64,000 bases of DNA from Oligosphaera ethanolica (GCF_030814695.1 NZ_JAUSVL010000001.1:1834227-1898226), one strand, 5' to 3'; numbered from the stretch's first letter, positions 1 through 64,000 are shown. Translations and numbers: made by a program. Notes: a model not told the origin generated them from the sequence alone.

Positions 1-2214
1 CCGGCGGTTGCTGAAGTAGCCGCTGCGGTGGTCGATGGGCACATAGCCCAGCACGCCCGCTGTCAGTTCCAGGCCCGCGTCGGCAAACTGCGGCAGGACC
101 AACTCCAGATCATCGCGCGTCACGCCGCTGCGCAGAGCCACATGCAGGCCCTCGTCTTCGCCCTTGGCCAGACTCACCGCCAGTGGCGCCGCCTGGCGCC
201 CAAACCAGCGGCTGAACACCCCCGGCCGCGCCAGCAGGTCGCGGGCCTGCGCCGGCGGCGTATCTTCCGGGAAGACCTTCACCACCGGATTGACCTGCCA
301 GGCCATCAATGCCGCCGGCGGCACCGGTGCCACTTCGGGAATCCCCACAATGGACCGCACCGACGGCGCCAGGAAGGCTCCGTCGTGTTTGAGCACGCCA
401 GTGCAGTTCATGGTCAGATGCATCTGGAAAGTGCGGGCATCGGCTGGCGCGGTGAAAGACCCAAACAACGGCGTCCAGTCGCTGTCGCCCTGGACGCCCG
501 GGCCAGCACCGAGATAGCCGCCTGGACAGACTTCGTCCGCCTCATTGCGGAGGTGCGCATGCAGCTGCGCCTTGGCGCTGAGTTTCTCGCTGGCCATCCA
601 CACGCCGTAAATGTAGGTCTGCCCGGGCTTGATGGCCACGCTCTGCCGCCAGCCAATCCAGTCGGGCTTGCTGCCTGCCGGGACGTCCAGCCGCGCGTAG
701 CGCGCCCCAAAGCCACCCGGGCGTCCCAGGCTGAACCACGACGACGACGCGTCTTCCTTCTCGCCACTGCCCAGCCAGTATTCAGGCAACATGGCACCAT
801 CTTCAAAACTGGGATTGCGTAGCATGTTGGCCTTGCTGCTCATCAGCGCGACGTAGTCGGCAACGCCGGCACTCGGCGGCAGCTCGACCAGTATCTGGTC
901 CGAGGGAATATCGCTGCCCAGCGCACTCTGCAGCTTGGGCGCCGCCGCCGGTTTTGCCGAGCGGTCTTCGCTGACGTAGAGGTAGTACACCTTTTCCGTC
1001 CGCGGCGGCACCGAGCAGGTGAAAAGCAGCCCGTCGCCAAAACGAGTGACCTTGACATCCTCGTTTTCATAGGTCAGGCGAAAGTCGGGGTTCTGCAAGC
1101 GCCGGAACACGTCGCTGGTCGCGATATTGGCCAAGACACCCGCCAGCGGTTCGTCGCTGGTGTTCATGACTTTCACCGGCACCCGGAACAGCCACGGCCG
1201 GCCGCGCGGCGCGGACAACCACGGCACGTCGGCACCCACGCGCTGCAACAACTGCCGTTCGGCGGCACCGACCGCCAACGTGTAGCGGGGTGCATCCGAG
1301 CCGCCTTCCATACGGAAGTCATCAAACCAGGCGGCGCCCGCGCCACGCAACACCGAACCAGTCGTCAGCAGAGTGGCACCAGCGGGTATTTCCACCTCAA
1401 GGCTCAACTCCTGCCAGTCAAAGTTGCCCTTGCCAGCGCTGACCACGCGATTGACCATCTGTGAATTGCCGGGACTGCCCACATGCACAAACCAGCCGGC
1501 CGATTCGGTGACGCCCTCGCCGCGCACCCGCACCCGCAGCATGTATTTTTCCCCGGGTTGCACCGGCATGCCCGCTCGTTCAATGCCGAACCAACTGGAC
1601 TCGGCATTGGCATCAGCCGTGGCCTTGACGCAGTACGCGCCGTCCGCAGGACGGTCCGTTGCCAGTTCGACGCGATGCTGCGCATCAGTCAGCTTCGGGC
1701 GCCAGCCCACCGGCATGCCCTGGGCGACTTTCTCGAACGAGCCGTTGAGATCGCCAGCAGTCGGTATGCGCAAGTAGTCCGACACTGGCCAGGCCGACGG
1801 ATTGTCGTAGTACACCAGCAGCTTTTGCGTCGACGCCCCATCCGGGCTAACCGGCACGTACAGCGTCCCAGCCGCAGGCACCACGCCAATCTCGACGCGT
1901 TCGCCGCTTGCATCGGCCACCGCCCATAACAGTTCTGCGCCACTGTCCGCCGCCACCACTCGGATGCCAGCTACCGGCATACCCACCAGCGGCAGGGAGG
2001 CAGACACACCAGCCTCGCCAGCCACCGGCACACCCACCGGCAGCATCTGCTTGGCGTCCATCGTCGGCAAATTGCTGAACTGCAAGGCAAAACGACCGCG
2101 CCAACTGTCCTGCCGACTCAACGCCAGCCGGTCATGCCACGGCTGCGCCGACAACGACAACGGTAACGCAAACAAAACCAGCAGCCCCAACACCCATCCT
2201 CTTGCTCTTGTCAT
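1..2214 (-). CDS. Secreted carbohydrate-active protein with GH123/DUF4091-like region, C-terminus beyond window
   Basis: An open frame of 738 codons with no stop before the window edge, so the C-terminus is missing. It starts at the ATG at 2214, preceded by AAAAGGAG 8-11 bases upstream. Residues 1-24 form a signal peptide. Residues about 30-150 resemble DUF2341 (ending KLLVYYDNP). Two jelly-roll carbohydrate-binding-like segments begin near residue 155 (NGSFEK...GW) and 466 (NPSFEDG...YW). The last visible part, ending GYVPIDHRSGYFSN, looks like the N-terminal region of GH123/DUF4091 hydrolases, so a catalytic barrel probably follows outside the window. Substrate unknown. Secretion and carbohydrate binding are likely; the hydrolase assignment is inference from the last ~90 residues. 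Confidence 0.75.
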   Translation of the reverse strand, partial: MTRARGWVLGLLVLFALPLSLSAQPWHDRLALSRQDSWRGRFALQFSNLPTMDAKQMLPVGVPVAGEAGVSASLPLVGMPVAGIRVVAADSGAELLWAVADASGERVEIGVVPAAGTLYVPVSPDGASTQKLLVYYDNPSAWPVSDYLRIPTAGDLNGSFEKVAQGMPVGWRPKLTDAQHRVELATDRPADGAYCVKATADANAESSWFGIERAGMPVQPGEKYMLRVRVRGEGVTESAGWFVHVGSPGNSQMVNRVVSAGKGNFDWQELSLEVEIPAGATLLTTGSVLRGAGAAWFDDFRMEGGSDAPRYTLAVGAAERQLLQRVGADVPWLSAPRGRPWLFRVPVKVMNTSDEPLAGVLANIATSDVFRRLQNPDFRLTYENEDVKVTRFGDGLLFTCSVPPRTEKVYYLYVSEDRSAKPAAAPKLQSALGSDIPSDQILVELPPSAGVADYVALMSSKANMLRNPSFEDGAMLPEYWLGSGEKEDASSSWFSLGRPGGFGARYARLDVPAGSKPDWIGWRQSVAIKPGQTYIYGVWMASEKLSAKAQLHAHLRNEADEVCPGGYLGAGPGVQGDSDWTPLFGSFTAPADARTFQMHLTMNCTGVLKHDGAFLAPSVRSIVGIPEVAPVPPAALMAWQVNPVVKVFPEDTPPAQARDLLARPGVFSRWFGRQAAPLAVSLAKGEDEGLHVALRSGVTRDDLELVLPQFADAGLELTAGVLGYVPIDHRSGYFSNRR

Positions 2215-2603
2215 AATACCCGCACTCCTTTTCTATTGTAGACCGACATATACTGCGATAACCATATCTGCAAAAAACTACGCCCGACAGATTGCCGAAT
2301 AAGCAGCTAACAGCCAAATGTAAGCCCCTGCGCCTGTCTTGCCACCTGAAAACAACTAATCAGATCAGACCGATCAGACCGATCAGACCGATCAGACCGA
2401 CGATCCGTCCGATCAGACCGATCAAATCGACGATCCGTCCGATCCGTCCGATCCGTCCGCGACAAAACTAAGTCGATCAGACCGATCAAATCGACGCTCC
2501 GTCCGCTTGCTTATTCTTCCCCAGCATCGCCTGCGGAACCAGCCCCCCGGCATTATGGTATAGGGCTTACACACTCTTCTTATTGCTTACACGACATATT
2601 CGC
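2215..2603. other. Intergenic region with a GATC repeat array
   Basis: No gene is supported here. It holds the start-proximal sequence of the leftward gene and a 9-bp repeat array at 2363-2506, followed by about 95 bases of unremarkable sequence before the NFACT-R gene. Confidence 0.7.
2363..2506. repeat. GATC-N-GWC-N 9-bp repeat array, copy 1
   Basis: Starts with four GATCAGACC units, then GATCCGTCC units, joined by GATCAAATCGAC-type linkers, and the first block ends GTCCGCGACAAAAC. Every unit carries a GATC site 9 bp from the next. The GAC-core units and the GTC-core units are reverse complements at 7 of 9 positions, so the two arms can pair imperfectly. Six other arrays of this type lie in the window. 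Confidence 0.9.
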
Positions 2604-3020
2604 ATGCGAAAATCATTTACAAATCCCGACGACGGCCCGCCTGAGCCGCGCTGCTGGTCATACGACCTCGCCGACGGCTGGCTGGCCCGCGCCGGTAAAA
2701 CCGACGACGACAACGACCTGCTGTCCCTGCGCTGCGCCCACCCGAACGACTGGTGGTTCCACGTTCACGCCATGCCCGGCAGCCACGTCGTCCTCAGCCA
2801 CGCCGACAAAACCAAGGCGCCCGACGCTGACATTCTTCGCGCGGCCGCCGCCATCGCCGCCTGGCACAGCAAGGCCCGCGACGGCGGCAACTGCCCAGTG
2901 TCCTGCACCCAGGCACGCAATGTCTCAAAGCCCCGTGGCGCCAAACCCGGCACCGTCACCATCAGCAAGGAAAAAATCATCCGGGTCAAACCAGGATTGC
3001 CGCAGGACGGCCCGGCGTAA
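2604..3020 (+). CDS. Stand-alone NFACT-R (DUF814) RNA-binding domain protein
   Basis: A 138-aa protein that is essentially one NFACT-R domain, the RNA-binding module of RqcH/Tae2/FbpA proteins. Family landmarks are DWWFHVHAMPGSHVVL (residues about 45-60), an AAAIAAWHSKAR helix, and C-terminal VSKPRGAKPGTVTISKEK. The coiled coils and NFACT-N domain of full-length RqcH are absent. The ATG at 2604 is chosen; an in-frame TTG at 2583 would add seven residues. The gene stands alone between repeat regions. A role in ribosome-associated quality control or tRNA handling is inferred from the family only. Confidence 0.85.
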   Translation: MRKSFTNPDDGPPEPRCWSYDLADGWLARAGKTDDDNDLLSLRCAHPNDWWFHVHAMPGSHVVLSHADKTKAPDADILRAAAAIAAWHSKARDGGNCPVSCTQARNVSKPRGAKPGTVTISKEKIIRVKPGLPQDGPA

Positions 3021-3058
3021 GGCGGCACCCTGTTACCACGCATCACCGAGCACAATCT

Positions 3059-3768
3059 CGTTATCGGTCAGTAACCACCCCGGTGGGAAAAAACACCGGG
3101 GACAATTTGCAGGAAACCCACGGCCAGTCGCTACCCAGCCATTCGACCTTGATTTCCGCCGACCTTTGCGGCAGCGAGTTTCATAGGAGTGATTGATAAC
3201 CAAAACTGTGGTGCCTCTACGAGGCACTGTCTGTTAGCAGGCTGCGTCCCCAGGCTAAAGCCTGGGGTTAAGCATGGTTAAGCGCCTACGGCGCAAAAAC
3301 ATCGATATTTAATGATGGTGGTTTTCGGCCCGAACCGGACAAAGCAAGTCGTCAGATCGGCCAAGTTCGGCCCAGAGGGCCGGACCATGCATAACCCCTG
3401 GTGAGGCGCCCGGAGGGCGCCGCAACCAGGGGTATGATAGCAAGTTAGAATTGCGCCCGGAGGGCGCCACATTGGCGAGGCACGCCGCGTCCTGCGATAA
3501 AGTGGCATACCTGGCATGCCGCCGCCGTCCCCCTCAGGCAAGCAAGTGAGTTCCATTGCCTCTTTGGCCCCAGTCAGCTTCGCCGACTGAAGCCAAAGAG
3601 GCTGAGGAACACGGACCAATATGGCGCGCTACCCAGGGCGGCGCGCGCCATCGGCGCCGCTTGCCCTGGGCTGTCTTAGGCCGCGCCTTTGGCGCTGAAG
3701 ACAAAATGCTGCAAAAAAAAGCCGGCACTGCGGCGTGAACGACTGGCATCAATGAGCAAGGCATCACC
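3059..3768. mobile_element. MITE-like composite repeat element with 8-bp direct repeats
   Basis: Non-coding 710-bp element filling the gap between the NFACT-R gene and exbB. The octamer CACAATCT stands immediately outside both ends (3051-3058 and 3769-3776), as a target-site duplication would. The left end reads GTTATCGGTCAGT and the right end, reverse-complemented, GTGATGCCTTGCTCATTGAT. Both resemble the ends of the element at 19489-20042. Inside are a 92-bp segment (3098-3190) that recurs inverted at 61118-61209, a 304-bp hairpin-rich unit (3189-3492) that recurs at 60773-61076, and a segment from about 3550 to 3740 shared with the elements at 19489 and 55160. The 8-bp duplication and GTAA-like ends are typical of IS66-family movement; that origin is inference. 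Confidence 0.65.
3189..3492 (+). repeat. 304-bp hairpin-rich repeat, copy A
   Basis: Nearly identical in sequence and equal in length to 60773-61076. It contains stacked palindromes: GTGCCTC/GAGGCAC, CCCCAGGCT/AGCCTGGGG, GCGCCC/GGGCGC, and a 9-bp pair ACCCCTGGT (3394-3402) with ACCAGGGGT (3425-3433). A partial inverted copy of its first ~90 bases is at 36238-36325. No open frame is conserved between copies. Confidence 0.85.
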
Positions 3769-3884
3769 CACAATCTGGTGCCGGAGCCGGCGATCGCAAC
3801 GCATTTTTTGCCACATCGTGCTAGATTACAAGTTTACACTTAAAAAGGCCCCCGGGCCGTTTGTCTTACTCAACGGAGAAGTCC

Positions 3885-4619
3885 ATGTCCTATTTTCAAC
3901 AGCTGCTCAACGACGGCGGACCCATTGTCTATGTGCTTCTGGGCTGCCTGCTTCTGGCGACAATCATCTTCCTCGACCGCTTTTTCTACTGCCATCGCGC
4001 TCGCATCGATACCCGCGAATTTCTCCGCGGGCTGTTCAACATCCTCAAGAACAACAAAGTCGTCGAGGCCATCGCCATCTGCGACAGCACGCCCGGACCG
4101 GTATCTGCCACAGTCCGCGCCGCCATCTGCCACTGCGACCAGGACGAGGGGAAGATCCGCCAGGCAGTGGACGAGGCCGCACTGACCGAGATTCCCCGGC
4201 TTGAACGTAATACCAAGCTGCTGGCCGCCATCGGCCAGATCGCCCCCGTGCTGGGCCTACTGGGCACCCTCATCAGCCTCATGAGCATCTTCAGCAAAAT
4301 GCAGGGCCAGGGCCACTTTGTCGAAACCATCCAGCTCGCCGAACATGTCCGCAGCGCCCTCATCAGCTCCGTCATGGGACTCATTGTCGCCCTCGCAGTA
4401 CAGCTGTTCTACTTCATCCTCGCCGAACAAATCGGCAAGATCGTCCTCGATATGGAAAAGAGCGCCAGCGAAATGATCTACTTCCTCGCAGCGCGCAAAT
4501 TCACGCCCGCCGACCAAGGCGCCGTGTCAGCCTTGACCGCCACGCCCACCGAAGAAAGCGCCATCGACAACGCCACGATCAGCGACGAGATGGACGACGA
4601 CAAGCAGAAAGACCTCTGA
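3885..4619 (+). CDS. exbB: ExbB/TolQ/MotA-family proton channel protein
   Basis: A 244-aa inner-membrane protein of the MotA/TolQ/ExbB family. The first membrane segment is at residues ~15-32 (IVYVLLGCLLLATIIFLDRF), followed by a cytoplasmic region. The conserved core LLAAIGQIAPVLGLLGTLIS covers the second segment and SSVMGLIVALAVQLFYFIL the third. The ATG at 3885 has CGGAGAAG seven bases upstream. exbD follows one base after the stop and a TonB-like gene overlaps that, so the three form one operon. They should use the proton gradient to energise outer-membrane transport. TolQ rather than ExbB is possible, but no TolA/TolB gene is adjacent. Confidence 0.88.
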   Translation: MSYFQQLLNDGGPIVYVLLGCLLLATIIFLDRFFYCHRARIDTREFLRGLFNILKNNKVVEAIAICDSTPGPVSATVRAAICHCDQDEGKIRQAVDEAALTEIPRLERNTKLLAAIGQIAPVLGLLGTLISLMSIFSKMQGQGHFVETIQLAEHVRSALISSVMGLIVALAVQLFYFILAEQIGKIVLDMEKSASEMIYFLAARKFTPADQGAVSALTATPTEESAIDNATISDEMDDDKQKDL

Positions 4620-4620
4620 T

Positions 4621-5148
4621 ATGCCGCGCTGGAAAAGCACTATGGGCGTCACCGCCGGCCAGTACCCGCTGGTCGCCATACTCGACTTGTTTTTCATCCT
4701 GCTGATCTTTTTCCTCATCGGCAACAGCGTGGTCTTTTGGCCTGGCACCCAGGTCGAGACGTCGCTCAGCCTCCCGCGCACCGCGCAGGCCGAGATGCAC
4801 GAAGCCGACAAACTCATCATCACCATCACCCGCTCGGGCCAGATCTTCTTCAACGAAAAAGCCCTCGACTGGCACGGCCTGGAAAAAGAGCTGCGCGAGC
4901 GAGTCCGGGAAAGCAACATCACCAGCGCCCGCCGACGCAATCTCGATCCCGCCACCGCTCCCAAGGCCTCGCGCCCACCAATGGTCGCCCTGCGGGCAGA
5001 CAAAGATCTGCCCTATGAACGTATCAATGCCGTGATGGCTCTGGCGCGCTCCCTCGGCCTCGGGGTCTATCTTGTCGCCGACGTCGAAGCGACGAACGCC
5101 GCGCCACAGCTCAACCTCGCCCCAGCTCGCAGTAGCCAGATGCCATGA
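4621..5148 (+). CDS. exbD: ExbD/TolR-family biopolymer transport protein
   Basis: A 175-aa protein with one N-terminal membrane helix (residues ~17-38, ending FFLIGN) and a periplasmic domain. The helix starts PLVAILDLFFILLIFFL, in which the Asp matches the conserved channel Asp of ExbD/TolR. The C-terminal ALRADKDLPYERINAVMALARSLGLGVYLV matches the family's periplasmic fold. Residues ~105-120 (ARRRNLDPATAPKASRP) look like a small insertion. It begins one base after exbB and overlaps the next gene by 4 bp (ATGA), showing translational coupling. Confidence 0.87.
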   Translation: MPRWKSTMGVTAGQYPLVAILDLFFILLIFFLIGNSVVFWPGTQVETSLSLPRTAQAEMHEADKLIITITRSGQIFFNEKALDWHGLEKELRERVRESNITSARRRNLDPATAPKASRPPMVALRADKDLPYERINAVMALARSLGLGVYLVADVEATNAAPQLNLAPARSSQMP

Positions 5149-5948
5149 AGCGCCGAAACCGCCGCCAAACTTATCGCACGCACGCCCTGTGGCGCCGACT
5201 CTTCGCCTGCGCGACGGCACTGCTCTTGCTGTCGCCAATGCTTTTTCTCGACGTTACCAGCACCAGCGCCGACCCGCAGACCAACAGTGCGAACGACGCC
5301 GAGGTCGTCAGTCTACCGCCCCGCCCTGAGGCGGGGACCGCCCCAGCTCTGGCGACGATATACGACTGGCTGAGTATCAGCGACCCGACCATCTTTATCC
5401 TGCCCAATATCGACATGGGCTTTGCGCGCTTTCGCCCCCTGCCCCAGCATGAATTCCGCGCGGCGCTGCCCGCCAACGTCTGGAATCCGGGTGCTCCGAC
5501 GCCGCCGGTGATTCATGCCATGGCCCTGCCCATTCGCTTGAGCAGCCTGGACTTGCTGCTGACCGAGCAATGGCCGCGGGATACGGCGCTGACCATACCG
5601 CCTCTGCCGCAATGGCAGACACCCAGCGGCATTTTCTGGCGCGATTTGCGTGGTCGTCTGGTCATTGACCCGCCCATCATCCAGCCGGATTTCATCAGCC
5701 AGGCCATCAACGACCACGGCCAGCCCCAGCAGATCACCCTGCTGGAAATCGAGTTGACGCCGTTGCTGCCCATGCCCCGCACGGTCATTCGCCAGAGTTG
5801 CGGCAATGTCAAACTCGATGCACTGCTGCTCAACGCCGTCCGCGATTATTTCCAACGCCAGCCCTTCACGCCGGCGACCGCCGGTCCCCGTCGCGCCCGC
5901 AAGCTCCTGCTGGAAATCGACTGGCGCCTGCCCGCAGCCCGTAGTTAA
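5145..5948 (+). CDS. Probable TonB-like energy-transducing protein
   Basis: A 267-aa protein with a basic N-terminus and one membrane segment (residues ~22-38, CATALLLLSPMLFLDV), then a long proline-rich periplasmic part. The C-terminal region (GRLVIDPPIIQPDFISQAI... and LLLEIDWRLPAA) could form a TonB-like beta domain, but no strong TonB motif is visible and the usual Glu-Pro/Lys-Pro spacer is absent. The assignment rests on topology, proline content and the 4-bp overlap with exbD. If it is TonB, it is highly divergent. No homologue is recognised with certainty. Confidence 0.55.
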   Translation: MKRRNRRQTYRTHALWRRLFACATALLLLSPMLFLDVTSTSADPQTNSANDAEVVSLPPRPEAGTAPALATIYDWLSISDPTIFILPNIDMGFARFRPLPQHEFRAALPANVWNPGAPTPPVIHAMALPIRLSSLDLLLTEQWPRDTALTIPPLPQWQTPSGIFWRDLRGRLVIDPPIIQPDFISQAINDHGQPQQITLLEIELTPLLPMPRTVIRQSCGNVKLDALLLNAVRDYFQRQPFTPATAGPRRARKLLLEIDWRLPAARS

Positions 5949-5961
5949 GGCCAATCTGCCC

Positions 5962-6240
5962 ATGACCATCGCCTTTTTCATGACCATCAGCATCCAGAAC
6001 GCCATGCTCCTGCACGTCCTGGGGCTTTTCGTGCTGGCTTTCGTCGCCTATATCATCACCATTATCCGCGACCAGGCCGTCGCCTGGGACATCTCCAGGC
6101 ACAAGCTAGGCTCCTGCACCAAATGCGGCCTTGTCTTTCTCAGCAAACGCCAGGCCCAAATGCCCGAGTGCCCACGCTGCGCCGGCCGGGCCGAGCCATA
6201 CCTGAACAAAAAAACCCACAGCCCATCCACCACCCAATGA
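5962..6240 (+). CDS. Small membrane protein with a C-terminal zinc ribbon
   Basis: A 92-aa protein. Residues ~12-36 form a membrane helix (AMLLHVLGLFVLAFVAYIITII). The cytoplasmic tail carries two CxxC knuckles, CTKCG and CPRCAG, spaced as in a zinc ribbon. The ATG at 5962 is chosen because earlier in-frame starts lie inside the preceding gene. It sits 13 bases after the TonB-like gene and overlaps rsmD by 4 bp. Function unknown; redox sensing or RNA/protein contact at the membrane are both possible. Confidence 0.75.
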   Translation: MTIAFFMTISIQNAMLLHVLGLFVLAFVAYIITIIRDQAVAWDISRHKLGSCTKCGLVFLSKRQAQMPECPRCAGRAEPYLNKKTHSPSTTQ

Positions 6241-6821
6241 GAATCATCAGCGGCGCAGCCCGGGGTATTCGCCTCACCGCCCCGGCAGGACGTGACGTCC
6301 GACCAACCGAAGACCGTGTCAAGGAAGCGATTTTCGCCACTATCGGCGACCTCGGCGACAGCGTCGTCGTCGATCTCTTCGCCGGCACTGGCGCCCTCGG
6401 GCTGGAGGCGTTCAGCCGCGGCGCCAGAAGCGTCCGTTTCGTCGAGAAGGCCCAGGCGCATTGCATGGTCATCAAGCAGAACCTCCAGGCTGTCCTCAAG
6501 GCCATGGGCAATCCGTCCGCGCCGGATATCGATGTGCTCTGCGGCGACGCCAGCCGCGCGCCGGCGTTGCTGCCGCAGCTGGCCGGCAGCTGCGACGTCA
6601 TTCTCGCCGATCCGCCCTATCACCCCCCGGCGGGTGCCTACGGCGCCCGCGAGCTACTGCTGGATGCCGACTTCGCCGCCTGGGCCGGACCGCAGGCCCT
6701 CCTCGTCCTGGAATTCGGCGCCGACGTAAGTCTGCCATGGTCGCCGGACTCGCCCTGGCGCACTCTTAAGATCAAGACCTTCGGCATCCGCGCAGTGGCC
6801 TTCGCTAAGCTCGTGCAGTGA
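6237..6821 (+). CDS. rsmD: 16S rRNA (guanine966-N2)-methyltransferase RsmD
   Basis: A 194-aa Rossmann-fold methyltransferase. It has the RsmD N-terminus MRIISGAARG, the PTEDRVKEAIFATI segment, motif I DLFAGTGALGLEAFSRGA for S-adenosylmethionine, and the catalytic DPPY motif (ADPPYHPP) typical of N-methyltransferases acting on exocyclic amines. Length is normal for the family. It starts inside an ATGA overlap with the zinc-ribbon gene, so it is probably the last gene of the exbB operon. The product methylates G966 of 16S rRNA during 30S assembly. Confidence 0.93.
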   Translation: MRIISGAARGIRLTAPAGRDVRPTEDRVKEAIFATIGDLGDSVVVDLFAGTGALGLEAFSRGARSVRFVEKAQAHCMVIKQNLQAVLKAMGNPSAPDIDVLCGDASRAPALLPQLAGSCDVILADPPYHPPAGAYGARELLLDADFAAWAGPQALLVLEFGADVSLPWSPDSPWRTLKIKTFGIRAVAFAKLVQ

Positions 6822-6839
6822 GCACGCCGGCAGCACCAG

Positions 6840-6906
6840 CCGACCCGTCAGTCGGATTTTCTTCGTCCAGCCGTGCTTTTTCCCCGAAAAAGCATTTCGT
6901 GGCTGG
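6840..6906 (+). terminator. Tandem hairpins after rsmD, possible terminator
   Basis: Two inverted repeats lie in the 176-bp gap before the ABC genes. CCGAC/GTCGG (6840-6855) is followed by ATTTTCTT. CCAGCC/GGCTGG (6867-6906) contains an inner GCTTTTT/AAAAAGC pair. The first stem is short, so termination is uncertain. Confidence 0.45.
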
Positions 6907-6997
6907 GAACTCGCGTTTTATCACTGGGTCAAAAGGGCTTTGTTCCCTCTGGCACCCCTGTTGTCGGCAACCTGAAAATCAGGAGGAAATGTTAGGC

Positions 6998-7957
6998 ATG
7001 ATCAAGGCTCAAGACGTGCAAAAATGGTTCGGGCCGAACCTCGTGGTGGACCACGTGTCCTTCGAGGTTCAATCCGGCGAAGTCCTGGGATTCCTGGGGC
7101 CCAACGGCGCCGGCAAGTCAACCACCATGCGGATGCTTACCGGCTTCCTACCCCTCTCCGGCGGCAAAATCGAAATTGGCGGCCACGACATCGAAACGGC
7201 CCCCATCGCGGCCAAAGCTCTCTTCGGCTACCTGCCAGAAAACGCCCCGGCGTACAACGACATGACCGTCGAGGACTTCCTGGCCTTCTGCGCCGCCATC
7301 CGCGGCTTCAGCGGCGATGAGAAGAAAAACGCGGTCGAGAAGGCGATCGAGACCTGCCACCTGCAAAAAGTCCGCCGACAGAGCATCGACACCCTGTCCA
7401 AAGGCTACTTCCACCGCTGCTGCTTTGCCCAGGCGATTCTTCACGACCCGCCGGTGCTGGTGCTTGACGAACCTACAGACGGCCTGGACCCCAACCAGAA
7501 GCACGAGATGCGCATGCTCATCCGCGACATGGGCAAGAGCAAGGCCATCATCGTTTCCACGCACATCCTCGAAGAAGTCGAGGCCATCTGCAGCCGCGTA
7601 ATCATCATCGACCAGGGCAAACTCGTCTTCAACGGCAGCCCCGCCGAGCTCAAGGCGCGTTCCAACGACGCTGGCGCCGTGCAGGTCCGCGTTCACGGCG
7701 TGCCCTACGCCGACATCAGCAGCGCCCTCGGTGCCATCGCCGGCGCCGGCGACGTCAGCAAACTCGGCGCGGACGGCCAGGCCGTCACGGTGCTGGTCCA
7801 GCGCCAAGATCCCGCCATCGCCCTGGCGCCCGCCATCAAGGCCGTTTTGGACGGCAAGCACTGGCAATTTGACGAACTGCACACGGAAACCGGCCGGCTG
7901 GACGACGTCTTCCGCACCATCACCAGCCTTGACAGCGCGAAGGAGAACAAGGCATGA
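6998..7957 (+). CDS. ABC transporter ATP-binding protein, GldA type
   Basis: A 319-aa ABC ATPase: Walker A GPNGAGKSTT, signature LSKGYFHR (a Gly-Tyr variant of LSGGQ), Walker B VLVLDEPTDGLDP, switch His in VSTHILEEVE, and a C-terminal extension of ~90 residues as in ABC-2 exporters. AGGAGG at 6981-6986 supports the ATG at 6998; the ATG at 6989 is only two bases from it. The next three genes are an ABC-2 permease, a GldG-like protein and a DUF4340 protein. This linkage is widespread in non-gliding bacteria too, so gliding should not be assumed. The substrate is unknown. Confidence 0.9.
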   Translation: MIKAQDVQKWFGPNLVVDHVSFEVQSGEVLGFLGPNGAGKSTTMRMLTGFLPLSGGKIEIGGHDIETAPIAAKALFGYLPENAPAYNDMTVEDFLAFCAAIRGFSGDEKKNAVEKAIETCHLQKVRRQSIDTLSKGYFHRCCFAQAILHDPPVLVLDEPTDGLDPNQKHEMRMLIRDMGKSKAIIVSTHILEEVEAICSRVIIIDQGKLVFNGSPAELKARSNDAGAVQVRVHGVPYADISSALGAIAGAGDVSKLGADGQAVTVLVQRQDPAIALAPAIKAVLDGKHWQFDELHTETGRLDDVFRTITSLDSAKENKA

Positions 7958-8688
7958 AAAATACCTGGATCATCGCCAAACGGGAGCTGGCCAGTTACTT
8001 CAACTCGCCAGTCGCCTACGTCTTCATCGTCATCTTCCTGCTCCTCACGGGCTTCTTCACCTTCATGATGGGCGGTTTCTTCCGCTTCAAAGAAGCGACC
8101 CTCACCAGCTTTTTTGTCTGGCACCCCTGGTTGTACATGCTGCTGGTGCCGGCCGTGGGCATGCGCCTGTGGTCTGAGGAACGCCGCCAGGGCACTCTCG
8201 AACTGCTCTTCACCATGCCCGTCAACACTGCCGCGGCCATCGCCGGCAAGTTCCTCGCCGGGTGGATCTTCCTGGGCTTCGCGCTGCTGCTGACCCTCCC
8301 GATGCCGATCACGGTCTGCTACCTGGGCGAGCCCGATCTGGGCCCCATGCTCACCGGCTACATCGGCAGTTTCCTCATGGCCGGTGCCTATCTGGCCATT
8401 AGCGGCATGACCTCGGCTTGCACTCGCAATCAGGTCATCAGCTTCATCACCTCGGTCGTTATCTGTCTGTTCCTGGTCCTTGCCGGCTACCCACCCGTCA
8501 CCAACATCCTCCTCAAATGGGGCGCAGCCAACAACCTCGTCGAATTCGCCGCCGGCATCAGCGTCATGTTCCACTTTGAAAGCATGCAGCGCGGCGTCCT
8601 TGATCTCCGCGATTTCGTGTACTTCATCTCGCTGGTCGTCTTCGCCCTGTTCACTACCAACATCGTGCTGAAGACCTACCGCGCGTAA
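7954..8688 (+). CDS. ABC-2 type permease, GldF type
   Basis: A 244-aa integral membrane protein with six predicted helices, the first at residues ~20-42 (VAYVFIVIFLLLTGFFTFM). It has the family motif WSEERRQGTLELLFTMPV after helix 2. It overlaps the ATPase gene by 4 bp (ATGA), so the two are co-translated. It is the membrane half of the ABC system whose auxiliary periplasm-facing parts are the next two genes. Confidence 0.9.
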   Translation: MKNTWIIAKRELASYFNSPVAYVFIVIFLLLTGFFTFMMGGFFRFKEATLTSFFVWHPWLYMLLVPAVGMRLWSEERRQGTLELLFTMPVNTAAAIAGKFLAGWIFLGFALLLTLPMPITVCYLGEPDLGPMLTGYIGSFLMAGAYLAISGMTSACTRNQVISFITSVVICLFLVLAGYPPVTNILLKWGAANNLVEFAAGISVMFHFESMQRGVLDLRDFVYFISLVVFALFTTNIVLKTYRA

Positions 8689-8704
8689 ACCAACCGGCAT
8701 GTCA

Positions 8705-8724
8705 GGCCGCCGCGACCGGCGGCC
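8705..8724 (+). other. Intra-operon hairpin
   Basis: An inverted repeat GGCCGCCG/CGGCGGCC with a four-base loop lies in the 60-bp gap between the permease and the GldG-like gene. It has no T-tract, so it is more likely an mRNA-stabilising structure than a terminator. Confidence 0.4.
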
Positions 8725-8748
8725 AAGGACCAAGGAGCAACGTTAACT

Positions 8749-10680
8749 ATGAGCAGCCATAAAAAACATCTCGAGGCCTTCTTTTATTCCCTCGGTGGCG
8801 TCGCCGTCATGGCCGTCATCCTCATCATTGTCAACCTCATCTTCAAGCCGGCGAATGTCCGCTGGGACGTCACCAGCGACAAGCTTTTCACGCTGTCGGA
8901 CGGCACCATCCAGACCCTGCAGAAACTCGACCAGCCAGTAAGCATCCGCTTCTACTACTCCAAGGACGTCGCACAAATGCCGGTCTTCATGAAGACCTAC
9001 GCCAACCGCGTCGAAGACATCCTCAAAGAGTACAAGCGCAATGCCGGCAAGCACATCGATGTCACCAAGCTCAATCCCCAGCCCGACTCCGACGCGGAGG
9101 ATTCCGCCCACCTCGACGGCGTCGTCGGCCAGCCGATGGACGCCCTCGGCATGGAAGACCGCGTGTACCTCGGCATCGCCATCAGCTGCGCCGGCCGCCT
9201 GGCCACGCTGCCCTTCCTCAGCCCCGAACGCGAAAGCCTGCTGGAATACGACATCACCCGCGCCCTCATCAACGTCACCAACCCCAGCAAGCCCAAAGTC
9301 GGCGTCATCAGCCCCATGATGGTCATGGGCGGCATCGACAACCCCAATATGATGATGCAGGGGCAACCGGGCGGTATGAAGCCCGCGTGGATGATCATCA
9401 CCGAACTCAAAAAAGAATACGACGTCGTCGAGCTGCCCGTCAGCAGCGACGCCATCGCCGACGACATTGACATCGTCATGGCCATCCACCCGAAGGAGCT
9501 TGAGGCCAAGACGCTCTTTGCCCTCGACCAGTTCGTCCTCCGCGGCGGCCGCTTGATCGCTTTCCTCGACCCGATGTGCATGGCCGACATGCAGAACCAG
9601 CCGCAGCAGATGCAGTACATGCCGCCAGCCGCATCGTCCCTTGATCCGCTACTCAAGGCATGGGGAGTCAGCTTCGAGACCGAAAAAGTCGTCCTCGACC
9701 GCAGCGCCGCCACCGAAATCCGCCAGGGACCACAAAGCGGCGCCGAGACCATGCCGAGCGTCCTCAGTCTTGGCGTGGAGCATATCGACCGCAATGACCC
9801 GGCCGTCGCCCTCCTCAATTCCATGCTCATGCTCAATACCGGCGCCTTCGCCGGCACGCCCGCCGAGGGCCTCACCAAAACCGTCCTCATCAGCAGTTCC
9901 GACGACTCGCAGTTTCTCGAAAAATACATGGCCCAGCGCAGCGGCAAGGATCTCATGAAGGACTTCCGCGCCGACCTCACCACCAAAGAACTCGCCATCC
10001 GCCTCACCGGCACCTTCAAAACCGCCTATCCCGACGGCAAACCCGGCGAAGCAAAAGCCGACGAAGACGGCAAGAACGGCGAAGCAAAAGCCGAGTCTGT
10101 CAGCACCTGGCTGAGCGCATCGAGCAAGCCCGGCGCGGTAGTGCTGGTTGCGGACGCCGACATGCTCTACGATCCCTTCTGCGTACGCCGCAGCTCGATC
10201 TTCGGCCAGACTTTCGTCCAGCCTATCAACCAGAATCTGGCTTTTGCGCAGAATATGCTGGAGAGTCTCAGCGGCGACAACGCGCTGTTCAGCATCCGCT
10301 CCCGCGGCGGCACATCCCGCCCCTTCACCCGCGTGAAGGCCATGGAGCTGGCCGCCAACGAGCGCTACCGCGAACAGATCGCCAAACTCGAAGCCGAAGT
10401 GCAGGACATCCAGCGCGAAATCAATGACCTGCAGCGCAAACGCCAACCCGGCGAGCGCGATCTGCTCTCCGCCGAACAACGGCAGGCCCTGGCCAAATTC
10501 CGTAAGAAGGAAGCCGAGGCCAAGCAGAGCCTCAAGAGCGTCCGCAAGCAGCTGCGACAGGACATCGACGCCCTCGAAAACAACATCATGCTGGCTAATA
10601 TAGCCCTGATGCCCGCGCTGGTCGTCATCGGCGGTCTCACCTTGGCATTGGTCAAACGCGGAAGGAGCAAACGCAAATGA
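8749..10680 (+). CDS. GldG-like ABC transporter auxiliary protein
   Basis: A 643-aa protein of the GldG/ABC-type auxiliary family. It has an N-terminal membrane helix (residues ~13-33), then the large extracytoplasmic domain starting with VRWDVTSDKLFTLSDGT and containing ISIRFYYSKD-like and LRGGRLIAFLDPM segments. A coiled coil follows (residues ~535-610, rich in Glu/Lys/Gln), then a C-terminal membrane helix (LMPALVVIGGLTLALV) and a basic tail. AAGGAG lies ~12 bases before the ATG. The stop overlaps the start of the DUF4340 gene by 4 bp. It probably couples the ABC core to an unknown envelope substrate. Confidence 0.88.
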   Translation: MSSHKKHLEAFFYSLGGVAVMAVILIIVNLIFKPANVRWDVTSDKLFTLSDGTIQTLQKLDQPVSIRFYYSKDVAQMPVFMKTYANRVEDILKEYKRNAGKHIDVTKLNPQPDSDAEDSAHLDGVVGQPMDALGMEDRVYLGIAISCAGRLATLPFLSPERESLLEYDITRALINVTNPSKPKVGVISPMMVMGGIDNPNMMMQGQPGGMKPAWMIITELKKEYDVVELPVSSDAIADDIDIVMAIHPKELEAKTLFALDQFVLRGGRLIAFLDPMCMADMQNQPQQMQYMPPAASSLDPLLKAWGVSFETEKVVLDRSAATEIRQGPQSGAETMPSVLSLGVEHIDRNDPAVALLNSMLMLNTGAFAGTPAEGLTKTVLISSSDDSQFLEKYMAQRSGKDLMKDFRADLTTKELAIRLTGTFKTAYPDGKPGEAKADEDGKNGEAKAESVSTWLSASSKPGAVVLVADADMLYDPFCVRRSSIFGQTFVQPINQNLAFAQNMLESLSGDNALFSIRSRGGTSRPFTRVKAMELAANERYREQIAKLEAEVQDIQREINDLQRKRQPGERDLLSAEQRQALAKFRKKEAEAKQSLKSVRKQLRQDIDALENNIMLANIALMPALVVIGGLTLALVKRGRSKRK

Positions 10681-11906
10681 ACAAGAAACAACTCATTGTC
10701 CTGATCTGCGCGGCAGTCGTCCTCGCCATCGCTGCCTACGTCATGAACCGCCCGGAAAAACGCGGCTGGCAGGGCGGCGCCGCCGCCGGCACCACGCTGG
10801 TGCCGGAGAGTTTTGACAGCAGCGCCGTCACGCGCGTCACGTTCAGCTCGGGCGACAAGACCGTGACCCTGGAAAAAACGGAACCGGGCTGGAGCGTCAA
10901 GGAACGCTATGGCTTCCCCGCCAATTTCTCCGAGCTGAACCAGTTCGTCTTCGACCTCAGCGAGACCCGCGTCGCCCGCGAACTGGCCATTGCGCAGCAG
11001 CACTTCGCCGAGCTGCAACTCACGCCGGCCGACGGCGCAGTCACAGTCAGCTTCCATAATGCCGCCGGCGATGCCCTCCAGACCCTCGTCTTCGGCAAGA
11101 AGCACGAGCAGGAATCCGCCGAGCCGGCCATGCCCGGCATGATGCCCGGCGAGAACACGGCGCCCGTCGGCCGCTACCTCCTGCTCAACGACCAACGACC
11201 CGTCATCGCCGCCAACACTTTCGCCCTGGTAGACGAGCCGGTGACTTTCTGGCTTAACAAGGACTTCTTCAAAATCAGCGACCTCAAATCGGCCACCCTC
11301 AGCGCCGGCGATGTAACCATGTGGACCGTCGAACGCAAAAGCAAGAGCGACAATCTCGCCGTTGTCGGCGAGATACCCGAAGGCAAGGAAGCGGACACGT
11401 CCAAGCTCAACAGCATCAAATCGGCCTTCTCCTGGATCCGCTTCAACGACGTCGCTGACCCGGCCGCCAAACCCGAAGATGTCGGCATGGACGAGGTCAA
11501 GACTTTCACAGCCACCGATTTCGACGACCTCAGCTACACGATTCTCATCGGCAAAACCGTCAATGGCAAACGCTACCTGCGCATCAGCGAACTGACCTGG
11601 AACGGCAAGACCACCCGCGATGCCGCCGAAGACGAAAAACCCGAAGATAAAGCACGCCTCGACGCCGAATTCGCCCAGAAGGTCAAGGACGGCCAAACCA
11701 AGGCACAAGAACTCTTCGCCAAACTCGCGCCCTGGACTTTCGAAGTCGGCACCTACGCCATCAGCAATATCGATAAAAAGCGCGACGAGCTCTTCAAAGA
11801 CCTCCCTAAACCCGAACCAAAGGCCGATGCAACGCCCGCGCCCGCACCGGCGCCCGCCGCACCTGCCCCAGCTGCTCCTGCACCAGCGGCGCCCGCCGCA
11901 CCATAA
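10677..11906 (+). CDS. DUF4340 domain protein
   Basis: A 409-aa membrane-anchored protein with an N-terminal helix (residues ~5-22, LIVLICAAVVLAIAAYVM) and the DUF4340 domain in the periplasm (for example PGWSVKERYGFPANFSELNQ near residue 75). The C-terminal ~25 residues are an Ala-Pro repeat tail, which may cross the wall or mediate contacts. DUF4340 proteins regularly follow GldG-like genes, as here, and a terminator follows. Function is unknown beyond membership of this ABC complex. Confidence 0.88.
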   Translation: MNKKQLIVLICAAVVLAIAAYVMNRPEKRGWQGGAAAGTTLVPESFDSSAVTRVTFSSGDKTVTLEKTEPGWSVKERYGFPANFSELNQFVFDLSETRVARELAIAQQHFAELQLTPADGAVTVSFHNAAGDALQTLVFGKKHEQESAEPAMPGMMPGENTAPVGRYLLLNDQRPVIAANTFALVDEPVTFWLNKDFFKISDLKSATLSAGDVTMWTVERKSKSDNLAVVGEIPEGKEADTSKLNSIKSAFSWIRFNDVADPAAKPEDVGMDEVKTFTATDFDDLSYTILIGKTVNGKRYLRISELTWNGKTTRDAAEDEKPEDKARLDAEFAQKVKDGQTKAQELFAKLAPWTFEVGTYAISNIDKKRDELFKDLPKPEPKADATPAPAPAPAAPAPAAPAPAAPAAP

Positions 11907-11923
11907 TCGTCTCAGCCACCCTC

Positions 11924-11951
11924 GGCCCGGCAATCCGCCGGGCCTTTTTTT
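11924..11951 (+). terminator. Rho-independent terminator after the Gld-type ABC operon
   Basis: A perfect 8-bp stem GGCCCGGC/GCCGGGCC with a 5-base loop is followed directly by seven T residues. It lies 17 bases after the DUF4340 stop and 14 bases before the tatD start. Confidence 0.9.
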
Positions 11952-11964
11952 CGGGAGCCGCGAC

Positions 11965-12756
11965 ATGGCAAACCTCCCACTCTATGACGCCCATGCGCAC
12001 TTGGCCGATCCGCGCCTGGCGCCGATCCTGCCGCAGCTCTTCGCGGAGTGCGTGGTGCGCGGCGTCCGCCGCATTCTCGCCAATGCGGCGCGACGCGACG
12101 AATGGGACGCCGTCGCCTCCCTCAGTGCCCGCCATGACATCGTCTATGCCGCCCTGGGCATGCACCCGTTCTTCCTCGCCGACTGGGATGACCACAGCGC
12201 CGACGAGCTACGCCAGGCCATCGCCGCACCGCCCCCGGGCGCCAAGATCATCGCCGTCGGCGAAATCGGCCTGGACTTCCTCAGTCACCGCGACAGCACC
12301 GCCAAACAGCTCGCCGCGCTGGCGCAACAGCTGCTCATCGCCCGCGACTTCGACCTGCCAGTGTGCCTGCACAACCGCAAAGCCTGGCCAGAATTCTTCG
12401 CGCTGCTCAAGGACCTGCGCATCACCACCCTGCGCGGCTACTGCCACCATTTCGGCGCCAGCCGCGACATCGCCCGCCAAGCCCTCGACCACGGTCTCCA
12501 CCTGTCCTTCTGCGGCCCCGTCGCCGACCCCAATAGCCGCCGCGCACGCGCCGCCGCGCTCTACGCGCCGCTGGACCGCATCCTCAGCGAAACCGACTGC
12601 CCCGACCTGCCCGCACCACAATACCACGGCCAACTCAGCCAGCCATGGCAGGTACACGCCGTCGTCCAGGCCATCGCCGACATCAAAAAGGCCACCCCAG
12701 AAGTCGTCGCCGCAACCATCGCCCAAAACTGGCAAGAGCTCTTCACCCAACCGTAA
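11965..12756 (+). CDS. tatD: TatD-family metal-dependent hydrolase
   Basis: A 263-aa TIM-barrel hydrolase of the TatD DNase family. Metal ligands are visible in DAHAHL near the N-terminus, GEIGLDF (Glu), CLHNR and CHHFG (His), and SETDCP (Asp). The family usually shows 3'-5' exonuclease or D-aminoacyl-tRNA-related activity on DNA or other substrates. The start is the first ATG after the preceding terminator, with GGGAGCC about 8 bases upstream. It is convergent with the pyrophosphatase gene, 29 bp away. Confidence 0.88.
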   Translation: MANLPLYDAHAHLADPRLAPILPQLFAECVVRGVRRILANAARRDEWDAVASLSARHDIVYAALGMHPFFLADWDDHSADELRQAIAAPPPGAKIIAVGEIGLDFLSHRDSTAKQLAALAQQLLIARDFDLPVCLHNRKAWPEFFALLKDLRITTLRGYCHHFGASRDIARQALDHGLHLSFCGPVADPNSRRARAAALYAPLDRILSETDCPDLPAPQYHGQLSQPWQVHAVVQAIADIKKATPEVVAATIAQNWQELFTQP

Positions 12757-12785
12757 ACGCCGTTTTTTTATCCGCGGATAAAGAA

Positions 12786-14486
12786 TTACCGTTGGTCCTG
12801 CAGGGCCGCCGTGATGGCCAGGACCTGCGGCAGGAGTTGTTTTTTGCGGCTGAGGACGCCCGGCAGCACGAAGAGGTTCTCTGCCAGCGCCGCGTAGGGC
12901 AGATTGCGGATCAGCTCCTCGCAGCCGATGATCAGCAGCTCGGACGTCTCCCGCACCGCGTCTGTCACCATCAGGCCGACAAAATCTAGCTGCTGATCGG
13001 CAAGGACCTTCTGCATCTCGGCCAGCAACTCGTCCCGCCGTTGGTGCAGTAGCTCCAGGTTGGTTTCTTCCACCTGCGCCAGGGTGAAGCGGAAACGGCC
13101 GTCGCTGTAATCCTTGCGGTCGCCATGGATGACGTCATGCGCGGGCTTGGCCGCCAGCGGCGAATCGATCCGCAGCAGTTCGTCCATCAGCACCTCGGGC
13201 TGCACGCCGGCGATTTTGGCCAGCCAGTCGCACATGCGCCGGTCGAGGTCGGCGCTCGTCGGCGAGCGCAGCAGTAGCGTGTCGGAGATAATCCCGCCCA
13301 GCAGCAGCCCCGCCAGCCCCGCCGAAAGGCGTTCGCCGGCGCTGCGGAACATCGCCGCCACCAGCGTGCAGGTGCTACCCACCACGTCGCCCGTGAAACG
13401 GATCGGCGCCGTCGTCGGTGGCATGCCGATGCGGTGGTGGTCGATGACCTCAATCACCGGTATTTCCTCAACGCCCGGCAGGCTCTGCTCGATCTCGTTG
13501 TGATCGACCAGGATCATGCGGAAGGGCGGCGGCTGATTGCAGGCGTTCTTCAACACCACGCCACACAGCAGCCCGGCCTCGTCCACCACCGGCACCAGGT
13601 CGTCAACGCTGTTCAGTATCCGATTGCGCACGTCGCGCAGGCGGTCACGCGGCGACAAACACAGCTGGTTCGCCGGGAAACGGCTGAACTCCACTGGCAC
13701 ACTGAATTTCAGGCGCCGGATCACCGCCGCCGAATCGTAACGCGTCAGCAGTATGGATACCTTGGCGCGCGCCGCCGCTTCGACAATTAAGGGGTCCACC
13801 GGCCGATTGCCGGTCACAATCATCAGCCGCATCCGCCGGTGCAGCACCCGCAGGTGAATTTCCGGCCGGTCGCCGACAATGACCGCCAGCTCGTGGCTGG
13901 CCGTGTCCGGCAGATGCTCGGTGAAGCTGTCCAGGCTCATGGCGGCGACATAGACTTGGAAATCCTGCGTGCTGTCGGCGTCGTCCGCCGTGAGCACTTC
14001 GGCTTCCAGCACCTGCTGAATCAGCCGGATGGAGCTGTGAATGCAGCGCCCCGTCAGGCCGCTACCGGCGTCGTTGCCGATGTCCAACAGATTCGAGATC
14101 AGCGCCAAGCCACTGAGCATGCCGAGAAAACGGCCGTCGCCCTCGACCACCGGCAGCTGCTGCCGGCCCGTCTCGCGGAGTTTGCCAACGGCGTCAAACA
14201 AGGTCGTGCCGGTGCTGACCGGCGTGGCCGGGGTCATGACGTCCCGCACCCGTGTATAGACATCGTTGCGGCTCTGCGGCGGCTCGATGCCAAAACGCTT
14301 GAACAAATACAGCGCCCGCTCCGGCAACACTCCCGGACATAGCGCCGTGATCTCCGCCTGGCCCTGTCGCCGCCGCAACTCGGCAATCGCCACGGCCGCC
14401 GCCAGACTGTCAATGTCCGGATTGCGATGCCCACTGACCAATACCCGATAAGGCGCCTTCTTCTCCATAACCTGCTGTTCTGTCAT
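12786..14486 (-). CDS. ppaC: Family II (Mn/Co) inorganic pyrophosphatase with CBS and DRTGG domains
   Basis: A 566-aa DHH-superfamily enzyme. Metal-binding motifs are SGHRNPDIDS (residues ~18-27), VDHNE and IDHHR, then the DHHA2 domain with the GDRKDY-like segment to the C-terminus. Between the first and second DHH motifs lie two CBS regions (starting VRDVMTPATPVSTG and LRDVRNRILNSVDD) flanking a DRTGG domain (~residues 180-290). This is the layout of clostridial-type CBS-PPases, which adenine nucleotides regulate. It hydrolyses pyrophosphate to phosphate in the cytoplasm. A later ATG at 14468 is a possible alternative start. Confidence 0.9.
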   Translation of the reverse strand: MTEQQVMEKKAPYRVLVSGHRNPDIDSLAAAVAIAELRRRQGQAEITALCPGVLPERALYLFKRFGIEPPQSRNDVYTRVRDVMTPATPVSTGTTLFDAVGKLRETGRQQLPVVEGDGRFLGMLSGLALISNLLDIGNDAGSGLTGRCIHSSIRLIQQVLEAEVLTADDADSTQDFQVYVAAMSLDSFTEHLPDTASHELAVIVGDRPEIHLRVLHRRMRLMIVTGNRPVDPLIVEAAARAKVSILLTRYDSAAVIRRLKFSVPVEFSRFPANQLCLSPRDRLRDVRNRILNSVDDLVPVVDEAGLLCGVVLKNACNQPPPFRMILVDHNEIEQSLPGVEEIPVIEVIDHHRIGMPPTTAPIRFTGDVVGSTCTLVAAMFRSAGERLSAGLAGLLLGGIISDTLLLRSPTSADLDRRMCDWLAKIAGVQPEVLMDELLRIDSPLAAKPAHDVIHGDRKDYSDGRFRFTLAQVEETNLELLHQRRDELLAEMQKVLADQQLDFVGLMVTDAVRETSELLIIGCEELIRNLPYAALAENLFVLPGVLSRKKQLLPQVLAITAALQDQR

Positions 14487-14555
14487 ATCCCGCCGTTGTC
14501 ATCCGCCGCGCCGCCGCGGCCTGCTGTTTCTATCATCAATCCGCTGTTACTCTGC

Positions 14556-15254
14556 TCAGAGATCCGGATTCCACAGTTTGCGCATCTCGACGCTCGACCC
14601 GCTGAGCGACGCCAAATACGTCGTCTTGGAGCCATACCACAACACATGGCCATCGGCGTGAACCGCATTCGCGCCGCGGTTGTGCCGCCCGGGCAGCAGA
14701 CTCAAATCCAGCGATTCACCCAGCTGTTTCTGCGTCTCCGCGGCGTTGCTCATCACGCAGCGGTAGCCCGAATTCACCTGATCGACCGCAAAGATGATTG
14801 CCGAGGGATTCTTGACCTCAATCATCGTCCGCGGGCTTTCTTTGTGCAGGAGGTAGTTGGCCGCGTAGGACACGGCGCACTGCGCGTCAGCCTTGACGCC
14901 AGTAATCATCACCAGGATACCCGAGTCGTTCGTCGTCGCTACAGTACGGCTATCCGATGCGCATTTGAAGACATTGCGTTCGCCGATGTAGTGCAGATAG
15001 GCCTGGCGCCACGTCGATGCCGACGCCGACCAGTTCGAACCGCTGCTGGCCAGGCCATTCAGCGGCGGGAACCAGTCCTGGTTGTCCTGCGAATACAGCG
15101 TCATGCCCAGGCCGATCTGTTTCATGCTGCTCGCGCAGGATATCGTCCGCGCTTTCTCTCGGGCTTTGCTCAATGCCGGCAAGAGCATCGCCGCCAAAAT
15201 CGCAATGATCGCAATGACTACCAGCAATTCAATCAGAGTGAAGAACCGTTTCAT
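14556..15254 (-). CDS. Type II secretion-like pseudopilin (prepilin N-terminal, H-X9-DG family)
   Basis: A 232-aa protein with a short basic leader and prepilin peptidase site [13 protein letters not shown] (cleavage before the F, with Glu at +5), then the long hydrophobic helix and the [10 protein letters not shown] segment. The C-terminus carries [10 protein letters not shown]. Such proteins occur in very large numbers in Lentisphaerota and Planctomycetota genomes, often near carbohydrate genes. GGAGAG lies 7-12 bases before the ATG. Its exact role, whether surface fibre or polysaccharide capture, is not established. Confidence 0.88.
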
Positions 15255-15359
15255 CGTCGTCTCTCCTTTTTCCGTTGTCGCTGTTTCGTCGCCGTAACTG
15301 ATTACACCTATGTGGCTTGTCGTTACGGGGCTTGGCGAGCTGCGCGCCGTCGCTCAGTC

Positions 15360-15776
15360 CTACTCGCCAATGACCTTGACCAGCACGCGCTTGTCGCGCT
15401 TGCCATCAAATTCATAATAAAAGATCTGTTCCCAGGTGCCGAAATCCAGTCGCCCGTCCGTGATGGCCACCACCACTTCGCGCCCCATGATGGTACGTTT
15501 GAGGTGCGCGTCGGCGTTGTCCTCAAAGCCATTGTGGGCATACTGACTGTAGGGTTGTTCCGGCGCCAGCTTTTCCAGCCAGCGTTCGTAGTCCGCATGC
15601 AGCCCGCTTTCGTCATCGTTGATGAACACACTCGCGGTGATATTCATGGCGTTCACCAACACTAGGCCGTCCTTGACGCCGCTCTCAATGACCGCCTGCT
15701 GCACCTGGCCAGTGATATTCACCAGGCCACGCCGCGCCGGCAGATTGAAATGGAGTTCCTTGCGAAGTGTTTTCAT
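15360..15776 (-). CDS. YjbQ/UPF0047 family protein
   Basis: A 138-aa protein matching the whole UPF0047 (YjbQ) fold: [28 protein letters not shown] (family His), and [13 protein letters not shown] near the C-terminus. Some members show weak thiamine-phosphate synthase activity, but the true role is unclear. The ATG at 15776 is chosen because it matches the usual family start; AAGGAG lies ~13 bases before it. It follows the SGNH gene by 43 bp on the same strand and may be co-transcribed. Confidence 0.9.
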
Positions 15777-15819
15777 GCGCTTTGTCTGCTCCTTCCTCTC
15801 ATATTGCTCCCCGGCCCGT

Positions 15820-17154
15820 TCATGGTACAATTTCACCGACCAGCAGGATGTTCCCCGCGTACCAATGCTGCGCCGACAAAGGCGAGGCCGCCAGCGCCTC
15901 GGCCGTCAACTCACGGTACTTCGGGCTCATCTGCAGCACCGCCAGCTTGTCTGCAATGGGCTCGGGGGCGACAAACATCTTCACGCTGTGCACCTTGTCT
16001 TCCAGGCCCATGGCCACATTGATGGTGCCCAGTATGTAGCAGTCCGACCAATAACCGCGACTGATCTGCGTCACGGTCTGCAGCGGCCCATCATCCACCG
16101 AGTAGCTCACTTGGCCGCAGTCTGGCCCAACCAGGCCGTAGATGCGCATTTCCGTGCCCTTAAAGCGTAGCTCCAGCGTGGCGCCCGGACCCGCCGCCTG
16201 CCACAACTCCGGCAGCCGCAGGGCGACATTCTTCGCCGGCAGCTCGCTGGCGCTGTCCTGCCGCCGCCACGAGCCCGTCAGTTTTGCGGCCGACAGCGGC
16301 AGCGTCCGCGCATTCTCAAGATTGTCCGCGCGATACGGCGCCGCTAGCGCGTGGGGCTTTTGCGCCGGCGCCACCGCTGCCCGGAAAGCGGCGAAGCCGC
16401 GCTTGATGGCCTCCGTGTAGAGCGGGTGACCAGTGTCCGCGTAGGGATGGACATTGTCATTGGTGAAATGCCAGACGCCGTCGTCCTGCAACGCCTTGCG
16501 GCGCACGGCCTCGGGCTCGGCCGATTTGAAGATGAGCTTGCCCTCGGCGGCCCGCCGGGCCACGTCGTAGCCCAGGTGGATGCTGGGAATGCCATAGTAA
16601 TCGGCGATGTCTTCCATGCAGCTGGCGGCGTGAGGATAGACGCCCTTGGCGAAATCGGCGACCATGCCGCCCGTAAGGGTGTACACGAAACAAATGTCGG
16701 TTTCCGGGCTAGCCTGCCAGACTTTGCGCACCACGCCTTCCATGCCGCGATGGATCTCCTTGGCGCTGGTACCACCATCATTCACCGCGAACTCCACAAA
16801 AAGCAGGTCAGGTTTGTGCCTCAGCACATCATAATCCAGGCGATACACGCCTAGCCCCACGTTCGTGCCGCTGATGGCGCCATTGATCTCAGTGATCTCC
16901 GCCGCCGGGTAGGACTCCCGAAACCACGCGAGCGTCTGCACCCGCCACCCCCCGGCCGCTGTGATGCTGCCGCCAAAATAAGCCACCCGCAACGGCGCCA
17001 TGCCGCCCTCGGCCTGGCGATAAAAATTCGGCAGTCCTCCACGCACCGTGTATTCCACCGCTGGGCGCCGCGTCGCCGGCTCTTCCGCGGCCTCCGCCGC
17101 CACCGCACAACCCGCCAATAGTGCCGCCGCCATCATGCCTACCTGCCTGATCAT
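15820..17154 (-). CDS. SGNH/GDSL-hydrolase lipoprotein
   Basis: About 444 aa. The N-terminus [16 protein letters not shown] ends in a lipobox (LAGC), so it is probably lipid-anchored. The SGNH blocks are visible: block [14 protein letters not shown] (GGS form), block II Gly in NGAISGTN, block [11 protein letters not shown], and block V in [12 protein letters not shown] (catalytic His). A beta-sandwich C-terminal part ([22 protein letters not shown]) probably binds carbohydrate. It likely removes acyl or acetyl groups from glycans. An upstream ATG at 17169 would add five residues and would not change the lipobox. Confidence 0.85.
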
Positions 17155-17424
17155 AGTACCCGCTTTCATCGTAACGCATTTTTGCCGTTCGTGGCAAGCC
17201 CCCCGGCCACCCTGTCGGTCGCTACTGTAACGCCGGTGAACTCAGCCTGCAATGGCTGTTCACCACGGCAGAATCAGTCTAACACAAATTCAATCAATTA
17301 TCAACATTTCCCAACCCCGCCCAGTGATCGAAACGCGACGCCGACGGCAAGGTCTTTTGCGCCTGGGCATTGGTGCGGAGCACCGGTGGTCTGCCTCATG
17401 GCACTGCGCGTGCGGCGGCGCTGT
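17155..17424. other. Intergenic region between SGNH and propeller-like genes
   Basis: No gene, terminator or repeat is clear here. An AT-richer stretch at 17275-17320 could hold the promoter of the SGNH gene, but no convincing -35/-10 pair is seen. Confidence 0.5.
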
Positions 17425-18354
17425 TCAGCGCGGTGCGAGGACGCCGTTGCTGTCGTCGCAGAGAACATCGGCGTTCAGGTGGTCGAGGACGATGACGCCG
17501 TGGAGGGTGCCGGCAAAGGCCGAGTCGTGCCAAGTCCAGACGAGTTTGCCGTCCTGGTCGAACTGCAGGAGCTGCGGGCCCTTCTGGCTGTCCTCCGGCC
17601 GATGCCCGGTCCAGTTGCACACCACCACGGTCCCGTCCGGCAGGATCTGCATGCCGGCGAAAAACTGGGTATTGACGCCGCGCGCCTTGTCGTCCGCACT
17701 CGCGGCGAAGCGCCTCAGTTCCTTGCCATCGGCGGCGAATTCGATGACCGCCGAGCCGTAGCCACTGGCGACCACGGTGCTGCCGCCGGGCAGACGCAGC
17801 GCTTGATAGACATGGCGGCCGCCGGGAATGACGATTTCGCGGCGGATGACGCCGCTCATGTCGGCCTCAACGATCGTGTTGTCGGGCCCGCCAAAGAGCA
17901 GCGTGTCATCGCGGGTGACGCGCATCAGCCGTAGGCTCTTGCGACCGCTGAAGAGCGCCTGGCGCAGCAGTTCGTCATTGGCGCCGAGTTCATAAATGAC
18001 GGTATTGCCCTGCTGGATGCAGCCGATGAGGGTGCGCCCCTCGGGGGTGCGGCGGACGGACATCGTGCCCGCGTAGTCCGGTTTGCTGAAGGTCTTGACA
18101 CAACTGCGCGTCGCCAGGTCGTATTCGTAGTAGCCGTTGCTGCCACTCAGTAGTACCCGCTGCTTGCCGATCAGCTGAATATCCCGGCATTTCACCGGCA
18201 GCGACAGCGCCCACGACTTACTCGCGTCAGCAGTATCAACATAAATCAGCTGGCCGCGGGATTCATCGACCCCGAGAAAGCGCTGCGGCGCCGCAGTCAA
18301 CGCCGTGCAGCAGGCGATGACAAGCATCAGGATGAGCGTCAATGTGTTTTTCAT
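17425..18354 (-). CDS. Secreted beta-propeller-like protein
   Basis: A 309-aa protein with a signal peptide (residues 1-21, LTLILMLVIACCTALTAA). The rest is repeated ~40-residue blades with patterns such as GQLIYVDTADASKSW, NGYYEYDLATRSCV, NTVIYELGANDELL and GSAVIEFAADGKELRRF, then GPQLLQFDQDGKLVWTW. This is the pattern of PQQ-like or NHL-like six-bladed propellers. No catalytic motif is seen. AAGGACC lies ahead of the ATG. Substrate binding in the periplasm is a reasonable guess; it is otherwise unknown. Confidence 0.7.
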   Translation of the reverse strand: MKNTLTLILMLVIACCTALTAAPQRFLGVDESRGQLIYVDTADASKSWALSLPVKCRDIQLIGKQRVLLSGSNGYYEYDLATRSCVKTFSKPDYAGTMSVRRTPEGRTLIGCIQQGNTVIYELGANDELLRQALFSGRKSLRLMRVTRDDTLLFGGPDNTIVEADMSGVIRREIVIPGGRHVYQALRLPGGSTVVASGYGSAVIEFAADGKELRRFAASADDKARGVNTQFFAGMQILPDGTVVVCNWTGHRPEDSQKGPQLLQFDQDGKLVWTWHDSAFAGTLHGVIVLDHLNADVLCDDSNGVLAPR

Positions 18355-18504
18355 GGTGGGTCCTTCCGGGCTTTGTGTGTGGAGAGATACTACGGCGGGA
18401 TCGCTCACGGCGCAAGAGGAAACGTGGGTAGCAAAGGAAACGCGCGAAACGCCGTGCTTCTTGGCGCCTCGCGCGTGAGGGCGACGGCAGATGCCTGGAT
18501 ATGC

Positions 18505-19374
18505 TCAGACCATGGCCAGGAAAGTCCGGCAGACGTCTGCAATGCTGCTATTGGTGCGGACAGGAATGACCTCGCTCTGGAAGCACTTTATGCGCGGCGC
18601 CTGCTTGAGCAGCGCCATGCAGTGCTGCCAGTCGATGGTGCCGCGGCCGGGAAGCAAGTGCTGGTCGTTTTGGCCGTCATTGTCATGCAGATGGCAGGTG
18701 GTGATCTCTGGCAGGAGCTTCTCGAGAATCTGGTCGTCGTAAGGCACGGCGCCGAAGCGTTTCCAGCCGTTGATGGCGGCGCTGACCTCGAAATGGCGAT
18801 CGACTGCCATCAGGTTGGCGTGGCCGGCATCGAAGCAAATGCCCAGGTGCTCCGAACGAAAATGAGCAATGATGTCCAGCAGCTTCTCGGGCGTGCTGGT
18901 GGGAAACCAGATGTTCTCGATGGCGATGGTCACGCCCAGACGCGCCGCCAGCGGCAGCAGTTCCTCCAGCGAACGAATGATCGCCGCGTGAAGATCGTCG
19001 AGGCTGTACGCCGCAAAGGTCTCCGGCGTATTGCCCACATGCACGGCAATGCTGTCAACGCCGAAATCCGCCGTGATGCGCAGCGCCAGCTTCAGCCGCT
19101 CAAGCATGATCGGCCGCTGCTCGGCAATAGGCACATTGAGGTCTTCGTTGACGCCGAAAGGCGCGTGTGCATCCACAAAGCGGGTGCCGGTGTTCTTCAG
19201 GTCGTCACGGAGTTTTTTGGCGAAGCCCGGGCTCTTCATGATCTCGCTGATGAGCGTGTCCGTCAATACCAGATTCGTCACGCCGTTGACGGCGAACTCC
19301 TGCATGACATACGGGCGAGTCTTGTCATTCGTGTGCTCAAAATCAAAAAGACAGGTCAGGGGGGCGGTGTGCAT
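18505..19374 (-). CDS. Xylose isomerase-like TIM-barrel protein (AP endonuclease 2 fold)
   Basis: A 289-aa barrel of the sugar phosphate isomerase/epimerase family. Likely metal ligands are Glu in IAIENIWFPT, Asp and His in CFDAGHAN, and His in HLHDNDG, plus a His in SIAVHVGNTPE. Members act as sugar epimerases/isomerases or dehydratases (IolE- or IolI-like). The ATG at 19374 has GGAAG 9 bases upstream. It lies upstream of the propeller gene on the same strand with a 150-bp gap. The substrate cannot be predicted. Confidence 0.8.
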   Translation of the reverse strand: MHTAPLTCLFDFEHTNDKTRPYVMQEFAVNGVTNLVLTDTLISEIMKSPGFAKKLRDDLKNTGTRFVDAHAPFGVNEDLNVPIAEQRPIMLERLKLALRITADFGVDSIAVHVGNTPETFAAYSLDDLHAAIIRSLEELLPLAARLGVTIAIENIWFPTSTPEKLLDIIAHFRSEHLGICFDAGHANLMAVDRHFEVSAAINGWKRFGAVPYDDQILEKLLPEITTCHLHDNDGQNDQHLLPGRGTIDWQHCMALLKQAPRIKCFQSEVIPVRTNSSIADVCRTFLAMV

Positions 19375-19480
19375 GATCGACTTCCAGGGGTTGGGGATGA
19401 AATTGTGGCTGAACCAGGACGACCTTGCAATATAGAACCCCAATCAGCCACGGCAACACCCGCCACACACACACACAAAG

Positions 19481-19488
19481 CAAAGGAC
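19481..19488. repeat. Target-site duplication of the 19489-20042 element, left copy
   Basis: The octamer CAAAGGAC immediately precedes the left inverted repeat and is repeated at 20043-20050. Confidence 0.85.
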
Positions 19489-20042
19489 GTAATGCCTCAC
19501 CCATTGATACTGGCGGTTCCAAGGAACGCCAGGGACCGTGCGGACTAATTGGCGCGGCGCACTGGGGCGAGGACTCACGGACTCATGAGGCATGATCCCA
19601 TGGATTGGACCGTGGGGATTGACTCCCGACGCCTTGGACTGATTAGGGACTGATTCGACTCCTGGGAGCGCCGCCGTCCCGGCGGCATTTGAGCGCTGAA
19701 AGCGCGAAGCATACCAGCCCAGGGCAAGCGACGCCGAAGGCGGAGCGCCGCCCTGGGTGGAGCGCCATTTTTGCTCGTGTTCCTCGGCCTCTTTGGCCCC
19801 AGTCGGCGCAGCTGACTGGGGCCAAAGAGGCAATGGAACTCATTGATTGCTGCGGCAATTTTGCGCTGCGACCCATCGTCGCAGGTCTTTTAGGTCGCCC
19901 TTTCAGGGCTCTTTTCGGGTGGGACTTTTACCCAGGGCAACGCGCCCTGCGGGCGCTTGCCCTGGGCTATCTTAGGCCGCGCCTTCGGCGCTGAAAACAA
20001 AGGCCGCAAGAATATGGCCGGTATCAATGGGTGAGGGATTAC
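19489..20042. mobile_element. 554-bp MITE-like element with inverted ends and 8-bp target duplication
   Basis: The ends are imperfect 26-bp inverted repeats, matching at 24 positions. The left begins GTAATGCCTCACCCATTGAT (19489); the right, reverse-complemented, begins GTAATCCCTCACCCATTGAT (ending 20042). CAAAGGAC flanks both sides. The interior is non-coding: a 17-bp-arm perfect hairpin (CCTCTTTGGCCCCAGTC at 19789 onward and its complement), paired CCCAGGGC/GCCCTGGGC blocks, and on the left a 138-bp stretch (19549-19687) inverted relative to the tandem repeat at 24655-24982. GTAA ends with 8-bp duplications are the hallmark of IS66-family transposition, so an IS66 transposase elsewhere in the genome probably moved it. 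Confidence 0.82.
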
Positions 20043-20050
20043 CAAAGGAC
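20043..20050. repeat. Target-site duplication of the 19489-20042 element, right copy
   Basis: The octamer CAAAGGAC immediately after the right inverted repeat, identical to 19481-19488. Confidence 0.85.
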
Positions 20051-20072
20051 CGCCAAGCAAACCAAGAAACCA

Positions 20073-20091
20073 GATCAGACCGATCAGACCG
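20073..20091. repeat. GATC-N-GWC-N repeat, short copy 2
   Basis: Two GATCAGACC units, 23 bases beyond the MITE-like element's target duplication. This is the shortest member of the 9-bp repeat family. Confidence 0.7.
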
Positions 20092-20107
20092 CAGGAAAAA
20101 CCCCAGC

Positions 20108-21109
20108 TCAGAACAGCGCCTTGCCGTCGTCTTTGGGCTTGTTGGCGCTGGCGCTGGCGTCGTTGGCGGCGGGCACGTCAGCCGCAGTATTGCCGCGGTC
20201 GATCTTCCACGGCTTGCGCTTGCGGAATTTCGTGGCGAATTTGTGGGTGAGGCGGCCAGCTTCCTCCAAGTGCACGTAGCATTCGCGCATGCAGCCACGG
20301 GCGCCTTCGAGGGCGGATTGATGGCGCATGTAGAGGGGGATGATCTGGCTGTCGGGGAAATCCGCCAGCGTCTGACCGTCCTTGAGGAAGGGATTGTACT
20401 CGTTGTTGCCGCCGCGATAGGCATTGCCGCATTTATGCAGGTCGATCTTGGCGTATTCGCAGACATGACCGGCAATGGTGATGTGGTCGCTTTCGGTCTT
20501 GGAGATGGCGTTGCCAGTGCAGGCCTGGGCGCAACGCAGGCAGCGGTCACAGATCTTGCCGGTGAAGATCGGGTCGGGTTCCAGCTCGTAGTCCGTCAAC
20601 ATGGCGGCGAAGCGCTGCATGGGGCCGAATTCCGGGGTGAGGAACACCTTGCTCCAGCCGTATTCGCCGAGGCCGGCAGCAAAGGCTGCTACGCGCATGT
20701 CGATCATGATGTCGGGCTCAGGGAGGCCTTCACGCACAGGTATGCTGCGATTGAACGGCTTGTCCCAGCTCATATTTGGGCGCAGGTAGATGTTCGGCAG
20801 CGGCACGGCCTCGTAGCCGTGGTCCTCAACGTAACAGCACATGCGACGGATTACGGCCGGCGCGAAGACTTCGTTGATGCCAGCATAGCCCATGGACGTG
20901 TAAGCCGAGAAGTAAGTGCCCTCCTCAATACCGCGAAAGTAGCCGCGGGGAATACGGAAGGCCATGACAATACAGCTCTTGGCTTCCGGGAAGATATAAC
21001 GCGGATCCTGCCGTTTTGGTGCGCCTGCAAAGCGGTCCATGGAGGCAATGCCTACCAGATCCGCCCCGTATTCACGGGCCATTTTCTTTACGTCCTTCGC
21101 AGTCAGCAT
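20108..21109 (-). CDS. QueG/reductive-dehalogenase-like Fe-S protein
   Basis: A 333-aa cytoplasmic protein resembling the N-terminal part of epoxyqueuosine reductase and reductive dehalogenases. It has GADLVGIASMDRF at the start, then a nitroreductase-like middle (AGLGEYGWSKVFLTPEFGP). A ferredoxin motif CDRCLRCAQAC lies near residues 187-197, and further Cys occur in HVCEYAKID and GARGCMRECYVHLEE. It lacks the C-terminal repeats of QueG. The ATG at 21109 starts four bases after the regulator gene ends, so it is the second gene of that operon. A role in queuosine is doubtful; regulation by a sugar-type repressor suggests a catabolic or corrinoid-linked redox step. Confidence 0.78.
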   Translation of the reverse strand: MLTAKDVKKMAREYGADLVGIASMDRFAGAPKRQDPRYIFPEAKSCIVMAFRIPRGYFRGIEEGTYFSAYTSMGYAGINEVFAPAVIRRMCCYVEDHGYEAVPLPNIYLRPNMSWDKPFNRSIPVREGLPEPDIMIDMRVAAFAAGLGEYGWSKVFLTPEFGPMQRFAAMLTDYELEPDPIFTGKICDRCLRCAQACTGNAISKTESDHITIAGHVCEYAKIDLHKCGNAYRGGNNEYNPFLKDGQTLADFPDSQIIPLYMRHQSALEGARGCMRECYVHLEEAGRLTHKFATKFRKRKPWKIDRGNTAADVPAANDASASANKPKDDGKALF

Positions 21110-21113
21110 GATG

Positions 21114-22253
21114 TCAATCCTTCTCCTTGGTGGTGTTCTTCCTGGCATGGGCACGGCGCCGTGACGCCGGCAATGCAGTGGGTGAAGCGCCGGCTGCCGG
21201 CGTGGCCGCGCCGCGCACGGTGGCGCCGACATGCAGCGTCGGCGCCAACAGGGTAAGCGCCGGCGCCGAAGCGCCAGCGCGGAGGCTATCCAGCAGCCGC
21301 ACGATAGCCTGCGCGACACCGTTGGTGGCATGGCCGACCGCCGTGATCGGCGGCTGATGAACCAAGCATTCATGCGAACTGGCCAGCGCTATGAAGCCAA
21401 AGTCGTCGGGAATGCGCCGCGTCGGCGAAAAAGAGCTGTAAAATAGCTCGATCATGCCGTCGCCAGCCACAAACAGCGCGTCAATGTCCTGCCGCAAAAA
21501 GTCGTCAATCTTCCCGAGGTAATCGCGGATAAAGGCCAGCGAGGACGCCCCGACCATGTGCAGCTTCGGTGCGTCATAGCCCGGCAGAACCCGCGCCAGC
21601 TCGCCACAAAAGCCCTCTTCGCGGTGCTCGAAGGCGAAATAGCCGTCTTTGCGCCGCAGAATGGCCGGCCGCTGATAGCCCGCCGCCAGCAGCGTCTGCG
21701 CGGCAAGACGGCCGGCGGCCCGATTGTCCAACGCGACCACATAGGGCAGCAGCCCGACGTGATTCTCCTGGACACCAATGACCTTGCCGCGCTTGGCCGC
21801 GTAAGCGCCCAGACGCCGTCCAGCCGCATCGGCGCTGCCGCTGTAGATGATCGCATCAGCGCGGTCGAGGACGTCCTCACTCACCTCGCCCAGTGCGAGC
21901 TCACAGTCGTAGCCGGCGCGACCAGCCAACTCCTTGAACACGAACCACAGGCGGTTCCACGCCGGCAGCTGAATACAACTCCGCCCCTGCGAGATAAACA
22001 GCACCCGGCCCTTGCCCGCAGCAGGCGACGAACCCGCAATAACCCGCCCCTGAGCACAGGACGACGCCAACAGCCCCTCGTTCTCCAACTCCGCTAACGC
22101 AATCCGCAAGGTCACCCGACTCGTCCCAATCTGTTCGCATAACGCCCGCTCCGACGGCAGAAATACCTGCCCCGCCGAACGTAATTCTGCGACCAACACC
22201 CGCATACGCTGCAAAACCGCGTCACGACGACAATTTTCCCGGCGATCCGCCAT
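21114..22253 (-). CDS. GntR-type HTH/LacI-type effector hybrid regulator
   Basis: A 379-aa regulator. Residues ~8-75 are a GntR winged helix (LPSERALCEQIGTSRVTLRIALAELENEG in consecutive segments). Residues ~85-340 are a periplasmic-binding-protein-like sugar sensor of the LacI/GalR type (VVALDNRAAGRLAAQTLLAAG, DALFVAGDGMIELF, DDFGFIALASS). The C-terminal ~30 residues are basic and Ala-rich. The same layout is seen in AraR-like regulators. It is the first gene of an operon with the Fe-S protein and probably represses its own promoter at 22302-22329. Confidence 0.87.
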   Translation of the reverse strand: MADRRENCRRDAVLQRMRVLVAELRSAGQVFLPSERALCEQIGTSRVTLRIALAELENEGLLASSCAQGRVIAGSSPAAGKGRVLFISQGRSCIQLPAWNRLWFVFKELAGRAGYDCELALGEVSEDVLDRADAIIYSGSADAAGRRLGAYAAKRGKVIGVQENHVGLLPYVVALDNRAAGRLAAQTLLAAGYQRPAILRRKDGYFAFEHREEGFCGELARVLPGYDAPKLHMVGASSLAFIRDYLGKIDDFLRQDIDALFVAGDGMIELFYSSFSPTRRIPDDFGFIALASSHECLVHQPPITAVGHATNGVAQAIVRLLDSLRAGASAPALTLLAPTLHVGATVRGAATPAAGASPTALPASRRRAHARKNTTKEKD

Positions 22254-22301
22254 GATCTATCCCATCGGCAAAATGAGTTGAATTGTGGTGAAAACCCTAT
22301 A

Positions 22302-22329
22302 AGTATACCACTGGTATTTTCATTGTCAA
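22302..22329 (-). promoter_or_regulatory. Sigma-70-like promoter of the regulator operon with overlapping operator
   Basis: On the minus strand TTGACA (22324-22329) and TATACT (22302-22307) are 16 bases apart. The perfect palindrome ATACCA-C-TGGTAT (22305-22317) covers the spacer and part of the -10 box, the position expected for a repressor site. Transcription would start near 22295, about 40 bases before the regulator ATG. Confidence 0.75.
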
Positions 22330-22349
22330 CCCCCTACCGCCATTGGCCC

Positions 22350-22358
22350 GGCACCACC
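22350..22358. repeat. Target-site duplication of IS copy 1, left
   Basis: The nonamer GGCACCACC directly before the IS end; identical copy at 24559-24567. Confidence 0.92.
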
Positions 22359-22569
22359 CAGTCCCAAAGAATCAGCCGTTGCCATTAAGACCACTTCACG
22401 CTGCTTGCTGGGAAAAAACGATTTGGGCGCTAAGGTAGCGTGTCGCCTTCCTCCTGCTGCACCTTAAGTTTGGTTAAGTTCTTAATGTTTGTGCGCACAG
22501 TTGAGGCGACTTTTTCGTTTCTGGATTGTATCGCGGGTTTTGGACTGGATTGGCGGTCGGCTTCCACGC

Positions 22570-24051
22570 TCATGCCGTGTCGAACTCAAGTCGCCATTCC
22601 CCTACGTCGATCTGACTCAAGGGTCTGGTCGTGATCGATCTTTTGAATTTGCACATCAAGTTTTTGATGGTGCCGTACCATGTCATCATCCGTTCGCGGA
22701 TTGTATGCTTGACGCGATCCGGATTCTGGTGCTGCTGGAGACGGCGAAACAGGTTGCTGTGCAGCATGAGTTCCAAGATGATGTTGGCGATTTGCACGAT
22801 GTGGTAATAGTTGGTTCCCGCGTGTCCCACTGTGCCGAACGCTTGTTCCAGTCCAAGTCCGTGACATTTCTGAACCTTGAATGCTTCTTCGATTTGCCAG
22901 CGCGTCCGACATACGTCGTCGAGCAGGTTGGTTGCCCTCCTTTTGTGAATGAAGATGCTGGTTGCGTAGACGAATTTATCCGTCTTGCCCTCGCTGCCTG
23001 TCTTGGTCATGGCCAGGACGTTGAGGCTGACCTTGGTTTTTCCGAATGTGTGTTGCACGTGGTTGGTCCAGGTGACCACGCGTTGCTTGCCATCGGCCGG
23101 GTCATCCTCTTTGACCCGGTTTCTGTGGTCGGCAGCCATTTTTTGTTCTGCTTTGGCAAGGAACGCGGATGTATTGTCCTTGACCGTCACCGATAGTTCC
23201 ATGTGGTTTTTCCTGGTCAGATTAACGATGTCCTCGCACAGATAAAGCCCATCCATCAGGATAATCATGGGAAGTCTGGGATACTTGTCCCTCAGTCGGA
23301 CCAGGAGCCTTTTGGCCGCTACCAGTTCGCTGTCTTGCTTGTTGTACTCGCCCCCCTCGGGATTCTCAATGGGTTCGGTCATCAACGGGATTCTTACCCC
23401 GCCTGGACAGACCATATGGGCCTCCAGCGCTGTCAACATGTGCTCAACCGTTCCATCTGAACGCGTTTTGTGGGTGGAGTGCGGCAGTTCCCGGGACGAC
23501 GTGTGATAATGGACGCCGTCGATAGCGACGAGAAAATGCTTTTTCCCGGTGAGCGTTTCATCCGTGCGCATGCCGTCAAGGACTTTATTCCGGATAAGCC
23601 GGCCAAGCATCTTGTTGCGCATGCCGGCCAGTTCTTTCGGGGGAAGACCTTCCATGGAGTACTTCAAGGTGTCCGAATGGGGAAACCTCTCCATCTTGCC
23701 GCCAGTCAAGGTGTTCAGGTTGTCCAGGAAAGCCTGTTCGTCCTGCTCGTTGTCCGTGTCGCGATTGGCCGTGTTGCCCATCAGGCGTGACAGAACGCAC
23801 AACATGACAATGACGTAAAGCGGGTAGGTAATGCGATCCTCTCGCCTGAAATCATTGATGTCGTCGACGTACCGGTTCAGCTGCGGAAAATAGGCGTCTA
23901 TGACTCGGATGAGGTCGCCGTGGTTGATGCCAGGCTCGCGTTCCTGCGCTTTGCGGCCCGGGCGCGCGGAACATGAAGGCGTACCACCTTTTCCGCCAGC
24001 ACGTCTATTTCCTTGAGCAGTTTCTTTACTCGCTTGTATTCGCTTGTCCAT
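22570..24051 (-). CDS. IS transposase (ORF B), copy 1
   Basis: A 493-aa DDE-type transposase. It has an N-terminal region (GDLIRVIDAYFPQLNRYVDD), then a core with likely catalytic acids in LVAIDGVHYHTS, MIILMDGLYLCEDIV and RTRWQIEEAFKVQK (the last an E-containing YREK-like segment). A helical tail follows. The first ~40 residues overlap ORF A and look unstructured. ORF B lies in the -1 frame relative to ORF A, so it is made either from the internal ATG at 24051 or by frameshifting. The protein is identical to that of copy 2, consistent with recent activity. Confidence 0.88.
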   Translation of the reverse strand: MDKRIQASKETAQGNRRAGGKGGTPSCSARPGRKAQEREPGINHGDLIRVIDAYFPQLNRYVDDINDFRREDRITYPLYVIVMLCVLSRLMGNTANRDTDNEQDEQAFLDNLNTLTGGKMERFPHSDTLKYSMEGLPPKELAGMRNKMLGRLIRNKVLDGMRTDETLTGKKHFLVAIDGVHYHTSSRELPHSTHKTRSDGTVEHMLTALEAHMVCPGGVRIPLMTEPIENPEGGEYNKQDSELVAAKRLLVRLRDKYPRLPMIILMDGLYLCEDIVNLTRKNHMELSVTVKDNTSAFLAKAEQKMAADHRNRVKEDDPADGKQRVVTWTNHVQHTFGKTKVSLNVLAMTKTGSEGKTDKFVYATSIFIHKRRATNLLDDVCRTRWQIEEAFKVQKCHGLGLEQAFGTVGHAGTNYYHIVQIANIILELMLHSNLFRRLQQHQNPDRVKHTIRERMMTWYGTIKNLMCKFKRSITTRPLSQIDVGEWRLEFDTA

Positions 24052-24293
24052 GCCTCAACCTCGTCGGCGATGCCGACTGGTATGTAGATGGCCTTGGTCT
24101 TGCCGGCGACCTTGCTGGTCACCGCACATGCGGGATGCGCTTCGCCACCCTTGGCGCAGGCGCAGGCGGGGTTTCCGCATACGCGTCGCTTGCGCACGAA
24201 GGTGCCCGACATGAACAGCCCGGCCTTTCCCAAAGCCTTGATTTTTGCATGCATCTGCGCCTTGAGGGTCTCGATGGATTCAGGCATTTCCAT
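23898..24293 (-). CDS. IS ORF A, DUF6788-like protein, copy 1
   Basis: A 131-aa protein with a helical start (MPESIETLKAQMHAKIKALG) and a Cys-rich DUF6788 motif CGNPACACAKGGEAHPACAV, followed by KTKAIYIPVGIADEVEAW. DUF6788 genes usually precede transposase genes. The ATG at 24293 with GGGAG nine bases before it is chosen over longer in-frame starts that lie in the IS end. It overlaps the transposase gene by 154 bp. It may bind the IS ends through its Cys cluster; this is inference. Confidence 0.75.
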   Translation of the reverse strand: MEMPESIETLKAQMHAKIKALGKAGLFMSGTFVRKRRVCGNPACACAKGGEAHPACAVTSKVAGKTKAIYIPVGIADEVEAWTSEYKRVKKLLKEIDVLAEKVVRLHVPRARAAKRRNASLASTTATSSES

Positions 24294-24558
24294 GGCCACA
24301 TCTCCCTGATCAATAAAAACACGGATAAAACAAGCCGTATATATACGGCTCAGGTAATTTACGCCGTCAATAGCTGATTTCAAGGTGTTGCGCAAAAAAA
24401 CCACCGAAAAAACACAAGAAAATTTAAAGATCGTATAATTACGGCTCAGATATTTTTTACAAAAAGACAAAAAAAGGCCTTTGCGAACTAATCGTCGCAA
24501 AGGCCTGGAGGATTCACGCACGATCCATGCGCGAACTATTTCTCATTCTTTGTTACTG

Positions 24559-24567
24559 GGCACCACC
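24559..24567. repeat. Target-site duplication of IS copy 1, right
   Basis: GGCACCACC, identical to 22350-22358. Confidence 0.92.
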
Positions 24568-25167
24568 GGGTGTTGCCTCCGCAACAAAGAGCCGCCGGGA
24601 CGGCGGCGCTCCCAGGTTCGATGCCGCCGGGACGGCGGCGCTCCCAGGTTCGATGCCGCCGGGACGGCGGCGCTCCCAGGAGTCCAACCGGTCCCCAATC
24701 AGTCCCCAGCGTCCAAAGCGTCAATCCCCACGGTCCAACTCGTCCCCACGGTCCAATCCATGAGATCATGCCTCATGAGTCAGTGAGTCCTCGCCCCAGC
24801 GCGCAGCCGCCGCCAAGAGCCGCCGGGACGGCGGCGCTCCCAGGAGTCCAACCGGTCCCCAATCAGTCCAATGCGTCCAAAGCGTCAATCCCCACGGTCC
24901 AACTCGTCCCCACGGTCCAATCCATGGGATCATGCCTCATGAGTCAGTGAGTCCTCGCCCCAGCGCGCAGCCGCCGCCAAGTGCCGCCGGGACGGCGGCG
25001 CTCCCAGGTTCAATGCCGCCGGGACGGCGGCGCTCCCAGGAGTCCAAAAAGTCCCCAATCAGTATCACGCCGTGGTTTGTTTCGCGCTATGCGTAGACTA
25101 CAGTGAAAGTCATGTTTCACGGGCGTATTTATACACGTTCCATGCTTCAAAAATGGAGGACTTAGTG
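24568..25167. repeat. Tandem repeat region: 32-bp and 164-bp periods
   Basis: The 26-bp hairpin block beginning GCCGCCGGGACGGCGGCGCT starts at 24591, 24623, 24655, 24819, 24983 and 25015. The spacing is 32 bp three times and exactly 164 bp twice, so 24655-24818 and 24819-24982 are tandem 164-bp units. Each 164-bp unit also contains GTCCAA/GTCCCC-rich sequence and the palindrome-like ATGCCTCATGAGTCAGTGAG. Inverted relatives are at 19549-19687 and 58034-58066. No gene is supported; the last ~100 bases should hold the promoter of the following hydrolase. Confidence 0.85.
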
Positions 25168-28100
25168 ATGACTTGTCGCGTTTTTCTTGGTCTGCTTGCC
25201 CTGACTGCCGCCTATGCGTGGTCGCAGTCGCCCAATCTGGTACCCAACGGCGACTTTTCATTGCGGCCGCGTGATCCGCGCACGGCGGTGGGCTGGGAGC
25301 CCCAGGCGGCGGCGGGAACGGTAGTCATAGAAGTGGATCGCGACATTGACTTCAGAGGCTCGCCGGCTCTGCGCATCCGTTCGGGAGCCGATGGCGAAAA
25401 GAAGTGGCATTGGTCATCGCGGACGGTGCCGGGCTTGCGGGCGGGCACGCCCTACACTCTCAGCGCCTATGTGCGCACCGAGGGCCTGGGCGACGGATCG
25501 ATGGCCTACATTTCGCTGAATTGTTATCGTGGCGCCGGCGCATCGAATCGCCTGCAGACCAACGACAGCCCCACCAAACTCAGCGGCACGACGGACTGGA
25601 CGCGCATTGTCATGACCATTCCCGAGCTGGCCAAGGGCAGCTCGGAGGTGCGCGTCCACCTCTGTCTTTACGGCACGGGCACCGCTTGGTTCACCCAGGT
25701 TCAGGTTGAAGAAGGCCGCGACGCGACGCCTTTCCAGCCCGCCGACGCCGACCGCCGCGACGGCCATCAATCCGATGCACAACAGGCGCTGGCCCGCGAA
25801 TGGCTAGCGGCCCTGCCCGCCAGCGCGCAACGCATCGCCGTGCTCGATCTGGGGCCGCTCGACCACCTCGGCCCCGGCCGCGCGCCGGCGGCAGTGCCCA
25901 CACTAACCAAGGCGCTCGCCGCCAGCGGCTACCAGGCCGTCGCCATCCTGGCCGCACAGCTCATCAACGACCACTATTTCAACAGCGACAACTTCGAGCT
26001 GCTGGTCGTCCCCAGCGGCGATGTCTTCCCCGCCAACGCGCACACGGCGCTGACGCAATTCCTACAGGACGGCGGCCTGCTGCTGACCATGGGCGGCTAC
26101 GCCTGCGACCGCCCCGTCAACCAAGACCGCGATGGCCGCTGGCGCGACCAGCGGGACATCCCACGCGACGGCCTGCGGCCGGACCAGCCCGTCGCCATCG
26201 GCGACGCCGGCCGCTGGCGCCCGTCCACCAACCGCAAAGACCGCCCGACGTTAATCAACGCCATCGCTGGCCCCGATGGCAGCGACGGCATTGAGATCGC
26301 CACGCCGGAATTGTCCGGCTGGGACACCGGCCTGTTCCGTTTTGCCGACGAGCTGCCGGCAGCATGGTCCGTCCTGAGCTTCTGGGTCAAAGGCGGCCCC
26401 GAAACCAGCCGCGCATGGTTCGAGCTCACCGAAGAGGACGGCTCGCGCTGGCACTACGCCGTCGAGCTGACACCCGAATGGCGCGAAGTCGTCATCACCA
26501 TGGAGCAACTCACCTATTGGCATGACAACCCCAGCATCGGCCGCGGCGGTGATGGCGACTTCATCAATCCGCGCGCCGTGCAGCAGCTGTCCTTCGGCGT
26601 CGCCCTGGACATCGTCAAGACCGGCATGGCGCACCAGGCGGCCATCGCGGGACTGAAGGCGGGCGTCGATCCGCGCTGGCAGGAGCGCCTGGCCGTCTGG
26701 CCGCAGATCAACACCCGGCGCGCCCGCATTCGCGACGCCATGTGGCCCAAGGCGACCCAGATTGGCGCCTTCGACCCGTCCTTCCCCTTACGCGACGTCG
26801 CCCGCACGGCATCGGCGCCGGAAGCCGCCGGGATATTCCCGCAGTTGACCCTGCCGGGCGCGGTCGGCGGCTGGTCGGCGGTGGCGATGCTCGGCCTCAA
26901 CGGCCATGGCTTCGGCCCGAACCACGCGCGCTGGCTGCCCCTGCTGGAATGCTACGACGGCGCTGGCAGTTCCCGCGGCCACGCCGCAGCTGTCATCAGG
27001 CATTTCGGCGGCGTGTTCTCCGGCTCATCGTGGGCGATCTTTGGCGTCAACGACCGCGATCTTTTCAGTGCGGACAGCCCCGTGCTGAATACATTGCTGC
27101 CGCCGCTGCTGGCGCAGCTCCTGCGCCGTTACTTCCTCCACGACACCACTACGGGCTACGCCTGCTATCGTCACGGCGAAACCGCCGAATTCAAAACCAC
27201 GCTGAGCAACTACGGCGACAAGGACATCAGCACCGTGGTCCGTTTCACGCTCAAAGACGAAGCCAGCGCCGTCCTGGCCACTTGGGACCAGCCGACGACA
27301 GTGGGGCCCATGGCCAGCCAGACGCTAACCCAGGCCTGGCCCGTGCCCGCCGACGCCCCCGACTACATCGACTTCAGCGCCGAACTCTGGGAAGACGGCC
27401 GCTGCCTCGACCGCGAAGAAGGCGCGGTGGTCATTTGGACCCCCGCCGTCATCGCCTGCGGCCCCAAGCTGGCCAAGGACGGCCTGATGCTCAGCATCGA
27501 CGGCCAGGCGCGCTTCACCATGGGCTGCCAAAACTACTGGGGCCAGCACAACTCCGTCACCGCGCGCTCGCCGCGCGCTTTCAATCGCGATTTCAAACAG
27601 ATGCGCGAACACCATCTGCGCTGGTCGCGCTGCTTCCTGCCCATCAAGAACGAGAGCGACGCCCGCGTCAGCGACGCGATTGTCCAGCTGGCGCAGAAGC
27701 ACGGCATCGTCCTCTACCACACGCCAAACCTCAGCAACACCCTCGAAGAATGGTCGCTCGCCCAGCAACGCCAGAGCGCCAGCGACATCGGTCGGCGTTA
27801 CCGGGACGTGCCCGGACTGGCACTGGACATCTGCAACGAACCCAGCATGAAATTCGCCGCACCGGGTTTTGAGCAGGCCCTCGGCCACGCTCCCAAGCCC
27901 GATGGCCACTGGGCAGACCCGCAGGTGCACAACACCTGGCGCCTGGTCAGCGACGCCCAACGGCGCTGGGCCCAGAACAGCCGCGACGCCATCAGGGCCG
28001 AAAAGCCCGCGTTGCCCGTGTCGATCGGCTGGAGCCAAGGCTGGTCCGGGGGCGTTGCCGCCAAAGACCCGCTGCTGGCTTCGCTTGACCTCGATTTCAC

Positions 28101-29352
28101 CGACCGGCACTACTACGGCACGCCTGCGGCCTTCGCCGGCCATGTCAAAGACGTCGATTTGCGGGTGCTGGGCAAGCCCCTCATCGTCGGCGAATGCGGC
28201 GCCAAGAACCACCCGACCTTCAAGGAGCAGGACCCCTGGCGCAACGGCGATGACGACGAGAGCTACAGCCGGCGTTTCCTCTACCTGGTCCACCACGCTT
28301 TCGGTTTCGGCGCCACGGCGCTGCTGTCCTGGCATTGGCGCGATCCCATGGAAGGCATCTTCCCCTGCGGGCTCATCCATCAGACCGGCACGCCGCGACC
28401 AACCGCCGCTCTCTACAGCGACATGGCCCGCGTCTTCGGCTTGCTCGAACTGGTCGACAACCCGCCCGACGTCGTGCTGCTACTGCCGGACTACCTCCGC
28501 CACACGCCCAAACGCGGTACCCTCACTGAGGCCGCGCATAATGTCACCGACGCCCTTCTCTGGCACGGCGCCAATCTGTCGCTTCTCCCCGATTCGCTGG
28601 CAAGCGAGCTGCCCGCCAGCGTGAAGCTGGTGATCTATCCCCTGCCCTACGTGGTCAGCGACGATACGCTGCAGGCCCTCACGGCATTCGTCCAGCGTGG
28701 CGGCGTGCTCTGGCTCTCCGGCGACATGTCGCGCGACAGCGCTAATCCCGGTGGCGACCCCATCCCCGCGCGCCTGGAGGCGCTCTGCGGCGTGCGCCCC
28801 ACCGCGCTGCTGGCAGCCGAACCCATGGTCGCCGGCCCCGACACGCTGCCGCCGGTCGCCGCCGGCCCCCTCGCCGGCCAGCAGTTCCGGCCTGCCATGG
28901 CCCTGGAGCTAACCACGGCGCTGCCCTGGTTCAGCGCCGGCGACACGCCAGTGGTCGTGCAGAATCGCCTAGGCGCCGGGACGGTCGCCTTCACCGCCGA
29001 TCCGCTGGAAATCAGCAGCCTCAATCGCCACGCCATGCGCGTCATCTACGGCAAACTGCTCAAACAGGCCGGCGCCCAGACGACCCGCCACGCCGATACG
29101 CCCGACGACCTCACCACCTTCCGCGTCCCCGGCCGCAATGGCACCGCTTGGGTCTTCTGGAACAACGGCCTGGACAGCATCAACGCCGTCCACAACGACA
29201 TCACCCTCCCCGTCGCCGCCGGCTACGGCGCCTGCCTCATCATCGGTCACGACGACCGCATCATCGCCCTCGAAGCACATGGCGATGTCCGCCGCGGCAA
29301 CAAGGTCGTCGCCAAACTCAATGGCCACGGCTTCGTCGTCATCGAGAAATGA
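25168..29352 (+). CDS. Large secreted multi-domain glycoside hydrolase (clan GH-A-like)
   Basis: A 1394-aa protein with a signal peptide (residues 1-20). It begins with a carbohydrate-binding jelly roll (NLVPNGDFSLRP...WEP to ~residue 190). A GATase-like beta-galactosidase segment (LLVVPSGDVFP) and a second jelly roll (~residues 350-500) follow, then a TIM barrel from ~residue 770 (MLSIDGQARFTMGCQNYWG). The probable acid/base is Glu891 in DICNEPS and the nucleophile Glu1009 in IVGECGAK. A GH42-trimerisation-like domain and a beta-sandwich end the protein. GGAGG eight bases before the ATG at 25168 fixes the start. It is divergent from the regulator operon, with an IS now in between. Exact GH family not recognised. 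Confidence 0.8.
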   Translation: MTCRVFLGLLALTAAYAWSQSPNLVPNGDFSLRPRDPRTAVGWEPQAAAGTVVIEVDRDIDFRGSPALRIRSGADGEKKWHWSSRTVPGLRAGTPYTLSAYVRTEGLGDGSMAYISLNCYRGAGASNRLQTNDSPTKLSGTTDWTRIVMTIPELAKGSSEVRVHLCLYGTGTAWFTQVQVEEGRDATPFQPADADRRDGHQSDAQQALAREWLAALPASAQRIAVLDLGPLDHLGPGRAPAAVPTLTKALAASGYQAVAILAAQLINDHYFNSDNFELLVVPSGDVFPANAHTALTQFLQDGGLLLTMGGYACDRPVNQDRDGRWRDQRDIPRDGLRPDQPVAIGDAGRWRPSTNRKDRPTLINAIAGPDGSDGIEIATPELSGWDTGLFRFADELPAAWSVLSFWVKGGPETSRAWFELTEEDGSRWHYAVELTPEWREVVITMEQLTYWHDNPSIGRGGDGDFINPRAVQQLSFGVALDIVKTGMAHQAAIAGLKAGVDPRWQERLAVWPQINTRRARIRDAMWPKATQIGAFDPSFPLRDVARTASAPEAAGIFPQLTLPGAVGGWSAVAMLGLNGHGFGPNHARWLPLLECYDGAGSSRGHAAAVIRHFGGVFSGSSWAIFGVNDRDLFSADSPVLNTLLPPLLAQLLRRYFLHDTTTGYACYRHGETAEFKTTLSNYGDKDISTVVRFTLKDEASAVLATWDQPTTVGPMASQTLTQAWPVPADAPDYIDFSAELWEDGRCLDREEGAVVIWTPAVIACGPKLAKDGLMLSIDGQARFTMGCQNYWGQHNSVTARSPRAFNRDFKQMREHHLRWSRCFLPIKNESDARVSDAIVQLAQKHGIVLYHTPNLSNTLEEWSLAQQRQSASDIGRRYRDVPGLALDICNEPSMKFAAPGFEQALGHAPKPDGHWADPQVHNTWRLVSDAQRRWAQNSRDAIRAEKPALPVSIGWSQGWSGGVAAKDPLLASLDLDFTDRHYYGTPAAFAGHVKDVDLRVLGKPLIVGECGAKNHPTFKEQDPWRNGDDDESYSRRFLYLVHHAFGFGATALLSWHWRDPMEGIFPCGLIHQTGTPRPTAALYSDMARVFGLLELVDNPPDVVLLLPDYLRHTPKRGTLTEAAHNVTDALLWHGANLSLLPDSLASELPASVKLVIYPLPYVVSDDTLQALTAFVQRGGVLWLSGDMSRDSANPGGDPIPARLEALCGVRPTALLAAEPMVAGPDTLPPVAAGPLAGQQFRPAMALELTTALPWFSAGDTPVVVQNRLGAGTVAFTADPLEISSLNRHAMRVIYGKLLKQAGAQTTRHADTPDDLTTFRVPGRNGTAWVFWNNGLDSINAVHNDITLPVAAGYGACLIIGHDDRIIALEAHGDVRRGNKVVAKLNGHGFVVIEK

Positions 29353-29473
29353 TCCGACGGATCTTCTGTCTATTATCGCGGACGGATCGGACGGATCGGA
29401 CGGATCGGACGGATCAGACGGATCGTTGACTTGATCGGTCCGATCGGTCCGATCGGTCTGATCGGTCTGATCA
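29351..29473. repeat. GATC-N-GWC-N repeat array, copy 3 (inverted, truncated by IS copy 2)
   Basis: Read on the minus strand it matches the other arrays. The end motif GTCCGCGATAATAGAC is at 29366-29381 (plus strand GTCTATTATCGCGGAC), next to GATCGGACG units, then a TTGACTT linker and GATCGGTCC/GATCGGTCT units. The IS at 29474 inserted into the last unit. It begins at the hydrolase stop codon. Confidence 0.88.
29465..29473. repeat. Target-site duplication of IS copy 2, left
   Basis: GTCTGATCA, part of the GATC repeat array; identical copy at 31674-31682. Confidence 0.92.
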
Positions 29474-29738
29474 CAGTAACAAAGAATGAGAAATAGTTCG
29501 CGCATGGATCGTGCGTGAATCCTCCAGGCCTTTGCGACGATTAGTTCGCAAAGGCCTTTTTTTGTCTTTTTGTAAAAAATATCTGAGCCGTAATTATACG
29601 ATCTTTAAATTTTCTTGTGTTTTTTCGGTGGTTTTTTTGCGCAACACCTTGAAATCAGCTATTGACGGCGTAAATTACCTGAGCCGTATATATACGGCTT
29701 GTTTTATCCGTGTTTTTATTGATCAGGGAGATGTGGCC

Positions 29739-30134
29739 ATGGAAATGCCTGAATCCATCGAGACCCTCAAGGCGCAGATGCATGCAAAAATCAAGGCTTT
29801 GGGAAAGGCCGGGCTGTTCATGTCGGGCACCTTCGTGCGCAAGCGACGCGTATGCGGAAACCCCGCCTGCGCCTGCGCCAAGGGTGGCGAAGCGCATCCC
29901 GCATGTGCGGTGACCAGCAAGGTCGCCGGCAAGACCAAGGCCATCTACATACCAGTCGGCATCGCCGACGAGGTTGAGGCATGGACAAGCGAATACAAGC
30001 GAGTAAAGAAACTGCTCAAGGAAATAGACGTGCTGGCGGAAAAGGTGGTACGCCTTCATGTTCCGCGCGCCCGGGCCGCAAAGCGCAGGAACGCGAGCCT
30101 GGCATCAACCACGGCGACCTCATCCGAGTCATAG
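29739..30134 (+). CDS. IS ORF A, DUF6788-like protein, copy 2
   Basis: Identical in protein sequence to the ORF A of copy 1 (131 aa; Cys cluster CGNPACACAKGGEAHPAC). GATCAGGGAG precedes the ATG at 29739 by nine bases. It overlaps the transposase gene by 154 bp in the -1 frame relation. Confidence 0.75.
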   Translation: MEMPESIETLKAQMHAKIKALGKAGLFMSGTFVRKRRVCGNPACACAKGGEAHPACAVTSKVAGKTKAIYIPVGIADEVEAWTSEYKRVKKLLKEIDVLAEKVVRLHVPRARAAKRRNASLASTTATSSES

Positions 30135-31462
30135 ACGCCTATTTTCCGCAGCTGAACCGGTACGTCGACGACATCAATGATTTCAGGCGAGAGGATCGCA
30201 TTACCTACCCGCTTTACGTCATTGTCATGTTGTGCGTTCTGTCACGCCTGATGGGCAACACGGCCAATCGCGACACGGACAACGAGCAGGACGAACAGGC
30301 TTTCCTGGACAACCTGAACACCTTGACTGGCGGCAAGATGGAGAGGTTTCCCCATTCGGACACCTTGAAGTACTCCATGGAAGGTCTTCCCCCGAAAGAA
30401 CTGGCCGGCATGCGCAACAAGATGCTTGGCCGGCTTATCCGGAATAAAGTCCTTGACGGCATGCGCACGGATGAAACGCTCACCGGGAAAAAGCATTTTC
30501 TCGTCGCTATCGACGGCGTCCATTATCACACGTCGTCCCGGGAACTGCCGCACTCCACCCACAAAACGCGTTCAGATGGAACGGTTGAGCACATGTTGAC
30601 AGCGCTGGAGGCCCATATGGTCTGTCCAGGCGGGGTAAGAATCCCGTTGATGACCGAACCCATTGAGAATCCCGAGGGGGGCGAGTACAACAAGCAAGAC
30701 AGCGAACTGGTAGCGGCCAAAAGGCTCCTGGTCCGACTGAGGGACAAGTATCCCAGACTTCCCATGATTATCCTGATGGATGGGCTTTATCTGTGCGAGG
30801 ACATCGTTAATCTGACCAGGAAAAACCACATGGAACTATCGGTGACGGTCAAGGACAATACATCCGCGTTCCTTGCCAAAGCAGAACAAAAAATGGCTGC
30901 CGACCACAGAAACCGGGTCAAAGAGGATGACCCGGCCGATGGCAAGCAACGCGTGGTCACCTGGACCAACCACGTGCAACACACATTCGGAAAAACCAAG
31001 GTCAGCCTCAACGTCCTGGCCATGACCAAGACAGGCAGCGAGGGCAAGACGGATAAATTCGTCTACGCAACCAGCATCTTCATTCACAAAAGGAGGGCAA
31101 CCAACCTGCTCGACGACGTATGTCGGACGCGCTGGCAAATCGAAGAAGCATTCAAGGTTCAGAAATGTCACGGACTTGGACTGGAACAAGCGTTCGGCAC
31201 AGTGGGACACGCGGGAACCAACTATTACCACATCGTGCAAATCGCCAACATCATCTTGGAACTCATGCTGCACAGCAACCTGTTTCGCCGTCTCCAGCAG
31301 CACCAGAATCCGGATCGCGTCAAGCATACAATCCGCGAACGGATGATGACATGGTACGGCACCATCAAAAACTTGATGTGCAAATTCAAAAGATCGATCA
31401 CGACCAGACCCTTGAGTCAGATCGACGTAGGGGAATGGCGACTTGAGTTCGACACGGCATGA
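29981..31462 (+). CDS. IS transposase (ORF B), copy 2
   Basis: A 493-aa transposase identical in sequence to copy 1. Candidate catalytic acids lie in LVAIDGVHYHTS, MIILMDGLYLCED and RTRWQIEEAF. No frameshift or stop interrupts it, so the copy should be functional. About 210 non-coding bases follow to the IS end. Confidence 0.88.
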   Translation: MDKRIQASKETAQGNRRAGGKGGTPSCSARPGRKAQEREPGINHGDLIRVIDAYFPQLNRYVDDINDFRREDRITYPLYVIVMLCVLSRLMGNTANRDTDNEQDEQAFLDNLNTLTGGKMERFPHSDTLKYSMEGLPPKELAGMRNKMLGRLIRNKVLDGMRTDETLTGKKHFLVAIDGVHYHTSSRELPHSTHKTRSDGTVEHMLTALEAHMVCPGGVRIPLMTEPIENPEGGEYNKQDSELVAAKRLLVRLRDKYPRLPMIILMDGLYLCEDIVNLTRKNHMELSVTVKDNTSAFLAKAEQKMAADHRNRVKEDDPADGKQRVVTWTNHVQHTFGKTKVSLNVLAMTKTGSEGKTDKFVYATSIFIHKRRATNLLDDVCRTRWQIEEAFKVQKCHGLGLEQAFGTVGHAGTNYYHIVQIANIILELMLHSNLFRRLQQHQNPDRVKHTIRERMMTWYGTIKNLMCKFKRSITTRPLSQIDVGEWRLEFDTA

Positions 31463-31673
31463 GCGTGGAAGCCGACCGCCAATCCAGTCCAAAACCCGCG
31501 ATACAATCCAGAAACGAAAAAGTCGCCTCAACTGTGCGCACAAACATTAAGAACTTAACCAAACTTAAGGTGCAGCAGGAGGAAGGCGACACGCTACCTT
31601 AGCGCCCAAATCGTTTTTTCCCAGCAAGCAGCGTGAAGTGGTCTTAATGGCAACGGCTGATTCTTTGGGACTG

Positions 31674-31682
31674 GTCTGATCA
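31674..31682. repeat. Target-site duplication of IS copy 2, right
   Basis: GTCTGATCA, identical to 29465-29473. Confidence 0.92.
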
Positions 31683-31804
31683 AATTGCCGCAAAGTAGCC
31701 GGTTGACAGCCTGTTTGCGGGGGCTATCTTTGATGGTTTTTTCCCATTCCGCAGGCAGCGACTGCTGTTGCGGACATAGTGTTTCAGGTTGTGAAAGGAA
31801 GATC

Positions 31805-33787
31805 ATGAACATCGCACGCTGGGTCGGAGTCATTGTGCTGTTGGGCCTGCTGGCCCGTGCCGAAGTCCCGGAATTGACGGCCTTGGTCCCACAGGCAACG
31901 GGCTACGAATTGATCGCGAAGCTTGACCCGACGGCCTACGCGGGCAGCGGCTATACCATTGACCGCAGCGAGATCCTCGGCGGCGATGTCAAACGCATCG
32001 GCTACCTGCTGAAATTGACGGACAAACAGGGCGAGCTCTCGTGGGTGTTCGCAGCCATGGACCCCTTCATCACCGACATCGCCCGCCTCGGCATGCCCAC
32101 GCCTGGCGGCGACATCTTCCAGGACTACGTCACCAACCTGGAGGTCTTCAGTAATGTCCCCGCCATTAAAACCGGCGCCTTCCCCAAGGGCAATGTCGAA
32201 ATCTGGGGCTGCAATTACGGCGGCACCAACAACAAGAATATCCCCGGCGCCACCAGTGCGTTCGATTTCGGCGACCAGCCCGACAGCAATGGCAATGGCA
32301 ACTACGGCTGCCTGCAGGTACATAACTACGAACAAAAGCAGGTCGTGCTCGCCTTTAATAAATTCACTGCCGGGAAAACTTGCGACCTGGGCATCGGCAA
32401 CAACACCGACGTCGAAGCGAACTTCGGCGGCAGCAAAACCCCCAATCCCGACTGGACTTTCAGTAGCAGCGGCCAGAACTACCAGCAGGCCGAGCTCTTC
32501 ATCGTCGCCAAAATCGACAACCTCACCGTAAAAGAAGTCGTCCTGCTCGATGGCAATAAGGCGTCCCTCACCGGCACCCTCGACCGCGAACAGGCGCTCT
32601 TCGCCCCCGGCGAAGAAATGGCCTTTAACCTCGTGGCCGATTTCCAAGGCCAAGAGCCCAGCAATGACTACTTCATCACCTGGGAACGCACCGGCGACGA
32701 CGGCGTCAAGGACTCCGGCAAAGCCAAAGTCGGCCCAGAACCCCTGGTAATCAAGACCAGCCTCGACCGCCCCGGCTTCGTCCGCATTCTCGCCTATCTC
32801 GTGGACAAAAATGGCAAGCGCGTCACCAAAAAAGTCATGCGCCGTGGCAAAGAAGCACAGGAAAACCTCTTCTTTGACGGCGGCGCCGGCGTCGACATCG
32901 ACAAACTCCAGGGCGTGCCCGAACCAGCCGACTTCGACGCCTTCTGGGCCAAGCAGAAGGCCCGTCTGGCCGCCGTGCCCATGAATGCCCGCCTCGACGA
33001 GCAGCCCAGCAAAGACCCCAAGGTGAAGATTTATGCGGTGAGCATCGACTGCCCGGGCCCGCGGCCCGTCACGGGCTACCTGACGGTACCGGCGGACGCC
33101 AAGGAGAAGTCCCTGCCGGTGAGCGCCTCTTTCCACGGCTACGGCACCAGCATTCAGCGCGCGCCCAGCGGTGGCTCCGACACCAGCATCAACTTCAGCG
33201 TCAACGCCCACGGCTACGACCTCGGCCAAAGCGACGACTATTACAAGGCCTTCTTCGAGTCCATCAAGTCCAATGGCCAGGGCTACGCCTTTGATCCCGT
33301 CCAGAATGCCGATCCCGAAACGGCCTATTTCAATGGCATGGCCTTGCGGGTGATGCGCGCCCTCGAATACCTCAAGAGCCGGCCGGAGTGGGACGGCAAG
33401 ACTCTCACCGTCGGCGGCGGCAGCCAGGGCGGCCTGCAGACGGTCTGGGCCGCCGGCCTCGACACCGACGTCGTCAAAGCCAGCGCGGGCGTGCCATGGT
33501 GCTGCGACCTCGGCGGCGTAACCCTCGGCCGCATTACCGCCGGCTGGCGCCTGCCCTACGTTGAAGCACTGAATTACTACGACCCCATCAACCACGCCAA
33601 GCGCATCCCGACCAGCTGCTATGTGGACATCAATCGCGCCGGCCTGGGCGATTACACCTGCCCACCCTCCGGCGTGGCCATTCTCTACAACAACATCCGC
33701 GGCCCCAAACGCATCAACTGGGTACAGGGTTCCACGCACGGCTATGTGCCGCCCAAAGCCCAGACCTTCGTCTTGGAGCAGAAATAA
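31805..33787 (+). CDS. Secreted acetyl-xylan-esterase-like (AXE1) protein
   Basis: A 660-aa protein with a short signal peptide (residues 1-20). Residues ~20-240 form a unique beta-rich region, ~250-350 an Ig-like domain, and ~375-660 an alpha/beta-hydrolase of the AXE1 family (PEPADFDAFWAKQK, ASFHGYGTSI, GGGSQGGLQ). The nucleophile is Ser540 in GGSQGG; the catalytic His is probably in GSTHGYV near the end. The expected reaction is deacetylation of plant or microbial polysaccharides. AAGGAAG six bases before the ATG at 31805 supports the start. It is followed by a strong terminator. Confidence 0.85.
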   Translation: MNIARWVGVIVLLGLLARAEVPELTALVPQATGYELIAKLDPTAYAGSGYTIDRSEILGGDVKRIGYLLKLTDKQGELSWVFAAMDPFITDIARLGMPTPGGDIFQDYVTNLEVFSNVPAIKTGAFPKGNVEIWGCNYGGTNNKNIPGATSAFDFGDQPDSNGNGNYGCLQVHNYEQKQVVLAFNKFTAGKTCDLGIGNNTDVEANFGGSKTPNPDWTFSSSGQNYQQAELFIVAKIDNLTVKEVVLLDGNKASLTGTLDREQALFAPGEEMAFNLVADFQGQEPSNDYFITWERTGDDGVKDSGKAKVGPEPLVIKTSLDRPGFVRILAYLVDKNGKRVTKKVMRRGKEAQENLFFDGGAGVDIDKLQGVPEPADFDAFWAKQKARLAAVPMNARLDEQPSKDPKVKIYAVSIDCPGPRPVTGYLTVPADAKEKSLPVSASFHGYGTSIQRAPSGGSDTSINFSVNAHGYDLGQSDDYYKAFFESIKSNGQGYAFDPVQNADPETAYFNGMALRVMRALEYLKSRPEWDGKTLTVGGGSQGGLQTVWAAGLDTDVVKASAGVPWCCDLGGVTLGRITAGWRLPYVEALNYYDPINHAKRIPTSCYVDINRAGLGDYTCPPSGVAILYNNIRGPKRINWVQGSTHGYVPPKAQTFVLEQK

Positions 33788-33817
33788 CCACGGCCTGATC
33801 GGCGATTACAATTCACG

Positions 33818-33860
33818 GGGCCCAGTCTTGATACCAAAGCAAGACCGGGCCCTATTTTTT
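33818..33860 (+). terminator. Rho-independent terminator after the AXE1 gene
   Basis: A 13-bp stem GGGCCCAGTCTTG / CAAGACCGGGCCC (one A-C mismatch) with a nine-base loop, followed by TATTTTTT. It lies 30 bases after the stop codon and 31 bases before the next ATG. Confidence 0.9.
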
Positions 33861-33891
33861 CAGCACCATCATTACAATAAGGAGCTTACTA

Positions 33892-34701
33892 ATGCACATC
33901 ACCAGCGACATCCATCTGCACAGCAATCTCTCGGCCTGCGCCAAACCCGAATCGACGCCAGCAGCATTGCTCAAGGCCTGCCGTGACCAGGGCATCCGCA
34001 CCATCGGCTTTTCCGACCACCTGTGGGACAAGGCCGTGCCCGGAGCGTCAAAGTGGTACCAGCCCCAGGACGTCGACCACGTCCTCAGCATCAAAAAGGC
34101 CCTCGCCAGCGATGAATGCCAGGAGCTCAGCCGCGGCCTGAAAATCCTCGTCGGCTGCGAAACCGAATTCCTCGGCGGCAAGCAGGTCGGCATATCCCGC
34201 GATGCCGCCAGTCTCTTCGATTTCGTCCTCATTCCACCAGACCATTTCCACATGAAGAACTACGTCTTCCCAGCGGACGTGACCGACCCCGATGGCATCA
34301 AGACGATCATGATCCGGCGCTTCATGGAAATCATGGCGCTGGACCTGGCCACAGCCGTCGTCCATCCTTTCCACGCCATGGGCTTCACGCCGGAGATGCC
34401 CTACACCGTCCAGTCGCGCATCAGCGACAACGAATACTGCGAGTGCTTCATCGCCGCCAAACAGGCCCGCTGCGCCATCGAACTCAATGGCTGCGCCGCC
34501 AGGCGCGACGAAACCCACGGCTCCGGCGATGACCAGTTCTCGCCCGAGTACATCCGCATGATGACCATCGCCCGCGAATGCGGCTGCACCTTCAGCATCG
34601 GCAGCGACGCCCATTCCCCAGAATCAATCATCGGCGGCGTCCACAAACGCCTGGAACGCTTCGCCGACGCCTGCGGCATCACCGACATTCTCCAGCTCTG
34701 A
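33892..34701 (+). CDS. PHP-domain metal-dependent phosphoesterase
   Basis: A 269-aa protein of the PHP superfamily, similar to histidinol-phosphatase-type hydrolases. Metal-ligand motifs are HITSDIHLHSN at the start, GFSDHLW, CETEF, VVHPFHAMG and GSDAHSPE near the C-terminus. It probably removes phosphate from a small sugar or amino-alcohol phosphate in the cytoplasm. AAGGAGC lies ~11 bases before the ATG. It follows a terminator, so it has its own promoter. Confidence 0.85.
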   Translation: MHITSDIHLHSNLSACAKPESTPAALLKACRDQGIRTIGFSDHLWDKAVPGASKWYQPQDVDHVLSIKKALASDECQELSRGLKILVGCETEFLGGKQVGISRDAASLFDFVLIPPDHFHMKNYVFPADVTDPDGIKTIMIRRFMEIMALDLATAVVHPFHAMGFTPEMPYTVQSRISDNEYCECFIAAKQARCAIELNGCAARRDETHGSGDDQFSPEYIRMMTIARECGCTFSIGSDAHSPESIIGGVHKRLERFADACGITDILQL

Positions 34702-34707
34702 ACAGCA

Positions 34708-34940
34708 GTCTTTTATCGCGGACGAATCGGACGGATCCGACTGATCCGACTGATCCAATCGACGATCGGTCCGATCAGTCCGATCAGTCCGATCAGTCCG
34801 CGATATCAAAAAAGAAGATCTGTCCGATCAGTCCGCGATAAAAGACCGTTGCTCCGACTGATCCGACTGATCAAATCGACGATCGGTCCGATCCGTCCGA
34901 TCAGTCCGATTCGTCCGCGATAGAAGACCGTTGATCCGAC
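34708..34940. repeat. GATC-N-GWC-N repeat array, copy 4 (two units)
   Basis: Two complete two-arm units in tandem. GATCCGACT units, the linker GATC(C/A)AATCGAC, GATCGGTCC/GATCAGTCC units and the end motif GTCCGCGATAAAAGAC or a close variant occur twice. An inverted end motif GTCTTTTATCGCGGAC is at 34708. This copy best shows the higher-order unit of the family. Confidence 0.9.
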
Positions 34941-35015
34941 GGCACGTCGGCTTAATCCCATGGCATGCGGAACCGCCGGGGCTACATTACGGCCTCGGGT
35001 CACCAGGCCGATTTG

Positions 35016-35063
35016 CCCATGCCCATGCCCGTGCCCATGCCCATGCCCATGCCCGTGCCCGTG
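35016..35063. repeat. CCCRTG hexamer array (8 units)
   Basis: Eight hexamers, five CCCATG and three CCCGTG, ending 54 bases before the PfkB start. If translation began at the upstream ATG (34965), they would encode a Met/Val-Pro repeat. Confidence 0.9.
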
Positions 35064-35117
35064 CCCGTCCTCCCGCCGCCAATTTGCCCGAACTTCCCGC
35101 CACATCGAGGTAATCCC

Positions 35118-36137
35118 ATGGCCATGCTGAGTGAATGTGCTGTCGAAGCCGCCGTCATCCGCGATTTATTCGAACGCCGTAACAGCCCAGTGGCTCTTTT
35201 GGGCGACTTCTGCCTTGACGCGTATTGGGAGATCGACCCCACGCGCAGCGAGACGTCACTAGAGACCGGCCTGGCAACGCAGCCGGTGTCGCGCCAGCGT
35301 TATTCCCTAGGCGGCGCTGGCAATGTCCTCGCCAATCTCTGCGCCTTGCAGGCCGGACAGGTGTCGTGCATTGGCGTGGTCGGCGCCGATCTCTTTGGTG
35401 ACTACCTGGCCAAGCTGGTCCACGGCTGCAACTGCGACGCGCCAAGTCTCATCTGGAAGATCCCCGGCGGCGCCTACCAGACGCCGGTGTACTGCAAGCC
35501 CATGCTGGCCGGCCGCGAGCTGCCCCGCTTCGACCTGGGCGTAGCCAACGACATACCTGAGGCCATCCAGGAAGAAGTCTTCCGCGCCTTCTGTGATATC
35601 TGCAAATGCGTGAAGGTCCTGGCCATCAACCAGCAGCTCAAGCGCGGCCTGCACCAGCCCTACCTGCGGCGACGCCTCGCCGACTACCTAGCCAGCCATC
35701 CCGAGGTCGTTGCCATCTACGATGGCCGGGACTACCTCGATGCCTATCCCGCCGCCGTGCTCAAACTCAATGCCCGCGACGCCGCGCGACTGGCCTTCGC
35801 CCGCGACGACGCGCCCGCGCTGGACGCCGGCGATGCCCTGCTACAGCGCTTCCGCCGCCCTGTCGTCATCACCGACGGCGCCAACGGCTGCTATGTCTTT
35901 GAACTCGACTTGACGACGCACATCCCGGCCATCCCCAGCTCGGGCCCAATAGACATTGTCGGCGCCGGCGACAGCTTCCTCGCCGGCCTGGCTGTGGGCT
36001 ACGCCGCCAGCCGCGACTGGGTCAAAGCCGCACAACTCGGCACCTGCTGCAGCGCGGTATCCATCCGCAAAATCGGCCAAACCGGCAGCGCCACCCCTGA
36101 AGAAATCGCCGAGATCCTCCGCCAGGACACTAAATAA
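35118..36137 (+). CDS. PfkB-family sugar kinase (RfaE/HldE domain I-like)
   Basis: A 339-aa ribokinase-fold kinase. It has an N-terminal LLGDFCLDAYWEI, the sugar-contact motif SLGGAGNVLANLCAL, and the C-terminal PfkB signature DIVGAGDSFLAGLAVG with the catalytic Asp in GAGD. Similarity to RfaE/HldE (GGAGNV; VVGADLFG) suggests a heptose or similar sugar phosphate substrate, but no nucleotidyltransferase domain is fused. GAGG lies eight bases before the ATG at 35118. The longer frame from 34965 would add 51 residues through the hexamer array and is less likely. Confidence 0.82.
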   Translation: MAMLSECAVEAAVIRDLFERRNSPVALLGDFCLDAYWEIDPTRSETSLETGLATQPVSRQRYSLGGAGNVLANLCALQAGQVSCIGVVGADLFGDYLAKLVHGCNCDAPSLIWKIPGGAYQTPVYCKPMLAGRELPRFDLGVANDIPEAIQEEVFRAFCDICKCVKVLAINQQLKRGLHQPYLRRRLADYLASHPEVVAIYDGRDYLDAYPAAVLKLNARDAARLAFARDDAPALDAGDALLQRFRRPVVITDGANGCYVFELDLTTHIPAIPSSGPIDIVGAGDSFLAGLAVGYAASRDWVKAAQLGTCCSAVSIRKIGQTGSATPEEIAEILRQDTK

Positions 36138-36517
36138 GCAAAATCGACGGCTATCGCTGGCCCCTCGCCAGAGGGGCGGACACGCAGGTCCGCCCCTACA
36201 AAAGGCGACGGCCATCAACGGCCTGCGGATATTCCTGCGCCGTAGGCGCTTAACCATGCTTAACCCCAGGCTTTAGCCTGGGGTTAGAGCCTCCCAAGGG
36301 CCGTGCCTCGTAGAGGCACCACAGAAGAGCAGCCTCTATGTCCGCCCAGCCATCGCCCGTCCGACTGCGCTCGGCTGCCTGCGACCGGGGCGGACACGCA
36401 GGTCCGCCCCTACAAATAACACTCCTTTCGCGGCGGGCGGACGACGAGCCCCACCCCCAAAAAACAATCTGCGCACATCTGCGTTATCTGCGGATAGATG
36501 CATGTAGTCCCGCGCCG
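36138..36517. repeat. Repeat-rich intergenic region with paired hairpins
   Basis: GGGGCGGAC-ACGCAG-GTCCGCCCC hairpins plus TACAAA occur at 36173-36202 and 36387-36416. Between them, 36238-36325 is an inverted partial copy of the 304-bp repeat (CCCCAGGCTTTAGCCTGGGG and GTGCCTCGTAGAGGCAC). No gene is supported. Confidence 0.8.
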
Positions 36518-39500
36518 TTATTCCACGACCAGTTCGAAGAAGGTCGTCGGACTCTCGATGGTGGCGGTATTGACGGCGACGGTGGCGACGCCGTCGCGTG
36601 CGGTCACCGGCAAGTTCTGCAGGCGTTGGCCGTCGAAGCCCAATGCGTAGAGCGCAAGCCGATCGGCGCGCTGATGACGCAGCAGCAAGGCAAAATCACC
36701 GGCCTGCAGGAGCACGGGCGAGCGGCCGCTGTTGATCATTTTTTGGCGGCCGGGGCCGAGAGTCGTGTTGGAATTAACCACTGATGTCGAGTAAACAAGC
36801 ACAACGCGGTCGCTGGCGGCCAGTTCATCGCCGCGCATGGCGCAGGCGGCGATGCATGCCGGCACGCTGCTCTTGAGGACGGTCATAGCGCCGAGGACGA
36901 CGGGTAGCGCGCCGCCGATGTCCAAGCTGACGGCCTCGCTGCGCGGCGTGACCACGGTCAGACGGCGGTCCTGGCTGTACATGGTGACTTCGCCGGTGTC
37001 GCTCTGGTAAATACCAGCGTCGTGGTCGCTGGCGTTGGTCGCCGGCAGCGCGCCGCGCTGCTTGAGTGTCGCGATAGCCTCGCTCAAGGCGAAAGTGCCG
37101 TCCTTGCTTTCCACCACGTTGACGAACCAATCGTGGGCATCGACTGTGGCGATGCCAGCCGGCAATATCTGCATGGCCGGCGGCGCGCCCGGGAAGGTCT
37201 TCGGCGCGGGCCGCGCCCAGGGGAAAGCGATGGTGAAGCCCGTAATCAGGGCCAGTCGCGATTGCTCGGCGGACACCGCGCCGTCGGCAACGCCGTCAGC
37301 GACGAGCACTTCTTCGGGCACGACCAATTCCACGCGTTGCCGGGCTTTGCTGACGTCGCCGCGCTGGAACAGACAGGCAGTCAGGAACTGGCTGGCACGC
37401 ACAATCGGCGAGCTGTAGCAGGAAAATGCCCCGACGTAGCTGCGCGCACCCGCAAAAGCCACTGGCCCAGAATGAACTTCGAGCGCGTTGAAGCCCTGCA
37501 GGGCCGAGTAGGCGCCAAAGACCATGCCGCCCTCGTACTGATAGGGATTCCAATAGCAGTGGTTGTATTCGCTGACGATGAAGGGCCGGCCCGCAATGCG
37601 CGACGATGTGGTGTTGCGCCAGTAATTAGCCGCGTCGGCCAGCGAGCTGGCCTGACCAACAGTGCAACCCGGCGCACCCCAGCCACCGGCGGGATGCTGG
37701 TAGTAGGTGTTCATCTCAATCACCTGCGACGCCTCCCAGCGCACCGCGCTATCGCCAATCTTCTTCGACAGATTGTACTGGGTGGTCAAACCGCTGTAGC
37801 CCGTCCCACGCACCACGCCCTCGCACCATGCCGCGCACTCCTTGCTCAACGCCATGCGTAACAGCGAGAATTCATTGGCCATGGCGGTGCCGCGGCCACG
37901 GTGGCCCATAATGGGCAGCGGTGCGGCAGCCAAGGGCGCGCCGCCGAGTTCGGCGGCCAGCGCCGCCGGCAGGTCCTTGCCCTCATAGCGGGCGACCAGC
38001 CATTCGCGCCAACGCCGTTCCAACGCGGCTTTGGCGTCGGGATAATTCTCCAGGACCGCGCCAATGCGCTCAAAACCCAACTCGTGCTCGTTGTAGTATT
38101 CCACAAAGGCAATAGCCGGGTCGTCCCGCCAATGCAACTTGGTATAGGGGTTGTAGTGATTGAGGACGGTCTCCGCGCCATACTGAAAATGCCCCCTCTG
38201 CCAGGCGCCACCGAGGTACATCATCAGCTTATGCATGTCACGATCTTCAAAATTCTTGCCGCGGTTCTGCGGCGCATCGTAGAGCGTGAAGGAAAAGACG
38301 ACCATGTGGCAGTAAATGCCCTCTTGCTTGAGTGCATGAACGAGGTAATCCCAGCGATCGAGTTGCCGTGGATTGATCTGCATCGGGCCGTCGCTGCCTT
38401 CGCAGAGCGTGCGGTCGAAGACGCTGTGGAAACGGAAAAGCCGGTAGCCCTGGCGGCGCGCAGCTTGGGCGAATTCGTGGGCGCGAGCGCGGAACTGCTC
38501 GTCGTCATCGACGTTGAGTACGCCCGAGGGTATGCCGTTGAAGCCGAGGAGGCGCAGTGGCGTGGCCGGATCGTCGGCAAGGACCAGCTCGCCGTCGTCG
38601 CGAATCGCCATGCGGCCGAGTGTCCCGGCGGGCGCGGCAACCTGTTCGGACAGGTCCAAGGCCGTACCGGCCTTGATCACGGGGTCGGGCATGGACACCG
38701 GCCGCCATTCGTCGTTGGCCACGTACTTGATCGGCGGCTGCGGCACGCCGCAGACAAAACGCCAGCCCTGCGATCCAGCCAGGACTTTCACGGCGAGCAC
38801 ATTGCGTCCGCTGTCCACATTCAGGGCCACGGGGTGGTCGTCGGGAACCAATTTGGCGGAGCGGTTGCCGTCCTTGAGAGTGCTGTAGATGGGCTGGCCA
38901 TTGAGGGTGATGTCCATCCACCAGTCGGCAGCAAAACCGAGGGCGATGACGCCGGGGCCGTCGCAAACGAAGTCGTTGATCAGCACGGCGACCTGCTTTT
39001 CGGACACAGCGCCGCCGGCGAGCGCCGCCAGGTCAATTGCGCCGTCCTGCAGTGCGGCACGCTGAGGCGTGACGTCTGCGCCCGCCCGGCCCGGCAAAGA
39101 CGCCGGCGTCGCGGCGGGCAACGCCGTATCTGCGGCGACATCAAGGAAGACCAGCCATTCGAACGACAGCGCCGTCGCGGGATACTCCTGCGCCAGCTCC
39201 AGGCGTATATCCGAGATTTCCACATGGCCCTGGAGTTTGCTGAGATTGAGCGTGAGGTTATTGGGCGTGGCGTTTTCCTGCAGAGCCACGAAAGACGCCT
39301 TGACGCGAGTGCGGCCGGACTGCACATCGACATTTTCGGCCAGGCCGAGGACTGAATGCGGCGAGGAACTGAGCTGGAATAGATGGCGCGTGGTGCCGGG
39401 CTGGTCGGTCTCCACCGTGTAGCTCAGCTGGTAGCGCTGGCCGTCTTGCAGGACATGCCGTTGAATCAGGAGGATGTCGGTGGCGCCGAGGGCCGTCCCC

Positions 39501-39706
39501 GGTTGAATGTCCAACACCAGCCGGCCATCTTTGACGACGTGGGCGACGACGGCGGCTGGGGCTTTCTTACTGAAAGACCAGCTGTTGAGACCGTCCTTGA
39601 AATCACCGTTGATGATGAGATTCTCAGCGGCGACGGTGCTGCCAGCGGCGGCCAGCAGAAACAGCGCGGCGGTCAATCCGGCAAAATGGCTTTTCGCGGT
39701 GATCAT
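36518..39706 (-). CDS. Secreted clan GH-A-like hydrolase with N-terminal carbohydrate-binding domain
   Basis: A 1062-aa protein with a signal peptide (residues 1-26). Residues ~28-170 are a CBM4/9-like jelly roll (NLIINGDFKDGLNSW), and ~180-340 a beta-sandwich. A TIM barrel starts at ~residue 385 (LLGFNGIPSG...YRLFRFHSVFD). The probable acid/base is Glu540 in EYYNEHELGF and the nucleophile Glu713 in IVSEYNH. A C-terminal beta domain follows. AAAGGAG lies 8 bases before the ATG. It is the second of two related hydrolases downstream of a sugar ABC importer; the VSEYNH motif is shared by both. GH family not recognised. Confidence 0.8.
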   Translation of the reverse strand: MITAKSHFAGLTAALFLLAAAGSTVAAENLIINGDFKDGLNSWSFSKKAPAAVVAHVVKDGRLVLDIQPGTALGATDILLIQRHVLQDGQRYQLSYTVETDQPGTTRHLFQLSSSPHSVLGLAENVDVQSGRTRVKASFVALQENATPNNLTLNLSKLQGHVEISDIRLELAQEYPATALSFEWLVFLDVAADTALPAATPASLPGRAGADVTPQRAALQDGAIDLAALAGGAVSEKQVAVLINDFVCDGPGVIALGFAADWWMDITLNGQPIYSTLKDGNRSAKLVPDDHPVALNVDSGRNVLAVKVLAGSQGWRFVCGVPQPPIKYVANDEWRPVSMPDPVIKAGTALDLSEQVAAPAGTLGRMAIRDDGELVLADDPATPLRLLGFNGIPSGVLNVDDDEQFRARAHEFAQAARRQGYRLFRFHSVFDRTLCEGSDGPMQINPRQLDRWDYLVHALKQEGIYCHMVVFSFTLYDAPQNRGKNFEDRDMHKLMMYLGGAWQRGHFQYGAETVLNHYNPYTKLHWRDDPAIAFVEYYNEHELGFERIGAVLENYPDAKAALERRWREWLVARYEGKDLPAALAAELGGAPLAAAPLPIMGHRGRGTAMANEFSLLRMALSKECAAWCEGVVRGTGYSGLTTQYNLSKKIGDSAVRWEASQVIEMNTYYQHPAGGWGAPGCTVGQASSLADAANYWRNTTSSRIAGRPFIVSEYNHCYWNPYQYEGGMVFGAYSALQGFNALEVHSGPVAFAGARSYVGAFSCYSSPIVRASQFLTACLFQRGDVSKARQRVELVVPEEVLVADGVADGAVSAEQSRLALITGFTIAFPWARPAPKTFPGAPPAMQILPAGIATVDAHDWFVNVVESKDGTFALSEAIATLKQRGALPATNASDHDAGIYQSDTGEVTMYSQDRRLTVVTPRSEAVSLDIGGALPVVLGAMTVLKSSVPACIAACAMRGDELAASDRVVLVYSTSVVNSNTTLGPGRQKMINSGRSPVLLQAGDFALLLRHQRADRLALYALGFDGQRLQNLPVTARDGVATVAVNTATIESPTTFFELVVE

Positions 39707-39818
39707 GGTCTGTCGCTCCTTTGGTTTTCAATGCCTGACTGCAGTTCGCCAGCGTCGTTTGGCCTCATGTTATCCTGCCGCGCGCCTCTCCTCGCGCGGC
39801 ATCGTGCACAGGCCGTGG

Positions 39819-42419
39819 TCAACGCACGATGATTTCGTACCACACGGTCTGATAGTCGGGGCCGATGACAATTTTGGCGCCGGCGCCTTCGGGTCCGGCT
39901 TGGACGGGCACTTCGCCTTTGCGTTCGCCGGCGCCATCGAGGGCGTAACAGCGCACGCGGTCGGCGTTGGCCTTGAGGGTCAGCTCGGCGGGGATGCCCT
40001 CGGCGACCACCGGGCCCTTGCCCCAGTCCGTAAGGCTGATCAGCTTGGATGCGTGTTCTTCGATGACCATGCCGTCATTGCCGCAGTAGCCGGTGGCGGC
40101 CAGGAGAATGCGGGCGGGACCGGCGGCGCCGAAGCCCGTGGCGTCATGAGATAACAACGACACCGTCGCCCACCCCAGGCGCGTGTCGCCCACCGCCAGG
40201 CTGACTTCCCCGAGATCGACCGCGCGGCCGCGCGGAAAGCCCGAGAAGAGCTTGGTGTTGGGTGTATTGACCAGCCAATAGCAGGCGTCCGGGATATCGC
40301 GGTTCCAGATGAGCTCGCCGGTGTCGCTGCTGATCACCGGACCGGCGGGGACCACCAGCGATTCTGGCGCGGGCGCGTTTTCGCCGGTGAAGGCCACGGC
40401 GCATTTATGCACCAGCGGGTGATTGGCGTGGAAGCCGGCGTGAGTGATGCTTTGGCCGACGCTGCTGGAGCTGGCCAAGTTTTCCAGGTACTTCTCCTGG
40501 TCGGGAACGGCGATCAGGCTTTGGCGCGCTTCCTCCACATCCCCGCGCAGGTACATGGTCGCGCAGGCCGGAAAATGCGCCAGCACGTCCGTACGGGCAA
40601 TGATGCTGAAAAAGTAGCTGTTCATGGGCGGCTCGAAGTCCGGCCCGTGGTTGTAGGTGTACTCGAAGACGCCGTCCCAGCCCTGAAAGCGACCGTAGGC
40701 ACGCAGCATCGGCTGGCCTTCGGCGCCGTACAGGTTGGGAAAGGGATGGTTGTACTCGCTGACGGTAAAAGGCTTGCCTGCAACCCGCTGCGCCGCCAAA
40801 CTGCGGACACAGGACAGCGAATTGACCATGGACTCGTTGCGAATGCGCCAGTCCTTGTTCACCGGACCGGGATGGCACCAGTAGCTGTGATGGTCAACAT
40901 AATCTAGTCGCGCCTGAACCGGCGGCGGGCTGTACCCCAGCTGCGTGCCGGAGACCACCGCGCGGCATTTGAGCTCATCGCGCAGAAACAGATACATCTC
41001 GTCATGCCAGTAGCGATCTTCCGTCGCGCACAGGAAACGCGCGAAATCCAGGCGCGCGGTCTTCGGCGCAAAGGCCGACGATCGGATGATCGGCACCGTC
41101 CCTTCGGCAAGCGTGCCCTCCAAGCGGTACTGCTCGTGAACACCGCTTTGCAGGGACAAGTTGTCGATCTCATACTCGCCGTCAACAAAGCGGGTGATCT
41201 GCACCTGCGCCAAGTCGGAATCCTCAGTGGCCTCGAAACTGTAGAGGATCTCACGCCACGCATCAGTGATCATCACCCGGCGAACCAAGCCGAGGGACTT
41301 CCAGCCGCCGGCAGTCTGGGCAACGCCCAAGCCGAGCTCGACCCGCCGACCATCCACGCGCCGGACGCGGAAAGAGAGGGTGTAATTCTGGCCCGCTTTC
41401 ACGCTAACACCGCGGTAGAGCTTCGGATAGTACTCTTCGCCACGGCGGGTCACCGTCAGATGTAGTAGGCCATCGCGCACTTCGGCGCTCGCCGCGCCAC
41501 TTTGGCCGGTGGCGATCACCCAGGGCTCAGCCGTGAAGTCCACGGGGGCGTCAAAGCGTCCTTCGGCGATCTGTTCGTCGTGAAGCGGCTCGGGCTTCCA
41601 GGCCCAGGCGGCGCGCCGAGCGTCGTCCGTGCCGTACTTGGCCTTAAGCCAGTCATTCCATTGCCGGCGGAATTCGCCACCGATCTTCGGCCCGAGCCAG
41701 TCGAGACCGCCGCCGCCGTACTGGTTCCAGAGGGCGTTCTCGTTATTGATTTCGATCATGGCGACGCACGGGTCGTCAGTATACGCCATGCCCGTGTAGG
41801 TGTTGACGCGGGTAAGCAGCTCGCGAGCGTAGTCTTTCTGGTGCTGGATAAGCGGCCCGTAGAAGCTATCGACGCCCTTGTTGGCCCATGGCGTGCGTTC
41901 GTCAATGCCATCCCGTTTGTCCAGCTGGCGGCCAACATGGAGGTTCATGTTGGTGTATATCCCCCGTTTCTTCAGCGCGGCAACGAGGTAATCCTGGCGA
42001 TCGCGCTGCTCTGAATCGAGGCGCAGCTGCGTTTCCGGGTCGGCGGCGATAATGCCGGGCAGCGCCGGCGTCATGAAATTGCCGTAGGGCGTGTCGAAGT
42101 AGTGCAGACGGACGCAGTTGATGCCCAAGCGCGCAAGGCGCTCGGCGAGTTTGTCGGCGTCAGCGTGGGTGGGAAAGTTGGCCGGACCAGTGAGGTTCGT
42201 GCCGTGAAGCCGAACGGGGCCGGCGTCATTGACGAAACGGCCATCGACAATGCGGATCTGCCCATCGCGCCCTGCCGGCGTCGGCAAGAGCTTGGCGACG
42301 CTGCTGGCGTTGTCGGCACCGCCATAGCTGATCATGAAAGGAAAAAGTGGCGCGTCAGCAGCGATGCCCGAAGCGCAACACAAGACGGTACAAAAGCCGA
42401 CAAGATTGGTAAAACGCAT
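39819..42419 (-). CDS. Secreted clan GH-A-like hydrolase
   Basis: An 866-aa protein with a signal peptide (residues 1-21). The barrel begins near residue 65 (GPVRLHGTNLTGP) and includes LGINCVRLHYFDTP. The acid/base is probably Glu227 in IEINNENAL and the nucleophile Glu555 in TVSEYNHPFP. A jelly-roll insertion (~residues 290-420, EPWVIATGQSG...NLSLQSG) splits the barrel between the two catalytic Glu residues. GAGGACC precedes the ATG. It lies 345 bp downstream of the permease genes on the same strand, beyond a GATC array, so co-regulation is plausible. Substrate unknown. Confidence 0.8.
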   Translation of the reverse strand: MRFTNLVGFCTVLCCASGIAADAPLFPFMISYGGADNASSVAKLLPTPAGRDGQIRIVDGRFVNDAGPVRLHGTNLTGPANFPTHADADKLAERLARLGINCVRLHYFDTPYGNFMTPALPGIIAADPETQLRLDSEQRDRQDYLVAALKKRGIYTNMNLHVGRQLDKRDGIDERTPWANKGVDSFYGPLIQHQKDYARELLTRVNTYTGMAYTDDPCVAMIEINNENALWNQYGGGGLDWLGPKIGGEFRRQWNDWLKAKYGTDDARRAAWAWKPEPLHDEQIAEGRFDAPVDFTAEPWVIATGQSGAASAEVRDGLLHLTVTRRGEEYYPKLYRGVSVKAGQNYTLSFRVRRVDGRRVELGLGVAQTAGGWKSLGLVRRVMITDAWREILYSFEATEDSDLAQVQITRFVDGEYEIDNLSLQSGVHEQYRLEGTLAEGTVPIIRSSAFAPKTARLDFARFLCATEDRYWHDEMYLFLRDELKCRAVVSGTQLGYSPPPVQARLDYVDHHSYWCHPGPVNKDWRIRNESMVNSLSCVRSLAAQRVAGKPFTVSEYNHPFPNLYGAEGQPMLRAYGRFQGWDGVFEYTYNHGPDFEPPMNSYFFSIIARTDVLAHFPACATMYLRGDVEEARQSLIAVPDQEKYLENLASSSSVGQSITHAGFHANHPLVHKCAVAFTGENAPAPESLVVPAGPVISSDTGELIWNRDIPDACYWLVNTPNTKLFSGFPRGRAVDLGEVSLAVGDTRLGWATVSLLSHDATGFGAAGPARILLAATGYCGNDGMVIEEHASKLISLTDWGKGPVVAEGIPAELTLKANADRVRCYALDGAGERKGEVPVQAGPEGAGAKIVIGPDYQTVWYEIIVR

Positions 42420-42763
42420 GGTGGCGTGGTCCTCTTTTGGGGTTGTCAGCCGCGTCGGGGCGGACCAATGTGTCCACCCCAGCCCGATCCGACTGATCTA
42501 GTCGACGATCCGACTGATCCGACTGATCCGACTGATCAAGTCGACGATCCGTCCGATCCGTCCGATCCGTCCGATCCGTTCGCGATAAAAGACAGTAGAT
42601 CCGACAGATCCGACTGATCCGACTGATCACATCGACGATCCGTCCGATCCGTCCGATCCGTCCGATCCGTCCGCGATACAAGACAGTAGATCCGACTGAT
42701 CGGTCCGCGAAAAACCGCGTCGGGGCGGACCGATGTGTCCGCCCCAGTCCGATCCGATCTGCG
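42420..42763. other. Intergenic region: hairpin, GATC array, hairpin
   Basis: No gene is supported. A GATC array (42486-42710) stands between two copies of the hairpin GGGGCGGAC-N6-GTCC(G/A)CCCC, at 42457-42480 and 42722-42745, each preceded by CGCGTC. Confidence 0.8.
42486..42710. repeat. GATC-N-GWC-N repeat array, copy 5 (two units)
   Basis: GATCCGACT units, the linker GATCAAGTCGAC or GATCACATCGAC, GATCCGTCC units (four in each block), and the end motifs GTTCGCGATAAAAGAC and GTCCGCGATACAAGAC. The two-arm pattern is the same as at 34708-34940. Confidence 0.9.
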
Positions 42764-43612
42764 CTAGCCCTTCACGCCGCCGAGCATAATGCCCTTGACG
42801 AGTTGTTTCTGCATGAGGATGAAGATGATGATCATGGGCAGCACGCTCATGGCGACGGCGGCCATGAGGAGATTTGTCTGCTGGCCCTGGCTGGACTGGA
42901 AGGCCAGCATGCCGATGGGCAGGGTGTATTTGTCCGGGCTCTTCATCATCACCAGCGGCCAGAACATGGAGTTGTAGTTGCCGATGAAGGTAAAGATGGT
43001 CAGCGTGATCATCGCCGGCCGCGCCAGCGGCAGGATGATCTCCCAATAAAGCTGCCACTTGGAGGCGCCGTCAATCTCGGCGGCCTCGTCCAGCGACTTG
43101 GGGATATTCATCATGAACTGCCGCATCAAGAAGGTCCCAAAGGCCGAAAAGGCCGAGGGAATGATCAGGCCCAAATAAGAGTTGACCAGGCCGAGGCGGA
43201 TCATGTTCTGGTAATTGGGAATCATCATCACCAGGCCGGGCAACATCATGGTCGACAGGTACATGAAGAACACCCGGTCGCGGCCCTTCCACTCCAAACG
43301 CGAAAAGCTGAAGGCCGCCAGACTGCTGGTAAAGACTTGCAGAAAGGTCACCCACGCCGCCACAAAGATCGAATTCCAGTACCAGCGGCCAAACTCAATG
43401 CCGCGCATGCGGAAGACATCGGGATAATTCCGCCACTGGAATATCGTCGGCAGCCAACTATCGAACTCGACTTCTTCCAGCAGCTTGAGGCTGGTGAGAA
43501 TCATCCAGGTGAAAGGTAGGATCATCAACAGCGCGATCAGCGACAGGCCGATATGCAGAAGCGTCGTCCGTGTCAGCCGCGCGCCAGTGGTATTTTTCTT
43601 TTTAGTCGCCAT
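42764..43612 (-). CDS. Sugar ABC transporter permease, MalG type
   Basis: A 282-aa permease with six predicted membrane helices. The EAA loop EAAEIDGASKWQLYWEIILPL near residue 190 is the contact site for the ATPase. The C-terminus (QKQLVKGIMLGGVKG) is typical of the MalG/UgpE group. The ATG at 43612 follows the other permease by 17 bases. No ATP-binding gene is in the operon, so a shared MsmX/UgpC-type ATPase encoded elsewhere is probably used. Confidence 0.92.
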   Translation of the reverse strand: MATKKKNTTGARLTRTTLLHIGLSLIALLMILPFTWMILTSLKLLEEVEFDSWLPTIFQWRNYPDVFRMRGIEFGRWYWNSIFVAAWVTFLQVFTSSLAAFSFSRLEWKGRDRVFFMYLSTMMLPGLVMMIPNYQNMIRLGLVNSYLGLIIPSAFSAFGTFLMRQFMMNIPKSLDEAAEIDGASKWQLYWEIILPLARPAMITLTIFTFIGNYNSMFWPLVMMKSPDKYTLPIGMLAFQSSQGQQTNLLMAAVAMSVLPMIIIFILMQKQLVKGIMLGGVKG

Positions 43613-43629
43613 CGCCGTGCTCTCTTGAG

Positions 43630-45114
43630 TTACTCGTTGGTGTAGCGGTTGCCGAATTTCCAGTTGAACATCGTCACCACGAACATCAGCAGGAACAGCA
43701 ACCAAGCGACTGCCGATGCGTAGCCGAGACGGCCGGTGGCAAAGCCCTGCGTATAGATGTAGTAGGACAGCGTGGTGGTCGACCCGGCGGGGCCGCCGTT
43801 GGTCATAACACGGGCCATCTCAAAACCGCCCTGGATACCGCCGATGATGGCCATGACCATGATGAAGAAAGTCACATTGGCCAGCTGCGGCCAAGTCACA
43901 TGCCAGAAACGCTGCCAACGCGACGCGCCGTCGATATCCGCCGCCTCGTAGAGGTCCTGCGGCACACCAGATAGCCCGGCTAAATACAACAGCATGTTGT
44001 TCGAGCCTACCGCCGCCCAAAAGCCCATGAAAATGATGGACGGCTTCGCCCAATAGTAATCCGCGATCCACTTCGGCAGCGGCAGGCCCTCCGGCTGCCC
44101 CACCAGCTCGGGCAAGTTCCACACCACATTGGCCAGGCCAATCAAGGCAAAGCTAGCAACCATCGCCACGCCGTCAACGATGGTCGAGTCGCCAATTTTG
44201 TAATCAAGCACGCAATTGTAAATGCGCTTCATGCCGAAGATGTGCCACGCGAACCAGAGCCAACCGACCGCCAGCAGCACCGGCATCGCCACACGCACCC
44301 ACGGCGCGTCCACCCACAACATGGACAGCACCGGCGGCGTCGACAACACGACCATGCCCAGCACTGCCGACACGTGGCCACACTCGCCATCTTCCCAACG
44401 GCGCATCTTGCGGAAGACCATGACCACGTACAACGCCATCATCAGCCCCAGCAGCACCGTCGCTATGCCGTCGGCAAAGGGCAGCAGCGACTCCGCCACC
44501 GGCGTCAGGGCACTGAACAGCGGCCGCAACGCGTTGTTGATCGGGCCATTCTCCGGCGCGTAGAGTTTCTTCCAGAGTATGAAGGTGGCAACGCCCGAGG
44601 TGAAATGGGGAAAGTAGAACAGCGTGCGGTACACGGTGCGGCCGCCGATGCTGCCAATGAAAAAGACCGACCCGAAGAGCGACGCCATCAGCATGGTCAT
44701 GGCCGTGGCACCCATGCCAGCCAGCGTCAATATCACGCAGCCGCCAAGCATCAATGCCGTGAGTATCGACAGGCCCCAGAAACGCCGCGTGCCGCGAAAT
44801 TCCAGGCTAAGCAGTATAGCCGAACCCAAACTGGCAGCGACACCGAAGGGTATGCCAATCATCAGAAAGAAGGTGTTGCCCAGATAGCGGCCAAAGTCCG
44901 GGTCGGCAAACAACTGCGCAAAATTCCGCAGGCCGACGAAGCGTATCGGCTCGGCCCGGAAGTAATTGTGCATCTCGAGGTTCCAGTCGGTGAAAGCCAT
45001 GTAGATGCTCATCACCAGTGGCAGCATGGTAAAAGCCAGGAAGCCCAGGAGATTCGGCAGGAGAAAGGCCATGCCGGTGCAGACGTTTTTAAGTTGCCGT
45101 TGGTTGCTCTTCAT
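43630..45114 (-). CDS. Sugar ABC transporter permease, MalF type, with large insertion
   Basis: A 494-aa permease, much longer than the usual ~300 aa. Normal MalF/UgpA features are the N-terminal helix (GMAFLLPNLLGFLAFTMLPLV), the EAA loop EAADIDGASRWQRFWHVTWPQL near residue 395, and the C-terminal NWKFGNRYTNE. The extra ~170 residues between (RKMRRWEDGECGHVSAVLG to WNLPELVGQP) include about four more hydrophobic segments. The ATG at 45114 lies within the 2-base gap after the binding-protein gene, showing tight coupling. Confidence 0.88.
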   Translation of the reverse strand: MKSNQRQLKNVCTGMAFLLPNLLGFLAFTMLPLVMSIYMAFTDWNLEMHNYFRAEPIRFVGLRNFAQLFADPDFGRYLGNTFFLMIGIPFGVAASLGSAILLSLEFRGTRRFWGLSILTALMLGGCVILTLAGMGATAMTMLMASLFGSVFFIGSIGGRTVYRTLFYFPHFTSGVATFILWKKLYAPENGPINNALRPLFSALTPVAESLLPFADGIATVLLGLMMALYVVMVFRKMRRWEDGECGHVSAVLGMVVLSTPPVLSMLWVDAPWVRVAMPVLLAVGWLWFAWHIFGMKRIYNCVLDYKIGDSTIVDGVAMVASFALIGLANVVWNLPELVGQPEGLPLPKWIADYYWAKPSIIFMGFWAAVGSNNMLLYLAGLSGVPQDLYEAADIDGASRWQRFWHVTWPQLANVTFFIMVMAIIGGIQGGFEMARVMTNGGPAGSTTTLSYYIYTQGFATGRLGYASAVAWLLFLLMFVVTMFNWKFGNRYTNE

Positions 45115-45116
45115 GC

Positions 45117-46619
45117 TTATCGTGCTCCCGCAGTGGTCGTTTCGACCAGCATGCCCATCTTGCGATAGTACCGGATGTGGAATGGATTGCTGATCCACTC
45201 GACGGGTATTTTCTTGCCGGCGGCCTTGTACTCGTCAATGCGCGCCTGCACGTGCATCTGCTCTTCCCAGTCGGCACGCGTTGCCGGATTGGCCTCGCAG
45301 GCCGTGTCGATTTCGAGATTATAGCGGTATTCCACGTATTCCGCAGCCTCTTGGGCACTCTTGCGGCCATTGAAAAATTCGCTGATGCTGTTGCCCAGCC
45401 AGTTGGGCGTGCCGGCCTTGAGGTAACGCGGACGGGATTCGGGAATGGCGATGGTCTGCGCCCAGCCGATCTCCAGTTCGTGAGTGATACCCTCGCGCGG
45501 ATACTTGAACTTGAGCTGCTTGAGGTCTTCTTCGACAATGTGGGGATTGGGCGGCAGGCCGTCGGCGAAATCAATGATGTACTTGTTGTACTCGTAGCTG
45601 GCCAGGAAACGCAGGAACATATCGACCAGCTCGGGTGATTTGGTCCGACCATAGGGCATGGCCGCGCGCACGGTAATCAGCAAATTCTTGAAGTCGTACA
45701 TGGGCAGCTGGCTCAACGAAAACGTCACCTGCCGCTCAAACTCGCGGAAGCGAATCAGGCCATAGCGCCCCGTCACTATCATCGCATAGCGCCCCTGCAG
45801 AAAGTTGGAGAAATTCGCCCCGCCGTAGCCCGTGGCATCGGCATTCATGGACGCGACATCCGCCGCAGTCGGCGCGATCCGGTCCTCGTAGGTCCACTTG
45901 TAGAGCAACTCGAAGACCTTCGCCAGCTCGGGGGTATTGGCCACCGAACGCGTCATCGTTTCGTTGTAGACATCCTTGCCCATACTGCGCAGAATCGGCA
46001 TCGCGAAACTGCTGGACTCCACCGACGGCACAAAAAAACACAGCTGCCGGCGGCTGCCCGCATTGGCGAGTTTGACGAAGCGCTTGCCCAGCTCTTCAAA
46101 TTCCTCCGGCGTCCACTCCTGCGGCGGCACGGGCAGGCCGTACTTCTTGAAGGTATCCACATTCACCCACAGCGCCGGCACAGCCCCATTGCAGGGATAG
46201 GCGTACTGACGCCCCCCCAATGACAGCTGAGACCACATGCCTTCGTAGGTCGTGTTCAAACCATAGCCATTGCGATTGGCCTGCTCAGTGACATCCACCC
46301 CGACGCCCATGGCCGCATAGTCCGTCACCGCAAAACAATCAAAAATATCCCCGGCCATGCCCGATACAGCCTGAATCAGCGTACTCTGGTTGGATGCCGT
46401 GTCCAGCACCAGCTGCCCGCGCGGCGACCCGTCCTCCTTGACCACGCCGTTCTTCTGCAGAAACTTGTGGTACATGTCAATTTGCTCGTAACGCTGCGGA
46501 TTGGCATCGGACTTCCACGATATCACTGGCACGTCCGTGCGCTTGCTCGCTCCCGTTAAATACGTGTAGATCGACGCGGCGATCAATATCGCCAGTAATA
46601 AGATGAATATTTTTTTCAT
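45117..46619 (-). CDS. Extracellular sugar-binding protein of ABC importer
   Basis: A 500-aa family-1-like solute-binding protein. The N-terminal helix (FILLLAILIAASIYTYL) is a signal or membrane anchor without a lipobox Cys. The body has the usual two-lobe pattern (DCFAVTDYAAMGVGVDV, GAVPALWVNVDTFKKYGLPVP, FLQGRYAMIVTGRYGLIRF). A ~100-residue C-terminal helical extension ends at the permease start. It is the first gene of the operon, so it should set substrate specificity; oligosaccharides released by the linked hydrolases are likely ligands. Confidence 0.9.
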   Translation of the reverse strand: MKKIFILLLAILIAASIYTYLTGASKRTDVPVISWKSDANPQRYEQIDMYHKFLQKNGVVKEDGSPRGQLVLDTASNQSTLIQAVSGMAGDIFDCFAVTDYAAMGVGVDVTEQANRNGYGLNTTYEGMWSQLSLGGRQYAYPCNGAVPALWVNVDTFKKYGLPVPPQEWTPEEFEELGKRFVKLANAGSRRQLCFFVPSVESSSFAMPILRSMGKDVYNETMTRSVANTPELAKVFELLYKWTYEDRIAPTAADVASMNADATGYGGANFSNFLQGRYAMIVTGRYGLIRFREFERQVTFSLSQLPMYDFKNLLITVRAAMPYGRTKSPELVDMFLRFLASYEYNKYIIDFADGLPPNPHIVEEDLKQLKFKYPREGITHELEIGWAQTIAIPESRPRYLKAGTPNWLGNSISEFFNGRKSAQEAAEYVEYRYNLEIDTACEANPATRADWEEQMHVQARIDEYKAAGKKIPVEWISNPFHIRYYRKMGMLVETTTAGAR

Positions 46620-46756
46620 AGCCCTGGTGAATATCTGGGGTTGGCAATGCACAATACGCGGCAAACGCTCCCTGCGGGAACGGCGCCAAAACTGCGTAAT
46701 TTATACCCCAATGCCCCTTTTGGCGACCCCGCGGCCAATTTTGTCCGCGCCGAACG

Positions 46757-47232
46757 ATAATCGGTCAGTCACTGATAACAGCCGTGCCACCGCAAAGAGG
46801 TGTTTTTGTCTCACGCGAAGCCGCGAAGCCGCGATGAAGACAAAGGCAAAGAAGATGGCGGCATGTCTTGCCGCTTTGCGGCAATCCACGCCGCCGCTTC
46901 AAGCCGCAACGGACACAAGGGCGCCATCCTCACCGTGCCTATTGCCGTCGATTGCCGTCGATTGCCGTCGATTGCCGTCGATTGCCGTCGATTGCCGTCG
47001 ATTGCCGTCGATTGCCGTCGATTGCCGTCGATTGCCGTCGATTGCCGTCGATTGCCGTCGATTGCCGTCGATTGCCGTCGATTGCCTGTCGATTGCCGTC
47101 GATTGCCTGTCGATTGCCGTCGATTGCCGTCGATTGCCTGTCGATTGCCGTCGATTGCCATCGATTGCCAAGAAGCCCCACCGGTTCCAGGCGTGCCCTC
47201 GAACTGGCTGTTATCAATGGGTGACCGGTTAC
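46757..47232. mobile_element. MITE-like element carrying the decamer array
   Basis: The left end reads ATAATCGGTCAGTCACTGAT followed by AACAGCC. The right end, on the opposite strand, reads GTAACCGGTCACCCATTGAT followed by AACAGCC. The two ends match at 22 of 27 positions and resemble the ends of the elements at 19489 and 60762. The decamer array 46941-47170 lies inside. No exact target duplication is visible, so the insertion is older or the ends are off by a few bases. Confidence 0.6.
46941..47170. repeat. ATTGCCGTCG decamer tandem array (about 22 units)
   Basis: Fourteen perfect head-to-tail copies (46941-47080), then a mix of ATTGCCGTCG and the 11-bp variant ATTGCCTGTCG, ending ATTGCCATCG ATTGCCA. 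There are no spacers, so this is not a CRISPR array. The absence of stops makes several frames open through it. Confidence 0.95.
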
Positions 47233-47353
47233 CGCGCCAAGTAATAATACCCCATGGCTTTGCCCGGCCGCTCGGTTAGCAACAACCGGCGGCGCGGCAA
47301 GCCGCGCTGCCCCATACTCAGCGTTACTCTGCGCAATCTGCGGATAAAAGTCC

Positions 47354-48169
47354 TCAGAAGCCCAGTGTTTTGAGCCAGTTGCCGCAGAGATCGCTCCACT
47401 GTTCGACGAGCGGCAAGTCTTCGCCGGTGCCGAGGCCGAGGCCGTGACGCCCATGCGGGAACAGATGCAGCGCGAAAGGCACCCGGTGCTCACGCAGGGC
47501 CGCAGCCATGACCAGGCTGTTTTCCACGGGCACGACCGGGTCGTCGACAGTCATCCACATGAATACCGGCGGTGTCTGCGGGCTGACGTGGGTCTCGACG
47601 CTGTAGAAATCGAAAGCGTCGGCGGCAAGATTGCCCTGCGTGTCTTCGGCGAGATTGCGCAGGCAACGCTCGAGTTTGCGATCGCGGAAAGTCAGCGCAG
47701 CATAACAAGCAACAAGGGCGTCGGGGCGGCTACTTTCGCGGTCGACGGGGTCGGCGGCCGCGGGAGCGCCAGGTTCGCCGAGAGTGGCGACCATGCCGGC
47801 GCAATGACCGCCGGCACTGAAACCGAGGATGCCTACGTGCTCGGCGTCAATGCCCCACTCAGCGCGGCGAGCGCGAAGTAGGCGCACGGCGCGCTGCGCG
47901 TCCATCACCGGCACGGGAAAACGATACGGCGCGACGCGGTACTGCACCACGGCGCCAGCGATGCCATATCGATTGAGCATGTGGGCAATGGGCTCGCCCT
48001 CATGCCGCGCCTTGCGCACATAACCACCGCCGGGACAAATCACCACGCAGGCAAAAGGCCCCGGGCCGTCCGGCAGGTAGAGCGTCAGGTCCGGCTTATC
48101 TTCCACGGCATCGCCCAGAGCGCCGGGAGCGCCGTCGGGCCATAGTAACGCATTGATGGTCTTGGTCAT
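47354..48169 (-). CDS. Alpha/beta hydrolase, acetyl-esterase type (BD-FAE-like)
   Basis: A 271-aa cytoplasmic or periplasmic enzyme without a signal peptide. It has the oxyanion segment VICPGGGY (residues ~43-50), nucleophile elbow GFSAGGH, acid in TVDDPVVP, and catalytic His in PHGRHGLG. The closest group is the xylan esterase/BD-FAE hydrolases that deacetylate sugars. It is divergently transcribed from the SGNH gene at 48327, with a 157-bp shared upstream region. Confidence 0.87.
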   Translation of the reverse strand: MTKTINALLWPDGAPGALGDAVEDKPDLTLYLPDGPGPFACVVICPGGGYVRKARHEGEPIAHMLNRYGIAGAVVQYRVAPYRFPVPVMDAQRAVRLLRARRAEWGIDAEHVGILGFSAGGHCAGMVATLGEPGAPAAADPVDRESSRPDALVACYAALTFRDRKLERCLRNLAEDTQGNLAADAFDFYSVETHVSPQTPPVFMWMTVDDPVVPVENSLVMAAALREHRVPFALHLFPHGRHGLGLGTGEDLPLVEQWSDLCGNWLKTLGF

Positions 48170-48326
48170 GTCAGCGTGTCCTTTTGCGTCGTTGTTTCAG
48201 CACGATTACGGAGCACAATTTTCTCCGGCCATACGGCCTTTTCAGTGGACGGCGTTATTGTACTGCCTTTTGTCGTCGCCGCCATGGCGCGCCGGATCTT
48301 TCACCTCAAACCTCGCGGACCACAGC

Positions 48327-48962
48327 ATGACTGAGCTCTTCCCTGCTAGCGACATCGCCGCCATTCAGAAGTTCTACCAGAGTTACGAGCCCTGCCGGGC
48401 GCTGGACAACTACCGCGGCATCGCCGCGGCGGTCGGCGCGGTCAAGAATCTCTTTTTTGGCGATTCGATCACGGCGGCGTGGCCACTGCACGAGTTCTTC
48501 CCGCAGTACAGCGTACTCAACCGCGGCATCGGCGGCGACAACCCGGTAGGGCTCCACACGCGACTGGAACAGGACGTCTTCCAGTACTCGCCGCGGCGGG
48601 TATTCATGCTGGTTGGCATCAACGGCATCCAGGTGCCGCAAGAATTGATTATAGCGCGCATCTGCCATGTCGCCCAGGCCATTCGCGAGCGCGGCATCGC
48701 GGTCTATCCGGGTAGCATCCTGCCCCTGCGCTCGCCGGATCAGTGGAACCGCTTTCAGTATCAGGACAAGATCGTCGCCATCAACCGCGAGCTTGCTGCG
48801 TGGTCGGCGGCGCAGGGCCTGGTCTTTCTCGACTATCACAGCGCCTTGAAGGACACCGACGGCCAGCTCGCCGAGCGCTTCGCCCGGCCCGATGGCACCC
48901 ATGTGCAATTCCCCGCCTACATCGAAATGGCCCGCATCGTCAAGCCCCATCTGGAAAGCTAG
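48327..48962 (+). CDS. SGNH/GDSL hydrolase
   Basis: A 211-aa SGNH hydrolase with block I LFFGDSITAAWPL, block II Gly in NRGIGGDN, block III GING (Asn replaced by the family variant), and block V DGTHVQ with catalytic Asp/His. There is no signal peptide. The ATG at 48327 is chosen because earlier starts run into the divergent gene. The 981-aa hydrolase follows 57 bases later on the same strand, so the two may act together on acetylated glycans. Confidence 0.85.
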   Translation: MTELFPASDIAAIQKFYQSYEPCRALDNYRGIAAAVGAVKNLFFGDSITAAWPLHEFFPQYSVLNRGIGGDNPVGLHTRLEQDVFQYSPRRVFMLVGINGIQVPQELIIARICHVAQAIRERGIAVYPGSILPLRSPDQWNRFQYQDKIVAINRELAAWSAAQGLVFLDYHSALKDTDGQLAERFARPDGTHVQFPAYIEMARIVKPHLES

Positions 48963-49019
48963 GCCGCACCGCAACACGACCGCACACGCCTTACTCGCCC
49001 CCCGACTCGAGGAGTAATC

Positions 49020-51965
49020 ATGATGAAACAACTGACTGCCGCCATCCTTGCCAGCGCCCTCAGCATCGCCAGCCTGGCCGCCGCGCCCGCTCCGCAGACT
49101 TTCCCGGCTCCCGCTGACCTGCTCCAGCCCGAACGCTGGGAGAAAAACAGCTCCGGAGCCATGTCTATCGCTTTTGACGCCGACGAACAGGCGCTGGTCT
49201 TTGACGTGAAATTTCACCCCGATGTCGATCACTGGATTTATCCCGGATTCAGACTCGGCAATGGCGAGACTCTTCACGGGGCCGACGCCATCAGCTTCGA
49301 GCTCAAAATCAGCCCGCAGGACGACTACCAGGGCCTCGCCACCGCCAATGTCATGCTCGCCGGCCTGCATCCCTATCAGGCGCCGGAGCCCGGCCAGTGG
49401 CAAGACATCACCGTAAAGCTCCCCGGCGCCACCAGCAAGGGCCAGGAAGAAGCCATGCTTTTCCGCGTAGGTATGAATCCCAAACATGACAGCCACCGTT
49501 TCGCCCTGCGCAACATCCGTTTCCACGGCACCCCGCAGCGGCGCTACATCGCGCCGGTCCTGGCCACCGCCGCGCCCGGCGCGGTGTGGCTCGAACAGGA
49601 AGAACCGACCTTCACAATCAATGCCCCGCTGGACAATCTCCGCTACGTCCTCAAGAACTGGCATGGCACCGTCCTCAAAGAAAGCACCTGGCCGGACGGC
49701 GGCGACAGCCCGCTGGTCTTCCCCCCCATGAGCCCCGGCTACTACCTGCTTGAGACCAGCCATGACGGCGCGGACCAGCTGGCGCCCTACAGCTTCGTGG
49801 TGGTCATCGACCCCGCGCGGCGACCAAAGACCCACCGCAGTTTCTTCGGCACGGACTCCGCCCAGAGCTGGCTGGCAAAGCGCGGGAATTTCGCCTGCCC
49901 GTGGTACGACGGCGACACCTTCAAGCTGATCAGCGAGCTGATCTACCGCGCCGGCGTCCCCCATGTCCGCGAGCGCCTAAGCTGGCCGGAGGTCAATCCC
50001 AATCCCGGTGAATACGACTACGGCCACTATCTCTACAATGCCAATCTGCTTCACGAACGCGGCATCCTGATCAGCGGCATGTTCCACAACGCGCCAGCAT
50101 GGGCCGGCCGCAAGATCAAACTGCCACTGGACCTGCGCGAAGTCTACATCTTCTGCAAAAAGACCGCCGAGGTCTTTGGTGACCGCATGGGCAACTGGGA
50201 ATACTGGAATGAACAGGACATCGGTTTCGCTCCCGAACCCGCCTGGGACTTCGCCGCCAGCATGAAGGCCGCCTACTTGGGCTTCAAGGCCGCACGCCCA
50301 AATATGCCCGTGGCCATCGGCGCACTCTGCCGCCCCGACCGCAACGCCTATGACTACGGGCTCTTCGCCAATGACATCGCCAAATACACCGACCTCATGA
50401 ACTTCCATACCTACGCCGGACTGGCCAGCTACCCAAATATCTTCGCCGAAATGCGCCAGTTCATGGCCGACCACGGCATCGCCGATCGACCGCTGTGGAT
50501 CACCGAATGCGGCACCAACGCCGAAGGACCGGCCACCGCCGACAGCGGCAAGGACAAACTCAAAAAACACAGCCCCGACCAGGAAATGGTCCTCGCCGAA
50601 TTCCTGCCCAAATCGCAGATTCTGCTGATGCTGGAGGGCGTCGCTCGCAACTACTACTTTGTCTTCCCGCCCTACAATGAACGCGGCGGCCACAAAGACT
50701 GGGGCCTCATGCGCCGCGATGGCACGGTCAAGCCCGGCTACGCCGCCTTTGCCACCATCACCGCGCAGCTCCTCGAAGCCGCCCTCCTCGGCGAAATCAA
50801 CACCGATGACCAAACTCGCGCCTTCCTCTTCCAACAGCCCGATGGCTCGCAAACCGTCGTCTTCTGGAGCAAATCCGCCGTCGATACCGGCGGCAAAGCC
50901 GCCACGATCGCCGAGCTCCACGCCGCCGATATCAGCCTGGCCCTCCCCGCTGGCGACTACGTCCTCACGGACCTCGTCGGCACCGCCCAGGCACTGACCG
51001 TGGCTGGCAATGCCGGCGCCACGACATTACGCGCGACGCGCTTCCCGCAGTACCTCGCCGGCCTCCGCGGCCTCAAAGCCGACCAGCCGCCCCATAGCCC
51101 CGGCACGACTCTGACCAACAATGCAACCGCCAGCGACGACCTCAGCGTCATCGTCCACCTCGATCTCAATCCCGACGATGTCGAAATCGGCGGCATCAAG
51201 AGCATGGCGACCCTCTACAAGAATAGCGCCCGCGGCACGCTCACGCTATGGAATCTCGACCACACGCCCAAGAACGGCCGGCTGCTGGTCAGCGGCGCCG
51301 CCGTCGGTGGCCTGCCAGACAGCATCAGCATTGCCCCCATGGGCAAAGCGCTCTTCGCTGTCGTCATCACCCCCGAACTGCCTGCGGAGGGCTACAATAC
51401 CTCACTGACCATCGTTGGCAGCTTCAATGACAAGAAAATCAGCAAATTCCACTTGCCCATGCTCCTCTTCGGCGACCTCGTCGCCAACTGCGATGAAATC
51501 AAGCTCAACACCGCCCAACCGGAAAACTGGCGGCAGAATGACTCTGGCACGACATCGAACATGGTCTATGACGAAACCGAGCAGGCCATGCGCTTCGACA
51601 TCAGCTGGAACGACCCCGGCGTCGATCGCTGGTTCTACCCCGAGCACGTCCTGACACTGCCCGACGAGTCCTTCGCCGGCGCCTCCATGCTGGCCTTCGA
51701 GGTCAAAAGCAGCCAGGACAAGGTCGAAAACGACTTCCGCTACAACTACCTCATGCTGGTGACCGAAAACGTCAAGGAACGCGGGGACAGCCGCTCGATT
51801 TCCTACCGGGCGCCCCTGCACGATTGGGAAACGCGCTACGTGCCCCTTGATGGCGCCAAAATCCCCCTGGACAGCGTCAAGATGTTCCGCCTTGGCGCCA
51901 ACCCCATCGGCCAACAACTCACCTACTGGGTCCGCAATATCCGCCTCCTCAAACCACGACAATAA
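49020..51965 (+). CDS. Secreted clan GH-A-like hydrolase with duplicated terminal domains
   Basis: A 981-aa protein with a signal peptide (residues 1-22). Residues ~36-170 form a beta-sandwich (ERWEKNSSGAMSIAFDADEQ in part). The barrel runs ~280-580 (RERLSWPEVNPNPGEYDYG), with acid/base Glu398 in EYWNEQDIGF and nucleophile Glu496 in ITECGT, resembling GH39-type enzymes. A beta domain follows. Residues ~830-975 repeat the N-terminal sandwich (ENWRQNDSGTTSNMVYDETE), with matching HWIYPGF/RWFYPEH segments. GAGGAG stands six bases before the ATG. Substrate unknown. Confidence 0.82.
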   Translation: MMKQLTAAILASALSIASLAAAPAPQTFPAPADLLQPERWEKNSSGAMSIAFDADEQALVFDVKFHPDVDHWIYPGFRLGNGETLHGADAISFELKISPQDDYQGLATANVMLAGLHPYQAPEPGQWQDITVKLPGATSKGQEEAMLFRVGMNPKHDSHRFALRNIRFHGTPQRRYIAPVLATAAPGAVWLEQEEPTFTINAPLDNLRYVLKNWHGTVLKESTWPDGGDSPLVFPPMSPGYYLLETSHDGADQLAPYSFVVVIDPARRPKTHRSFFGTDSAQSWLAKRGNFACPWYDGDTFKLISELIYRAGVPHVRERLSWPEVNPNPGEYDYGHYLYNANLLHERGILISGMFHNAPAWAGRKIKLPLDLREVYIFCKKTAEVFGDRMGNWEYWNEQDIGFAPEPAWDFAASMKAAYLGFKAARPNMPVAIGALCRPDRNAYDYGLFANDIAKYTDLMNFHTYAGLASYPNIFAEMRQFMADHGIADRPLWITECGTNAEGPATADSGKDKLKKHSPDQEMVLAEFLPKSQILLMLEGVARNYYFVFPPYNERGGHKDWGLMRRDGTVKPGYAAFATITAQLLEAALLGEINTDDQTRAFLFQQPDGSQTVVFWSKSAVDTGGKAATIAELHAADISLALPAGDYVLTDLVGTAQALTVAGNAGATTLRATRFPQYLAGLRGLKADQPPHSPGTTLTNNATASDDLSVIVHLDLNPDDVEIGGIKSMATLYKNSARGTLTLWNLDHTPKNGRLLVSGAAVGGLPDSISIAPMGKALFAVVITPELPAEGYNTSLTIVGSFNDKKISKFHLPMLLFGDLVANCDEIKLNTAQPENWRQNDSGTTSNMVYDETEQAMRFDISWNDPGVDRWFYPEHVLTLPDESFAGASMLAFEVKSSQDKVENDFRYNYLMLVTENVKERGDSRSISYRAPLHDWETRYVPLDGAKIPLDSVKMFRLGANPIGQQLTYWVRNIRLLKPRQ

Positions 51966-51989
51966 AAACCGCGGAAGGTACACCGGGGC

Positions 51990-52090
51990 CACCGCCGCCG
52001 CTGCTGCCGCCGCTGCTGCTTCTACTATTTCCGCTTCTTTTACTACTATTTCTACTGCTTCTTCTGCTTCTTCTACCGCTTTTTCTTCTG
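51990..52090 (+). repeat. Pyrimidine-rich triplet tract
   Basis: A run of GCC, GCT, TCT, ACT and TTC triplets follows the hydrolase stop, with almost no purines on this strand. It looks like a degenerate trinucleotide repeat. No gene is supported. Confidence 0.7.
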
Positions 52091-52091
52091 C

Positions 52092-52137
52092 TGATCCGTC
52101 CGCGAAAAGACAGTCGATCCGCCCGATCCGTCCGCGC
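52092..52137. repeat. GATC-N-GWC-N repeat array, short copy 6
   Basis: GATCCGTCC followed by the end motif GCGAAAAGAC, then another GATCCGTCC GCG block. Only the GTC arm is present. Confidence 0.7.
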
Positions 52138-52144
52138 AAACGCA

Positions 52145-52178
52145 AACGAGCGCCGGCAGTATCGTGCCGGCGCTCGTT
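52145..52178 (-). terminator. Strong hairpin between convergent genes
   Basis: A perfect 14-bp stem AACGAGCGCCGGCA / TGCCGGCGCTCGTT with a six-base loop. It lies 30 bases beyond the pseudopilin stop and can serve both convergent genes. A short T-containing run follows, so it is a likely but not classic terminator. Confidence 0.65.
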
Positions 52179-52207
52179 GTTCATGCGTCTAATTAAACAG
52201 CAACCGA

Positions 52208-52897
52208 TCAATCGAGGGTGCCGGTGTAGGTGGGCTTCCAGAAGCGGCTGGTATCGCTGTAGTTGGGCATGCCTTGGTAGGTGACGCTTCCGACGTGGCC
52301 ATCGGCATAGGCGATATTCGCCGAACTGTTATGGCGGAAGCTGGTCTTGCGCGACGTCGAATCTGCCGCGGAACTGGGTTTGGTATGCGCGTCGATGGTA
52401 TAGCTCCAGCTGGACACGCCCCCGGAAGGCATGCCGGCACTATAGGCCGGATTGGCTTCGATGAGCATCCCCGTGGTGCTGGGTGACACGTAAGACGAAT
52501 CAGCCGCGCCGCTGCCCTTGTGATTCCAGCCGTAGTGCTGCTGGTAGTACGCGCCCTCGCCTTTCCACTTCGCGGCAGATGAACTACCACAGCTAAAGGT
52601 CTTTACATCGCCGACATACGGATAGATCGAAACAAACCAGTACATACTGCCCGTCGTCGTATAAGAACTATCGGGGTTCTGGTAGCGCGCATTGCTCGTA
52701 AGATACCATATGCCCTGCGGAAAGTCGTCAAGATATTGCCGACAACCCAGGCCGAGCTGTTTCAAGTTGCTCGTGCAACTGATAGCGCGGGCTTTCTCAC
52801 GGGCCTTGCTCAAGGCCGGCAGCAGCATCGCCGCCAGAATCGCGATGATAGCGATCACTACCAACAACTCAATTAGGGTAAAAACACGCCTTTTCAT
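52208..52897 (-). CDS. Type II secretion-like pseudopilin (prepilin N-terminal, H-X9-DG family)
   Basis: A 229-aa protein with prepilin site [14 protein letters not shown] and [14 protein letters not shown], followed by a Gly/Ser/Tyr-rich globular part. The C-terminal [15 protein letters not shown] matches the H-X9-DG family, like the protein at 14556-15254. AAGGA lies 9-13 bases before the ATG at 52897. A promoter is visible at 52959-52987, so it is probably monocistronic. Confidence 0.88.
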
Positions 52898-52958
52898 ACT
52901 TTCTGTCCTTTCAAACATGGAATTACAGAGGAAAAACACCAAACCAGACGATAGCCGC

Positions 52959-52987
52959 ATTTTACACAATTCTTGCAGCAATAGCAA
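52959..52987 (-). promoter_or_regulatory. Sigma-70-like promoter of the pseudopilin gene
   Basis: On the minus strand TTGCTA (52982-52987) and TAAAAT (52959-52964) are 17 bases apart. The predicted start lies about 55 bases before the ATG. Confidence 0.55.
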
Positions 52988-53100
52988 GAGCGGCCCCCAA
53001 AAATCAGCGGGAGGAACTAAATAAAGCAGGTAAAAAAGACTACTCGTGGCTTGGCCCACAGGCCGCTCAGCCCGCTCCACAAGCCGTCGCGCGCATCTTC

Positions 53101-53538
53101 TCACGGGTTATGGTAATGCCCGCCGTGGAGGATATTGACGGCGCGGAACAGCTGTTCGTAGAGCAACAGTCGGGCGATTTCGTGGGTAAAGGTCAGTTTT
53201 GAGAGCGACCAGAGGATGTCTGCCCGGGCTTTGACGGCTGGCGCCAGGCCGTACGGCCCACCAATGACGAAGATGACCTTGCGGTCGAAACGCCCGAGCT
53301 GCTCCGCAAAAGCCACACTGCCGAATTCCCGGCCCTCTTCGCTGAGGACGACCACTGCCGCGCCACGGTCGCGATCGAGTTCCTTGCTGATGGCAGCGCC
53401 TTCGCGCTCCACGTCGCTGTCGGCGAGTTCGCGCTGTTCGACCTTCGCGTAGGGCCCGAGCCACTTGGCGAATTCGTCACAACGCGCCTGCAGAGCGCGG
53501 TCCTTCAATTTGCCGACAACGATGATCTTGATCAGCAT
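53101..53538 (-). CDS. rlmH: 23S rRNA (pseudouridine1915-N3)-methyltransferase RlmH
   Basis: A 145-aa SPOUT methyltransferase of normal length. Landmarks are [34 protein letters not shown], the cofactor knot [13 protein letters not shown], and the invariant C-terminus [19 protein letters not shown]...HYHNP. It methylates pseudouridine 1915 in helix 69 of 23S rRNA on the 70S ribosome. It is 22 bp downstream of the OYE homologue on the same strand. Confidence 0.95.
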
Positions 53539-53559
53539 GGGCAGTCCGGCGGCGCTGCC

Positions 53560-54996
53560 TCAGCGCCCTTTCTTGATCTCTTTGAGGCGGATGGCCTCTG
53601 GGCGCTGCTTGTAGAATTCGTCCAGCGGGTAGCAGCCGGAGATCATGCCGGCGCGGGGTGCGTTGGTGCAGTCGCCGAAAGTCCGGCAGATACGGCAGCG
53701 GTCGAGCTCGCGGCCGGCGAGGACGTCCGCGCAGAGATCAGGATACGAGAGCACCATGCGGCCGATGCCGACGAAGTCCGTCATGCCTTGCGCAACGGCG
53801 TACTCGGCGGCGTGCGGCAGGAACTCCTGCAGGCAGGTGTAGCCGGAGCCCACTACCTGCAGCCAGGGGCAGAGCTCCTTGATGCGCCTCACGGCCAGGA
53901 TATGCCGCGAGACGTTGTAGAGCGGGTGCTCCGGCATGAGATAGCCGTCGCTGACGGGATAATAGGCCGGCCGCTGCATGTGCGGGTTGTAATAGGGACT
54001 GCCGATGGTCGCGCAAATCATCTCCGCGCCATAGCTGCGCAACAGCTCCATGAGCTGCACGGTTTCCTTGAGCTCGGGGTCCATCGCCATGCCGCTGCCG
54101 TCGCCGCCAAACGCGTAGGGGTAGCGGTCGCCGCCCCAGGCCATCGGCCGGCCAACTTTGTCCGGCCCCTTCTCAAAAGGCAGGATGTCAAAGAGGCTCA
54201 CTCGCGCCGATATACCCAGCGCGGGACAACGCCGGCGAATACCGGCGGCAATCTCGCGGAAAAAGCGCGTGCGGTTGGCAAAAGACCCGCCAAATTCGCC
54301 CGGGCGGTCGTGCGCGGTAAGCAGCTCGTGGCCGAGATAGCCGTGCGCGAGCTTGATGTCCACGAAGTCAAAACCGGCATCGGTGGCCAGTTCCGCCGCG
54401 CGGATAAAGTGCGCGATGATGTCCCGCAATTCATCGTCCGAAGCGACATTGGCCGCGCTGTTGCCGAACTTTTTGTCCAGCAGCGGGTGGGCGTAAGCCG
54501 TGACGGATTCGAGGGTATGTGCGTCATTCGGGTGCGAGTAGCGGCCGGAGTGGGTCAGTTGCAGGCCGATCAGCAGATCGTCGTCGCACCCAAAACGCTC
54601 GCGATGCGCGGCGCGCATTTCGGCGCAGAGCGCCTTCAGCGTCGGCAGGGAATGATCGCCGATGAACAGTTGCTGAGGATTGCTGCGGCCGCTGTGCATA
54701 ACTGCGGCCGCCTCGGTACCGAAGATCATCTTCGCGCCGCTAGTGGCGAAGCGCAGCCAGCGGCGGCGGGTGAACTCGCTGGGCGTGCCGTCGTCCATAC
54801 AGTCCCAGCCTTCCATAGGCAGAATCGCCCAACGGTTCCCGACCGTCCGCCCAAGACACTGAATGGGCTGCGCCAAGGCCGCGCGACCATCGGCGGGAAC
54901 GCTGTCCACCAAGCCGATGTCAATGCCCTCGCTGGCCAGGTAATCACGAAATTCAGCCACGGTCTTGAATGCGGTCACTTTGCGATATTCTGCCAT
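53560..54996 (-). CDS. NADH:flavin oxidoreductase, Old Yellow Enzyme family
   Basis: A 478-aa flavoprotein with an FMN-binding TIM barrel: LPMEGWDCMDDGTPSEFTRR, LIGLQLTHSGRYSHPN (His-Ser-Gly-Arg), FDFVDIKLAHGYLGHELL, and FVGIGRMVLSYPDLCADVLAG near the end. A Cys cluster CRICRTFGDC at residues ~438-447 may bind an Fe-S centre, as in 2,4-dienoyl-CoA reductase relatives, but the second flavin domain is absent. The ATG at 54996 matches the family start. Substrate unknown. Confidence 0.85.
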   Translation of the reverse strand: MAEYRKVTAFKTVAEFRDYLASEGIDIGLVDSVPADGRAALAQPIQCLGRTVGNRWAILPMEGWDCMDDGTPSEFTRRRWLRFATSGAKMIFGTEAAAVMHSGRSNPQQLFIGDHSLPTLKALCAEMRAAHRERFGCDDDLLIGLQLTHSGRYSHPNDAHTLESVTAYAHPLLDKKFGNSAANVASDDELRDIIAHFIRAAELATDAGFDFVDIKLAHGYLGHELLTAHDRPGEFGGSFANRTRFFREIAAGIRRRCPALGISARVSLFDILPFEKGPDKVGRPMAWGGDRYPYAFGGDGSGMAMDPELKETVQLMELLRSYGAEMICATIGSPYYNPHMQRPAYYPVSDGYLMPEHPLYNVSRHILAVRRIKELCPWLQVVGSGYTCLQEFLPHAAEYAVAQGMTDFVGIGRMVLSYPDLCADVLAGRELDRCRICRTFGDCTNAPRAGMISGCYPLDEFYKQRPEAIRLKEIKKGR

Positions 54997-55552
54997 CGTC
55001 AGTCCATTCCATGCTTGAGATAGATAAGTCGTAGTGTCTTGCGCAAGAGTATTTTGCGACAAATTGCGCGGAGCTCGCCACACTCAGAAATACACGCCCT
55101 TTAGTTTACCACCGCTAACGCCTTTCTCCAGCGACCACGCAGGGAAAGGCCTTTACTAGGTAATGCCTTACTCACTGATTCTCGTTGTCTCTGTGGCCTT
55201 ATTGACCGCCCTGCCACAAACCGTCATCCCGTTGGTATTTGAGCGCTGAAAGCGCGATCTATGATAGCCCAGGGCAAGCGACGCCGAAGGCGAAGCGACG
55301 CCCTGGGTAAAGCGCCATTTATGCTCGTGTTCCTCGTCTTGTTCTTTGCGCATTCAGCGCTGTTATTTAGGTCGCCCCTTCAGGGCTCATTTCTGGTCGG
55401 GCCCTTACCCAGGGCGGCGCGCCCTGCGGGCGCTTGCCCTGGGCTATCTTAGGCCGCGCCGTTGGCGCTGAAAACAAAAGGCCGCAGGAATGGCTGGTAG
55501 TGATGACAAAGACATTACTGTCCACCGGGTCCACTCTGTCCACCGGGTCCAC
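54997..55552. other. Intergenic region with a MITE-like element
   Basis: No gene is supported. The element at 55160-55518 covers most of it. A GTCCACCGGGTCCAC duplication lies at 55519-55555. Confidence 0.65.
55160..55518. mobile_element. MITE-like element related to 19489-20042
   Basis: The left end is GTAATGCCTTACTCACTGAT; the right end, on the opposite strand, is GTAATGTCTTTGTCATCACT. The interior shares AGCGCTGAAAGCGCG, CCCAGGGCAAGCGACGCCGA and the GCCCTGGGCTATCTTAGGCC segment with the 19489 element. It is shorter (359 bp) and lacks the middle hairpin. No target duplication is seen. Confidence 0.6.
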
Positions 55553-57256
55553 TTAGTCCAGCCTGCGAATAGCCTCCCGCCGGCTGTCGGCCAGCAGCGC
55601 GTCGACCTGCAGCATTTGGCTGCTCTGTAGCAGCATAAAGCCGGACAGGTACGCGTAGCCGGGCGTATCGTCAACGTTCAGCGCGACAGGCTCGTCACTG
55701 CCCTTGGCCAGGGCGCTCAGCAGCTCGTGCTGCTTGGCGAAGTACCACGCGAGATCGCGCTGCATGGCCCAGTGGATGGGATTGCAGAGCACGCCGCCCA
55801 GGGCCTGAAAGCCCGGCAGATAACGCCCGAAGCGCGTTAAGCCGCCAACGACGCCCGTGGTGTTTGTCGCCTGCCGTCGCGCCAGCGGCGAAAAGCTCAG
55901 GTAGTCGATGGCGGCCAGCATGTCCAAGGCATCGCGGAACAGCGCGTTTTTCTGCTGCGCCGCATGGCGGCCCACCGCTGTCACGAGATCGGCTTTGAGC
56001 GCGACCCGGGCATCGGCGGCGAGGAGCTTGCGGTCAAGCGCCGCCGCGACGACGACGAGACGCTGGCGTTCGATGGTCACTGCTAAATGATGGAAGACCA
56101 TGCTCGGAACGGCCCCAGCGCTGTCCCGCAGCCATGCCTGACGACGCAGCGTCTGCGCCAGCAGTGCGCCATCACCTTCTTCCAGGGCCTGCAAGGCCTG
56201 CAGGCGATATATCCGCGCTGCCGTCCACAGCTGCATCCAGGCGCCAGACTCGCACGTGTAGATGTCCGCCAAGCTCGATTCGCCGTAGTCCAGGCCCAGC
56301 GATAAAGTCGGCCCGTCGCTGAGCGCGTTGAGCTGCGCGACGACCGAGCGATTTTCCTCCAGCCACTGACCAATGCGCGCCGGCTCACCCGCACTTAGCG
56401 CCGGGGACGCGGCGCCGGCGGCGTCAGCATTGGCCACGGGCTGCGCGGCGTCCAGCTCGGCGGCGCTGACGCCGGCCAGGATTTCCCCGAGGGCGCCAAC
56501 GGGCGCGGCGTTGTCGCCATTCGCACCAAAGCCGCTGCGCACATTGAGAGCACTTCTCACCAAGTCGTTACCGTGGGCCGACGCCAGCTGCAGCTGTTCG
56601 ACGGCATTGCGCTGCTCGGCGTCGAGGGTGAGAATGCAATGCCACGCCTGCAGGGCGAACCAGGTCAGGGTCAGCGCCCAGGCGGCAGCTATCGTCCGCC
56701 GGCTGAAGCCATCGCTGCCAACGAGCTGGGTCAGCGCCTGGGTGGCAGCGAGGTACGCGGCAATGCCGCAGAGACTGAACCAGAATCCGATCTGAAAATT
56801 GATACCGAAGGCGCCACTGAGGCCCCAGATGATTGCCAGCCACTGACCACAACCGCCAATCACGCCCAGAAAACTCCAGTAGGCGGCGCGGCGTTGCCGC
56901 TGTTTAAAGGCGACCAGGAGGACGGCTAGGTGGTAATAGAGCGGCCCGAGGACCACGATGGGCAGCAGCCACAGCGTCGCCCACAACTGGCTGCGTTGGT
57001 AGGTCCTAGCCAGGACGTCCGTCCAGTACTGATAAATCATGCTGAGGCCGATGATAAAACCGATGAGGATGGCCATCAGCCCCATTTCATATACCGCCGC
57101 GTACGGCGCCCTGCTGGCCCCTTGTATTTGTGGCAGATACAGGTAAAACAACAGGGAAATTAGTACGCTCGGCAGGCAGAAGACCATGCCTATGCCCACC
57201 AAGGCCTTGGCTGCCGATGGGCCGGCCTGGGGACGCTCAAACCACGCGTTGCTCAT
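55553..57256 (-). CDS. Polytopic membrane protein of unknown function
   Basis: A 567-aa protein I do not recognise. Membrane helices lie at residues ~18-42, 55-77, 90-115, 125-150, 155-175 and 190-210. A large soluble C-terminal region (~220-567), Ala/Leu-rich and probably all-helical, follows. The soluble part contains a low-complexity Ala stretch (residues ~268-290). It starts 30 bp after nqrD ends on the same strand and is probably co-transcribed with it. No enzyme motif is visible. Confidence 0.7.
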   Translation of the reverse strand: MSNAWFERPQAGPSAAKALVGIGMVFCLPSVLISLLFYLYLPQIQGASRAPYAAVYEMGLMAILIGFIIGLSMIYQYWTDVLARTYQRSQLWATLWLLPIVVLGPLYYHLAVLLVAFKQRQRRAAYWSFLGVIGGCGQWLAIIWGLSGAFGINFQIGFWFSLCGIAAYLAATQALTQLVGSDGFSRRTIAAAWALTLTWFALQAWHCILTLDAEQRNAVEQLQLASAHGNDLVRSALNVRSGFGANGDNAAPVGALGEILAGVSAAELDAAQPVANADAAGAASPALSAGEPARIGQWLEENRSVVAQLNALSDGPTLSLGLDYGESSLADIYTCESGAWMQLWTAARIYRLQALQALEEGDGALLAQTLRRQAWLRDSAGAVPSMVFHHLAVTIERQRLVVVAAALDRKLLAADARVALKADLVTAVGRHAAQQKNALFRDALDMLAAIDYLSFSPLARRQATNTTGVVGGLTRFGRYLPGFQALGGVLCNPIHWAMQRDLAWYFAKQHELLSALAKGSDEPVALNVDDTPGYAYLSGFMLLQSSQMLQVDALLADSRREAIRRLD

Positions 57257-57286
57257 GTCGGTCTTTCTCGCGATGTCATGCGTAAA

Positions 57287-57925
57287 TCAGCCTTCGTGGT
57301 TGGGCGCGGCGCCGGTCTGCGGCCAGATGCTTTTGACGACCCACACCACGACGCCGAGGGTCAGGAAGGCGCCGGGCGCGGTCTTGAGGAACATCGCCGG
57401 CTGGAAGCTGGCCGGGAAGACACTGTGGCCCAACAGGGTGCCACCACCAAGAAGCTCGCGGATAACGGCGATGAACAGCAGCACCAGCGCATAGCCGGCG
57501 CCATTGGCCAGGCCATCTAAAAAGGCCGGCAGGGGCTTGCTGCGAATGGCAAAGGCCTCGCAACGGCCAAGCACGATGCAGTTGGTGATGATCAGACCCA
57601 CGTATGGTCCCAGCGCTTTGCTCATCTCCAGATGGTACGCGCGCAAATAGAGGTGAACCAGGATGACAAACACGGAGATGACCATCATCTGCACCATCAA
57701 GCGCACGCGATAGGGGATGGTGCTGCGCAACACCGACACCATTAGGCAACTCAGCGACGTCACGATCATCAACGCCAAGCCCATCACCAGCGTGGTGCTG
57801 ACCAGGCCAGTTATCGCCAACGCCGAACAAATCCCCAAAACCTGCACTAAGACTGGATTGTCCTTCCCCAGCGCGTCGCGGATGATGCCCATGGGGCCGG
57901 GCTTGCTGTTCTGAAGTGCTGCCAT
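57287..57925 (-). CDS. nqrD: Na+-translocating NADH:quinone reductase subunit D (NqrD), orphan
   Basis: A 212-aa six-helix membrane protein. The NqrD signatures LGICSALAITG (Cys33) and GLIITNCIVLGRCEAFA (Cys116) carry the two Cys that, with those of NqrE, hold the buried iron-sulfur centre. The CSALA form argues for NqrD over RnfE (CPLLA). The ATG at 57925 is chosen (AGGA ~10 bases upstream); an ATG at 57952 is possible. No other nqr gene is adjacent: upstream is intergenic DNA and metY, downstream an unknown membrane protein. The remaining subunits must lie elsewhere, or this copy is specialised. Confidence 0.88.
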   Translation of the reverse strand: MAALQNSKPGPMGIIRDALGKDNPVLVQVLGICSALAITGLVSTTLVMGLALMIVTSLSCLMVSVLRSTIPYRVRLMVQMMVISVFVILVHLYLRAYHLEMSKALGPYVGLIITNCIVLGRCEAFAIRSKPLPAFLDGLANGAGYALVLLFIAVIRELLGGGTLLGHSVFPASFQPAMFLKTAPGAFLTLGVVVWVVKSIWPQTGAAPNHEG

Positions 57926-58033
57926 CGTTGCGGTGTCCTGCGTAAAAATCATGTGGGGCTGCGCCAATGCGGCAAAGCCCTAAATATCACCCGGAAAGAC
58001 CAATATGCCAGTAAGACCAGCGGGTTTTAGGGT

Positions 58034-58066
58034 CTCCTGGGAGCGCCGCCGTCCCGGCGGCACAGG
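58034..58066. repeat. Single copy of the GC hairpin repeat
   Basis: CCTGGGAGCGCCGCCGTCCC followed by GGCGGCA is the reverse complement of the block repeated at 24591-25040. Confidence 0.8.
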
Positions 58067-58117
58067 CAGCCGGCTATTCGCAATCGTTGACCGGTGGCTC
58101 CGGTGGACCCGGTCTCC

Positions 58118-59398
58118 TCAGGCCTTCCCGGCCTTGTCCAGCGCCTGATCGAAGTCCGCGCAGAGATCGTCGATATGTTCCAGGCCGACAGACACCCTGA
58201 TAAGATCTGACGAAACGCCGGCGGCGGCGAGTTCCTGCTCGTTAAGCTGCCGATGGGTCATGCTGGCCGGATGGAGCACGCAGGTCCGTAGATCGGCGAC
58301 ATGCACGGCGATCGCCGCTACCTTGAGGCTGTTCATGACGATTTCGCCGGCCTTCGCACCGCCTTTGACGCCGAAACAAAGGACGCCGCTCGCGCCGCGC
58401 AGGTATTTCTGCGCCATGGCGTGCTGCGGGCTTGCAGGCAGCCCCGGGTAATTCACCCAGCTGACCATCGGGTGCTGCTCCAGATGCTCCGCCAATTTCT
58501 GGGCGTTGAAACAATGCCGTTCCATGCGCACGTGGAGCGTCTCGCAGCCCACCATCGACATGAAGGCATTGAAAGGCATCATCGGCGAGCCCAGATCGCG
58601 GATCCACTGCGCGCGCAGTTTCACCGAGTAGGGACAGGCCTTGAAATCGCGAGTGTAAATCAGCCCGTGATAGCTCGCGTCGGGCTCGACAAAATCGGGG
58701 AAGCGGCCGTTGCTCCAGTCGAAACCGCCCTTTTCGACCACCATGCCGCCAATACTGGTAGCGTGGCCCTCAATGTATTTCGAGGTCGAATGGGTGACGA
58801 TGTCCGCACCGTACTGGAAGGGCTGACAGAGGAAAGGCGTCGGAAAGGTGTTGTCCACTATCAGCGGCAGGCCGTGCTTGTGAGCGGCGGCGGCCATCTT
58901 CTCGATGTCGAGGACAATCAGCGCGGGATTGGCCAGCATCTCGGCAAAAATAGCCCGGGTGTTGGGGCGCACCAACGCGTCAATCTCCGCCAGGGTAACT
59001 TCCGGCGGCACGAAGGAGAATTCCAGACCGGCCTTCTTGAGGGTGTTGGCAAAGAGCGTCACCGTCCCGCCGTAGAGGCTCGACACCGCGATGATGTGGT
59101 CGCCACTGCGGGCGATATTGAGCAAGGCCAGCGCGTTGGCGTTTTGCCCCGAACTTGTCGCCACCGCGGCCACCCCACCCTCCATCGCTGCGATCTTCTT
59201 CTCAAAACAGTCCACCGTGGGATTGGCTAGACGCGTGTAGAAAAAGCCCTCGCGCTTCAAATCAAAAAGATCGGCCACGCTTTGCGCGTCGTCATACTTG
59301 TACGTCGTACTTTGGGTGATGGGCACTACCCGCGGTGCGCCATTTTCGGGTGTGTAGCCGGCCTGAACCGCCAGGGTCTCGAGTTTCCAATTAGCCAT
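58118..59398 (-). CDS. metY: O-acetylhomoserine sulfhydrylase (aminocarboxypropyltransferase)
   Basis: A 426-aa PLP enzyme of the Cys/Met metabolism family. It has LAVQAGYTPENGAPRVVPIT at the N-terminus, YTRLANPTVDCFE, ATSSGQNANALALLNIA, and the PLP-Lys segment THSTSKYIEGHATSIGG. The C-terminal TCVLHPASMTHRQLNEQE is typical of MetY. It makes homocysteine from O-acetylhomoserine and sulfide in the cytoplasm. AAGGA precedes the ATG by ~9 bases. It is divergent from the serine hydrolase gene. Confidence 0.93.
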   Translation of the reverse strand: MANWKLETLAVQAGYTPENGAPRVVPITQSTTYKYDDAQSVADLFDLKREGFFYTRLANPTVDCFEKKIAAMEGGVAAVATSSGQNANALALLNIARSGDHIIAVSSLYGGTVTLFANTLKKAGLEFSFVPPEVTLAEIDALVRPNTRAIFAEMLANPALIVLDIEKMAAAAHKHGLPLIVDNTFPTPFLCQPFQYGADIVTHSTSKYIEGHATSIGGMVVEKGGFDWSNGRFPDFVEPDASYHGLIYTRDFKACPYSVKLRAQWIRDLGSPMMPFNAFMSMVGCETLHVRMERHCFNAQKLAEHLEQHPMVSWVNYPGLPASPQHAMAQKYLRGASGVLCFGVKGGAKAGEIVMNSLKVAAIAVHVADLRTCVLHPASMTHRQLNEQELAAAGVSSDLIRVSVGLEHIDDLCADFDQALDKAGKA

Positions 59399-59523
59399 TG
59401 TCGTTTCCTTCTCCTGTATTACTTTGTGGGTTTTCGCGTATTGACGGGCTTAATCTAGTCCGCCAGGCCCGGGCTGACGAACCGCCCGCAGCCGAATTTT
59501 CCAGCAGCAGGGAGCTTGAGACC

Positions 59524-60567
59524 ATGGCGACCACGATCGAAAACATCATCGGCAATGCCATCAGCGACGGCGTCATCCACGGCGCGGCTATCGTTGGCGG
59601 CGACAACGCGCGGGTCATCTTCCGGCACAGCCAGGGGCTGGCCGTAGGCGGCACGGACATCGCCATGACCACGCGCACAATCATCGACATCGCCAGCGTC
59701 AGCAAAGCTGTCGCCACCGCCACGGCGCTGGCCATCTGCCACGACCGCGGCCTGATCGACTTCGACGCGCCCTTTACCGAGTATCTGCCGGAATTCCGCG
59801 CCGAACTGCCCGCGCCAATCCGCGTCCGCGACCTGGCCATGCATATCTCCGGCTTCGGCCACCGCGCCGGCGAACGCCGGCAATACGACGCGCCCACCGG
59901 CCCGGAAATCATGAACAACATCCTCGCCTTCCCACCACTCTACCCGCCTGGCACGCACTTCGAATACGCCTGCTGGAATTTCCTCCTCCTCGGACGCATT
60001 GTCGAACGACTCAGCGGACGATCACTGGTGGCATTCTGCCAAGACGAAATCTTCGCGCCCCTCGCCATGCACGACAGCAGCATGGGCCAACCTGTCAGTG
60101 ACGACCCACAACGACTCGCCCAGACCGAAGGCTGCAGCGCGCCGGGACAAATCTCCGACTTCATCGCCAGAAGAGTCTTCCGCGATGGCGGCTGCGCCGG
60201 CAACGCGGGCGTCTTCAGCAGCGCCGACGACCTGGCCATCTTCTGCCAATGCCTGCTCAACCACGGCTGCTACGGCAAAGAAAACAAGGCGCTCTTCTCC
60301 ACCGCGACCTTCGCCGAACTCACTACCAACCGCATGCCCGACGGCATGCCCAAACGCAGCTTCGGCTGGGTCATGGCCGACCAATACAAACCGCAGAACA
60401 GCTCCGCGAAAATTATCTACCACTCCGGCTGGAGCGGCCAGTCCATCTTCGCCGATATCGCCAAAAAACGCTTCGTCGTCGTCCTCACCACCCGCTGCGG
60501 TGACTACGATCGCGCCAAACAAGAACGCACAGACATCGCCGACGAGGTCTTCGCGCTCATGCGCTGA
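59524..60567 (+). CDS. Serine hydrolase, beta-lactamase/PBP4-like family
   Basis: A 347-aa protein with the class C beta-lactamase-like fold. SxxK is in IASVSKAVATATAL (the nucleophile Ser and Lys). The second motif is Tyr-Ala-Cys (FEYACWNFLLLG) where YxN is usual. The third is HSGWSGQS, in place of KTG. There is no signal peptide, so it is probably cytoplasmic. Such proteins are mostly esterases or peptidases rather than antibiotic-resistance enzymes. The ATG at 59524 has GGGAG ~11 bases upstream. Confidence 0.83.
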   Translation: MATTIENIIGNAISDGVIHGAAIVGGDNARVIFRHSQGLAVGGTDIAMTTRTIIDIASVSKAVATATALAICHDRGLIDFDAPFTEYLPEFRAELPAPIRVRDLAMHISGFGHRAGERRQYDAPTGPEIMNNILAFPPLYPPGTHFEYACWNFLLLGRIVERLSGRSLVAFCQDEIFAPLAMHDSSMGQPVSDDPQRLAQTEGCSAPGQISDFIARRVFRDGGCAGNAGVFSSADDLAIFCQCLLNHGCYGKENKALFSTATFAELTTNRMPDGMPKRSFGWVMADQYKPQNSSAKIIYHSGWSGQSIFADIAKKRFVVVLTTRCGDYDRAKQERTDIADEVFALMR

Positions 60568-60613
60568 ACAACACGCGACGCACATGCGCGCTACCCGGCA
60601 CGATCATCAAACC

Positions 60614-60755
60614 GATCAGACCGATCAGACCGATCAGACCGATCAGACCGATCAGACCGATCAGACCGATCAGACCGATCAGACCGATCAGTTATCCGAT
60701 CCGTCCGATCCGTCCGATCCGTCCGATCCGTCCGATCCGTCCGATCCGTCCGCGA
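60614..60755. repeat. GATC-N-GWC-N repeat array, copy 7 (most regular)
   Basis: Eight perfect GATCAGACC units, one GATCAGTTA, then six perfect GATCCGTCC units and the end motif GCGAAAA. The two arms differ at two positions per unit from being reverse complements. Confidence 0.93.
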
Positions 60756-60761
60756 AAAAAG

Positions 60762-61242
60762 GTAATCGGTCAGTGATTGATAACCAAAACTGTGGTGCCT
60801 CTACGAGGCACTGTCTGTTGGCAGGCTGCGTCCCCAGGCTAAAGCCTGGGGTTAAGCATGGTTAAGCGCCTACGGCGCAAAAACATGGATACTGAATGAT
60901 GGTGGTTTTCGGCCCGAACCGGACAAAGCAAGTCGTCAGATCGGCCAAGTTCGGCCCGGAGGGCCGCACCATGCATAGCCCCGGGTGAGGCGCCCGGAGG
61001 GCGCCGCAACCCGGGGTATGAAAGCAAGTTAGAATTGCGCCCGGAGGGCGCCACATTGGCGAGGCACGCCGCGTCCCACGCGCCAGCGCGAGGCATGCCG
61101 TGCATCCGTTAGCAATGACTCCTATGAAACACGCTGCCGCAAAGGTCGGCGGAAATCAAGATCGAATGGCTGGGCGGCGGCGGGCCGTGGGTTTCCTGCA
61201 AATTGTCCCAGCGAAGCGCCGGGGTGTACACTGACCGATTAC
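60762..61242. mobile_element. MITE-like element with the 304-bp hairpin-rich core
   Basis: The left end is GTAATCGGTCAGTGATTGAT; the right end, on the opposite strand, is GTAATCGGTCAGTGTACACC (the first 14 bases are identical). Inside are the 304-bp unit at 60773-61076 and, at 61118-61209, an inverted copy of the 92-bp segment at 3098-3190. Flanks GAAAAAAG and GAAAATCC share only five bases, so a target duplication is not proven. Confidence 0.65.
60773..61076 (+). repeat. 304-bp hairpin-rich repeat, copy B
   Basis: Same length and nearly the same sequence as 3189-3492. In the 9-bp stem, GCCCCGGGT (60978-60986) pairs with ACCCGGGGT (61009-61017). Relative to copy A a T-A pair has become G-C, changed on both arms. 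Confidence 0.85.
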
Positions 61243-61352
61243 GAAAATCCGCCCGTTCCGTCCGCCGGCAGCTGCAAGAGCTTGGCAGGTGGTGTATATT
61301 GTTTCCTTTTTTCAAGCAATTCCTATTTAGTCATTTACTCTGGACCCCGCCC

Positions 61353-63284
61353 ATGCACAAGTCCGGCTCCCGCAGCCTGTTATACGGCGTTTTGCTGTAT
61401 GCCGCCACTCTGCCCTATTTTCTCTGGTTCGCGTTCCAGCACGATGACGGGCGGGGCTTTTTCCGCCTCTTTTTCCTAGCGGTGACGGCCCTAGCCAACG
61501 CCGGCTTGCTGGTGCTGCCGCCACTGGGCTTCGCGTTACTTGGCGAAACCCTCGGTGACTCGCGCGGCTTTCGCCGCGTCCTACCCGGATTCTTCTGGAC
61601 CCTGGCCGCGCTAACAGCGGGTTTGACCCATGTCTTTCTGGTGATTGATGCCGTCATTCTGCTCAAATTCGGCTACCATTTCAACGGCTTTGTGTGGAAT
61701 CTGCTGATTACGCCCGGCGGCTTTGAATCAATGGGCCTAGAAAGCCACACGATCATCCCGGGCTTCATCGCTATTATCGTGATCATGGCCGCCCACGGTG
61801 CGCTGGCCTTCGTTTCGCGCCGTTCGCGGCGCCTGCCGGCGCTTGCGGCGCGGCACCGGGCAATTTTCTCTTGGTGGCGCCTGGCGTTGCCCCTGGCGCT
61901 GTGCCTGCTCTTTTCGCTACTAAGCACGGGCGTCGCCGATTTTAATCTCCACCAGCACGCCCTGATGGCGCAGGACGCCTTCCCTTTTGTTCTCACCATG
62001 CGTATGCGCAGTACCATGCGTTCACTGGGCTTTGCGGAACCCGACCGCAAATCGCGCGCGGTCTTGCAGGCGATGAATGGCGACGACGGCTATTTGTCCT
62101 ATCCACTACGGCCCATACAACGCCGCACGCCGGACAAGCCCATGAACATCGTCTGGCTGGTTGGCGAGTCGCTGCGCGCCGACCTGCTCAACGAAGAAGC
62201 CATGCCCAACAGCTGGCAACTGGCCGCCAAGGGCCATCGTTTCACGGAGCACTACAGCGGTGGCCACGGCACCCGCCCGGGTATGTTCAGCATGTTTTAC
62301 GGCCTCTACGCCAACACCTGGGATCATTTTCTGCGGCTCAGCCGGGGACCGTTGCTCATCGACTGGCTGCTGGCCGATGACTACCAGTTCCTTTGCGTCA
62401 CCTCAGCAAAATTCACCTATCCGGAATTCGATCGCACCATTTTTTCCGCGCTACCAAATGCCAGCATGATTTCGGACAGCAAAGGCCAGCCGTGGCTGCG
62501 TGATATCCGCAACACCGACCGCATCGTGGACTTTATTGCCGACCGCGATGCCTCCCGGCCCTTTTTTGTCTTCAGCTTCTTTGAGTCCACCCACGCGCCC
62601 TATACCTTCCCGGACGACGCGGTCATCCGGCCGGACTACCTCCCCGAGCTCAATTACGCGACGCTGTCAGCCAAGGACGCCCCACGCATCTACAACCGCG
62701 CCGTCAATGCCGCCTACCACCTCGACCGGCAAATCGGCCGCATCATCACGGCACTATCCGAGCAGGGCTTCATGGACAACACGATCATTGTCATCACGGG
62801 CGACCACGGCGAAGAATTCTACGAGAAGGGCTTTCTCGGCCACAACTCGACCTTTGTGCAGGAGCAGATCCGCACGCCGTGGGTGCTCTATGCGCCTGGC
62901 AGTACGCCAGCCGTACATGCCCTGATGACCCATCACACCGACATGGTCCCCACCATCGCGCCGCTCCTCGGCGTGAAAAATCCCCCGGAAGACTTTTCGG
63001 TAGGACAAAATGCCCTGGCCATGACCGGCGAACGCGAGTTCTTTATTGTCTGTGGCTGGGAGATCGCCACCATCGTCACCCAGACGCACAAAATGCTACT
63101 GCCCTTGGGCGCCAAAGCGCGCTTCCGCAAGCAACAACTCAGCACCCTCAACGACCGGCCCTGCTCGGAAGACGAGGAAGACGACTTCTACGCGAATCAC
63201 CACGGCCTGCTTGGCAAAGCCCAGCACGACATGTGGAAATTCGTCGCCAATCGTGATGACGACCACAAGGTAGCCGCCCATTAG
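61353..63284 (+). CDS. YejM/PbgA-like inner-membrane sulfatase-fold protein
   Basis: A 643-aa protein. Five N-terminal helices (residues ~8-215) resemble DUF3413 of YejM, followed by VADFNLHQHALMAQDAFPF. The soluble alkaline-phosphatase-fold domain starts at ~residue 263 (MNIVWLVGESLRADLL), with GTRPGMFSMFYG (Thr/Ser at the nucleophile position) and a metal site-like VITGDHGEEF. YejM controls lipopolysaccharide synthesis through LapB/FtsH in enterobacteria. LtaS- or EptA-type transferases share the fold, so a transferase role remains possible. The start at 61353 is the first ATG before the helices. Confidence 0.85.
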   Translation: MHKSGSRSLLYGVLLYAATLPYFLWFAFQHDDGRGFFRLFFLAVTALANAGLLVLPPLGFALLGETLGDSRGFRRVLPGFFWTLAALTAGLTHVFLVIDAVILLKFGYHFNGFVWNLLITPGGFESMGLESHTIIPGFIAIIVIMAAHGALAFVSRRSRRLPALAARHRAIFSWWRLALPLALCLLFSLLSTGVADFNLHQHALMAQDAFPFVLTMRMRSTMRSLGFAEPDRKSRAVLQAMNGDDGYLSYPLRPIQRRTPDKPMNIVWLVGESLRADLLNEEAMPNSWQLAAKGHRFTEHYSGGHGTRPGMFSMFYGLYANTWDHFLRLSRGPLLIDWLLADDYQFLCVTSAKFTYPEFDRTIFSALPNASMISDSKGQPWLRDIRNTDRIVDFIADRDASRPFFVFSFFESTHAPYTFPDDAVIRPDYLPELNYATLSAKDAPRIYNRAVNAAYHLDRQIGRIITALSEQGFMDNTIIVITGDHGEEFYEKGFLGHNSTFVQEQIRTPWVLYAPGSTPAVHALMTHHTDMVPTIAPLLGVKNPPEDFSVGQNALAMTGEREFFIVCGWEIATIVTQTHKMLLPLGAKARFRKQQLSTLNDRPCSEDEEDDFYANHHGLLGKAQHDMWKFVANRDDDHKVAAH

Positions 63285-63311
63285 CCTTCAGGGCGATATG
63301 CGCAGCCGCCA

Positions 63312-64000
63312 TCACCCGGGCATGATTTGCCGGAAGACGGCGAGGCGCTGGGTGCGCACGTGCAGCTCAAAGTCCATCTTGGCGGCGAGCATTTCCTCCA
63401 GCGACGACGCGAAATCCCGCCGGCGGGCGAGGTAGCGACGGGCAGCCGAGGCCATGCCAGCCAGTTCGGTGATGACGCCGCGCCGCAGAATGCCGTCGAG
63501 CTCTTCAGCAGGCAGGTGCTGGCGGAGGTAGTCTTCATGGAGGAGCCGCATGAGACTGCGGTAACGCCGCGACACTTCCGTAGCGAGGAACGACGCGTGG
63601 CGATAACTGGCATAGAATGACGCCAAGATGGCAATGACGCGCTCGCGCTGCTTGATGGAATCAAATTGCTCTTGGACAATATCTAGTTCGGCGCAGGCGC
63701 GTTTGAAGGCCACGAGGTCGCCAAAGGTCAGCCGCTGAATCGTCGCCAAGGGCTTGCGGCCATCACGCATGTCCGTAATGAACATGCGGCGAATGACACG
63801 CACGGCGAACTGCTCGACGCGCTGGTCCCATTGCTCGCGGCCCTGGCCGGCCAGGCCCATAAAGGCGAGGGCAAGTTTCTCGCTGCCGTCCGGCAAGGTC
63901 AGAATCAGGTCAGCGGCAAGCATGACGACAGGATAGAGCGCCGTCATGCGGCGCAGCTCGCCGACCAGCGCTGCGGTCTTCCAATCTTTCTGCGACGTCG
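63312..64000 (-). CDS. Unknown soluble protein, N-terminus beyond window
   Basis: An open frame that enters from the right edge (first codons TSQKDWKTAALVGELRRM) and ends at 63312, giving 229 visible residues. The protein is helical and charged (FLATEVSRRYRSLMRLLHED, QRLTFGDLVAFKRACAELD) with no recognised motif. An internal ATG at 63947 could be mistaken for the start, but the frame is open for 17 more codons to the edge. It is convergent with the YejM-like gene, 27 bp apart. Confidence 0.7.
   Translation of the reverse strand, partial: TSQKDWKTAALVGELRRMTALYPVVMLAADLILTLPDGSEKLALAFMGLAGQGREQWDQRVEQFAVRVIRRMFITDMRDGRKPLATIQRLTFGDLVAFKRACAELDIVQEQFDSIKQRERVIAILASFYASYRHASFLATEVSRRYRSLMRLLHEDYLRQHLPAEELDGILRRGVITELAGMASAARRYLARRRDFASSLEEMLAAKMDFELHVRTQRLAVFRQIMPG

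What the first reader, a model, noticed from the sequence alone, without database searches (positions are those of the whole stretch)
2363..60755. Dispersed two-arm arrays of 9-bp repeats, each unit carrying GATC
Seven intergenic arrays (2363-2506, 20073-20091, 29351-29473, 34708-34940, 42486-42710, 52092-52137, 60614-60755) are built from units GATC-N-G(A/T)C-N. Complete arrays have a GAC arm, a GATCAAATCGAC-type linker, a GTC arm and then an end motif close to GTCCGCGATAAAAGAC. The arms are reverse complementary at 7 of 9 bases per unit, and every unit keeps GATC. Arrays vary in unit base (A, C or G at position 5) but are homogeneous within an arm, as if spread by slippage and then kept symmetric. 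Phased GATC sites could serve Dam-type methylation, SeqA/MutH-like binding or replication/segregation control. They could also be a slipped DNA element without function. I know of no described family of this form.
Basis: partly seen in the sequence, partly recalled or inferred. Interest (0 to 1): 0.7.

Follow-up and report, generated by a model that had tools for sequence, protein, structure and literature searches.

The report
Gene-linked short repeats scattered through bacteria
The GATC-rich 9-bp arrays are real and belong to a family of short tandem repeats that, in many bacterial phyla, sit in and around the genes of one uncharacterised protein family (TIGR04258), each branch of which has its own repeat sequence, which looks like a previously undescribed partnership between a protein and a spreading DNA repeat.

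Summary
The arrays are real: about 1,150 two-unit matches in this 5.73-Mb Lentisphaeria-like chromosome, none in the reversed-pattern control. The unit is GATC-N-GNC-N. Six positions are almost fixed and the others vary freely. Complete copies are oriented elements: GAC arm, linker, GTC arm, GCGAtAAAAGAC tail. Sampled copies lie between genes. Their orientation follows the replication fork (56/67 loci, Fisher p=1.6e-8), not neighbouring genes. The same unit occurs in many phyla and is far commoner than control patterns. The Dam/SeqA/MutH idea is not supported. The partner appears to be the four-helix-bundle-suffix protein family TIGR04258. Its genes are flanked and interrupted by short tandem arrays: 18 period-9 runs and no other period 5-15 in 30 loci not chosen for repeats. 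Repeat type follows the protein tree. GATC-type proteins form one clade (support 100/99); other clades have other 9-bp units, and a deep clade has 7-, 8- and 10-bp units. It works like REP elements with RAYT transposases but uses a different protein and a tandem-array repeat. Weak point: this genome and a sister with about 900 matches each lack a GATC-type gene, so their arrays are orphaned or moved in trans. The protein link is well supported; replication-coupled spread is inferred.

The parts
2363..2506 (+). two-arm GATC array (GAC arm, linker GATCAAATCGAC, GTC arm, tail GCGACAAAACTAAGTC) plus a second degenerate copy
20073..20091 (+). two-unit remnant GATCAGACC x2
29351..29473 (-). two-arm array in minus orientation; a syntenic array of the same orientation but different units lies at the same place in congener G002
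34708..34940 (+). compound two-arm array with an inverted tail motif at its left end; no array at the same place in congeners G001 and G002
42486..42710 (+). tandem of two complete 91-bp elements plus a partial one; syntenic array of the same orientation in G002
52092..52137 (+). short remnant: two tail motifs with one or two GTC-arm units
60614..60755 (+). two-arm array, 8 GAC units and 6 GTC units, tail GCGAAAAAAGG
46941..47169 (.). 10-bp array (ATTGCCGTCG, i.e. CGATTGCCGT): dispersed copy of the 10-bp unit that forms a ~410-bp array just upstream of this genome's own TIGR04258 gene at chromosome 3272111-3272827
55518..55560 (.). 9-bp array GTCCACCGG/GTCCACTCA, matching the GTCCACNNN unit beside this genome's TIGR04258 gene at chromosome 5293616

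Best explanation
The arrays are dispersed copies of a short tandem repeat whose partner is the TIGR04258 (four-helix-bundle-suffix) protein family. SHOWN: TIGR04258 genes carry period-9 arrays (7, 8 or 10 bp in a deep clade) on their flanks and, in the GATC clade, inside their own linkers. The repeat sequence follows the protein clade, and the GATC-N-GNC-N unit belongs to a single clade. In this genus the repeat became an oriented two-arm element with its own tail, placed between genes, gained or lost between congeners, and oriented with the replication fork. INFERRED: the protein (four-helix bundle related to 23S rRNA intervening-sequence proteins, often with a topoisomerase-type zinc ribbon) recognises its repeat, probably as a single-stranded hairpin, and its action spreads or expands the repeat. 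Spread uses DNA exposed at the fork, which fixes orientation: the strand that folds best is the lagging-strand template. The fixed bases are those needed for any two units to pair (GATC with GATC, G-N-C with G-N-C) or for recognition; the free bases face each other as tolerated mismatches. In this genome the GATC elements now act in trans or are orphaned.
For: 30 TIGR04258 loci from 30 genomes, taken by domain score only: 18 period-9 runs, none of any other period 5-15, in 15/30 loci (19/30 with a looser threshold); Y1 transposase loci 0/12; 2 runs in 277 kb of masked background. Two further loci found by protein search also have period-9 repeats beside the gene: a viral-collection contig and Prevotella nigrescens. 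GATC-type proteins form one clade, 100/99 support, 0/500 shuffles; of members not chosen for arrays 4/4 have GATC arrays against 0/37 outside. Arrays lie inside or directly beside TIGR04258 genes in at least 9 of the cross-phylum loci. Unit length changes with clade. Co-occurrence: 20/21 genomes with 3 or more array matches have the family, against 75/128 others, p=5e-4. Orientation follows replichore, 56/67, p=1.6e-8; flanking gene strand has no effect (p 0.91, 0.63); origin side set by GC skew and three 16S genes. Hairpin more stable on the leading-sense strand in 38/46 elements. Site 34708 lacks an array in both congeners. An array codes a loop inside a nonribosomal peptide synthetase.
Against: This genome and G002 (909 and 965 array matches) have three TIGR04258 genes each, none GATC-type; G039 (167 matches) likewise shows only non-GATC genes. 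So high copy number does not need the gene, which fits loss after spread, action in trans, or a protein that limits rather than spreads the repeat. No insertion event or target duplication was seen at base level. Many GATC-clade loci were found because they carry arrays, so clade purity rests on few unselected members. Orientation was measured in one genome. The protein model has no confident structural match that shows an activity.
Confidence: 0.55

Rival explanations
1. The arrays are fixed binding sites: TIGR04258 proteins are DNA- or RNA-binding regulators or chromosome organisers, the arrays beside the gene are for self-control, and dispersed arrays are polar sites used during replication or segregation. 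They spread by ordinary duplication.
For: Zinc ribbon of topoisomerase type in the GATC clade; polar orientation with the fork; six fixed positions; arrays avoid promoter regions and start codons.
Against: Array-rich genomes lack the GATC-type gene; copies differ between congeners at the same site; arrays also code linkers inside proteins, odd for a regulatory site; sampled arrays show no bias of gene context beyond intergenic space.
Confidence: 0.2
2. Self-complementary repeats that expand by replication slippage and fold-back, with no protein partner; fixed positions are simply those that keep units able to pair.
For: Units pair with one another at exactly the fixed positions; hairpin differs between strands; tandem higher-order copies.
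Against: Heterogeneous arrays in other phyla keep GATC and GNC. Other palindromic tetramers in the same frame are rare: 3/149 genomes against 31/149, and 5 and 6 against 46 stretches in IMG/VR. Link to TIGR04258 genes and clade-specific units.
Confidence: 0.1
3. REP-like elements moved by RAYT / Y1 tyrosine transposases on single-stranded DNA.
For: Orientation with the fork; one Y1 gene in this genome has 9-bp arrays on both sides; a REP-like GGCCC hairpin lies at the edge of 17/72 arrays; Y1 genes near arrays in G029 and G048.
Against: No Y1 match in 111 cross-phylum array loci or 46 viral-collection loci; G002 has 965 array matches and no Y1 gene, G058 has 28 Y1 genes and one array match; no GTAG/GTGG foot; tandem array instead of a single hairpin.
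Confidence: 0.08
4. GATC sites for Dam methylation, SeqA or MutH control of replication or segregation.
For: Every unit has GATC; orientation follows replication.
Against: Best D12 methylase match in this genome is weak and of a kind shared with array-free relatives; strong Dam-type matches are in genomes with 0-1 array matches. The related repeats of the other clades lack GATC.
Confidence: 0.03

Closest known systems
REP/REPIN elements with RAYT (TnpA-REP) transposases, 'REPtrons' (PMC3116915, PMC6006769, PMC3733652)
   Same: Dispersed, mostly intergenic, hairpin-forming repeats; each protein type has its own repeat; repeats flank, and in one RAYT subclass lie inside, the protein gene; link to single-stranded DNA at the lagging strand.
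   Different: Partner is a four-helix-bundle protein, not a Y1 HUH transposase; repeat is a tandem array of 7-10 bp units with fixed and free positions, not a 20-40 bp palindrome with GTAG or CGTC foot.
IS200/IS605 elements IS608 and ISDra2 (PMC6006769)
   Same: Insertion at single-stranded lagging-strand template would give orientation with the fork.
   Different: No transposase in the element, no known target tetranucleotide found.
HIP1 of cyanobacteria (PMC4390886)
   Same: Very frequent repeat with GATC at its core.
   Different: HIP1 is a single 8-bp palindrome GCGATCGC tied to orphan methylases; here arrays with a 9-bp period and no methylase link.
23S rRNA intervening-sequence protein / TIGR02436 four-helix bundle; Avd of diversity-generating retroelements (relation to Avd from own knowledge)
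   Same: N-terminal half of TIGR04258 proteins matches this family weakly.
   Different: TIGR04258 adds a suffix domain and often a zinc ribbon, and is linked to short tandem repeats; no reverse transcriptase link was tested.

Membership tests
REP/RAYT (REPtron) | Y1 tyrosine transposase gene linked to the repeat | tested here: not met
   0 Y1 matches in 111 + 46 array loci; G002 none; one linked Y1 gene in this genome
REP/RAYT (REPtron) | single 20-40 bp palindrome with GTAG/GTGG or CGTC foot | tested here: not met
   tandem 9-bp units, two arms, variable arm length
REP/RAYT (REPtron) | protein-specific repeat flanking its gene and dispersed in the genome (works-like feature) | tested here: met
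   met with TIGR04258 in place of RAYT
Dam/SeqA/MutH-controlled GATC sites | Dam-type methylase present where arrays are present | tested here: not met
Dam/SeqA/MutH-controlled GATC sites | SeqA or MutH homologue present | not tested
Dam/SeqA/MutH-controlled GATC sites | GATC methylated in the arrays | not testable with these tools
   needs long-read signal
Cognate repeats of TIGR04258 proteins (proposed here) | tandem repeats beside or inside TIGR04258 genes more than beside other genes | tested here: met
   18 period-9 runs and no other period in 30 unselected loci; 0/12 Y1 loci
Cognate repeats of TIGR04258 proteins (proposed here) | GATC unit tied to one protein clade | tested here: met
   clade support 100/99; unselected members 4/4 against 0/37
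Cognate repeats of TIGR04258 proteins (proposed here) | GATC-type gene present in this genome | tested here: not met
   three TIGR04258 genes, all of other types
Cognate repeats of TIGR04258 proteins (proposed here) | protein binds or moves the repeat | not testable with these tools
   needs biochemistry

The most novel reading that the evidence does not exclude
A new class of protein-repeat system: TIGR04258 proteins recognise and spread their own short tandem repeats (7-10 bp units with fixed and free positions) through bacterial chromosomes of many phyla, coupled to the replication fork and without any known transposase.
Probability: 0.45. Interest if true: 0.9.

Novelty: categorically new. 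Interest (0 to 1): 0.82.

Why it matters
It would give a function and a DNA partner to a widespread protein family of unknown role, explain the 9-bp arrays scattered through many uncultured bacteria, and show a way of spreading DNA repeats that uses neither a known transposase nor plain slippage. The clade-to-repeat match makes it directly testable: each protein predicts its own binding sequence.

Tried and rejected
Rfam scan of the window: no match. RAYT as general partner: rejected. Dam: rejected. Terminators: rejected, since arrays sit between divergent genes (22) more often than convergent ones (13). Symmetric arms kept by pairing: rejected, since free positions avoid pairing. Chance or composition: rejected (controls). 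Whole-array palindromy of short arrays in other phyla: no excess of complementary W; N pairs slightly above within-array shuffles (P=0.014), while complementary N across GATC and across GWC is depleted. Structure search: only a weak S23/IVP-family match, 2rld. Literature: no paper with the repeat letters or with TIGR04258 in the open library.

Full report
1. Observation. The arrays exist as described. The window lies at 1834227-1898226 of a single 5,729,305-bp contig. The two-unit pattern GATCNGWCNGATCNGWC has 1152 forward matches there and none when read backwards. The organism is close to Lentisphaeria: named Lentisphaeria metagenome contigs (isolate STF2_230) hold the same kind of element with the same tail.

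2. Anatomy. From 60 stretches plus the window (757,803 bases, about 13% of the chromosome) the element reads: (GATC-N-GAC-N)n, a linker of 11-13 bases such as GATCAAGTCGAC, (GATC-N-GTC-C)m, then GCGATAAAAGAC or a variant. Elements repeat in tandem. Arm lengths do not correlate. Between neighbouring units, positions 1-4, 6 and 8 differ in at most 0.9% of pairs, positions 5 and 9 in 22% and 20%, and position 7 in 3%. A congener has arrays with C or G at position 7, so the unit is GATC-N-GNC-N. These fixed bases are exactly those that let any two units pair with each other in antiparallel (inference from the sequence). Pairing at the remaining positions is rarer than expected.

3. Position and orientation. 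None of 72 merged arrays overlapped a predicted gene by more than half; this used a simple hexamer gene finder written for the purpose. Arrays often begin 5-40 bp after a stop codon; 5' ends of neighbouring genes are usually more than 100 bp away. GC skew changes sign near 2.3-2.4 and 5.1 Mb, and the three 16S genes all lie on the plus strand of the G-rich half, so the origin is probably near 2.35 Mb. Using only tail and linker, 56 of 67 loci have the same orientation relative to the fork (Fisher p=1.6e-8), with no effect of flanking gene strand. The strand carried by the lagging-strand template folds better in 38 of 46 elements (which tested both strands of each element; single example; most of these elements have the majority orientation).

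4. Spread. 31 of 149 related genomes hold three-GATC matches, against 3 of 149 for the same pattern with TCGA. In IMG/VR contigs the pattern gives 46 stretches against 5, 1, 6 and 2 for control patterns and 9 for the C/G version. Some cross-phylum hits are coding.

5. Between congeners. In G002 (about 87-92% identical in flanks) two of three compared sites hold an array of the same orientation with different units; the third (34708) does not. G001 has no array there either. So arrays are gained or lost, or rebuilt, on this time scale. No exact insertion junction was obtained.

6. Looking for a partner. RAYT genes do not track the arrays. Dam-type methylases do not. Comparing all proteins around the cross-phylum arrays showed one family recurring with the array in or directly beside the gene. 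It is TIGR04258, four helix bundle suffix domain, with a weak 23S rRNA intervening-sequence match and, in this clade, a topoisomerase-type zinc ribbon. The family is in 95 of 149 relatives.

7. The link is general and specific. In 30 loci picked by domain score only, there are 18 period-9 runs and none of any other period from 5 to 15; Y1 loci have none. A looser threshold gives 37 period-9 runs in 19 loci. Units differ between clades: GAC-N-GATC-N, GAC-NN-GTC-N, GAC-NNN-GTG, GAC-N-YATRR and others. A deep clade has 10-bp (L381, L392, L393), 8-bp (L385) and 7-bp (L389) units. The GATC type is one clade with support 100/99. Most of its 15 rows were found through their arrays or by adjacency, so the fair test uses the four members not chosen that way: 4/4 against 0/37. 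Two later loci found by protein search, in a viral-collection contig and Prevotella nigrescens, also have 9-bp repeats beside the gene.

8. This genome. Its three TIGR04258 genes (4481489, 5293616, 3272111) have GGACGTANN, GTGGACCCA/GTCCACACT and 10-bp CGATNGCNGT repeats beside them, and dispersed copies of these units occur elsewhere in the sampled chromosome, two of them in this window (46941-47169 and 55518-55560). None is GATC-type. The same holds for G002. This is the main difficulty for a simple model in which the GATC-type protein spreads the GATC arrays now.

9. Mechanism. I favour a REPtron-like system in the sense of how it works: a protein that acts on its own repeat, spread coupled to single-stranded DNA at the fork. 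Shown: linkage, clade specificity, orientation, intergenic placement, site polymorphism. Inferred: recognition, mobility, strand. The AlphaFold model is confident (mean pLDDT 88.8; helices plus a C-terminal zinc-ribbon-like segment) but has no significant match in the PDB; the most plausible of the weak ones is an S23/IVP protein (2rld, E=0.52).

10. Novelty. No paper in the open-access library contains the repeat letters or TIGR04258; subscription papers and the NCBI family notes could not be read. It is not a REP/RAYT member because the defining transposase and palindrome are absent, though it works in a similar way.

Noticed in passing
chromosome 2709699-2711700 (locus L061 about 4200-6300): A Y1 (RAYT-like) transposase gene has an 865-bp array of GAGC-N-G(A/T)C 9-bp units upstream and, downstream, copies of a composite repeat (about 184-bp spacing) with GGCGCCC and GGCCC hairpins that contain a short GATC array.
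   Followed up: partly
window 24591-25008: Tandem 32-bp and 164-bp repeats of GCCGCCGGGACGGCGGCGCTCCCAGG with GTCCAA-type 9-bp units.
   Followed up: no
17 of 72 sampled arrays, e.g. L045, L062, L076: A REP-like hairpin (TTCGGCCCGGAGGGCCG..ACCATG) abuts the array, mostly at the right end in the same orientation.
   Followed up: partly
L096 97-132 and 6639-6674: Acidobacterial array in an open frame that reads as a loop of a nonribosomal peptide synthetase (RSDRSDGSDRSVG) at 97-132; a second array in open frame at 6639.
   Followed up: partly
L389 and L385: TIGR04258 genes with 7-bp and 8-bp repeats beside them, suggesting that unit length changes with protein clade.
   Followed up: partly
G000, G002, G039, G013: The genomes richest in GATC arrays lack a GATC-type TIGR04258 gene (or any, G013), while genomes shown to have one hold fewer arrays; this could mean that the protein limits array number.
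   Followed up: no
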